From assembly GCA_937930845.1 (NCBI GenBank), contig CALHBJ010000016.1, positions 1-35,347 of the forward strand: a DNA stretch of 35,347 nt, written 5' to 3'. The notes under the pieces were generated by a model. The model made no database searches. It was not told the DNA's origin and was given only the letters and a program-made list of their open reading frames with translations. Source of the stretch: an uncultured Rhizobiaceae group bacterium. Lineage in GTDB: Bacteria; Pseudomonadota; Alphaproteobacteria; Rhizobiales; Rhizobiaceae. Made by a program: the position numbers and the translations under genes. Below are positions 1 through 35,347 of this stretch, in pieces; the first letter of the stretch is position 1, and every line of letters begins with the position of its first letter.

Positions 1-439
1 CGTTCACGACATTCATGCCGAGGCCTATCGCTTCAAGAATTGTCTTACGTTCTGCTGCCGACAGCATGCCGGTTGCCGGTGCCACACCATAAATGAAGTA
101 GTTCGGCTTAGTTGGCGCATTTGTGAATGCCTCAATGAGACTACTAAAAATGGGAATTCCATTTGATTTATCATCAAGCACTTTTCCAGAATCAACTCCA
201 GATTGCGTGCTGTCGATAACCGAAAGGATTTCATATCGTTGGGAATGGCGCACCAGCCCATTGGCCGTCTTGCCATCGATCTCGCCGAAATTTCCTTCGC
301 AATAAACAATTGCAGTCGCGGTTTCTGATGGGGGCGATGACTGTTTTGTGCGACTTGATTTTTGAACCGCATTTGCTCCAAACGAAGCTTGTACAACTTT
401 TTCACCTTTTGACGGGTCGATGAATGGAATTACAGTCAT
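1..439 (-). CDS. dgcN: DUF1611 family protein, DgcN-like (partial, N-terminus only)
   Basis: The reading frame is open from an ATG at 439 to the left edge, so only about 146 N-terminal residues are visible and the C-terminus lies outside the window. The start is well supported: AAGGAG lies 7 bases before the ATG. The translation contains AIVYCEGNFGEIDGKTANG, RYEILSVIDST and YFIYGVAPATGMLS, which I recognise as the N-terminal domain of the DUF1611 family. Members of that family include DgcN, reported to N-acetylate D-glutamate for catabolism together with the epimerase DgcA; others have been annotated as NAD-dependent epimerase/dehydratase-like or left unnamed. The partner dgcA would be expected just beyond the left edge. 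The family call is firm, the DgcN assignment is probable. The gene is separated from the next same-strand gene by 550 bp, so it likely has its own promoter. Confidence 0.75.
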   Translation of the reverse strand, partial: MTVIPFIDPSKGEKVVQASFGANAVQKSSRTKQSSPPSETATAIVYCEGNFGEIDGKTANGLVRHSQRYEILSVIDSTQSGVDSGKVLDDKSNGIPIFSSLIEAFTNAPTKPNYFIYGVAPATGMLSAAERKTILEAIGLGMNVVN

Positions 440-989
440 ATCGGCTCCTTATGGGCGAGCGTCGACACGTTTTGGAGACGTGCGGACCTGCCGCCTCGAC
501 GCCTGAAAAAGGACCACGCAAAGGAAAAATTGTTGACTTGTATGCTGCCGTCCGACCTGAACAAACTTCTCACGCCGGGTCTATGCACCGCGCAAAATTC
601 GTAGAGGGGTTTTATCGGATCAAACTGAACGCAATGAACGTTCTGATTGGCTCATACCTCAAAAAGCAATGAGCAACCCGCTATTCATGCGCTTTTTAAA
701 AGGGAATGTACAACGGCAAATGAAAACAGTTTCGTTTGCCGTCAAAGACAGCCCTTCTATTATGTACGATGTCGCGGAGAAAAAAATTCTCAGTGAGCGT
801 TGTTTTCACTTTGTTCGCAGTGCCGCCATTGATGGGCACGAAAATCATCGCCTTTGCAACGGCGCTTCTCAATCATCCCATATCGGTGATTGACCGATTG
901 TAAATAATGGTCGCGGAATTTATTGGCGTTGGTGCTTTGGCCTCACCACCGCTGCTCATTGTTGACACTTACCTATATCAACTTATCGC
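440..989. other. 550-bp gap without a convincing gene
   Basis: Short open frames on both strands here have no recognisable motifs, no good ribosome-binding sites and no gene-like codon use, so I call none of them. The gap must hold the promoter of the DUF1611 gene (reading left) and the end of the glx-like operon. One small perfect inverted repeat is present at 882-898 (ATCGGT, 5-base loop, ACCGAT); it has no T-run, so an operator is as likely as a terminator. A poor promoter-like pair (TTGTTC, 16 bases, TACAAG) reads leftwards around 540-570 and is not claimed. Confidence 0.4.
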
Positions 990-1679
990 TCACCCGATAT
1001 GGGTGCGGAAGAAATTGGTTACCTGTTTTACGAACAGATCGGCCTCCACGGTGCTTTTTGCCATTTGCGCCACGACGTCATCACTGACTTCTTCGCTCAG
1101 CACCTGACCGCGGCTTCGACCGATGAATGTGGCGATATAGTCTGGCCGATATTCGGGATGAAACTGCACGGAGAGCGCTGGGAAATCATAGGCCAGACCT
1201 GCAACAGGGCAGTAGTCGGCTGACGCGATCACGCTGGCACCGGGCGGCACTTTGGTCACTTGATCCTGGTGCCACACATGGGCGGTTGTCATTTCACCTT
1301 CGAGTTCGAATGCGCGGACACCAACTTCCGCCTCCCCCACCTTTTGCGACTTCCCACCAAACACATCGGCCATGATCTGATGCCCAAAGCAGATGCCGAA
1401 CAAGGGCTTGTTAGTGGCACGTGCATCCAGCAAAAACCGGCGCAATGGTGACATCCATTCGGCGTCGTCATAGGTGCCTTTATCAGAGCCCGACAGGATG
1501 AACCCGTCAAACGACTCCAGATTGGGAAAGTCCGCCCCTTCGACAATATCGAAGACCGTGAGCTCAGCCTCGTTTAAACCTTGGCTAATCCAGGTGGCAA
1601 TCACGTCGCCAAACCTTGCCTGGCCCGACTGGAATTCAGGCAACCAGATACATAGATCCAGAACCGCGATTTTCACCAC
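990..1679 (-). CDS. Class I glutamine amidotransferase (GATase1) protein
   Basis: A 229-residue stand-alone GATase1 domain, a family that hydrolyses glutamine or a gamma-glutamyl amide through a Cys-His-Glu triad. The triad is complete: Cys97 in the nucleophile elbow GICFGHQI, and His174 and Glu176 in VQFHPEY. The length fits stand-alone GMP-synthase-glutaminase-like proteins found in many proteobacteria. No synthetase partner is fused. The start is a GTG that overlaps the stop of the preceding FMN subunit by 7 bases (a second GTG follows immediately), so translation is almost certainly coupled. It is the last gene of a four-gene operon that already contains a class II glutaminase subunit, so two unrelated glutaminases are co-expressed. 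A role hydrolysing a gamma-glutamylated amine or amide is possible from context but unproven. Confidence 0.88.
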   Translation of the reverse strand: MVKIAVLDLCIWLPEFQSGQARFGDVIATWISQGLNEAELTVFDIVEGADFPNLESFDGFILSGSDKGTYDDAEWMSPLRRFLLDARATNKPLFGICFGHQIMADVFGGKSQKVGEAEVGVRAFELEGEMTTAHVWHQDQVTKVPPGASVIASADYCPVAGLAYDFPALSVQFHPEYRPDYIATFIGRSRGQVLSEEVSDDVVAQMAKSTVEADLFVKQVTNFFRTHIG

Positions 1680-3097
1680 TCATACGCCCGGTCGATGCCG
1701 GCCATTTTGACACCCGTGAAGGCGGATGCCTGAAACGATAAGGCGCGCAGATCTTCGACCTCAAGATTGTGCACCGAAGATTTGCCACAAGCTTTTGCCA
1801 GTGCCGTGATCTCCATGGTCATGGCGGTTAGATATCGCGCCACACGCTCCGCGCCAGCCTTGGGGTCCATGCGCTTTTCAAGCTCGGGATCCTGGGTCGC
1901 AACCCCCACCGGGCACATGCCGGTGTGGCAATGGTGGCAAGCGCCGGGCGATGTGCCAAGCTTGGTGTAGTCGTCAATATAGCGCGGCGAGTTACACCCC
2001 ATGGCAATCATGGCGGCGTTGCCGATCATTACTGCATCTGCGCCAAGCGCAATGGCTTTGGCCGCATCAACGCCAGAGCGGATACCACCTGCCGCAACCA
2101 GGCTGACCTTGCCGGACATGCCGCATTCATCGAGGCTTTCGCGCGCCGCACGAATAGCGCTCATGGTGGGAATGCCGGTGTGGTTGAGCAACATTTCAGG
2201 GGATGCGCCAGTGCCACCTTCGGCACCATCAACCACCACAATATCAGCCCCCGCTTTGGCAGCAATTGCCACATCATACCGGGGCCGGGTGGCACCCATT
2301 TTGATGGAGATCGGCACCTTGTAATTGGTGGCAATGCGCAATTCTTCAATCTTCACCGCCAGATCATCGGCACCCAGGAAATCGGGATGGCGGATGGTGG
2401 AGCGCTGGTCCACACCTTCCGGCAATGTTCTCATTTGTGACACGCGCGGGCTGACTTTCATGCCTAGCAACAGGCCACCGGTTCCCGGTTTTGCGCCCTG
2501 CCCGACCACGAGTTCAAGGCCATCGGCACGGCGCAGGTGATCGAGATCAACACCATAGCGGGCGGGGGACATTTGGTAGATCAATCTTTGGGAAGCCTCG
2601 CGCTCTTCTTCCAACATGCCGCCTTCGCCGGTGCAGGTCATGGTCCCGACCTTGGATGCACCAAACCCAAGGGATGCTTTGGCCGATGCCGACAGCGCGC
2701 CAAACGACATGGACGCGATATAGATTGGAATTTTCAGCACGAGGGGGTATTCGACAATGCCGCGTCCGCCGCCCAAAATGGTGGTTGTGTCACAGCTTTC
2801 GCGATAGCCCTCCAGCGGCAATCTGGTCATCGTTGCAGGAACGAAAGTCAGATCGTCAAAGGTCGGCATTTGTTTGTTAAACGTGTTGTAGCCGCGCACC
2901 TGGTAGCGGCCCAACTGGGCCAGCGCATGGACTTCCGAAATGGCTTCCGGTGTCCACCTTGTGGAGCCACCTTCGTCATAGGAAGAAGGAACGCCCGCAG
3001 GTCGGCCCTCCATTGCGCCAGCATCGCGAAAGCGGATTTCGTCTTCGCTGGGCAGTTCAAAGGGATATTCGTAGGGTTCGTTCAGATCATGAGCCAT
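1673..3097 (-). CDS. FMN-binding glutamate-synthase-like subunit (GlxD / MgsC type)
   Basis: A 474-residue protein of the GltS FMN-binding (Glu_synthase) family. The core TIM barrel shows IYIASMSFGALS (about 125-136), the GGTGASP loop (294-300) and AAGGIRSGVDAAKA (335-348). An iron-sulfur cysteine cluster is seen as C387-X2-C390-X4-C395 followed by PVGVATQ, comparable to the 3Fe-4S region of glutamate synthase. In the GlxBCD/MgsABC arrangement this subunit transfers ammonia, or methylamine in the case of N-methylglutamate synthase, onto an oxoglutarate-type acceptor using reduced FMN. The ATG at 3097 overlaps the GXGXG gene by 16 bases. The order class II GATase, GXGXG, FMN barrel matches both glxBCD of rhizobia and mgsABC of the N-methylglutamate pathway; I cannot separate these by eye, so no symbol is given. 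No gmaS or mgdABCD is in the window. Confidence 0.9.
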   Translation of the reverse strand: MAHDLNEPYEYPFELPSEDEIRFRDAGAMEGRPAGVPSSYDEGGSTRWTPEAISEVHALAQLGRYQVRGYNTFNKQMPTFDDLTFVPATMTRLPLEGYRESCDTTTILGGGRGIVEYPLVLKIPIYIASMSFGALSASAKASLGFGASKVGTMTCTGEGGMLEEEREASQRLIYQMSPARYGVDLDHLRRADGLELVVGQGAKPGTGGLLLGMKVSPRVSQMRTLPEGVDQRSTIRHPDFLGADDLAVKIEELRIATNYKVPISIKMGATRPRYDVAIAAKAGADIVVVDGAEGGTGASPEMLLNHTGIPTMSAIRAARESLDECGMSGKVSLVAAGGIRSGVDAAKAIALGADAVMIGNAAMIAMGCNSPRYIDDYTKLGTSPGACHHCHTGMCPVGVATQDPELEKRMDPKAGAERVARYLTAMTMEITALAKACGKSSVHNLEVEDLRALSFQASAFTGVKMAGIDRAYEW

Positions 3098-3774
3098 GCG
3101 CTTGCATCCCTTGCTTCAAAATACCAAAGCCGCTGTCCGGAAACCATTTTCCGCCAGTTGCGGCTGCTGTCGACAAGACCAAGCGGGTCAAGAATTGCGT
3201 CCACTTCGGCAACCTCTTCTGCGGTCGGCTCCACAACGTTCACGTCCACGCCAAGGCTCTCCACCTCACCTGCGACCCAAACTTCACCTTGCCACAGGGC
3301 GTCGGCACAGCTCGCGCCCGCACCGCCCAGCGCGATGATTTTGCCCGCATGGGCCATGAAGCCTGACTGGTATCCAATCTTACCCTCCACCACGATATTG
3401 CCGCCCTTCATGGCAACACCACACCGCGGCCCGGTATCGCCCTTGACGTGAATTGTACCGCCAATCATGGCAGCACCACAGGACATGCCTGCACGTTCAC
3501 CAATTGTGATGTGCCCCTTTGACATGCCCTCGCCGACGGCCCAGCCGGAATTGCGTTCAATGTCGATGATCGCACCCGTATTTAGCCCGCCGCAGTAATA
3601 ACCCACTGAGCCCTCAAAGCTGAGCCTGGCCCCATCGGGCAGTCCGATGCCAAGATTGTGTCGTGAAAAAGTATTTATGACGCGAATGGGTTTTCCGGCA
3701 GCGGCAGCTTCCTGGATTTCTTCATTCACTTCTTTGATATGGCGGTCGCCAACATCGACAACGTGCTCGCTCAT
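3082..3774 (-). CDS. GXGXG-motif glutamate-synthase-like subunit (GlxC / MgsB type)
   Basis: A protein of about 230 residues matching the GltS alpha-subunit C-terminal beta-helix (GXGXG) domain. Repeated Gly-rich turns are visible: SFEGSVGYYCGGLNTG, HITIGERAGMSCGAAMIGG, HVKGDTGPRCGVAMKGG, VVEGKIGYQSGFMAHAGK. In glutamate synthase this domain is a structural linker between the glutaminase and FMN domains, and here it is a separate subunit. I chose the ATG at 3774 because it overlaps the glxB-like stop as ATGA and has GGAG about 10 bases upstream; an upstream start at 3804 would add ten residues inside the previous gene. The tail of the gene overlaps the FMN subunit by 16 bases, consistent with a stoichiometric complex. 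Confidence 0.88.
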   Translation of the reverse strand: MSEHVVDVGDRHIKEVNEEIQEAAAAGKPIRVINTFSRHNLGIGLPDGARLSFEGSVGYYCGGLNTGAIIDIERNSGWAVGEGMSKGHITIGERAGMSCGAAMIGGTIHVKGDTGPRCGVAMKGGNIVVEGKIGYQSGFMAHAGKIIALGGAGASCADALWQGEVWVAGEVESLGVDVNVVEPTAEEVAEVDAILDPLGLVDSSRNWRKMVSGQRLWYFEARDASAWLMI

Positions 3775-4715
3775 GCTGCCATACTCCGGTTCCCCACACC
3801 CCAAAGGCCCGTGAGAGACGGGCCATCATAATTGATCACCTTTACCTCTTCCTGGACGATGCGGCGCACGGCCTGTTCTTCCGTCGCCACAGATAAATCA
3901 CCGTCGCGGTCGATCACCACAAGCGGCTTCATGGCAAAGCGGTCTTTGGCGAAACCAATGCCGCCGGTGTTGGCGATCATATAGGTGAACACGCCATCGA
4001 TGGAGGTGATGGATTTCTTCAATGCCTGCTCCAGTGTGAGGCCTGACTTCATCTGATCGGACACCCATACGGCGATAAGCTCGGAATCATTGCCGGTTAG
4101 AAACCGATAGCCCTGACGCTCCAGTTTTTCGCGCCAGGTGAAATAATCGGTAATCTGGCCGTTATGCACAATTGCCACATCGGAGAAGGGGCGCGCCCAA
4201 AACGGGTGAGATGCATTGGGCAGGACAGAGCTTTCCGTGGCCAGTCGTGCATGGCCCAATCCGTGGCTGCCAATCATGTCGCGCACGCCGTGCTTGTCGG
4301 CAACTTCGTTTGCGTCCCCCACATCCTTGATGATCTCAAGGCTTTTGCCACAGCTTTGCACTTCGATGCGATCTGACAGTTCATCGGCGTCCGCTACCCA
4401 GGCACTCAAATCCTTGGGTTCAGAAATTTCCATCCGGAAGCAATAGTGCTGGCTGGCATCGGTCAGAATTTCCGGGTCGCGCAGCAGTTCGGCACCGTGA
4501 TCTTTGAGCGTGTTGCGAAAATCTTCCAGGTTTGTGTCGAGCCCGGCCTTGTCAAAACCCATCCCGCGCAACACATATCCCTCGTCTCGCATGGGACCAT
4601 AGATCGCGAAGCCTGTGCTGTCGGCACCACGGTGGGATTGGGCGGCCATAAGCTCAACCAGATCGTGCCCCACCTTGCCGGGACTGTTAAGAATTCGTCC
4701 TGCGATTCCACACAT
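3771..4715 (-). CDS. Class II glutamine amidotransferase subunit (GlxB / MgsA type)
   Basis: A 314-residue Ntn-type glutaminase. After Met removal the catalytic Cys is residue 2 (MCGIAGRI). Other hallmarks are QSHRGADSTGFAIYG, GHARLATES, the NASHPF and VAIVHNGQITDYFTWR loops and TGNDSELIAVWV, as in the glutaminase domain of glutamate synthase and amidophosphoribosyltransferase. It would release ammonia, or act as a docking subunit for an amine, for the GXGXG and FMN subunits that follow in overlapping frames. The start is firm because a strong GGAGGTGAGCT ribosome site precedes the ATG. It is the first gene of the operon, and a palindromic operator lies 22-40 bases upstream, so the divergent GntR regulator very probably controls it. 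GlxB and MgsA cannot be told apart here. Confidence 0.9.
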   Translation of the reverse strand: MCGIAGRILNSPGKVGHDLVELMAAQSHRGADSTGFAIYGPMRDEGYVLRGMGFDKAGLDTNLEDFRNTLKDHGAELLRDPEILTDASQHYCFRMEISEPKDLSAWVADADELSDRIEVQSCGKSLEIIKDVGDANEVADKHGVRDMIGSHGLGHARLATESSVLPNASHPFWARPFSDVAIVHNGQITDYFTWREKLERQGYRFLTGNDSELIAVWVSDQMKSGLTLEQALKKSITSIDGVFTYMIANTGGIGFAKDRFAMKPLVVIDRDGDLSVATEEQAVRRIVQEEVKVINYDGPSLTGLWGVGNRSMAA

Positions 4716-4736
4716 AGCTCACCTCCATTTTTGCGC

Positions 4737-4755
4737 ACTGTATACAGTATACATT
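4737..4755. promoter_or_regulatory. Probable GntR operator 1, proximal to glxB-like gene
   Basis: ACTGTATACAGT at 4737-4748 is a perfect 12-bp palindrome. It is followed by a second half, so that 4740-4752 reads GTATAC-A-GTATAC. The site lies immediately upstream of the ribosome site of the glxB-like gene and includes TATACT/TATACA hexamers that could be part of its -10. It shares the core ATACTGTAT (read on the minus strand) with operator 2, 65 bp away on a centre-to-centre basis (about six helical turns). Two matching sites flanking a divergent GntR promoter region are typical of autoregulation plus operon control. No footprint data exist; the assignment is from symmetry and position. Confidence 0.75.
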
Positions 4756-4796
4756 CATCCGCAAGAGAAATTTCCGCGACCTTGCGTCTGTTTCTC

Positions 4797-4818
4797 TGCA
4801 TACTGTATACAATATGCA
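4797..4818. promoter_or_regulatory. Probable GntR operator 2, proximal to the regulator gene
   Basis: A 22-bp palindrome with outer arms TGCATA / TATGCA and inner TGTATACA. It is symmetric except for one mismatched pair. It contains ATACTGTAT at 4800-4808, identical to the core of operator 1, and ends 25 bases before the GntR start codon. A TACAAT hexamer inside it could serve as the regulator's -10. The position suggests autorepression of the gntR-type gene. Confidence 0.75.
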
Positions 4819-4843
4819 AACAGGAAGAAGCAGTTGATGGCCC

Positions 4844-5509
4844 ATGAAATTTCGTAGCATCCAACCCCAGCGCAAGCGCCTGGCCGATGAGGTATATGCC
4901 CAGCTTGTGGCGGCCATCATGCGCCGGGAGATCGGCCCGGAAGACAGGCTGGTTCAGGAGAAGCTGGCAGCCGACATGCAGATCAGCCGCACACCGGTTC
5001 GCGAGGCGCTGATGCGCCTGGAACAGGAAGGCGTGTTGGAAGTTTCCACACGGGGCAGCTTCAAACTTTACAATATGGACGCGCAGGAAGTGCGGGAACT
5101 ATACCAGTCCCGCGCTGCGGTGGAAGGTCAATGTGCGCGCATCCTTGCGGTCAATCACACGGAAGAGGACATAGCCTATCTGCGCTCCAAGGTGAAAAAG
5201 GAGGAGGCCGTTTCCGAAAACACGGCCCGTGCCTATTTTGAGGCAAACCGCAATATTCACCGCGCTTTTGTTGAAGTGGCCGGCAATCGATTTCTGCTGG
5301 ATATGTTCGACATGATCTGGGGCAAAGCGATGGCATTTTGCCTGTTTGCCGAGATCGAAAATGTGGACCTTAAAAAATCCCTGGGGGATCACATGCAATT
5401 GGTGGATGTCATAGAATCTGGCGACAAGACCGCCACTTTGGAAAAATTCATCGATCACATCCAAGACGGGTTCGATCTTCAAATGGAAGGTCTGGACAGC
5501 GGCAGTTAA
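4844..5509 (+). CDS. GntR family transcriptional regulator, FCD (FadR) subfamily
   Basis: A 221-residue regulator. The N-terminal winged helix-turn-helix (about 10-75) shows RLVQEKLAADMQISRTPVREALMRLEQEGVLEV, typical of GntR proteins. The C-terminal part is an all-helical FCD ligand-binding domain carrying the histidines usually used for a metal site (NRNIHRAF, LGDHMQLVD, FIDHIQDGF). FCD regulators bind small carboxylates, sugar acids or amino-acid-derived ligands, normally the substrate of the neighbouring pathway. It is divergent from the glx-like operon with two matching palindromes in the 128-bp gap, so it is the obvious controller of that operon. A third copy of the core at the amidase promoter (11499-11507) suggests a wider regulon. 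It ends 9 bases from the convergent stop of the hydrolase-TetR gene, and no terminator was seen there. Confidence 0.93.
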   Translation: MKFRSIQPQRKRLADEVYAQLVAAIMRREIGPEDRLVQEKLAADMQISRTPVREALMRLEQEGVLEVSTRGSFKLYNMDAQEVRELYQSRAAVEGQCARILAVNHTEEDIAYLRSKVKKEEAVSENTARAYFEANRNIHRAFVEVAGNRFLLDMFDMIWGKAMAFCLFAEIENVDLKKSLGDHMQLVDVIESGDKTATLEKFIDHIQDGFDLQMEGLDSGS

Positions 5510-5518
5510 GCCCTGCCC

Positions 5519-7513
5519 CTAAACCGATGCTATTTTTCTAGCCTCAGCTTTGGCGGCCAGTTCGGCCAGATCAGCATCCACATTTGCCGAGTAGACCTTC
5601 AAAAAAACCTGCAGACCGTGCGCAATGACGCGCAACAGGTCATCGTGATCAATGGACGCTGCGACGAAATGAAGATGATGATCGCGCGGACCGGACAGGA
5701 TAAGCGACCATAAATCCTGAGCTGCAAGTTCTGCATCTTCAATCACCAGGCTGCCCTGTGCTGCCCTGGCCGACAAGAAGCTGATCAATCCTTCCAGCGC
5801 CTTTCCCGGCCCTGCCCGGTGATAGGCCTCTGCGCTTTGTGGCCGCCGGGAGGCTTCGCCCAGGATCAGTCTTGCAAGGGAAAGCATTTCCGGGCGCAGC
5901 ACAAAGTCAGCATAGGTCCAGCTGAACTCCCACAATTGATCGACCAGACTGCCTTTTGGCTGCAATAGTGGCGTTAAAATATGCGCCCTGCCCTGCTCCA
6001 AAACGGCGGTAAATAGGCCCTGTTTGTCGCCAAAATACTGATAGAGCGTGGGCTTCGACACGCTAGCGGCCTTGGCAATGGCATCCATGGACACGCCATC
6101 AAAGCCATTTTGGCAAAACTCCAATAGCGAAGCTTCCAATATGCGGTTCTTTTTGACTTCTCGCTTTTTTGAGGTCCGCACCATGGCGGCTGGAATCTTT
6201 GCATTTGCAAAACGATTCAGAAAATCAGCAAGCAGGGTGTTGAAGGCATCAGGGGCTTCCAGATTGCAAACATGCCCGGCGTTCTCCAACACTTCAAAAC
6301 GCATGTCTTGCATCTGCATATCTGCGCAAATGCGCTTGCTCACGGCGCGGATTTCTGCTGGTGGTGCCAGCCTATCATGCTCCCCTGTGACCATAAGAAC
6401 AGGGCAATTGATCCTGGAGAAATCAAACTTTTCCGTAGGCTTACAAAAGCAGTTAAGCGCGTCGAGATAGGTCGCAGTCGGGATCGACGCCATGGAATCC
6501 TGCAACGCTTTTCGCGCCTCCAACGGGGCTTGCGGGCCACAGATAGTATCCAGCACTTCTGGCGCCATATCTGCCGGTGTCTTGCCTGAAAGAAGGGGTT
6601 GCGATCTGGACTTGCGAAACCCTTCGCGCACATCTGATGAGGCTTCGGACATGCCGGTGCACCCACCGGCCAGAACAAGGCCAGCCAGCGATTTGGGATA
6701 TCGCATGGCAAAGCTGGTTGCGATCCAACTGCCCATGGAAAGCCCGACTAAAATAAGCTTACGCGCCCCGCTGTGCCGCATGGCTTTGAGAATGTCGTTG
6801 CAATGGTCTTCAATGGTGCTTGCCGCATCGCCAAGGGCGCTTTTGCCGTATCCGCGAATGTCCAATGCGGCGAGATTGAAATTGCCCCCAAGCCCGTTCA
6901 ACTGCGGCAACCAGTTTTCGGCATTGCCACCAATGCCATGCAGAAAAAGGACAAGCGTGTTGGTTTCTTTTTGCTGGGCGCGCAGCAAGGAAAGAACTGG
7001 CTGGGTTTCTATGGTTTCGCGCCTGGTCGGGGCTGCTGATACAGATGAAGCTTTGGCTATTGGCCGCTTGGGAATTGGCAGTTCCCTATTGGCAAGCCAA
7101 TCCAACCCCTGCTCAAAAATGGACTTTGTGCCGATGGCAATCGCATCTGCTGCATGTTCTGGCACGTCCATACGAGCGGCCCATTTGACCACGGTACTGG
7201 CCTCGCCTTTTCCGTGCAATTCCACCGACCCACCGTAGGCAGTTACACCTTCTATTCCGGCAGTGAGACTGTACTGAAAACAATGATCTGAATTGCTGAA
7301 ATAGGTCAGTTGTTCGCGATATTCATTGCCATCACTGCCAATGAAAACCCGTGTTTCCTCACCGGCGTCCAGCACTACCCTTTTGGAAGTTTTAATCGCC
7401 GGGTGCCAATCGCTCCAGAAGTCGCCAACATATTGCCAAATGATATCGGGTGGCGCGCAAATCGTTCTTTCGCATTCAACCAGTCGCTGAGCCATCGCGA
7501 TTATGGACGCCAC
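5519..7513 (-). CDS. Three-domain fusion: SRPBCC / alpha-beta hydrolase / TetR regulator
   Basis: A single 664-residue uninterrupted frame with three recognisable parts. Residues 10-145 look like an SRPBCC/START-like ligand-binding domain (ERTICAPPDIIWQYVGDFW, then a run of beta strands and a C-terminal helix). Residues about 185-435 are an alpha/beta hydrolase with the oxyanion loop LFLHGIGGNAENW, nucleophile Ser259 in GLSMGS, Asp380 in TGEHDR and His414 in NAGHV. Residues about 450-660 are TetR-like, with the HTH MDAIAKAASVSKPTLYQYFGDKQ. The hydrolase could be a deformylase or lactonase acting after the NicX-like dioxygenase, but that is inference. The frame overlaps the acyl-CoA-dehydrogenase-like gene by 13 bases. 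The start at 7513 would be GTG; an ATG at 7495 is an alternative, and neither has a clear ribosome site. A TetR-type palindrome precedes the operon, suggesting autoregulation. Confidence 0.85.
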   Translation of the reverse strand: MASIIAMAQRLVECERTICAPPDIIWQYVGDFWSDWHPAIKTSKRVVLDAGEETRVFIGSDGNEYREQLTYFSNSDHCFQYSLTAGIEGVTAYGGSVELHGKGEASTVVKWAARMDVPEHAADAIAIGTKSIFEQGLDWLANRELPIPKRPIAKASSVSAAPTRRETIETQPVLSLLRAQQKETNTLVLFLHGIGGNAENWLPQLNGLGGNFNLAALDIRGYGKSALGDAASTIEDHCNDILKAMRHSGARKLILVGLSMGSWIATSFAMRYPKSLAGLVLAGGCTGMSEASSDVREGFRKSRSQPLLSGKTPADMAPEVLDTICGPQAPLEARKALQDSMASIPTATYLDALNCFCKPTEKFDFSRINCPVLMVTGEHDRLAPPAEIRAVSKRICADMQMQDMRFEVLENAGHVCNLEAPDAFNTLLADFLNRFANAKIPAAMVRTSKKREVKKNRILEASLLEFCQNGFDGVSMDAIAKAASVSKPTLYQYFGDKQGLFTAVLEQGRAHILTPLLQPKGSLVDQLWEFSWTYADFVLRPEMLSLARLILGEASRRPQSAEAYHRAGPGKALEGLISFLSARAAQGSLVIEDAELAAQDLWSLILSGPRDHHLHFVAASIDHDDLLRVIAHGLQVFLKVYSANVDADLAELAAKAEARKIASV

Positions 7514-8781
7514 ATGGAGATGCGGGCGGAGACCGTGTCAGCGGGGGCATTGTCAATTTCGTCCATATCATAAACTGTCATCATGGACAGATAGTCTTCC
7601 ATGATTTCAGTTGTGTAAGGAAGCATGAGCGCCCCGCAACGGCTGTCGCGATAGATGCGTTCCAGCGGCAGATCCTTGAGCATGGATTGCCCGCCACAGG
7701 TGCGGATAGCCAGGGCTGCGACTTCCTGCACACCTTCCATGACCGCATATTGGGCCGCGTAAAGCCGCATGACTTCGGCTTTGCTGGGAAAGGCCTTTGC
7801 CTCAAAGAAGGCGGTGGCCCACAGGGTACGCATTTCAGTTAGTTTTTGGAACATGCGCGCGACGGCGGCCCGTTTGGTGGGATACACGCGGCGATCAACC
7901 GGCGGCTGATTGGGCAATTCCCCGCGCAAATAGTGCACTGTAAAATCATACGCAGATTGGGCGACACCCATATAGGCGGGAGTCAAAGTCGCCATCATGG
8001 CAGGCCATTGGGACAGGGTTTTTCCAAACACCCCGGCTGGCATCATCAAGTCATCCTGGGAAACAAAAACATCCTTTAGCACAAGATCGCGGCTTACTGT
8101 TCCCCGCATACCCAGCGGATCCCAGGTGCCGACGATCTCAAGACCGGGGCTGTCCTTGTGAACCGCAAAATCCATCGTATCTTCATGGCGCGGTTCGATG
8201 CCGTCAAAATGCTCCGTACAGACAATTGAATAATAGTCACAATTCCCCGCAAGAGAGGCGAATTTCTTAAAGCCATTGATGACCCATCCACCCTCGACCT
8301 TGCGGCAATTCGTTTGGATTGGATCCGATGTCCAATTCACCCCACCTTCGGAAATGGGCTGGGAGAAGATGGCTTTGTCGTTGACCACTTTTGGAAACTG
8401 AATTTCCCGCATACGCGCAAACGCCTTGCGTTCCTCGTCCGTCAGATTTGGCATTTCATACATGAAGCGCAGCCACATCATGGACGATGTGTGCATGTTG
8501 AATGTCAGTGCTGATGCCCCACAATATTTGCCGATTTCCGCGCCTATGGTGGCGTATTCGCCGAGAGAAAAACCAAGACCGCCGAATTCTTCCGGAATCA
8601 CCAGTTTCAGGAAATCCTGATCGGCAAGCTCAACATAATTTTCAGTTGGAAACCGGGCTTCGCGGTCCACATGGTGGGCCCGTTCGGCAAATTTGGGTCC
8701 AAGCGCCGTGATCCGATCCAGCATTTCAATGTGCTGAGGCCGGAAACGCGAAACGTCATAATAGTCAGAATAATGGCTCAT
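7501..8781 (-). CDS. Acyl-CoA-dehydrogenase-like flavoprotein
   Basis: A 426-residue protein of the acyl-CoA dehydrogenase fold: helical N-terminal domain (PEEFGGLGFSLGEYATIGAEIGKY), central beta domain (GGWVINGFKKFASLAGNCDYY, WDPLGMRGTVSRDLVL) and helical C-terminal domain (ALAIRTCGGQSMLKDLPLERIYRDSR). It should bind FAD. Two departures are visible. The usual YEGTSE segment that carries the catalytic Glu of medium-chain enzymes is replaced by LPYTTE, and the TEP.AGSD flavin/substrate loop reads SEGGVNWTS. It may therefore be a flavin-dependent oxygenase or dehydrogenase acting on a non-CoA substrate, as known for some members of this fold, or may use a base elsewhere. It is the middle gene of the nicX-like operon: 12 bases after the dioxygenase, overlapping the hydrolase-TetR fusion. 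Confidence 0.85.
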   Translation of the reverse strand: MSHYSDYYDVSRFRPQHIEMLDRITALGPKFAERAHHVDREARFPTENYVELADQDFLKLVIPEEFGGLGFSLGEYATIGAEIGKYCGASALTFNMHTSSMMWLRFMYEMPNLTDEERKAFARMREIQFPKVVNDKAIFSQPISEGGVNWTSDPIQTNCRKVEGGWVINGFKKFASLAGNCDYYSIVCTEHFDGIEPRHEDTMDFAVHKDSPGLEIVGTWDPLGMRGTVSRDLVLKDVFVSQDDLMMPAGVFGKTLSQWPAMMATLTPAYMGVAQSAYDFTVHYLRGELPNQPPVDRRVYPTKRAAVARMFQKLTEMRTLWATAFFEAKAFPSKAEVMRLYAAQYAVMEGVQEVAALAIRTCGGQSMLKDLPLERIYRDSRCGALMLPYTTEIMEDYLSMMTVYDMDEIDNAPADTVSARISMWRP

Positions 8782-8792
8782 GTTTTCTCGCT

Positions 8793-9839
8793 TCAGGCCA
8801 GATCACCGTGTAATTTCCCATCGATGACAACGGGATTTCCATCCAGTTCAATTGTGCATCCACGCATGGGCAGGTCGAAATGACCCAATGTGAACCGGCC
8901 CGCATATTGATTTGACCCCGTCGACCACAGGAAGTTTCCAGCCCAGGCCCGAAACTCTGTCGCCTGAACATCGCGTTTGTCGTAAAGCGCCATCGATTCC
9001 CAACGCGCCCGCGGGTTCATGCCCCAACCCACATGGCTCAATCCAAAAGCAAGCGGGTCATCCCAGGCGTTGAGATATTCGCGAAACAATTCAGCATCCA
9101 GATTGTCTCCGATAATGTCGGTTACAAAATCATCCTTGATTTCGAAACGGATTGTATTTTGGAGATAGGTCTTGAATGTCAAATTCATATCGCCCGGCGC
9201 CATGACAATGGTGCCATTGATGGTGTTTTTGCCCGGAAAACAAAGGCAAAGACCGCCCGGCCAATGGGCCACGCCGCCTGGACTTGTCGTGAAGCCCGGC
9301 GTGCCGCCACAGGGTGCATCCCGGATATCAATGATAAGATCAGTTCCCGCCGCGCTGGTGACGCGCATTTCAGACGCGGCACGCAACATGTCGATGCCCA
9401 GATCAACCTTTGGCCCCAGCACCGCCTGGGGTTCGGTCCGTTCCAGTATTTCGGGGTGTTCATTGCAGATTGTGAAAAGCCGCACACCAGCTTCTTCAAT
9501 TTCCGGCCATTCCTCAGCGTGGATCAGGCCTTCCACTGTGATGTCAGCAATCAGCTCAACGTTTTTTAGGGCTTCCACAACATGCCGTTTGCCTTGAATG
9601 GCGTTGGAGGCTCCGGTGGATTTTATAGGCACCAGCGCCGTTTGCGCAGGTGTGGGCAAGACAATAGTTGAAAATTCCGCCTCAAGGTCGTGAAGGGCCA
9701 ACGCGCATAATTGCATCAATACCGGGCGCGACTGGCTTTCCGCCACAACGGCAACCGCCGTTCCTGGCACCACACCATTGAGCTTGAGCGCCCGCCGAAA
9801 GGCCGCCACCCACTTGCCTTCGGGAATTTCCTGCAACAT
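8793..9839 (-). CDS. NicX-like Fe(II) dioxygenase (2,5-dihydroxypyridine 5,6-dioxygenase family)
   Basis: A 348-residue protein that I recognise as related to NicX, which opens 2,5-dihydroxypyridine to N-formylmaleamate in aerobic nicotinate breakdown. The C-terminal half carries the family landmarks: HWPGGLCLCFP, PGDMNLTFKTYLQNTIRFEI, GLSHVGWGMNPRARW, GNFLWSTGSN and GHFDLPMRGC. The residues equivalent to the NicX iron ligands are present as His269, His320 and Asp322. Size matches the family. AGGA lies about 8 bases before the ATG. It is first in an operon with an acyl-CoA-dehydrogenase-like protein and the hydrolase-TetR fusion. Other nic genes (nicA/B/C/E/F) are absent, so the true substrate may be another hydroxylated N-heterocycle. 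The related M29-aminopeptidase-like fold is a less likely alternative given the ligand set. Confidence 0.82.
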   Translation of the reverse strand: MLQEIPEGKWVAAFRRALKLNGVVPGTAVAVVAESQSRPVLMQLCALALHDLEAEFSTIVLPTPAQTALVPIKSTGASNAIQGKRHVVEALKNVELIADITVEGLIHAEEWPEIEEAGVRLFTICNEHPEILERTEPQAVLGPKVDLGIDMLRAASEMRVTSAAGTDLIIDIRDAPCGGTPGFTTSPGGVAHWPGGLCLCFPGKNTINGTIVMAPGDMNLTFKTYLQNTIRFEIKDDFVTDIIGDNLDAELFREYLNAWDDPLAFGLSHVGWGMNPRARWESMALYDKRDVQATEFRAWAGNFLWSTGSNQYAGRFTLGHFDLPMRGCTIELDGNPVVIDGKLHGDLA

Positions 9840-9867
9840 TGAAGTTCCTGACTGCTGTGATTATTTA

Positions 9868-9882
9868 ACTGAACGGTTTAGT
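9868..9882. promoter_or_regulatory. Probable TetR-type operator upstream of the nicX-like operon
   Basis: ACTGAACGGTTTAGT is a 15-bp imperfect palindrome (ACTnAAC-G-GTTnAGT), embedded in further weak symmetry over about 9861-9890. It lies 29-43 bases upstream of the dioxygenase start in the 147-bp gap after the amidase. Centre-symmetric 15-bp sites of this form are typical of TetR proteins, and the operon encodes one as the C-terminal part of its last gene. A weak promoter (TTGAAT, 16 bases, TACTAA on the minus strand) would overlap it. The link to the fusion protein is inference. Confidence 0.6.
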
Positions 9883-9986
9883 AATTAAATCAGAGATAAA
9901 TTCAATAATCCAGATAATTGGCCAAAATAATTTTCACCCAGCCTGGAGCCTTACGGGTGAATGCCTGCAAAACCGCCATGACAGGC

Positions 9987-11441
9987 TTACTGGAATCCCG
10001 GAGGAGGAACAAAGCCACAGATTTCATTTTCAACGGCTTTGGAGAACGCCAGTGCTGTTCGATCACGCCCATAGCCCGCAATGGCCTGATACCCCACCGG
10101 CAGGCCATTTACCTGGCCCATGGGTCCAACCGAACTGGGCACACCGACAACGCCGGAATAGCCCGACCAGAATAATTGCAGGATTTCAGGCTGCTGCCTG
10201 CCATTGACCTCAATCTGACGCGCAAGTCGCATTCCCTTTTGGTCATGGGGAAATGCCTGTGAAGCGCATACCGGTGCCAGAAGAATGTCGAAATCCTCAA
10301 AAAACGTGTCAAATTTCATCCGGGCCAGACGCCGCTCATTATCCAGCACCAGCCAGTCGCAATGGCGCATGAACGTACCATCAAGACGGGGCTTGGAAAC
10401 CCGCTCCGCCAATGGGTTTTGCAATGTCTTCAAAACATCCCGCTGGGCCTGAACAGTGCGCTCTTCAACTCCCACGGACAAGGCAGCGCCTAAAAGCTTT
10501 AGATAGAGATCGAAGTGCTTTTCGGTATCCAGGTCCGGTTCCTGGTCGCGGATAATGGTGGCTCCGGCATTCTCCAGCGCATCGGCGAATTTTGACAATT
10601 CATCCAAATATGCCTGTTCCACCGGGCAGGCAGGGTCACCAAGTTTCACGGCAATTTTGAAATCTGACAATCTGGTGCGGGTGTCGGGGGGACAGTCGAC
10701 TGCCCAGCCGGTGCGTAAGAATCTGTCGGCGCCGACATGGATGTTAAACGCAAGTTCCAGATCGATTGCAGAGCGGGCCATGGGGCCGGTCACGGCGATA
10801 TCGATATCACCATACATGCCCGGGGCTAACTGCCCCTGAAGCGGCACCACATTCCAGGTTGGCTTCAAGCCAAATACGCCACAATAATGGGCGGGGTTTC
10901 TAATCGACGAACCAATGTCACTGCCTGCTTCCAACATCGTCATGCCGGAGGCCAGAGCAGCAGCAGCCCCGCCTGACGACCCGCCGGGTGTGCGGGAAAT
11001 GTCCCAGGGATTGTTGGTTGCGCCGTATATCTTGTTAAACGACTGCCATTCGGCCAGCTTTAACGGCACGTTGGTCTTGCCAAAAACGATTGCCCCGGCA
11101 TTTTTGAGACGCTCGACCACTTCGCTGTCTCGTTTTGGAAAATTCTCCTTCCAGTCGGGCACGCCCCATGTTGAGGGCGACCCCACCATGTCGAAGGATT
11201 CTTTCACGGTCACGGGCAGTCCGTGAAGGGGGCCGCGCGCGTTGCCATTGGCCAGTTCCTGATCCAACTGCCGGGCCTGGGCCATTGCCCCTTCGCGATC
11301 CTGCCAGATGATTGCATTGAGTGCTGGGTTAAACGCATCCACGCGCTGCAATTGCATCGATAGAAGTTCAGCCGCAGACACCTTCTTTTCCCGAAGGGCG
11401 GCCAATGCAGTATGTGCAGTTCCTGTGAGATCGATGTCCAT
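9987..11441 (-). CDS. Amidase signature family hydrolase
   Basis: A 484-residue amidase-signature enzyme with the full Ser-cisSer-Lys triad: Lys80 in GLPVTVKESF, Ser155 in PGGSSGG and Ser179 in GSDIGSSIR. The 75- and 24-residue spacings match those of fatty acid amide hydrolase. Such enzymes hydrolyse linear amides (or the amide of Gln-tRNA in GatA), but GatB/C partners are absent and the context is catabolic, so a small-molecule amide is likely. I start it at the ATG at 11441 because GGGAGGGGA stands just before it; an upstream start at 11474 lacks a ribosome site. It has its own promoter and operator (11497-11529) and is followed after 147 bp by the nicX-like operon, so it may hydrolyse an amide made by ring cleavage. 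Substrate unknown. Confidence 0.9.
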   Translation of the reverse strand: MDIDLTGTAHTALAALREKKVSAAELLSMQLQRVDAFNPALNAIIWQDREGAMAQARQLDQELANGNARGPLHGLPVTVKESFDMVGSPSTWGVPDWKENFPKRDSEVVERLKNAGAIVFGKTNVPLKLAEWQSFNKIYGATNNPWDISRTPGGSSGGAAAALASGMTMLEAGSDIGSSIRNPAHYCGVFGLKPTWNVVPLQGQLAPGMYGDIDIAVTGPMARSAIDLELAFNIHVGADRFLRTGWAVDCPPDTRTRLSDFKIAVKLGDPACPVEQAYLDELSKFADALENAGATIIRDQEPDLDTEKHFDLYLKLLGAALSVGVEERTVQAQRDVLKTLQNPLAERVSKPRLDGTFMRHCDWLVLDNERRLARMKFDTFFEDFDILLAPVCASQAFPHDQKGMRLARQIEVNGRQQPEILQLFWSGYSGVVGVPSSVGPMGQVNGLPVGYQAIAGYGRDRTALAFSKAVENEICGFVPPPGFQ

Positions 11442-11496
11442 AGCTTCCCCTCCCAGCGCCGGGGTTTTGGGCAAGGCATGCCGCGCCTGCGCTGTT

Positions 11497-11529
11497 GATA
11501 CAGTATCCAGCAGCGGGCAAGAGCGTCAA
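11497..11529 (-). promoter_or_regulatory. Amidase promoter with palindromic operator over the -10
   Basis: Read on the minus strand, TTGACG (11529-11524) is followed after 16 bases by GATACT (11507-11502), giving a plausible sigma-70 pair about 60 bases upstream of the amidase ATG. The -10 is part of the palindrome GATACTGTATC (11497-11507). Its core ATACTGTAT is identical to the core of both GntR operators at 4740-4752 and 4797-4818, so the same GntR protein probably represses this promoter. I saw no further exact copy of this core in the window when reading by eye. Confidence 0.6.
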
Positions 11530-11574
11530 CTCGCTCAGTCCCTTGATGGGGGCAATCCTGTTGGAACCATTGGA

Positions 11575-13620
11575 CTAAACGTCAAACAATACCGGGCGCT
11601 CGCGTTTCATAACTTCCTGGACACCGTCGTTTAAAAACTCCCGTGCCAGGCGATGCCCGCTGAAAACCGCGGCCTGAAGTATGCCCGGCGCAACGGCATC
11701 TCCCACCAGTGTCTTGTTGGAAAATGCCTCAAGGTTTGACCACAATGACAGGTGGGGAATGCGCAATCCAACCGGCAAAAGGCTTGCCTGAATGCTGGGG
11801 AGTTTGTCGCCCGTGTTCGCATCCTGGAGATGAAGCTGGCCATCGAAACCGGTGGCGACCGCGTTTGCCACAACCTGAATACCAAGCGCATTCATTTGTT
11901 TCGTCACGCGCGGCTGCTCAAGCGTATAGCCCATCCATCCGCCGATATAGGGTTGCGGGGTAACCAGTGTAATTTCATGGCCCGCCTGGGCCAGGTGGGC
12001 GGCCAAAGCGTTGCCCATGTAGTAGTGGTCATCATCATAGATCACGACTGGGCCTTGGACCTGTTCTCCATTGAGAACGCTATCCACTGTCAATCTAGTG
12101 TCAGCGAATCCGGCAATTGGTTCAAAGTGAGTGCTGCCCAATCCATTGGATACCCAGGTGGCACCGGTGGCAATGAACAGGTGATCGGCCTGGAATTCTG
12201 CTGCCGTTTCGGGTGTTATTTCACTTTCCGCAAACAGCGAAACATTGCTCATTTGGCGCAATTGATAGAGCCGGTAATCGGCAACGCGCGCCCATGCCGC
12301 AAGGCCTGATATGCGGCTTTCTTTCAGCGATCTGCCGCCAAATTCTCCGCTGCTTTCTGCGATCGTGACCTCGTGCCCGGCGCGCGCCAGCACAAGAGCC
12401 GTTTCCAGGCCGGCAGGCCCGGAGCCGGCCACTAGGATTGTTTTGCGTTGACTGGCAGCGGGCACAATTTCGGGATGCCACCCTCGTTTCCATTCCTGGC
12501 TGATGGTTGGATTTTGCGTACAATTGAGGGGAATGGAAAAAGCGTCTGACGACACACAAATATTGCAGCCAATGCATTCGCGAATATCTTCAACACGCCC
12601 CTGGCGAATTTTTTCCGGCAAAAAAGGATCCGCAATTGAAGGTCGCGCACCGCCAATAAAATCCAATACGCCGCGCCTGATCTGGCTGACCATTGTGTCC
12701 GGCGACGTGAAGCGGCCGACGCCAACCACAGGTTTTGATGTTACCTGTTTGACGAAGGACGTGAACTCTTCCTGCCAACCCTCATCGTCAAAGCGCGAAG
12801 TGCCACTGTCATGGGGCCATGTGGCAATGTTCACATCCCAAAGGTCTGGCAGTTCGGCCAGTGCTTCCACCACATCGCGACCTTCACCATCGTGGCTGAT
12901 CTTGCCGCGTCCACCAACTTCGTGAACCGCCAGACGAATGGCTACAGCCATTTCGCCCTTCGCTTCATCAATCGTGTCTTCCAACACCTCGCGCATGAGG
13001 CGAAGGCGGTTCTCAAAGCTTCCGCCATATTCGTCGGTGCGGTGGTTGTAAGCCGGGGACAGGAAGTGCCACAAAATGGATGCGTCATGGGCTGCATAAA
13101 CATAGACAATGTCATAACCAGCCTCCCGCGACCGGCGAACCGCGGCCCGGTAACTTTTGCGCAAAGCCTTGATATCGGCCTTGTCCATGGCTTTGGCTTG
13201 AACAGGAACTTGCGGTTTAAGACAGGGCAGGTTGGAAGGGCCCCAAACGGGCATTCCCGTTCCCATTCCCCGCCCCCTGATACCGGTATGGGCAAGCTCA
13301 ATTGCCGACAGCGCACCCTGTGCACGCAACCGCTCGGTCAATACGCGGTGGGAAGAGATATCCTGATCGTCCCAGAATTTTTCAATGGGCAGGTCACAGA
13401 TATCCGATGTGGGATCAATTTCAGCCAATTGCATGCAGACCGTGCCCCACCCACCCCTGGCCTTCATTTCGCGCATGGCGATAGACCCGTTCGGCATTAA
13501 CGGCGAATGACCTGTGGCGTGAGGCACGGCAAAGAAACGATTTGGTGCTGTGACGGGGCCGATCTTTACCGGGTCAAACAGGATTTTATAGGGGTCGTGG
13601 GTCTGGCCAAGATCAGACAT
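11575..13620 (-). CDS. TMADH-like FMN / 4Fe-4S / FAD oxidoreductase (amine demethylase family)
   Basis: A 681-residue protein collinear with trimethylamine dehydrogenase: an old-yellow-enzyme TIM barrel (1-345), a 4Fe-4S motif with Cys349, Cys352, Cys355 and Cys367 (ECIGCNIC... NCTQNP), and a C-terminal dinucleotide-binding region (TILVAGSGPAGLETALVLARAG). The catalytic residues equivalent to TMADH Tyr169, His172 and Asp267 are present as Tyr175, His178 and Asp271. The cysteine that covalently holds FMN in TMADH is replaced by Ala35 (VPHATG). Trp268 matches one aromatic-cage Trp, but the other (TMADH Trp355) is Asp359. So FMN is probably non-covalent and the substrate is probably not trimethylamine; an N-methylated, possibly charged, amino acid is a reasonable guess. 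It overlaps the Tm-1-like gene by 8 bases. Confidence 0.9.
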   Translation of the reverse strand: MSDLGQTHDPYKILFDPVKIGPVTAPNRFFAVPHATGHSPLMPNGSIAMREMKARGGWGTVCMQLAEIDPTSDICDLPIEKFWDDQDISSHRVLTERLRAQGALSAIELAHTGIRGRGMGTGMPVWGPSNLPCLKPQVPVQAKAMDKADIKALRKSYRAAVRRSREAGYDIVYVYAAHDASILWHFLSPAYNHRTDEYGGSFENRLRLMREVLEDTIDEAKGEMAVAIRLAVHEVGGRGKISHDGEGRDVVEALAELPDLWDVNIATWPHDSGTSRFDDEGWQEEFTSFVKQVTSKPVVGVGRFTSPDTMVSQIRRGVLDFIGGARPSIADPFLPEKIRQGRVEDIRECIGCNICVSSDAFSIPLNCTQNPTISQEWKRGWHPEIVPAASQRKTILVAGSGPAGLETALVLARAGHEVTIAESSGEFGGRSLKESRISGLAAWARVADYRLYQLRQMSNVSLFAESEITPETAAEFQADHLFIATGATWVSNGLGSTHFEPIAGFADTRLTVDSVLNGEQVQGPVVIYDDDHYYMGNALAAHLAQAGHEITLVTPQPYIGGWMGYTLEQPRVTKQMNALGIQVVANAVATGFDGQLHLQDANTGDKLPSIQASLLPVGLRIPHLSLWSNLEAFSNKTLVGDAVAPGILQAAVFSGHRLAREFLNDGVQEVMKRERPVLFDV

Positions 13621-14851
13621 TTTTCTGCACCACGCCCTGATCGATCCACTGGTCCAGCACGGCTAGAGCGGCTTCAGCAAATTCCGGGTCATTGATGTGG
13701 CAATCGAGTTCCTGGTATTTCACCGGGGCTTTAAAAGCTGTGCGCATTTCATCGAGAAATTCTGCGAAAGCCTCGGGATCGTAGGCATCGCCCCCTTCGC
13801 GATCCCATTCCTCAATGCCCTTGTTGGGCATTAACACGTGAACAGGTGCATTGCTTTTGGCCAGGCGTTTGGCCATCTCGCGCGCTGTCTCACGACGCTC
13901 CTCGCCATTGAGACCAGATGACTTGATCAGCCGGTTATGGGCATGAAAAGGCCGGTCCTGATAACGTGCCGGTATTTCCTGCCAGCCTGCAAAATCAATC
14001 AGATCGAGGCACCCCGGTGCCACAATCTGAGGAATGCCGGCCCGGCCTGCATTTAACATTCGGTCCGCACCGCCATTGACGACAGATCCTGCCAACAGGT
14101 TCCCAAGTTCAGGCAAAGCAAAATCCATAACGCAGGCGAAACCACCCTCGGCTGCCACACTTTCAAAGGCCATGCCGCCCATGCCGGTCGCGTGGAATAC
14201 GGCCACTTCAAAGCCGCGTTTTTCCAGTTCAGGTTTGAGTATTTTCTGATAGCGCAGGCAGGATGTTCCAAGGGCGGTAATCGCGACTATGGGTGCATCA
14301 CCGCGCGGTGGCTCAACGGCCCGCGCTGCGCCAAGGACAGCACCGGCGGCTTGACTCAGGGATGATTTGCACAGGGAATTTAGCCCATAAAGCCCCCCGG
14401 CCCAGAGGATCATCTGGATATCGGCCGATAGTCTTTCCGGTGGTATCAGCGGCGAAAAGGATACGGTGGAAACCACATATTTCGGCACGCCGATGGGCAA
14501 AGAGCGACAAACGTCGAGGGCCAGATCAGTTCCCATCGTGCCGCCCAGTGTCACGACACCGTCAAATTTGCCCGCTTCAAACAGATTTTCTGCCAAGGTG
14601 CTGGCGCCCTTGGCCATGATCTGCATGGCGCTGTTTTCATCCCCGCTTTCAATCACGCTTTGGATCGAATGCCCCGCGGCTTTCGCCACATCATGCTTTG
14701 AAATGTCGGCAGGTTTTGCCGGGTCGCCCAGGACGCTGACATCCATGGTCAGCGTGAGACCGCCAGACGCTTTTATGCGCTCCACCATATAGTCCAGTTC
14801 GTCGTTTTTCGTGTCGTAGGTGCCAATCACCAAAATTGTTTTGTCTGCCAT
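13613..14851 (-). CDS. Tm-1-like ATP-binding domain protein (UPF0261)
   Basis: A protein of about 412 residues belonging to the Tm-1/UPF0261 family, named after the tomato viral-resistance protein. It has an N-terminal domain starting ILVIGTYDTKNDELDYM, with GGTMGTDLALDV and PKYVVSTVSFSPLIPP, and a C-terminal TIM-barrel-like half with FHATGMGGMAFESVA, PGCLDLIDF and HAHNRLIKSS. Bacterial members have no settled function; the plant protein binds ATP. I start it at the ATG at 14851, which has GGAGGA 6 bases upstream; the longer GTG frame would overlap that ribosome site. It sits between the DMGDH-like gene (26 bases) and the TMADH-like gene (8-base overlap), so it is translationally tied to the demethylase. 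This context suggests a catabolic role rather than a defence role. Confidence 0.88.
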   Translation of the reverse strand: MADKTILVIGTYDTKNDELDYMVERIKASGGLTLTMDVSVLGDPAKPADISKHDVAKAAGHSIQSVIESGDENSAMQIMAKGASTLAENLFEAGKFDGVVTLGGTMGTDLALDVCRSLPIGVPKYVVSTVSFSPLIPPERLSADIQMILWAGGLYGLNSLCKSSLSQAAGAVLGAARAVEPPRGDAPIVAITALGTSCLRYQKILKPELEKRGFEVAVFHATGMGGMAFESVAAEGGFACVMDFALPELGNLLAGSVVNGGADRMLNAGRAGIPQIVAPGCLDLIDFAGWQEIPARYQDRPFHAHNRLIKSSGLNGEERRETAREMAKRLAKSNAPVHVLMPNKGIEEWDREGGDAYDPEAFAEFLDEMRTAFKAPVKYQELDCHINDPEFAEAALAVLDQWIDQGVVQKNV

Positions 14852-14877
14852 ATTGTCCTCCACCCATAGTGATTGTT

Positions 14878-17346
14878 CTAACTGCGCATCAATTTTCCCT
14901 GGGGATCATAGAAGGGAGCAAGCTGAGCCGTGATCGGGTACATTTTTCCCGCAACCTGCACCTGAAACCCTCCCTCATCTATCCATGCTTTGCTGACACC
15001 GGCGTCACGGTGAAGGCTGGCCAGACCCACCATTTCATTGAGCCTGAAGCCAAAGTCGCCGGAAGTCACATGGCCAACAATTTGCCCATCCTTCCAGATC
15101 GGTTCGTTATGACTGAGCCAGGGATCTTCCAGCGCATCAATATTGTTCACCACCAGGGAGACTGTGCGGTATTTGAAAGCCGGGCCTTTGGCCTTTTGTG
15201 CCTTGAGTGCCGTCTGCCCCAGGAAACTGTCGCGCTTGTCCAGTCCCACGGCAAACCCCAATCCGGCTTCATAGGGCGTATCATCTTCCCCGATATCGTG
15301 GCCAAAGTGCCTGAAACCCTTTTCCAGGCGACAGGCATTCATGGCGAACATTCCCATGTGTTCCAGCCCATGTGGCTGGCCCGCCTCCAAGAGCGCGTCA
15401 TACAGGCCTGTTGTAAACTCACTTGGTATCAGCAATTCGTAGCCAAGCTCCCCCAGGAAAGAACGCCTGATGGCCCAGCCCCGCGCATAGGCCATGTCGA
15501 TCTCACGGGCGGCCGCAAAGGGAAATACCTCGTTGGAAATATCATCGCCGGAAATGGCCGACAGAATATCGCGGGATTTGGGTCCGTGAATGGTGAGCAA
15601 TCCGTAGGCGGATGTGGCGTCAAATATTTCAAAACGCCAATCGGAGTCGGCATGTTTGGCAATCCATGCTTTATCTCTGGTCTGTGAGGGATGGCCGGTG
15701 ATCACCATGAATGTTTGATGACCCATGCGAATGACTGTCACATCAGCTTCAATTCCACCGTTCTGATTGAGAAATTGCGTATAAATGGAAGACCCAATGG
15801 CCACATCCATTTCCGCACCACTTACCCGGCTCAACGCCTTTGCAGCGTCAGGCCCCTGGACACATATTTTTGCATACATGGACTGGTCGATCAGCACCGC
15901 ATGGTCGCGGGCGGCAAGGCATTCCAATTTCACCTGGCCAGACCAGGGCTTCCATCCCAGCGCCGGTTCGGCGCTCCATTGGGGATTGTCCCGGTCGAAA
16001 TACATGGGCACTTCCCAGCCGATACGCTCTGCAAATACGGCACCGGCATTGGCCAACCTGTCATGCAGGGGGACTTTGCGGATATTTCTTGCCGACACAA
16101 CCTGTCGTCCAGCCCAGGCGATGCCGTAGTGAAAGCCAATCGATTCCGCAGCGCGGTCGTGGACATATTTTGCGTTGGATTGAAATGGCATTGCCCGCGA
16201 TGCCATGAGCGTGCCCATGGCGCGCGATGGCATATCGTCCAACATCCATTCGGCCATGGTCAGCCCCACACCGCCTGAATTGAGAATGCCATTGGAGTTC
16301 ATGCCCGTGGCAATGAACACACCTTCCACTTCTGGGGCGGGACCAAGATAAGGCCGCCCGTCGGGGGTGAAACTTTCCGGCCCGTTGAAAAATGTCTGAA
16401 TGCCCAGATCCGCAAGTTTAGGCATGCGGGCAAACATGACCTGCAATTCATCTTCCACATGGTCCATGTCGAAGGGCAGTTCATCAAACTCAAATTCATT
16501 CGGCACTCCGTCGTGGGCCCAGGGCTTACCCTGAGCTTCAAATGCGCCAATCAGAAGTTTCCCCGCATCCTCTTTCCAATAGGTACGCTCCTCCACAATA
16601 TTTAGGATGGGCTGGTCGCGTGGCAGATCGTCCATCGGTTCGGTGACGATGTAACAATGCTCAACGGCGTGCAGCGGCACGGTGATGCCATGGGCTTTTG
16701 CAAAAAGATGGCTCCACATGCCCCCGGCAATCAGGACTTTCTCAGTTGCGATGTCGCCGTGATCTGTTGCCACACCGACGACCTTGTCCTCGCGAGTGAT
16801 AAGGTTTTTCACCTCTATGCCCTCAAAACGCTGGGCTCCCAATTGCCGCGCGCCTTTATCCAGCGCGATGGTGACATCCAATGGATTTACTTGCCCGTTG
16901 GAGGGGACAAACAGACCTGAGCGCACATCTTCGATCTCAATCCACGGCCATTTTTCGGCCACTTCCTGGGGGCTGAGAATATGGGATGGCACGTCCATAC
17001 GAACGGCATGATCGTGGGTGCGCAAAAGCTGTTCATGGCGCAATTTACTCAGGGCAATATTGATCGTGCCATTGGCTTTGTAGCCGGTGGCCTGGCCGGT
17101 TTCCTCTTCCAGATCACGAAACAGCCTTGCGGTATATTTACCCAGTTCTGTCTGTGCCGTGCTGTCGCGCAATTGGCCCACGATGCCGGCGGCATGCCAC
17201 GTGGTGCCGCTTGCCAGTTTGCGGCGTTCCAGCAACACGGCCTGAACACCCCGATGGGCAAGGTGGTAGAGGGTTGAAACTCCAATAATTCCGCCACCGA
17301 TAATCACGACCGGGGCAGAATTTGGAATTTGCACAGATGATGTCAA
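14878..17346 (-). CDS. Dimethylglycine/sarcosine dehydrogenase-like FAD demethylase with GcvT domain
   Basis: An 822-residue flavoprotein of the DMGDH/SARDH family. Residues 12-40 form the FAD-binding fold (VVIIGGGIIGVSTLYHLAHRG). SGTTWHAAG includes His51, the residue that normally carries covalent FAD. The DAO domain ends near 380. It is followed by the FAO_M linker (VSARNIRKVPLHDRLANAGAVF, about 440) and a GcvT/aminomethyltransferase region with its C-terminal barrel to 822, which in relatives binds tetrahydrofolate and captures the methyl group as methylene-THF. It should oxidatively demethylate an N-methyl amino acid or related secondary or tertiary amine. The frame begins at TTG, overlapping the aldehyde dehydrogenase stop by 4 bases (TTGA); a GTG a few codons later is the alternative start. 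The substrate is not predictable; the pairing with a second demethylase of different fold is notable. Confidence 0.9.
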   Translation of the reverse strand: MTSSVQIPNSAPVVIIGGGIIGVSTLYHLAHRGVQAVLLERRKLASGTTWHAAGIVGQLRDSTAQTELGKYTARLFRDLEEETGQATGYKANGTINIALSKLRHEQLLRTHDHAVRMDVPSHILSPQEVAEKWPWIEIEDVRSGLFVPSNGQVNPLDVTIALDKGARQLGAQRFEGIEVKNLITREDKVVGVATDHGDIATEKVLIAGGMWSHLFAKAHGITVPLHAVEHCYIVTEPMDDLPRDQPILNIVEERTYWKEDAGKLLIGAFEAQGKPWAHDGVPNEFEFDELPFDMDHVEDELQVMFARMPKLADLGIQTFFNGPESFTPDGRPYLGPAPEVEGVFIATGMNSNGILNSGGVGLTMAEWMLDDMPSRAMGTLMASRAMPFQSNAKYVHDRAAESIGFHYGIAWAGRQVVSARNIRKVPLHDRLANAGAVFAERIGWEVPMYFDRDNPQWSAEPALGWKPWSGQVKLECLAARDHAVLIDQSMYAKICVQGPDAAKALSRVSGAEMDVAIGSSIYTQFLNQNGGIEADVTVIRMGHQTFMVITGHPSQTRDKAWIAKHADSDWRFEIFDATSAYGLLTIHGPKSRDILSAISGDDISNEVFPFAAAREIDMAYARGWAIRRSFLGELGYELLIPSEFTTGLYDALLEAGQPHGLEHMGMFAMNACRLEKGFRHFGHDIGEDDTPYEAGLGFAVGLDKRDSFLGQTALKAQKAKGPAFKYRTVSLVVNNIDALEDPWLSHNEPIWKDGQIVGHVTSGDFGFRLNEMVGLASLHRDAGVSKAWIDEGGFQVQVAGKMYPITAQLAPFYDPQGKLMRS

Positions 17347-18827
17347 AGCTGGATCCAGGCCGTTTTCAGATTCACATATTTTTCGATGGCATGGAGAGAT
17401 TTGTCTGATCCGTTTCCAGATTGGCCAACGCCGCCAAGTGGAACCGTCACATCAGGGCCACCAAATGTGTTCACGTGAACGACACCGGCTTCGATGGCAG
17501 CGATCATCCGGTGCGCCCGGGAAAGGTCAGAAGTCCACACGCCAGCAGCCAAACCATAGTCGGTTGCATTGGCCAATTGGATCGCATCCGCCTCATCTTC
17601 AAAGGTGGTGACGGTGAGAACAGGCCCAAATACTTCTTTTTGAAACAGCGTGTCTGTGGGTTTGACCCCATCAACGATTGTTGGCCCCATGTAGAAACCG
17701 CCCGTCTCGCGCAGGCTTGGAGTACCGCCCAGGATGATATTGCCACCTTCGCTCTGTGTCGTGCGCAGGGCTTGGAGATTTTGCTCCAATTGTCGGGCTG
17801 AATTGATCGCTCCGATCTGGGTGGTTAGTTGAAGCGGGTTGCCCGGTTGCATGTTGGCCGATGCGTGGGCAACGGCCTCAACAAAGTCTTTTTGGATATC
17901 TTTTTGAACCAGCAGTCGCGACCCGGCGACACATACCTGACCGGAATTTCTGAATATTCCGCCCGCGACCACTTTGGCCGCTTGGCCTAAATCTTTCGTG
18001 TCGTTGAAAACAATATGCGGGGACTTGCCCCCCAGTTCCAGATAGACCCGTTTCAAATTGGACTGGGCCGAATATTGCAACAGGCGTCGTCCGGTGCCGC
18101 CTGAGCCGGTGAAGGCGAGCACGTCCACATCCATGGACAGGGCCAAAGCTTCACCGACAACCGCACCATCACCTGTGACAACGTTGAGCACCCCTTCCGG
18201 CATTCCAGCTTCCAGCGCCAATTGCGCCATGCGTATCAACGTAAGGGAAGCGGTTTCCGGCGGTTTGACGACCACCGAATTTCCAACTGCCAGAGCGGGC
18301 CCCAGTTTCCAGGCCCCAATCATCATGGGAAAATTCCACGGGATGATCGCGCCAACTACACCCACCGGCTGATGGTGGATCATCCCCAACACGGTGTTCG
18401 GCGTTGGCGCTATTTCACCGTAGGACTTGTCGGCAGTTTCGCCATAATACCTGATGGTTGCCGCAGCTGACCCAGGCTCGGCCTTAATCGCCATGCTGAT
18501 TTCCGTGCCATTGTCACGCACCCCCAATACCGCAAGTTCCAGGGCGTGCTGTTCAATCAGGTCAGCCCATTTATGCATGATGCGCTTACGCATGGCGGGC
18601 GCCATATGCCTCCAACGCCCGTCGTTAAAGGCGGCTCTGGCGGATGCTATCGCCGCATTCATGTCTTCCGCGGTTCCATGGGCAATGGTGGTCAGCACTG
18701 ATCCATCAACCGGCGTGATCACATCCATGGCAGCGCCAGAGGAAGCCGGTACATCCTTACCATCTATGAGATGTTTGAATGCAGGCACTTCTTGGGTGCT
18801 GATTTCGTCAATTGCTTTTTGGTCCAT
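17343..18827 (-). CDS. NAD(P)-dependent aldehyde dehydrogenase
   Basis: A 494-residue ALDH superfamily enzyme with complete active site: Asn164 in PWNFPMM, Glu264 in LELGGKSPH and Cys299 in NSGQVCVAGSR, plus the cofactor loop FTGSGGTGRRLL. It oxidises an aldehyde to its carboxylate in the cytosol. The sequence style is that of betaine-aldehyde, 4-(gamma-glutamylamino)butanal or other amino-aldehyde dehydrogenases, but the substrate cannot be fixed by eye. AGGACA precedes the ATG. The gene starts 11 bases after tctA and overlaps the DMGDH-like gene by 4 bases, so it is in the same transcript as the transporter and demethylases. It could act on an aldehyde left after demethylation, deamination or ring opening. 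Confidence 0.93.
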   Translation of the reverse strand: MDQKAIDEISTQEVPAFKHLIDGKDVPASSGAAMDVITPVDGSVLTTIAHGTAEDMNAAIASARAAFNDGRWRHMAPAMRKRIMHKWADLIEQHALELAVLGVRDNGTEISMAIKAEPGSAAATIRYYGETADKSYGEIAPTPNTVLGMIHHQPVGVVGAIIPWNFPMMIGAWKLGPALAVGNSVVVKPPETASLTLIRMAQLALEAGMPEGVLNVVTGDGAVVGEALALSMDVDVLAFTGSGGTGRRLLQYSAQSNLKRVYLELGGKSPHIVFNDTKDLGQAAKVVAGGIFRNSGQVCVAGSRLLVQKDIQKDFVEAVAHASANMQPGNPLQLTTQIGAINSARQLEQNLQALRTTQSEGGNIILGGTPSLRETGGFYMGPTIVDGVKPTDTLFQKEVFGPVLTVTTFEDEADAIQLANATDYGLAAGVWTSDLSRAHRMIAAIEAGVVHVNTFGGPDVTVPLGGVGQSGNGSDKSLHAIEKYVNLKTAWIQL

Positions 18828-18838
18828 GGTGACTTGTC

Positions 18839-20356
18839 CTAACGTAGCTGGGTATCGTGGAGTTCATGATCCTCATCAGGCATGCGTTTTTTGTGTTCGT
18901 TGATCATTGTGCGGATGTGGAGCGCAATGACGATTAAAATGGTGATGAATAGAAACGCGGCAATTGGCCTGTCGATGAAATCGAGCGGCTCTTTGACCCG
19001 CGCCATGGCGCTGCGCAATTTGGTTTCCATAATACCGCCAAGCACCATGCCAAGCACAATGGGAACCACCGGCAGGTTCAGCCGTTTCAGGATGAGGCCA
19101 AGAACCCCGAACCCGGCCGCGATGGCGCAGTCGGTTGCGGAATTGCGCAATGAATACACGCCTACAAAACTCAAGGTGAGAATGACTATTCCCAAAAACC
19201 GTGTGGGGATCTGAATGATTTTCGTGAGCAGGTTTGTTGAAAACAACAAAAAGATGAGCACCATCACGTTCAACACAAGCATGGCCACATAGAGCGCCAA
19301 AACGAAATCCATCTGGTTTTGAAACAATTGTGGGCCGGGTATGACGTTGTGGACATAGAAGACGGACAGCATCATTGCGGTCAGAGCTTCGCCTGGAACA
19401 CCCAGCGCCAGGAGCGGAATCATGGCTGCTGCGGGAACGGCATTGTTGGCGGCTTCAGATGCGATCAGCCCCTCTGGCGACCCCTTCCCAAACAGCTCCG
19501 GTTTATCTGATGTTTTTTGGGCATAGGTGTAGGACATGAACTGCGCGGTAAACTCGCCCACGCCAGGTATCATGCCCATCACCACGCCAAAGCCCGATGC
19601 GGCAGACGCGACGCGCTTGTGCTGAAACAATTCTTTCAGGCCTGAAAAAAGCGACCCCGTCAGTGGCTGGGCCTGGGGGCTGCTGTCCTTTTCAACCAAC
19701 AGCAGAAAAGCTTGAGACAAGGCAAACAGGCCCAAGACAACAACAATCAGATCGACCCCGGAAGACAGCCATGTTTGTCCAAAGGTGAAACGCTGGGTGT
19801 ATTGAATGGGTTCCAGTCCTATCGTGCCCAGAAATATCCCAAAAGAGGCGAGCATCCCCGCGGCAAAAATCTGTCCTCGATGGGCGAGCACGACGAGGAC
19901 AATGCCCAATAATGCGGCGAGAAATATCTCCCGGCTGCCAAAATGGGGGGCAATCCAGGCCAGCGCCGGGGACAACAATATCAGACACAAAATGCCCACC
20001 ACGCCGCCAAAGAATGAGGCGGAATAGGCAAGCGAGACCGCCCGCCTGGAGTCTCCCCTTTGGGTCATGGGATAGCCGTCATAGGTGGTCAGCGCATTGA
20101 CCGCAGTGCCGGGTGTGTTGATCAAAATGGCGGGTATGGAGCCGCCATACATGGAGGATCCGTAAATCCCAAGCAGCATTGTCAGGCCGACCAGAGGATC
20201 AAGGGAAAATGTGGCGGGAAGCAAGATGGCAATTGCAACCGCTGCCCCCACACCTGGTATGGCCCCAATTATGACGCCGCCGATTGACCCAATCATAAGC
20301 GCCAGCAACACGTCCCACCGGGCAAGAAGGCCAAAGGCTGAAACCAGATCTTCCAT
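18839..20356 (-). CDS. tctA: Tripartite tricarboxylate transporter large permease TctA
   Basis: A 505-residue polytopic membrane protein with about a dozen hydrophobic segments, of usual TctA length. Family motifs are visible: GGVIIGAIPGVGAAVAIAILLP near the N-terminus, YGSSMYGGSIPAILINTPGTAVNALTTYDGYPM, GMIPGVGEFTAQFMSY, and ASEAANNAVPAAAMIPLLALGVPGEALTAMM in the second inverted half. With TctB and the periplasmic TctC it forms a secondary, ion-driven uptake system for carboxylates and other small anions. AAGGGGCGGC is just before the ATG, and the gene starts 9 bases after tctB. It is followed directly by the aldehyde dehydrogenase, so uptake and catabolism share a transcript. Confidence 0.96.
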   Translation of the reverse strand: MEDLVSAFGLLARWDVLLALMIGSIGGVIIGAIPGVGAAVAIAILLPATFSLDPLVGLTMLLGIYGSSMYGGSIPAILINTPGTAVNALTTYDGYPMTQRGDSRRAVSLAYSASFFGGVVGILCLILLSPALAWIAPHFGSREIFLAALLGIVLVVLAHRGQIFAAGMLASFGIFLGTIGLEPIQYTQRFTFGQTWLSSGVDLIVVVLGLFALSQAFLLLVEKDSSPQAQPLTGSLFSGLKELFQHKRVASAASGFGVVMGMIPGVGEFTAQFMSYTYAQKTSDKPELFGKGSPEGLIASEAANNAVPAAAMIPLLALGVPGEALTAMMLSVFYVHNVIPGPQLFQNQMDFVLALYVAMLVLNVMVLIFLLFSTNLLTKIIQIPTRFLGIVILTLSFVGVYSLRNSATDCAIAAGFGVLGLILKRLNLPVVPIVLGMVLGGIMETKLRSAMARVKEPLDFIDRPIAAFLFITILIVIALHIRTMINEHKKRMPDEDHELHDTQLR

Positions 20357-20365
20357 TGCCGCCCC

Positions 20366-20908
20366 TTATAAGTATGTCAGCATGAAAGACCGCAGGGCAT
20401 CCGGCAGATATTCATATACCTGTCCGCCTGGCACTTTCACCTGCAAGAATGCTTTAAACACCACCACCACCACCACGGCCGTAAGCGCTGCACAGACCAG
20501 CATTTTTTTGGTCCGATAGCCTGTGCGCATAGCCAACAAGACGGCAAATACGATGGTTGTTGGCAAATAGCCTGCTTTGGGAACAAGCGCGACATAGACC
20601 ATGAACCAGGCCACATATTCCAGGGACAGAAGCCAAAAGCTGATCTCTTTCCAACGCCCTGCAATCTTTGGAGATACGAATGCACTGGTCCAGTTTAATG
20701 AGGCAAACAGTGTCATTCCCACAATGGAAATGGCTGGCCACAGGGCGGGTTGCGCAGACCATTTGGCCCCCGATTTCCATACAGTCTGATGAGGTATCTG
20801 AACCAACAGGAACAAAGCCAGTGCCAGAAATACGCCGGCAAAAAAGAGATTGCCTGGTCGTCTATTTCGCTGAAAGAGCTGCTTTAAGGTTTTGATTTTG
20901 ACAATCAT
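20366..20908 (-). CDS. tctB: Tripartite tricarboxylate transporter small subunit TctB
   Basis: A 180-residue protein with four hydrophobic segments (LFFAGVFLALALFLLVQI; PALWPAISIVGMTLFASL; FWLLSLEYVAWFMVYVALV; YLPTTIVFAVLLAMRTGYR with a further C-terminal one VCAALTAVVVVVVFKAFL). This matches the size and topology of TctB/DUF1468 subunits, which are poorly conserved in sequence. It lies between tctC and tctA, the expected position. The ribosome site is weak and the gene lies beyond a hairpin with a T-run following tctC, so it is probably expressed at a lower level than the binding protein. Confidence 0.9.
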   Translation of the reverse strand: MIVKIKTLKQLFQRNRRPGNLFFAGVFLALALFLLVQIPHQTVWKSGAKWSAQPALWPAISIVGMTLFASLNWTSAFVSPKIAGRWKEISFWLLSLEYVAWFMVYVALVPKAGYLPTTIVFAVLLAMRTGYRTKKMLVCAALTAVVVVVVFKAFLQVKVPGGQVYEYLPDALRSFMLTYL

Positions 20909-20954
20909 GAAAGCGCATTTCCATCAGACAGACAGCCAGGAATTTATGAAAAAA

Positions 20955-20982
20955 ATGGGCGGTGCAAATGCACACCGCCCAT
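20955..20982 (-). terminator. Intrinsic terminator/attenuator between tctC and tctB
   Basis: A perfect 10-bp GC-rich stem (ATGGGCGGTG at 20955-20964 pairs with CACCGCCCAT at 20973-20982, 8-base loop) is followed on the minus strand by seven consecutive T residues (20949-20956 region). It begins 14 bases after the tctC stop and precedes tctB. As tctB, tctA and at least four more genes follow on the same strand without another obvious promoter, it probably acts as a partial terminator. It would leave abundant tctC message and reduced read-through into permease and enzyme genes. Confidence 0.85.
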
Positions 20983-20996
20983 GGGTCCAGGTATGA

Positions 20997-21938
20997 TTAT
21001 TTCAACAGATCAGCGATGACGCCCTGGGTGGCGATATCTTTTTCAATCTGCGCTGTGGATGCGGCTGCATCTTGCCAATAAACACCGGCACCGGTTTCTT
21101 TAGCGAGTTTTTGTGCCCGCTCGGAAGCCATGGTTTCCTTTGCAACAGCGATGATTTTTTCACGCACGTCAGCTGGCGTGTCCTTGTTGACGAAGAGCCC
21201 GTTCCAAAGCGCAATATTGAGCGATGGTTCAATCTCAGCCACTGTAGGCGTGTTGGGTGTGAGCGAAATGCGCTCGCTGCCGATGGAGGCCAGCACTTTT
21301 ACCTTGTCGAGACATGGCAGGACCAGTTGAATGGTCGTGTTCATCACATCCACATCGCCCGAAGCCAGTGTGTTGCAGTCCAGCGAATCAAAGGCTGCAT
21401 CGGAAGCAAAATTAAACCCTTTTGCTTTGGCGAGCGCCTTGGTCACCTGGGTCGGCACCAGGGGTGCACCAAAGTGACCCAGCGCCACATCATTGGACTG
21501 GGCATGTTTGGCCAATCCGGCGATGTCATCATAAGGCGCGTTCTCACCGGCGACGATCACAAATGGATAGGTGAGGAAAATGCCGAGAGGTTCAAACGGA
21601 TTTGGTGCCAATTCGGGAATCCCGATCTTGGGGCCAACAGTTGGCACACCGATCACAAAAGAACCGATTGTGTAGCCGTCAGCACCCGCGTTCGCCACAT
21701 GAACCGCGCCGGGGAATGGCCCGCCGCCGCCGCCTGGCTTGTTCACAACTGCAGCCGGTGAACCGTATTTCTTTTGGAAGTCTTCTGCGATCATGCGCGT
21801 CAAAACATCTTCAAGATCACCCGGTGCCCAGGGCACGATGAATTCAACTGGTTTTTCGGGATATTCTGCATTTGCAGCAGCACCCGTAAACAGCATTGCT
21901 GTCGCGGCGAGCGCAGCCAAAGTCATTTTCTTGAACAT
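20997..21938 (-). CDS. tctC: TTT-family periplasmic substrate-binding protein TctC
   Basis: A 313-residue TctC/Bug-type binding protein. A Sec signal peptide is clear (MFKKMTLAALAATAMLF ... AAANA|EYPEKPVEF), followed by the family motif region VEFIVPWAPGDLEDVLTRM. The usual Gly-Gly-x-x-Asp loop reads GDLEDV, a small departure in the part that contacts the ligand carboxylate. The rest shows PGGGGGPFPGAVHVANAGADGYTIG and DVALGHFGAPLVPTQVTKALAKA. A strong GGGAGGAATTTT site precedes the ATG. It is the first gene of the long catabolic operon and divergent from an IclR regulator, so it likely binds the inducing substrate in the periplasm. The hairpin behind it supports excess binding-protein production. 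Confidence 0.94.
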   Translation of the reverse strand: MFKKMTLAALAATAMLFTGAAANAEYPEKPVEFIVPWAPGDLEDVLTRMIAEDFQKKYGSPAAVVNKPGGGGGPFPGAVHVANAGADGYTIGSFVIGVPTVGPKIGIPELAPNPFEPLGIFLTYPFVIVAGENAPYDDIAGLAKHAQSNDVALGHFGAPLVPTQVTKALAKAKGFNFASDAAFDSLDCNTLASGDVDVMNTTIQLVLPCLDKVKVLASIGSERISLTPNTPTVAEIEPSLNIALWNGLFVNKDTPADVREKIIAVAKETMASERAQKLAKETGAGVYWQDAAASTAQIEKDIATQGVIADLLK

Positions 21939-22000
21939 AAAATTCCTCCCAGAATAAGCCCGTCAACGGGTGTTCAATTTGAGTATTGTCAATTCTGTTA

Positions 22001-22023
22001 ATCGGTTTATTATTTGAACCGAT
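22001..22023. promoter_or_regulatory. Probable IclR operator in the tctC / iclR intergenic region
   Basis: Perfect 7-bp arms ATCGGTT (22001-22007) and AACCGAT (22017-22023) with a 9-base AT-rich spacer. The site lies 62-85 bases upstream of the tctC start in the 183-bp divergent region. A candidate tctC promoter reads leftwards just upstream (TTGACA at 22063-22058 with only a weak -10, CAAACT, 17 bases on), which would place the repeat downstream of the -10, as expected for a repressor site. Assignment to the adjacent IclR protein rests on position. Confidence 0.6.
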
Positions 22024-22121
22024 GTTGCGGAAATAGTTTGCCCTGCCCAGAAAACTCTGTCAACGTGCAAGAAGATTATCCCGTCCACTGTGTGTGAAAG
22101 TTTGAAAGCGTTGAGAGCAAT

Positions 22122-22907
22122 ATGGGTACGATCACCAAAGCGCTGGACCTTCTAAATCTCTTTTCGTGCGAGCAACCGGAGATTGCCTTGTCGCAATTCA
22201 AGAAGACAACAGGGCAGGATAAGGCGACTGTGTACCGTCACTTGAGCGAATTACAGGCTAATGGATTTCTGGAGCAAAACCCCGCGACAAAGGCCTATCG
22301 GCTGGGCCCGGCCCTGCTGCGCCTTGCGGCCATGAGAGAGCAAACCTATCCGTTGCGCAAAGTGGTGGCACCCTGGGTGGATGAATTGTCACGCAGGCTC
22401 AGTGAACTGGTACATGTCTCGGTTTTGCAAAACGATCATATGTGCCCGATCTATCACAGCAATCTGCACAGCCACGGCACCCGCGTGCATATTGATGAGA
22501 CCGAGAAACTGCCCCTGCATGCCACATCGTCCGGCGTGTCGATGCTGGCATTTGGGCCCGACGGCCTGATGGCCCAAACCCTGGCGCGCCCATTGGATGC
22601 CTTTACGCCAAAAACCATTACGTCGGCTGGAAAGCTGGAAGGCGAGGTTTTGCGCACCCGGCGGCGCGGCTATTCATACACCGATCAGGGATTTGAATCT
22701 GAAGTGTGTTCGCTGGCCATGCCCATCTTCGATGCGGAATTGCGGGCCTTTGGCACGCTCGCAGTGGCCGTGCCCTCATCGCGCATGAACAGGGCGATGA
22801 AGGAAAATATCGTCAAAGAATTGATCAGTTCCAGTTCAGCCGTATCCCAAGCATTGGGCGGAGCGGTGCCGCTGGAAATTGAAGAATTATGGAAGAAGGC
22901 AGCCTAG
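22122..22907 (+). CDS. IclR family transcriptional regulator
   Basis: A 261-residue protein with an N-terminal winged HTH (ALSQFKKTTGQDKATVYRHLSELQANGFLEQ, about 22-55) and the C-terminal IclR effector domain (LVHVSVLQNDHMCPIYHSN, LPLHATSSGVSMLAF, RRRGYSYTDQGFESEVCSLAMPIFD, FGTLAVAVPSSRM). The effector domain contains the usual LH.T..G signature. IclR proteins respond to small carboxylates and aromatic or heterocyclic catabolites. It is divergent from the tctCBA-catabolic operon and co-directional with the aminotransferase, which starts 2 bases after its stop, so it probably regulates both directions and itself. Start at the ATG preceded by GAGAG. Confidence 0.93.
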   Translation: MGTITKALDLLNLFSCEQPEIALSQFKKTTGQDKATVYRHLSELQANGFLEQNPATKAYRLGPALLRLAAMREQTYPLRKVVAPWVDELSRRLSELVHVSVLQNDHMCPIYHSNLHSHGTRVHIDETEKLPLHATSSGVSMLAFGPDGLMAQTLARPLDAFTPKTITSAGKLEGEVLRTRRRGYSYTDQGFESEVCSLAMPIFDAELRAFGTLAVAVPSSRMNRAMKENIVKELISSSSAVSQALGGAVPLEIEELWKKAA

Positions 22908-22909
22908 AT

Positions 22910-24283
22910 ATGAATGTACACGTGAAAGACGATAATTTTCTGAAAGAAAACAATGCCCGTCACATGTGGCATCCCATGGCACATCCCGCTGACAGTCTTG
23001 CCAACCCGCCTGCCATCATCACCAAGGGCGAAGGCGTTCACATCACAGATATTGATGGCCACAGGGTTGTCGATGCCGTCGGTGGCCTTTGGAACGTCAA
23101 TCTTGGCTTTTCATGCGAACCGGTGAAACAGGCCATCACACGCCAGCTTGACGTATTGCCCTATTACTCCACCTTCCGGGGCACCACGAATGATTGCGCA
23201 ATCGAGCTTTCCTATGAGCTTGCCAATTTCTTTGAACCCGATGGTCTAGTGCGGGCTTTTTATACATCCGGCGGCGGGGACAGTGTGGAAACGGCTTTGC
23301 GCCTGTCACGGCAATATCACAAAGTGCGCGGCGAGCCGGGACGTGTGAAATTCATCAGCCTCAAAAAGGGCTATCACGGCACCCATATGGGCGGCGCAAG
23401 TGTCAATGGGAATGCCAATTTCAGAACTCAGTATGAGCCTCTGTTGCCCGGCTGCCACCACATTCCTGCCCCCTATACCTATCGCAATCCCTTCAATGAG
23501 AGTGATCCGGCAAAACTGGCGCAGCTCTGCGCTGCGGCACTGGAAGACGAAATTGCGTTTCAGGGCGCCAGTACGATTGCGGCCTTTATCATGGAACCTA
23601 TTTTGGGTGCCGGTGGGGTCATTCCACCCCATGAAAGCTTCATGCCCATGGTGCGCGAAATTTGCGACCGCAATGGCATATTGCTGATTGCCGATGAGGT
23701 CATCACCGCCTTTGGCAGAACGGGTTCCTGGAGCGGTTCACGCCATTGGGGCGTGAAGCCGGACATGGCCTGCACTGCCAAAGCCATCACCAACGGATAT
23801 TTCCCTTTTGGCGCCGTGATGATGGCCCAGGGGGTTGTGGATGTGTTTGAAAATGACAAAACAGGAAATGCCAATGTGGGGCACGGTTATACCTATTCCG
23901 GCCATCCCGTTGGCGCAGCTGCCGCAATCGCCTGCCTGGCCGAAACCAAACGCCTCAATGTTGCCGACAATGCTGCTGCACGTGGCAAGGAACTATATGA
24001 GGGCTGCCTCAAGCTGATGGAAAAATATGAACTCATTGGCGATGTCCGTGGTGGACACGGCCTGATGACAGCCATGGAACTTGTATCCGACCGGAAAACC
24101 AAAATGCCGATTGATAAAGCGCTGCCGATGCGCCTGCAGGAGGCGACTTATCAAAACGGCACAATGGTTCGGGTTTCCGGACCCAACGTGATTTTGTCAC
24201 CGGCTCTGATCTTAACCCAGGCGGACGTGGAAACGATATTGTCTTCGCTGGATGCCGGTTTTTCCGCCGTATCGGGCAACTGA
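22910..24283 (+). CDS. Class III (omega) aminotransferase, PLP-dependent
   Basis: A protein of about 457 residues of the class III aminotransferase family. Landmarks are FYTSGGGDSVETALRLSRQYH, KKGYHGTHMGG, LLIADEVITAFGRTGSWSGS with the PLP-ring Asp, and the Schiff-base lysine in ACTAKAITNGYFPFGAVM (about residue 291). N-terminal HMWHPMAHP resembles beta-alanine:pyruvate and taurine:pyruvate-type enzymes. It transfers an amino group from an omega- or beta-amino acid or amine to pyruvate or 2-oxoglutarate. The ATG at 22910 follows the IclR stop by 2 bases; an ATG at 22889 inside iclR would add seven residues and cannot be excluded. Operonic with iclR and the MBL-fold gene (3-base gap). It may process the amino acid left after N-demethylation. 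Confidence 0.93.
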   Translation: MNVHVKDDNFLKENNARHMWHPMAHPADSLANPPAIITKGEGVHITDIDGHRVVDAVGGLWNVNLGFSCEPVKQAITRQLDVLPYYSTFRGTTNDCAIELSYELANFFEPDGLVRAFYTSGGGDSVETALRLSRQYHKVRGEPGRVKFISLKKGYHGTHMGGASVNGNANFRTQYEPLLPGCHHIPAPYTYRNPFNESDPAKLAQLCAAALEDEIAFQGASTIAAFIMEPILGAGGVIPPHESFMPMVREICDRNGILLIADEVITAFGRTGSWSGSRHWGVKPDMACTAKAITNGYFPFGAVMMAQGVVDVFENDKTGNANVGHGYTYSGHPVGAAAAIACLAETKRLNVADNAAARGKELYEGCLKLMEKYELIGDVRGGHGLMTAMELVSDRKTKMPIDKALPMRLQEATYQNGTMVRVSGPNVILSPALILTQADVETILSSLDAGFSAVSGN

Positions 24284-24286
24284 CCC

Positions 24287-25147
24287 ATGGAGGATGAACA
24301 GTTTGTTGCCCTGTTGGGCACCAAAGGCGGGCCTGCGATCCGGCCCGGCTCCACAATGCCCACATCAAGCATGATCTGCCTCAACGGGCAGATGGCCGTG
24401 ATTGACTGCGGGTTGGGCGTCACATCGGGACTGGTTGCACAGGGTGTGGAACTGAAATCGCTGGGCCTGATTTTCATCACCCATTTGCATTCCGACCACT
24501 ATCTCGAACTTGGCCCCTTGTTGCACACGGCCTGGACTGCGGGTCTGAAATCTCCGGTTGAAATTTGGGGGCCGCAAGGATTGCAAGACTATTGGAATGC
24601 CTTTTTGCTTTCCATGAAGGCCGATATTGATCTGCGCATGGAAGATGAAGGCCGCCCCGCCCTGGACGGGCTCGTCACGATCAAAACCATAAGCGAGGGT
24701 CGTTTCTACGAGGGCGCTGCATTTAGCGTCACCGCACTTGAAAACGTCCACCCACCCCTTGTGGACACATTTGCCCTGTCATTTCGCTCCGCTGGAAATC
24801 ACGTGGTGTTTTCAGGCGATACGGCCTATCTGCCGGCTTTGGCGGAATTTGCACAAGGCGCTGACCTGCTCATCCATGAAGCCATGCTTGAAGATGCACT
24901 TGGGCCGCTGATGAAACGTATCGGAAATGCCGATGACCGGTTGATGAAGCACTGGTTGAGATCGCACACTTTTGCCCATGATGCCGCCCGGATCGCGACC
25001 CAGGCCAAGGTGAAAGCACTCGCTCTCAACCACCTCATTCCATCGGATGATCCCAATTTCACCGAGCAGGATTGGCGCAGTGCTGTGGCCCCTCATTTTG
25101 ACGGCGTATTTCACCTGGGCAAGGACGGGCTGCGCATAGCGCTTTGA
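24287..25147 (+). CDS. MBL-fold metal-dependent hydrolase
   Basis: A 286-residue metallo-beta-lactamase-fold protein. The zinc motif is THLHSDH (His66, His68, Asp70, His71), with further expected ligands in FSGDTAY and LNHLIPSD near the C-terminus. The overall pattern (SSMICLNGQMAVIDCGLG at the start, HEAMLED, HTFAHDAARIATQAKVKALALNHL at the end) is close to the tRNase Z / arylsulfatase-like branch. In bacterial catabolic operons that branch is often a lactonase, esterase or ring-opening hydrolase rather than a nuclease. It starts 3 bases after the aminotransferase stop, so the pair is co-translated and a hydrolytic step linked to the aminotransferase product is plausible. Substrate not known. 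Confidence 0.88.
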   Translation: MEDEQFVALLGTKGGPAIRPGSTMPTSSMICLNGQMAVIDCGLGVTSGLVAQGVELKSLGLIFITHLHSDHYLELGPLLHTAWTAGLKSPVEIWGPQGLQDYWNAFLLSMKADIDLRMEDEGRPALDGLVTIKTISEGRFYEGAAFSVTALENVHPPLVDTFALSFRSAGNHVVFSGDTAYLPALAEFAQGADLLIHEAMLEDALGPLMKRIGNADDRLMKHWLRSHTFAHDAARIATQAKVKALALNHLIPSDDPNFTEQDWRSAVAPHFDGVFHLGKDGLRIAL

Positions 25148-25359
25148 AAACAACCTTGTTGAAAGGCGGGCCTGCCATCGCCGACCAAAGAATTATGCGT
25201 CTCCACGAGTTCCTCCTCTGATTTCTCCTGTGGCGTCATCGAGCTGATTTCTGCAAGAATCTGCGATAGACAACCGTTTTCTGAAATTATGAAATCCTTC
25301 CAGCGCCCATTGTGTTTCCCAAGGCAAACAGAAGAAGGAGTGGCTCTGTGGACAGCAAG

Positions 25360-25479
25360 ATGGTGCTCTGCTCGTCTCACAGGATATCTGGGCCAGCGCG
25401 GAACGATTTCGATCTGCGGATGCGAAAGCAAGGCATCGACAAGGTAATCCTGGGCGGCATGGTCGCCAATGGCGTTTAG
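25360..25479 (+). pseudogene. Cysteine hydrolase (isochorismatase-like) fragment
   Basis: The otherwise gene-free stretch between the MBL-fold gene and soxC (25148-25569) contains a short open frame ending ISGPARNDFDLRMRKQGID KVILGGMVANGV before a TAG. This resembles the middle of isochorismatase-family cysteine hydrolases, where ...LRKxGIDKVILGGMxAN is followed by the catalytic-Cys segment. Here the frame stops exactly before that cysteine and nothing downstream in any frame continues the family. Similarity may extend upstream to about 25310. I read it as the remnant of a deleted or interrupted hydrolase gene. No intact start or ribosome site is present. The remainder of the gap holds nothing I can assign. 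Confidence 0.5.
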
Positions 25480-25569
25480 TGGACTGACGATGCGATCGCC
25501 CGAATTCAAGAGTCTGCCTAACAATACTCCACTGCCAAATTGAAACACAATTTAGAAGGTGCACGCTCC

Positions 25570-26862
25570 ATGACTTCCTCTAAGCTTCCTCCCCTTAGCA
25601 CGGAAGAACACGCTGCCGGGAACGGCCTCGTTTCCCGTCGTTGGCTGCTTCGCACGGGCTTGCCCGCCGCAAGTGCCTTGGGTCTGTCTTCCGGATTGGT
25701 TCATGCTAAGGAGTTGGAAGTTCCAGACTGGAGCACTTCGCCCGGCCTTGATTTGACCGGTTACGGTCAACCGTCACCTTTTGAAAGCGAAGTTGTACGC
25801 CCCAAACTGCCTTTGTTTCCTGAAGGTATCGGAGATGGGTCGGGCGTCTCATTCACACCATTAGAAAAACTCGCAGGCACCATCACGCCCAACGGTCTTT
25901 TCTTTGAGCGGCATCACAGCGGCATTCCTGAGATCGACCCGGCGAAACATCAATTCGCCATCCACGGACTTGTTGAACGTCCGCTTGTTTTCACGGTTGA
26001 AGCACTGTTGCGCTACCCCATGGTAACCAAGACCTGCTTCATTGAATGCGCTGGCAACAGCCTGTTCAACAGCTTCGATGAAGCCCAGCAACGTACCGCG
26101 GGCGAAATCCACGGCCTGATCGGAAATGCCGAATGGGCCGGTGTGTCACTTGCGCAACTGCTGGATGAAGCCGGCGTGTCGCCACAGGGAAAATGGTTGG
26201 TCGCCGAAGGTGCTGATGCTGCCAAAATGAGCCGCTCTATTCCGATCGAGAAAGCGATTAATGGAGATGCGTTTATCGCGCTCTATCAAAATGGCGAAAG
26301 GATCCGCCCGGAACAGGGGTATCCAATGCGGCTTGTAGTGCCCGGATGGCAGGGCAGCATGAATGTCAAATGGCTGCGCCGGATCAAGGTGGTTTCGGCC
26401 CCCGTGTACACAAAGGACGAAACCTCAAAATACACTTTGTTGCAAAAAGACGGCAAGTCGCGCCAGTTCACGTATGAGATGGGTGTAAAATCCGTCATCA
26501 CCTCCCCTTCGCCCGGGAAAGAACTGGGCGCAAAAGGTCTGTACCAAATCAGCGGTCTGGCGTGGTCAGGTGCCGGGCGGATTACCAGGGTTGAAGTTTC
26601 AGCCGATGGTGGTGTGACCTGGGCTGACGCAATGATCCCCGATCAGACACCGGCACGCGCTCTCACCCGGTTCCAATTGCCATGGCAATGGGGCGGCCAG
26701 CCAGCCGTATTGATGAGCCGCGCGACCGACGAAACCGGTGCCGTGCAGCCAACGCGTGAAGCCTGGTATGAACCCTATGCGGCAAACCAATTATTCCATC
26801 AAAACGCGATTCAAGCCTGGGCCGTGTCCAACAACGGAGGGATCAGCAATGTCTATGTCTAA
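25570..26862 (+). CDS. soxC: SoxC-like sulfite dehydrogenase, molybdopterin subunit
   Basis: A 430-residue protein of the sulfite oxidase/SoxC family. A Tat signal is visible (VSRRWLLRTGLPAASALGLSSGLVHA), so it is exported folded to the periplasm. The molybdenum-ligand cysteine is Cys160 in CFIECAGNS. The molybdopterin domain (IHGLVERPLVF ... GYPMRLVVPGWQG, NVKWLRRIKVV) is followed by the dimerisation domain (ISGLAWSGAGRITRVEVSADGGVTWADA). SoxC with its haem partner SoxD oxidises sulfane or sulfite sulfur in thiosulfate oxidation. I start at the ATG at 25570 after AGAAGGT; a TTG ten codons upstream is less likely. It overlaps the cytochrome gene by 14 bases. No other sox genes are nearby, so a stand-alone sulfite oxidation role is possible. 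Confidence 0.9.
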   Translation: MTSSKLPPLSTEEHAAGNGLVSRRWLLRTGLPAASALGLSSGLVHAKELEVPDWSTSPGLDLTGYGQPSPFESEVVRPKLPLFPEGIGDGSGVSFTPLEKLAGTITPNGLFFERHHSGIPEIDPAKHQFAIHGLVERPLVFTVEALLRYPMVTKTCFIECAGNSLFNSFDEAQQRTAGEIHGLIGNAEWAGVSLAQLLDEAGVSPQGKWLVAEGADAAKMSRSIPIEKAINGDAFIALYQNGERIRPEQGYPMRLVVPGWQGSMNVKWLRRIKVVSAPVYTKDETSKYTLLQKDGKSRQFTYEMGVKSVITSPSPGKELGAKGLYQISGLAWSGAGRITRVEVSADGGVTWADAMIPDQTPARALTRFQLPWQWGGQPAVLMSRATDETGAVQPTREAWYEPYAANQLFHQNAIQAWAVSNNGGISNVYV

Positions 26863-27382
26863 GCTTGGCTCACTACTGGTCGTGGCCGCAGCGGCGGTAT
26901 CACTTTCCATGCCCGCACTTGCCCAAAGCCAGGGGAAAGTCGTCAGTGAAAGCGACCTTGCCAAATGGGATATTTCCATTGGACCTGATGGTGTTGGACT
27001 TCCCGCAGGTAGCGGTACATCAGCCAAAGGCGCCACCGTTTGGTCAGAACAATGCTCGGCATGTCATGGCGAAAACGGCAAAGGCGGTCCAGCCGGAGAT
27101 TTGGTTGGCGGCGTCGGATCGCTGAAAAGCCCGGAGCACATCAAAACCGTGGGCAGTTTCTGGCCCTATTCAACCACGGTCTTCGACTATGTGCGGCGGG
27201 CGATGCCGTACAATGCGCCCGGCAGTCTAAGCGACGATGAGGTCTATGCCATTGTCGCCTATCTGCTCAACCGGAACAAAATTATTGCCGACGACGCAGT
27301 TATGAATGCCGAAAGCCTGCCAAAAGTTAAGATGCCAAATGCCGATGGGTTCATTTCATATTGGCCCTTAACCAAGCAATGA
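26849..27382 (+). CDS. Mono-haem cytochrome c, SoxD/SorB-like electron acceptor
   Basis: A 177-residue exported cytochrome. A Sec signal peptide (MSMSKLGSLLVVAAAAVSLSMPALA|QS) precedes one c-type haem site, CSACH (Cys69, Cys72, His73); Met119 in RRAMPYNAPG is the likely sixth ligand. The C-terminus (SDDEVYAIVAYLLNRN ... ADGFISYWP) is like the haem domain of SoxD. Full SoxD proteins are roughly twice this size with two haem domains, so this is a short form, closer in architecture to SorB-type partners. The start is set by GGAGGG 8 bases before the ATG inside the end of soxC. It should accept electrons from the SoxC-like subunit in the periplasm. There is no sign of frameshift in the visible reading frame. 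Confidence 0.88.
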   Translation: MSMSKLGSLLVVAAAAVSLSMPALAQSQGKVVSESDLAKWDISIGPDGVGLPAGSGTSAKGATVWSEQCSACHGENGKGGPAGDLVGGVGSLKSPEHIKTVGSFWPYSTTVFDYVRRAMPYNAPGSLSDDEVYAIVAYLLNRNKIIADDAVMNAESLPKVKMPNADGFISYWPLTKQ

Positions 27383-27406
27383 AATCAAAAAGTTAGCGAG
27401 CACAAA

Positions 27407-28174
27407 ATGCACGAACATGTAAGTTATATCCTGGGCGGATCATCCGGCATGGGTTTTGCCACAGCAAAGCAGCTTGTTGAGAGTGGTCATAATGTTGTCC
27501 TGTTCTCTCAAGGGGTCGATCGGCTGGAAAAGGCCGTGGCCGATCTCAACGCCCTCAAAGCCGGGTCGGTGGAATCCATCGCAGTGAACCTGCGCGATGC
27601 CGATGCAGTGGCGGCGGTCATCAAAAAGATCGACGGGGAAACCCGTCACATCAACCATTTGGTCAATGCAGCCGGTGTATTCGCGCCAAAGCCGTTTATT
27701 GATACCGAGTTGGAAGACTATGACAAATACATGGACCTGAACCGTTCCACGTATTTCTTCACCCAAGCGGTTGTGCGCAACATGATGAAGAATGAGGGCG
27801 GTTCGATTGTGAACATTGGCTCCATGTGGGCCCATCAGGCAATCAAGGCCACGCCGTCAGCGGCTTATTCTATGGCCAAAGCGGGCATTCATTCTTTGAC
27901 ACAACATCTCGCCATGGAACTGGGAGAACACAATATCCGTGTCAATGCGATCGCCCCTGCGGTGGTAATCACGCCTATTTATGGCGCATTTATTGAACCT
28001 GACAAAATCGAAGAAACGTTGACCGATGGCTTTGATGCGTTTCATCCCATTGGCCGTGTCGGACAAGTTGAAGACATCGCCAACCACGCTGTGTTCCTGC
28101 TGTCTGAAAAGGCCGGTTGGACAACAGGTGCTGTTCACAATGTTGACGGCGGTGTGATGGCCGGTCGAAACTAG
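27407..28174 (+). CDS. SDR family NAD(P)-dependent oxidoreductase
   Basis: A 255-residue classical short-chain dehydrogenase/reductase. The cofactor loop is LGGSSGMGFATA (9-20, a Ser-Ser variant of TGxxxGIG), NAAG lies at 87-90, the catalytic Ser139 and YSMAK (Tyr154, Lys158) are present, and the C-terminus has the usual NVDGGVMAG. It oxidises an alcohol or reduces a carbonyl with NAD(P)(H); the substrate is not inferable. It begins 24 bases after the cytochrome and is the last gene of the soxC-like transcript. Why an SDR accompanies a sulfite dehydrogenase is unclear. An inverted repeat about 50 bases after the stop probably ends the transcript. Confidence 0.92.
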   Translation: MHEHVSYILGGSSGMGFATAKQLVESGHNVVLFSQGVDRLEKAVADLNALKAGSVESIAVNLRDADAVAAVIKKIDGETRHINHLVNAAGVFAPKPFIDTELEDYDKYMDLNRSTYFFTQAVVRNMMKNEGGSIVNIGSMWAHQAIKATPSAAYSMAKAGIHSLTQHLAMELGEHNIRVNAIAPAVVITPIYGAFIEPDKIEETLTDGFDAFHPIGRVGQVEDIANHAVFLLSEKAGWTTGAVHNVDGGVMAGRN

Positions 28175-28224
28175 ATCGCACATCTCGAATTCAACAGATT
28201 AAGAACGATCAAGTTCAAGAACAA

Positions 28225-28251
28225 ATCCTGGTCCAAGGGCCGGACCAGGAT
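28225..28251 (+). terminator. Inverted repeat after the SDR gene, terminator-like
   Basis: A perfect 10-bp stem (ATCCTGGTCC / GGACCAGGAT) with a 7-base loop lies 50 bases downstream of the SDR stop. It has no T-run on either side, so it may be a factor-assisted terminator, an mRNA-stabilising hairpin or an element end rather than a classical intrinsic terminator. Confidence 0.55.
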
Positions 28252-28397
28252 ACTGCCGAACCAAACCAACACATGCTAGTGCATGAATTTCGTATCTGAT
28301 GCATTCGCATGACCCGCGAATTGCACAAGATCATTCAATGGTGCGGAAAATCCCACACGATTTCCGGCGACAACAGAACAAAATAATCGGCATTTCC

Positions 28398-28517
28398 ATG
28401 TTGAAACGGCATCAGGAACCTGGCGTCGAACGGCATTACATCGCCCCGGGCAAGCCCATGTTGAACGGAGTTATGGAAGGCTTGAATGGAACTTCCAGAG
28501 ATAAATGTATGGTTTAG
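28398..28517 (+). pseudogene. IS3-family transposase (orfB, DDE integrase core) fragment
   Basis: The frame contains [17 protein letters not shown] and NGVMEGLNGTSRDKCMV. This clearly resembles the conserved IS3-family integrase segment in which [26 protein letters not shown] carries the catalytic glutamate. Here the Glu of the ES-F-N-G segment is kept as MEGLNG, but substitutions, the missing N-terminal two thirds of the protein and a TAG right after the motif show that it is dead. No terminal inverted repeats or target duplications could be identified with confidence. It marks an old insertion or rearrangement on the right side of the soxC block. Confidence 0.65.
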
Positions 28518-29174
28518 ACGCTCTTGTCATCACGTTTGCAAGCCTCCGCGCCGGACGACTTCCCATTGTTGGATGAGTTTAACTAAATACCGTGGGCCTC
28601 GTATCTGACGGATGCATTCTTGGTCGGTATGTCTGCTATTCAGATCAGAGTTTTTTACCATGAGCGCCAAAAATGGGGCTCAAATAGGTAACCGCAGGCA
28701 TGTCGTTGTGAGTACAACTTGCACCCCCGATCATTGTCGGTCTGTCCGCTTCTCGGACATCCATGGCAAAGATATTGGGCCAGCGATGAATGGCGGCTTT
28801 GGTGATTTCGGGCAGCAATTCCAAACTGCGACCCAATGACCGGTAAGGGCCGGCTGCGCCACAACCGACCCACTCTGTTAGACTTCAACGCCCTCAGATA
28901 TGGAAAGCGCATCTTCAAAGGCACAGAACCTCCTCATCTGAATAACGCTTCCTCGCCACAATCGGGAACTCCAAAACTAGAACAATAATGGCCTAGTTTT
29001 AAGAGGCTGGGACATTGGTTTCACAATGCCATTCACACGGTTCCATACTTTTGGATCAAGTAAGATTTTACCAATGCTGCAATGTTATCAGGAGGTAACC
29101 GATCTGGATTTCGCCAAGAGATCGAAAATCAAATAGATGCGATCCGAATAACCTATATTTCTCTCTCAACCATT
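28518..29174. other. Debris-rich intergenic stretch
   Basis: Apart from the possible remnant at 28645-28884, no gene is supported here. An inverted repeat with 8-bp arms (AAAACTAG at 28973-28980, CTAGTTTT at 28993-29000) lies about 180 bases beyond the stop of the outer-membrane protein gene. Its arms end in four T residues on either strand, so a weak bidirectional terminator is possible. AT content rises towards 29160. Confidence 0.35.
28645..28884 (-). pseudogene. Possible gene remnant of unknown family
   Basis: A minus-strand frame of about 79 codons lacks a convincing start but has gene-like codon use. It contains RSLELLPEITKAAIHRWPN and DRPTMIGGASCTHNDMPAVT. I do not recognise the family. 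There is no ribosome site, an in-frame stop lies directly upstream, and the neighbourhood is otherwise debris, so a decayed gene is more likely than a short functional one. Confidence 0.25.
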
Positions 29175-32100
29175 TTAGAATTTCCCGACCACGTTGACGA
29201 AGACACCGCTGTCGTCAAACGTCAGGTCTGATACGTCATCAGAGAACTTCCCGAAATTATAGCCAACACCTACTTTGAGGTTGTTTCCGAAGTGACGATA
29301 AACACCTGCAACCGCACCGTAGTAAGTAGTATCGATTTCAGGCGTGTGCAACACGCGTCCTTCGGCGAAGATATCCCAGTTTTTGATGACGTGATAATCC
29401 GCGCGTACGACACCCAAATGGGCCGATGAATCGATGAAGTCATCTGCGTTGCGTGTTGTTGAGACTTGGCCGATACGGAACCCGTATTTCGCGCCGACGC
29501 TCAAATGTTGTGTCACATCATAGGTGATGTCTGCTGACAGGATATGGCTGCGCTGTGCAGGGCCGAGAATTGAACCTGAACTCGTCACCTGATCTGCACC
29601 CGGCAGATCGTATAGGAATGTGTATTTGAACAACGCGTTCACACGGTCATTGTCCGTCGGACGGTAGGCATATCCAATGCTGCCTTTGACATAATCACCG
29701 TTCAGCAGGCTTGTTTGATCTGTATCAGAAATCGCCGCATCAATATTGCCAAGGAATCGCCAGTTCTCATTGTGCTTGATAGAGACACCCGCACTCAACA
29801 AGAAAGTGTTGCGGTCTTTGGCAGGATCAACGGAATCTTCAAACCGCGCTTCGCCCTTTAGGCGCCAGCTGGTGTGTTCTTCGTCCCTGTAGCCAGCAGA
29901 GGCCGAGATCGCGACACGTTCGATGCTCTCACCGTTTGGATCGCTCACATCGCCATATTCAACACCACCATCGATTGTCCATTTGGCAGTGGGTGTCAGT
30001 GTCACACCATATGTGCTGGTGAGTGAACGACGTTTGCCGAACATGTCGTAATTGTTTTCCATATAGGCCGAGACAATATCGTTGTAGCGATGTCTGGCCC
30101 CCATAATGAACCCGCCGTGATCGGTGCCGTCCAACACGTTGGCGGATGTATACCGACGGTCTGGGTCTATGCGATAACCGATATAGTATTTGTCGTCGGC
30201 TGTTGGACTGTAGTTCAATGCAGCCAGGCCGCCCCAACCGAGTGTTCCGTAAGACACTTCACCTTCAGCGCCGAGTTTTTCTGTGATCTGACGCTTGAAG
30301 CCGATACCAATGCGATCATTGCGATCTAGGTTGCCATCACGATGAACAGTGCCCTGCCCGAACAGATAGTAAGTCGCATCTTCATTTGGCTTATAGCTTA
30401 TCCGTGCGCCAATATCGGTTCTGCTGCCATTTTTTGCATTTGCAATTGGGCCAACCAAATGGGTGTGTTTGATGCCCAAACCGATCGTCCAGAACGGATC
30501 GAGATCGTATTCGAGTTCTGCATCGCCTTCGCGTTTGGACTTGCCAGCTGCATCTTCAAAGTCTTCATACTGCAACAGGAACCGCAGATCTTCGCGAAGG
30601 TGCCCTTTCGCATGCGCACCCCAAATCGTTTGCGTGATAGAGGTATTGTACCCAAGGGAAGAGAACCCTACTTCACGACGTTGATAATATGCGCCAACTG
30701 TCCCTTTGTAATCTGGATTGATATCCGCAAGATCGACATGCAGTTTGGCGTTATACCCCATCGCTTTGCGGTTCGTGCCCGGCGTCCCTGAAGATGTGAT
30801 GGTCAGACCGCCATTGATCGATGACGAATTGCCAAAACCTGGGCCTTCGGTTTGGGCAACCTCGCCTTCGATATATGAGTTTTCGCCCAGCTTCACATGC
30901 ACATCTGCGGCAATGACCCGTTGATCAGCCGCACCTGTTTTTTCACTAAGACCTGTCATGCCCACACGCACATTGTCACCAAGCCAAGCTTGCCCACGAC
31001 CACCGAAGGAATAGCCATCCACTTCACCAAGTGCGGGCGTGTATTCATATTGGACGACCAAATGGTTCTCATCACCACTCAACGTTCCGCTGGTCACAAT
31101 AGTTGAACTGCTCGATGTGGAAGACAATGGCTTCTTCAAAATCACCACACCCTGAGTGTAGTTGATCTCATAATCTTCGCCATATCTTAGGCTTTTGCGT
31201 GAACGAATGAGCCCTGTCACACGATCTCGGATTTCAATAGTGAGGGTTTCAGACCCTCTGTTCAAATCTTGCCGCGTGAGGAAGTAAACAGAACCGCCCG
31301 TGCCGCGCAGATCATCACGTTGTGGCAGTGTTTCGGGCTGAGATGCATATGCCTCAACTTCAATTTTGCTGTCACCATGTTTGGTGACTTTCTCAGACTT
31401 ATAAACACCACTTGCCCCATACAAGGCACGTTCATTGCGCGCAAATTCCGTGTTGCGAATGGTGGTCTTGTAATTGCCCCACATCACATGACTGTCACCA
31501 CGCTCTAAGCGTACATAGAATTTCCCATTGGTCGGCGCGTCTTCAAGCGTTGTGGAATCATCCCCATAGACGGGATAATATTTGTCAGGATCAATCCGGC
31601 GCAGAACACGACGCGGGTCTTTGGCATCAAGGTTTTTAAAGATGTTGCGCACATCATCTTCACCCGTATCTGCAGCAGCCGTCAAAAGGTATTTCCCCTT
31701 GATCTTGCCTTTGAGATAAAATGCCAAACGCCCTTTTGCATATGTGTCGCGATATTCAGAAGGATCAGCCGCAACCAATTCACCGCCGCCGAAGCGTTTG
31801 CCAATGGTCAGGTCAGCAAGACCCACATAAAACCATTCATTCTCTGGAATGTTGATGTCGCGCGAGAAGGCAATGTCACCCTTCTTGTTGCCCTGAACAG
31901 TCACATCAACAACATGCTCGCCCGGGGGCAAAATGCGCTGCACAACGAACGCGCCATCATTGTCGATGGGAATGCCTTCGCCAATGGCTTTAACTCTGTA
32001 ACCCTCTGGCACATCACGGCCATAAACGGTCACTGCACCGCCGTAGACCGGAATATTGCGGATGGCCGTACGATCATCCCCATCACCGGCTGAGACAGGT

Positions 32101-32828
32101 TCTTCTTGAGGTGATGTCTCATGGGTTGCAAAGTCTTGAGACGTGCGGCGAATGCCAAGCGGCAGGGTTTCGTCAAAACGACCCTTTTGGTCATAAACAC
32201 GCAAAACATAGGAATATTGTTTTGCACCGTCTTGCGGCAAAACCCATGTCACTTTGCCTCCTGGTCCATTGACAGGAACCACATCGATTGGAGAGTTTAC
32301 GGACGGTGATTCAGCGTCAAAAATACGAAGCTCCGCACGGGCAATCCAAGCCGGATAGTTCGTGCTGGCAACGAATTCGATTTCTTCACCGCCATTGTAA
32401 CTGTGGCGCAAGTCTTTGGTGGAGACATTCAAGGCAGGCTTCACACCCAACCCGTCAAACTTCACCTGAATGTCAACACGGCTAAGATCAATATCCGTCT
32501 GACGGTTGTCATCGACCGGCTTTTGAGCGCCGGCAATACGTTCACCATCAAAACTGATCGAGAACCCATCCGAACCGGGATTGGCTGCTGTGGTCGACAC
32601 TTCAGTATTCTTGCCAACTGGCAAATTGAGACTTGTGTCTGCACCATCATAGGTAACAACTTTATCCGCCTTCACACTGCCATCACAAATGTCATCGATG
32701 CAAGATGTTTGATCCTGCGCAAATGCAATTCCATGTGATGCCATCAATGCAACCGCAGAGACCGTGCCAACCAGATAAGTCTTCATAAATGTCATGTCCG
32801 CTTTAAGGGATCGTGTTTGGAAGTACAT
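29175..32828 (-). CDS. Large predicted outer-membrane beta-barrel protein
   Basis: A protein of about 1217 residues. A signal peptide is present (MKTYLVGTVSAVALMASHGIAFA|QD, preceded by some 14 residues). The N-terminal periplasmic part has Ig-like beta-sandwich stretches (LRHSYNGGEEIEFVASTNYPAWIARAEL..., YSYVLRVYDQKGRFDETLPLG; AVTVYGRDVPEGYRVKAIGEG...LPPGEHVVDVTVQG). The C-terminal 700 residues are dense in alternating amphipathic strands (GVGAYYQRREVGFSS, LGIKHTHLVGP, YYLFGQGTVHRDG, YGFRIGQVSTTR) and end in aromatic-rich VFVNVVGKF with a terminal Phe, as expected for a BAM substrate. I choose the ATG at 32828 because GGGAGGG of the upstream gene's last codons acts as its ribosome site; starts at the ATGs 33-45 bases further in are alternatives. 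It is coupled to the DUF11 protein gene, 1 base apart. Export, anchoring or S-layer-like surface roles are guesses. Confidence 0.75.
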   Translation of the reverse strand: MYFQTRSLKADMTFMKTYLVGTVSAVALMASHGIAFAQDQTSCIDDICDGSVKADKVVTYDGADTSLNLPVGKNTEVSTTAANPGSDGFSISFDGERIAGAQKPVDDNRQTDIDLSRVDIQVKFDGLGVKPALNVSTKDLRHSYNGGEEIEFVASTNYPAWIARAELRIFDAESPSVNSPIDVVPVNGPGGKVTWVLPQDGAKQYSYVLRVYDQKGRFDETLPLGIRRTSQDFATHETSPQEEPVSAGDGDDRTAIRNIPVYGGAVTVYGRDVPEGYRVKAIGEGIPIDNDGAFVVQRILPPGEHVVDVTVQGNKKGDIAFSRDINIPENEWFYVGLADLTIGKRFGGGELVAADPSEYRDTYAKGRLAFYLKGKIKGKYLLTAAADTGEDDVRNIFKNLDAKDPRRVLRRIDPDKYYPVYGDDSTTLEDAPTNGKFYVRLERGDSHVMWGNYKTTIRNTEFARNERALYGASGVYKSEKVTKHGDSKIEVEAYASQPETLPQRDDLRGTGGSVYFLTRQDLNRGSETLTIEIRDRVTGLIRSRKSLRYGEDYEINYTQGVVILKKPLSSTSSSSTIVTSGTLSGDENHLVVQYEYTPALGEVDGYSFGGRGQAWLGDNVRVGMTGLSEKTGAADQRVIAADVHVKLGENSYIEGEVAQTEGPGFGNSSSINGGLTITSSGTPGTNRKAMGYNAKLHVDLADINPDYKGTVGAYYQRREVGFSSLGYNTSITQTIWGAHAKGHLREDLRFLLQYEDFEDAAGKSKREGDAELEYDLDPFWTIGLGIKHTHLVGPIANAKNGSRTDIGARISYKPNEDATYYLFGQGTVHRDGNLDRNDRIGIGFKRQITEKLGAEGEVSYGTLGWGGLAALNYSPTADDKYYIGYRIDPDRRYTSANVLDGTDHGGFIMGARHRYNDIVSAYMENNYDMFGKRRSLTSTYGVTLTPTAKWTIDGGVEYGDVSDPNGESIERVAISASAGYRDEEHTSWRLKGEARFEDSVDPAKDRNTFLLSAGVSIKHNENWRFLGNIDAAISDTDQTSLLNGDYVKGSIGYAYRPTDNDRVNALFKYTFLYDLPGADQVTSSGSILGPAQRSHILSADITYDVTQHLSVGAKYGFRIGQVSTTRNADDFIDSSAHLGVVRADYHVIKNWDIFAEGRVLHTPEIDTTYYGAVAGVYRHFGNNLKVGVGYNFGKFSDDVSDLTFDDSGVFVNVVGKF

Positions 32829-32829
32829 C

Positions 32830-35347
32830 TCAGCGCCCTCCCAAAATGCGTGTTTCAATGTCGAGGCGATATCCACCCCGCACACGCTTCCAGCGTTTCC
32901 GCATCAATTGAGAAACGGCCTTCAATCGTCGAGCTGCGAGGGAGCGATCCCGCTTGCCTGAATGATAGGTCAGTCGGATGGTTGATGGACGTTTGTTCGC
33001 CAAAGCTTTGATCAGCTTGTCGACACCGCGATCCAATTGAGCAACAGGTTTTGAACCCGCGCCAACAAACGCAGCTGCATTCAAATCAATGCGCACAACT
33101 TTCGTGATCGAAGCGCCAAAGTTCAGCTTCGTGATCTTACCCCGTGTCAAACGCACAACCCGTGGGTTCTCCGTCGTCAAACGATACCCAGAGGGCAGTG
33201 TTCGCGTATCAACCTTCATGATGAAGTTTGAGCCAATACGCTCATCAGGAAGATCAGCACAGGCCACATGAAAACGACCGTGTTTATCAGACGTGACCAA
33301 CAGACCCTTCACCGTCGCAATCCGCACACCCGGCAACCCAAGCTCGCCCTTGTTCTGATATCCATCGCGGTTCTTATCATCTAACACTTTGCCGATGATC
33401 TCACCACAATCGAACACATGCTCAACTTCACGGCGTACCGTTGCCTTGCCAATGTTAGAAATACGGCCACCCGTCAGCGGATCTTCGACCCAAGCCTGGT
33501 TGACGAATTCCGTCCCAACTGCCGCAGCGCCAACACCTAAGTTCAATGTCAAAGTCGACGTCGCACCAGCAGCAATCGTCCGGTTCGTCCAAACCAATCG
33601 ACGACCGTTCTGAACAGGCTCAACAGCAACCCCGTCAATGCTTGCCGTACCTGGACGATACGTGAATCCAGCAGGGATCAAATCAACAAGGGAAACGCCT
33701 GTGCGATCCAAACCTGCAGGGTTGGTCACATTGATTGTGTATGGAATGACATCGCCCAATCTGGCTGTTGGCCTGATCGTCACCTTCTCAACGCGCAGAG
33801 AATCAAGATCGTTGGCTGCCGTGATCGCCACATTCACACTGGCTTGATCGGGAGCAATTGCGGTTCCATCAAGTGGAGATACGCCTTGTGCTGTCACCGT
33901 ATTTGTAAACGTTCCACTCGCTGCAGCCGCCACATTCACGGTGAGGTCCACACTCACCGTTCCACCCGGCTCAAGCATTGCACCATTTGCAAGAGCATTG
34001 GCATTTGTGTTGCCATTGAAGCTTGTGTTTGGACCAAGTCCTGCACCATTCGCCGCAGCAAACATGGACATGTTTCCAACCGAGTAATTGCCTGCCCCGA
34101 ATGCAGCATCAAGATCATCAACAAGACGCACATCGTTCACGCGCGTTGAACCTGTGTTCTCTACGCTCACTCTGAATGTCACTTCTGTATCGCCATTGGC
34201 CAAAAGTGTGGGCGTTCCGACAATCGACTTTGAAGCGGTCACCTGTGGCGCACCACAGAACTTCAATGGAATGTTGTTGTTGAACAGGTTCGGATCACCT
34301 GCTTCCACGTTGAATACCGTGAAAAACGGGTTTGCTGGCGCAGTAAAATCATTTAACACACCGGTAGAACCAACTTGTCCTCCACCAAGCACAGCAGGGT
34401 TCGCCGGCAAGAATGTCGTTAGATCAACAGCACCAGATGTCAGTCTATCCGTGCTAGCAACACCCGTTGTAGGAAGCACATATGATAGCGTGTATTGACC
34501 AGCTGCAGACACATGGAACTGGAACTCGCCAGTTGAACCATCACGTACAATCGTGATGTTGCTAGAGCTACCAACGCCCGTTTGCGTACCCAATGGTCCA
34601 GTGACTGAAATCAATCCGCCTGTTTGAATAGCGCCTGTTTCTTCACAATAGAAATATCCCGTTGGATCATAATCTTGAGCATCTGGAACACCATCGCCAT
34701 CACGATCGTTTGTGGCAGATTCTTCTGTATCAGGGGCTCCGTCATTGTCCGCATCCACAATTGGCCGTGGTGTTGGATTTGTATCACCATCATCACCTGG
34801 AGTGATGCTCACATCATCTGATGGAACCGGAGTTGTAACTTCATCGGATGAGCCATAAGCCGTGTTGCCTTGCGTTGGATACCCTCCCGCAAAGTTCACA
34901 CGAGACGTAATCACCAAAGTTCCAGTTTGTGCTGGAGCAAGAACAGCATTCCCAGAAAGCGTTTCGATTACATTGACACCATCATAAGCCACGTTAGCAC
35001 TCGGCGTTCCGCCAAAGCCTGAAACAACAATTGTAGGAACATCGGTTAGCTGACCAGGCGTAAGTGCAGCATTCAAGTCGTCAACAACGCTGATACCATT
35101 GGCCGTTGAATTGCCGCTATTCGTGACATTCACCGTGTAGATAATTTCATACACATACGGGAACAGTTGTGTGACCGATGTAATTTCCTTGGTCAGGCTG
35201 AGCTCTGGCACTTGTGGGATAACTGCAACGGTTGGATCGCCGTCTGCAGGGGTTGTTGGGTCGTCAGATGTGGCTGTGGCAGGTGGGCCTGTTGGTGGGT
35301 TGCCTGTCACATCAGCTTGGTTGGAATACGTGCCAGCATCAATATCG
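32830..35347 (-). CDS. DUF11 / SdrD-like / OmpA-like surface protein (partial, C-terminal part)
   Basis: The frame is open to the right edge, so the N-terminus is missing; about 838 residues are visible. At least three DUF11-type beta-sandwich repeats occur (LSLTKEITSV...YTVNVTNSGNSTANGISVVDDL; ASKSIVGTP...VSVENTGSTRVNDVRLVDDL; LRVEKVTIRP...INVTNPAGLDRTGVSLVDLIP). A thrombospondin-3-like acidic calcium-binding stretch (DADNDGAPDTEE, DRDGDGVPDAQDYDP) lies between the first two. A SdrD/CNA-B-like domain follows (IGKVLDDKNRDGYQNKGELG...GRFHVACADLP). The last 100 residues are a basic, degenerate OmpA-like domain (IRLTYHSGKRDRSLAARRLKAVSQ). This suggests a secreted or surface protein tethered to the wall or to the barrel protein encoded directly downstream. 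Unusually, its final codons provide the ribosome site of that gene. Confidence 0.8.
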   Translation of the reverse strand, partial: DIDAGTYSNQADVTGNPPTGPPATATSDDPTTPADGDPTVAVIPQVPELSLTKEITSVTQLFPYVYEIIYTVNVTNSGNSTANGISVVDDLNAALTPGQLTDVPTIVVSGFGGTPSANVAYDGVNVIETLSGNAVLAPAQTGTLVITSRVNFAGGYPTQGNTAYGSSDEVTTPVPSDDVSITPGDDGDTNPTPRPIVDADNDGAPDTEESATNDRDGDGVPDAQDYDPTGYFYCEETGAIQTGGLISVTGPLGTQTGVGSSSNITIVRDGSTGEFQFHVSAAGQYTLSYVLPTTGVASTDRLTSGAVDLTTFLPANPAVLGGGQVGSTGVLNDFTAPANPFFTVFNVEAGDPNLFNNNIPLKFCGAPQVTASKSIVGTPTLLANGDTEVTFRVSVENTGSTRVNDVRLVDDLDAAFGAGNYSVGNMSMFAAANGAGLGPNTSFNGNTNANALANGAMLEPGGTVSVDLTVNVAAAASGTFTNTVTAQGVSPLDGTAIAPDQASVNVAITAANDLDSLRVEKVTIRPTARLGDVIPYTINVTNPAGLDRTGVSLVDLIPAGFTYRPGTASIDGVAVEPVQNGRRLVWTNRTIAAGATSTLTLNLGVGAAAVGTEFVNQAWVEDPLTGGRISNIGKATVRREVEHVFDCGEIIGKVLDDKNRDGYQNKGELGLPGVRIATVKGLLVTSDKHGRFHVACADLPDERIGSNFIMKVDTRTLPSGYRLTTENPRVVRLTRGKITKLNFGASITKVVRIDLNAAAFVGAGSKPVAQLDRGVDKLIKALANKRPSTIRLTYHSGKRDRSLAARRLKAVSQLMRKRWKRVRGGYRLDIETRILGGR

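Follow-up and report, generated by a model that had tools for sequence, protein, structure and literature searches.

Do the genes on a 35,347-bp contig of an uncultured, marine-type Rhizobiaceae bacterium form one catabolic island for an N-methylated nitrogen compound? The whole contig (C16) is hereafter called the window, whose borders are therefore assembly ends. An earlier note on this DNA had proposed such an island, and every gene type that it named was recovered at its position by profile matches or, for the NicX-like protein, through a solved relative. Its gene list lacked a class-I amidotransferase and a GntR/FCD regulator as well as an IclR regulator and an MBL protein. The genes are nevertheless organised as three separately conserved blocks and not as a single unit:

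11575-25147, block M1: OYE, Tm-1-like, DMGDH-like, ALDH and TctABC genes, with divergent IclR, aminotransferase and MBL genes
5519-9839, block M2: NicX-like, ACAD-like and SRPBCC-hydrolase-TetR fusion genes
990-5509, block M3: GntR gene and the glx-like trio

M1 consists of the following features:

24287-25147, plus strand: MBL-fold hydrolase (PF12706, PF00753)
22889-24283, plus strand: class-III aminotransferase, PRK07481 subfamily (743 bits, cut-off 575)
22122-22907, plus strand: IclR regulator, divergent from tctC (PF01614, PF09339)
20997-21938, minus strand: TctC solute-binding protein (PF03401, 3.7e-20; tree)
20955-20982, minus strand: terminator-like hairpin in the tctC/tctB interval (12 pairs, T run)
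20366-20908, minus strand: TctB (PF07331, 6.2e-11)
18839-20356, minus strand: TctA (PF01970, 1.2e-131)
17343-18827, minus strand: aldehyde dehydrogenase, ALDH (PF00171, 2.2e-155)
14878-17346, minus strand: DMGDH/SARDH-like FAD/folate demethylase, predicted (DAO + GCV_T; human DMGDH 5l46, 1.2e-119)
13613-14863, minus strand: Tm-1-like ATP-binding protein, UPF0261 (PF06792/PF23189)
11575-13620, minus strand: OYE/TMADH-family flavoprotein, histamine-dehydrogenase-like (3k30, 1.3e-184)

From TctC to the fusion gene of M2 all genes lie on the minus strand, from 21938 down to 5519, as previously described, and since the intergenic gaps range from -13 to +147 bases, the largest (100 and 147 bases) flanking the amidase gene, one transcript from TctC on is plausible. 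Hairpin-type terminator sites across the whole region show no excess over shuffles. The aminotransferase gene does lie across the divergent promoter, but the first gene there codes for the IclR regulator.

M1 is complete in G645 and G608, both from one other genus (10/10 genes, same order and divergence), and partial in the nine remaining DMGDH-ortholog genomes. Tm-1 adjoins DMGDH in all 11 of these genomes, which also possess TctA (9), OYE (7), ALDH (6) and the aminotransferase (5); MBL follows the aminotransferase in G645, G608 and L075 as well. Plasmids L104, L105, L107 and L109 bear M1, complete or partial, and the block is spread over Rhizobiaceae-type genomes and Roseobacter-type plasmids.

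The DMGDH-like protein shares with the dimethylglycine dehydrogenase and sarcosine demethylation systems the DAO + GCV_T fusion and the TWHAAG motif, which we take to be FAD-linking, whereas its neighbours (Tm-1-like protein, OYE, TctABC, aminotransferase) set it apart. It is a predicted FAD/folate demethylase, for which dimethylglycine is only a candidate substrate; in S. fredii, genes for ETF, ETF-QO, folD and purU adjoin M1, which fits with folate demethylation. The OYE protein was earlier called a TMADH-like demethylase, and the family assignment holds, although the nearest relative is histamine dehydrogenase 3k30 (618 bits) versus TMADH (450 bits). It matches these enzymes over the full length and retains the 4Fe-4S cysteines as well as the counterparts of TMADH Y169, H172 and D267 (numbering hand-counted), presumably functional residues. 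Unlike TMADH, it has Leu for Y60 and Ala in place of Cys30, presumably the cysteinyl-FMN residue, with the motif there reading PHATG versus PHCNG in histamine dehydrogenase; Ala is likewise found in 6l6j. The protein is a putative amine dehydrogenase or N-demethylase.

A Rieske quaternary-amine-type oxygenase gene, of the kind used in carnitine, glycine betaine and stachydrine demethylation, adjoins M1 in G672, G606 and L105 but is missing from the window. The G672 protein has carnitine monooxygenase 6y8j as its best match (5.3e-38) and that of L105 is GbcA-like (298.6 bits), both being below cut-off for the glycine-betaine or carnitine monooxygenases nearest to them, and the G606 protein was recognised by eye. 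The sole GbcA-type match in the window's genome is weak, with none over cut-off. The preservation of M1 as a unit and the Rieske genes beside three of its loci support the proposal that the cluster serves to import and N-demethylate a betaine-like compound.

Carboxylates are the usual cargo of TTT transporters. Together with the carnitine- and GbcA-like Rieske proteins, this transporter type is consistent with M1 demethylating an omega-amino-acid betaine (gamma-butyrobetaine, carnitine, beta-alanine betaine or aminovalerate betaine) to an omega-amino acid, which an aminotransferase, or a kinase and phospho-lyase, and ALDH would finish, M2 being an unrelated neighbour. A class-III lyase-like aminotransferase paired with an APH kinase in G590, G466, G021 and G066 points the same way and would presumably suit beta-hydroxy-amines such as demethylated carnitine. 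We nevertheless regard this reading as rather unlikely: the best ALDH model is PuuC (522.6 bits, under the cut-off of 850), the PuuC, BADH, HpaE and StyD models, none over cut-off, all score above the succinate-semialdehyde ones, and the TctC subfamily common to M1 and M2 and the ring-gene neighbours would be left unexplained.

M2 and the amidase gene that separates it from M1 are as follows:

9987-11474, minus strand: amidase-signature amidase (PF01425, 1.7e-87; PRK06170, over cut-off)
8793-9839, minus strand: NicX-like non-haem Fe(II) ring-cleavage dioxygenase, E177T clade (7cn3 NicX, 9e-52)
7501-8781, minus strand: ACAD-fold flavoprotein (PF02771/PF02770)
5519-7513, minus strand: SRPBCC + alpha/beta hydrolase + TetR fusion, FUS (PF10604, PF00561, PF00440, PF14246)

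The NicX-like protein gave no Pfam or NCBIfam match and was identified through 7cn3. It possesses all four iron ligands, H265, S302, H318 and D320, whose roles are given in PMC7910607; H265 and D320 were present in 51/51 core NicX rows and S302 and H318 in 50/51, the exception being L051. E177, which according to the same source hydrogen-bonds N1 and O1 of 2,5-dihydroxypyridine, is replaced by Thr in all 51 core rows, while the nicotinate-cluster controls (3/3) have Glu, so that the key enzyme of M2 is devoid of the residue recognising the known substrate and the degraded compound may be new. Near the substrate, H105 and H189 are His in 51/51 core rows; the controls have H189 in 3/3 and Phe for H105 in 2/3, which makes H105 a poor family marker. 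Like the nicotinate nic cluster (NicX, NicD, NicE, NicF, NicC, NicAB), the window combines the iron-ligand set with an alpha/beta hydrolase, but its NicX is 35-36% identical to the cluster controls, carries Thr for E177, and is accompanied by no match to nicC, nicE, nicF or nicMo (molybdenum hydroxylase) within the window at E 1e-12, 40% coverage and 30% identity. Records of NicX-type operons come from Alphaproteobacteria and Gammaproteobacteria, and two are MAGs with a Chloroflexi label.

The earlier note had the NicX-like enzyme open the ring of an N-methylpyridinium carboxylate (homarine, trigonelline). The loss of E177 throughout the core rows would be in keeping with a ring that bears an N-methyl group and a carboxylate, and 5-hydroxylated homarine would, by our chemical reasoning, yield a five-carbon N-methyl amino diacid after 5,6-cleavage and deformylation. 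Homarine catabolism (Ferrer-Gonzalez et al. 2026, as cited in PMC13390433) is similar, by description only, in its N-methylated compound and in the participation of N-methylglutamate dehydrogenase, as reported in PMC13390433. However, E177 is also gone in a second NicX type (Glu in 0/11 rows), so its loss is not specific, and the presence of glutamine-synthetase-like and amidotransferase genes as partners points to a free amine. With the nic genes missing from the window as well, this substrate is unproven and, in our opinion, improbable.

An ACAD gene (at least 60% identity) accompanies NicX in 54/64 loci, on the opposite strand in L056. The best solved relatives of the window protein are 5gj7/5z8t, with nitrososynthase 3mxl and DnmZ among others, and it reads MLPYTTE at the YEGT-type place of the catalytic Glu, which is apparently missing (by eye, against MCAD); it is probably a monooxygenase. 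A RutF/HpaC-like flavin reductase gene (at least 44%) was found near NicX in 20/64 loci and none in the window, including beside ACAD, and a glutamine-synthetase-like gene lies by NicX in 28/64. The gene previously described as a hydrolase-TetR fusion is indeed a fusion, though of three domains and not two, and would code for a single polypeptide with putative hydrolase and repressor parts, an arrangement that is to our knowledge unusual for TetR. Among 69 loci, one of them a repeat (L080 = L042), the hydrolase and TetR parts share a single frame in 22, are split over two in 29 and are incomplete in 18; a frame error is unlikely because of the single open frame in 22/69 loci. The amidase was not found as a conserved partner of M1 or M2, only distant matches (28-36% identity) lying beside homologs.

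M3 completes the left end of the window:

4844-5509, plus strand: GntR/FCD regulator, divergent from the trio (PF07729, PF00392)
3771-4715, minus strand: GATase_6 protein, MgsA/GlxB-like (PF13522, 1.3e-15)
3082-3804, minus strand: GXGXG protein, MgsB/GlxC-like (PF01493, 4.9e-16)
1673-3097, minus strand: glutamate-synthase FMN domain protein, which we take to be MgsC/GlxD-like (PF01645, 5.2e-99)
990-1679, minus strand: class-I glutamine amidotransferase (GATase), last in the glx-like operon (PF00117, 9.2e-17)

Each gene of the 990-4715 run overlaps the next. The GATase6/GXGXG/GltS domain trio is that of N-methylglutamate synthase MgsABC from the N-methylglutamate pathway (gmaS, mgsABC, mgdABCD), but the window trio has an extra class-I GATase and no adjacent gmaS, and an over-cut-off gmaS-type gene lies with a second mgs-type trio on contig C1. 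The window trio is a paralog of the latter (31-52% identity, 52% for the FMN domain protein and C1:69219). The N-methylglutamate-synthase-like trio claimed earlier is therefore present, whereas the flow of nitrogen to N-methylglutamate through it is unproven, since the mgs-type trio sits by gmaS elsewhere. Closer homologs of the FMN domain protein occur in L011 (93%) and L048 (88%), where the regulator also has equivalents in place (78% and 46%), as does the amidotransferase in L011 (61%).

As for the conservation of the whole, all three blocks together were found in none of 64 NicX loci (flanks up to 10 kb) and none of the 11 DMGDH-ortholog genomes (stretches of 14-46 kb), so the data do not support a single island of fixed gene content. 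NicX, ACAD, FUS and the trio gave a match in 0/11 DMGDH loci, and OYE with Tm-1 was seen only in L020 and L033 among the 64 NicX loci, two sister genomes which combine M2 and M1 genes without DMGDH. M2 and M3 occur together in L011 and L048, with Aliishimia L011 matching their order and orientation apart from a few extra genes between. In the congeneric L075, the second NicX type lies with Tm-1, ALDH, TctABC, aminotransferase and MBL, and another congeneric genome, L117, has Tm-1 with this type.

In the tree, TctC proteins from M1 loci and from NicX loci are interleaved within a single branch (100/100), apart from three other TctC proteins. Such a TctC (at least 60%) lies by NicX in 10/64 loci and is rare, with 57 in 72,556 plasmid records. 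The common subfamily makes a single substrate for M1 and M2 plausible. On the other hand, the trees place the TctC of the window with M1-only relatives and its NicX with Rhodobacterales and gammaproteobacterial rows, so M1 and M2 may have come together recently and may act on different compounds. The different donors suggested by the two trees, and the occurrence of M1 and M2 each without the other, are what would be expected if M1, M2 and M3 were independent cassettes in a catabolic hot spot with no common substrate. We consider this doubtful, as the pairing of M1 genes with NicX recurs in L020/L033, L075 and L117, M2 is joined to M3 twice, and TctC is shared.

Ring genes near M1 bear on another substrate, an N-methylated arylethylamine or related aromatic amine (hordenine, N-methyltyramine or synephrine type), which would be demethylated and then converted via arylacetaldehyde to arylacetate, the ring passing to the homogentisate, homoprotocatechuate or phenylacetyl-CoA pathways or to M2. 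Arylacetate ring genes lie by 5/17 M1-type loci versus 3/64 NicX loci (L003, L004, L044; Fisher p 0.009), the 17 flags being hand-entered from maps and lone hpaE-, hpaG- and paaE-like matches being left out on both sides. These genes include hmgA/maiA in S. fredii L106, G014 and Yoonia L109, paaA-E in Ruegeria TM1040 L107, and hpaD/E/G/H in L075, with HpaD over cut-off in L004 and L075 and HpaH in L075. Near M2, L003 and L004 carry a Pyridoxal_deC PLP decarboxylase whose aromatic type was judged by eye alone; among NCBIfam models, those for diaminobutyrate, aspartate and tyrosine decarboxylases fit it best, each below cut-off. Also near M2, a gene of L068 is annotated as tyramine oxidase subunit B, while Pfam assigns it to ornithine cyclodeaminase/mu-crystallin. 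Yet 12/17 M1-type loci have no such ring genes in the fetched stretch, the stretches are unequal in length, L075 was found via NicX, L108 contains just part of M1, and the neighbours may be there by chance. Moreover, hmgA and hpaD are present in the window's genome but unlinked, and TTT transporters are generally known to move mostly carboxylates. An aromatic amine is accordingly a tentative candidate, somewhat on the unlikely side.

Several observations speak against a composite island: M1 and M2 are mostly apart, and the window is without a Rieske gene, a flavin reductase gene beside ACAD, or an amidase that is a conserved partner.

Given the gene identities, the iron-site and block conservation and the shared TctC subfamily, we give an even chance to a composite catabolic island in which a betaine-type amine would be imported, N-demethylated, deaminated and oxidised and M2 would open a ring. 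TctABC, next to the IclR regulator, would import a carboxylated, N-methylated betaine-type amine, from which the OYE/histamine-dehydrogenase-like flavoprotein and the DMGDH-like FAD/folate enzyme would strip the methyl groups, the latter handing C1 to tetrahydrofolate. The freed primary amine would be turned into an aldehyde by the class-III aminotransferase and into an acid by ALDH; the ACAD-fold flavin monooxygenase would hydroxylate the ring, which the E177T NicX-type Fe(II) dioxygenase would then cleave. The hydrolase part of the fusion may split the cleavage product while the TetR part controls the operon, and the amidase and the glx-like trio would recover nitrogen. The reactions, their order and the action of M1 and M2 on one molecule are predictions from sequence. 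The aromatic-amine, aliphatic-betaine and N-methylpyridinium readings are mostly substrate variants of this composite island, and their probabilities overlap.

A bolder version, which we put forward as speculative and fairly unlikely, is that the E177T NicX clade is a new class of ring-cleavage enzyme opening an N-methylated or non-pyridine ring with an amine side chain. It would work with an ACAD-type hydroxylase and a TetR-bearing hydrolase, an enzyme reading a pathway compound and so controlling the operon, and would here be joined to a betaine-stripping module, one operon-sized run thus covering the path of an N-methylated ring compound from uptake to central metabolism.

M1, which would strip a betaine-like compound, and M2, a NicX-type ring-opening operon, are two recurrent catabolic blocks for which we found no description, and both are now testable. 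Enzyme and regulator may be united in one chain in the hydrolase-TetR fusion. Identifying the substrate would put a name to a nitrogen compound used by many bacteria and would place the Tm-1-like (UPF0261) family in a pathway.

The gene types named in the earlier note were all recovered where it had placed them, using ORF listing, translation and HMM scans (the NicX-like protein via a solved relative), and the features of the window are as follows.

2-439: DUF1611_N protein truncated where the contig ends, which we take to be possibly DgcN, a D-glutamate enzyme
990-5509: M3, with a GntR gene, a glx-like trio (GATase6, GXGXG, GltS) and a class-I amidotransferase
5519-9839, minus strand: M2, with the NicX-like dioxygenase, the ACAD-like flavoprotein and FUS (5519-7513), in which SRPBCC, alpha/beta hydrolase and TetR form a single chain
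11575-25147: M1, with OYE, Tm-1-like (UPF0261), DMGDH-like, ALDH and TctABC genes on the minus strand, followed by IclR, aminotransferase and MBL genes
20955-20982: terminator-like hairpin separating tctC from tctB
25540-27382: SoxC-type sulfite dehydrogenase (TIGR04555, 544 bits against a cut-off of 420), then a c-type cytochrome
29175-35346: a pair of very large proteins; one (1236 aa) matches no Pfam family, the other has DUF11 repeats and is cut by the contig end

The window is the complete contig C16 (35347 bases) of a 3.76-Mb genome and contains neither tRNA genes nor Rfam matches over the gathering score. From tctC to the fusion gene the intergenic gaps on the minus strand range from -13 to +147 bases, and the tctC/tctB hairpin could favour higher expression of the binding protein. 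The pair of SoxC-type and cytochrome genes has no match in the other mapped M1 loci.

Among 393 further genomes of the family, 9 have an ortholog of the DMGDH-like protein with at least 64% identity, as do 2 of 384 further genomes in a class sample; all 11 neighbourhoods were mapped over stretches of 14 to 46 kb. They include Tm-1 in every case, TctA in nine, OYE in seven, ALDH in six, the aminotransferase in five, and a class-III lyase-like aminotransferase with an APH kinase in four. NicX, ACAD, FUS and the trio are matched in none of the 11. The single catabolic island proposed in the earlier note does not follow from the evidence. Two genomes of one genus (G645 and G608) possess the full set of ten genes, OYE through MBL, ordered as in the window and 50-88% identical. 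M1 is plasmid-borne in Yoonia (twice) and S. fredii, and plasmids of Pseudosulfitobacter and Ruegeria TM1040 carry it without DMGDH and OYE.

The OYE protein matches histamine dehydrogenase best (3k30, 618 bits; TMADH, 450). Its 4Fe-4S cysteines are retained, as are its counterparts of TMADH Y169, H172 and D267, with Ala at TMADH Cys30 and Leu at Y60 (hand numbering). The TWHAAG motif is kept in the DMGDH-like protein, and the nearest models for the ALDH are PuuC, BADH, HpaE and StyD, every one below its cut-off.

The neighbours of M1 vary. Genes hmgA/maiA lie beside it in S. fredii, in G014 and in one Yoonia copy (at a distance of some 10 kb), paaA-E in TM1040 roughly 5 kb away from the aminotransferase gene, and hpaD/E/G/H beside the M1 genes of L075, a congener locus. 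Such ring genes occur in 5 of 17 M1-type loci versus 3 of 64 NicX loci (Fisher p 0.009, with flags assigned by hand over unequal stretches, L075 chosen via NicX, and L108 being a partial M1). In the window genome hmgA and hpaD are on contigs other than C16. A Rieske oxygenase adjoins M1 in two genomes of the window's genus (G672 and G606) and in L105, and the two tested (G672 and L105) are nearest to carnitine monooxygenase or GbcA; no GbcA over the cut-off was found in the window genome. The ring-gene and Rieske neighbours point to different substrates and permit no firm choice.

With the NicX-like protein as query, 64 loci were fetched with flanks of up to 10 kb, as far as the contig reached, most at 67-86% identity and L059-L064 at 41-55%. 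ACAD is present at 60% identity or more in 54 of them (on the opposite strand in L056) and absent at that level from ten (L025, L048, L051, L057 and L059-L064). The hydrolase and TetR parts, followed in 69 loci, form a single frame in 22, two frames in 29 and are incomplete in 18. The single chain, shared by 22 related loci, is a possible enzyme-regulator; in L009 its open frame extends into a glutamine-synthetase-like part (1139 aa). A defence link was discarded, as neither the fusion nor the Tm-1-like protein had a match in PADLOC.

The Ensifer adhaerens run is annotated as peptidase M29, acyl-CoA dehydrogenase, alpha/beta hydrolase, TetR, glutamine synthetase family, flavin reductase and APC permease, and that of Aminobacter aminovorans is the same except for a LysR-substrate-binding annotation at the reductase position. 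Close to NicX there is a glutamine-synthetase-like gene in at least 28 of the 64 loci, a flavin reductase (at least 44% identity) in at least 20, a gentisate-dioxygenase-like cupin accompanied by FAH in at least 11, and a P450 with another glutamine-synthetase-like gene in at least six, all lower bounds counted on loci of 5 kb or more. The flavin reductase scores with the RutF and HpaC models below cut-off. Identification of the glutamine-synthetase-like partner as gamma-glutamylmethylamide synthetase is not supported: the L049 homolog is far below the NCBIfam cut-offs, and other glutamine synthetases match it better (best 3.2e-50) than 7cql (1.9e-24) or the glutamate-methylamine ligase 9qur (1.5e-22). 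In locus L004 (5539-16554) one strand carries hpaD, a PLP decarboxylase, hpaG, hpaH, NicX, ACAD, the fusion, a class-III lyase-like aminotransferase and an APH kinase.

According to PMC7910607, the Fe ligands of NicX are His265, Ser302, His318 and Asp320, Glu177 bonds substrate N1 and O1, and His189 bonds O1. Among 51 core rows (at least 60% identity, the window row counted), H265, D320, H189 and H105 are kept in all, S302 and H318 in 50 (the exception being L051), and position 177 is Thr in all. The three nicotinate-cluster proteins (L098, L099, L100) all keep Glu177, with Phe at H105 in two. Eleven more distant rows, of which two represent one gene, have Val, Gly, Ile or Ser at position 177, and three of these rows have Asn in place of H189. 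With the ligands kept and position 177 changed, the iron chemistry is likely retained and the substrate of the E177T clade is probably other than plain 2,5-dihydroxypyridine, as judged from sequence. The nicotinate pathway is rejected on the loss of E177 and the lack of any hit in the window for nicC, nicE, nicF and the molybdenum hydroxylase (nicMo), and the N-methylpyridinium ring envisaged as a substrate in the earlier note does not follow from the evidence. The window genome also encodes a second NicX type (L074, C10:25743-26771; 53% to the window NicX) next to a TRAP transporter, a hydrolase, ACAD and a CoA ligase; His189 is Asn in this protein and in that of L075.

The M3 trio has a counterpart in Aliishimia (L011), where GATase6, GXGXG and GltS are 78%, 87% and 93% identical, the amidotransferase 61%, and the order and orientation toward GntR and the NicX block are those of the window, with a few other genes intervening. 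In L048 (71-88%) GltS immediately precedes NicX, and ACAD was not found in that locus. The reading of the window trio as a canonical N-methylglutamate synthase is rejected: it is a paralog (31-52% identity) of a second trio that adjoins gmaS on contig C1, where a SoxD-type gene lies some 13 kb away.

Of 179 other genomes sampled from the family, 15 have a NicX relative (eight with a copy at 69-72%, the remainder at 46-52% only); in a class sample of 288 other genomes the figure is 19 (47-58%). In a quick tree the window NicX falls among Rhodobacterales and gammaproteobacterial rows, with the highest identity (86%) to L003, other sampled family members reaching at most 72%. In the TctC tree, proteins from M1 loci and from NicX loci share a single branch (100/100) that excludes three other TctC; M1-only, NicX-only and mixed loci are intermingled within this branch, and the window TctC groups with the M1-only G580, G608 and G645. 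Mixed loci include those of two sister genomes (L020 and L033), with TctABC, ALDH, OYE and Tm-1 together with the NicX block, and those of two congeners: L075 combines Tm-1, ALDH, TctABC, the aminotransferase and MBL with the second NicX type, which Tm-1 adjoins in L117. No description of the M1 or M2 gene set was found in the titles and abstract beginnings of the papers listed from the part of the literature searched. The best reading, to which we give an even chance, is a module for betaine-type import and demethylation, combined with a ring-opening module of the NicX type whose specificity has changed. The TctC and NicX placements and identities suggest that M2 with M3 may have been acquired by transfer and placed next to an M1 already present.
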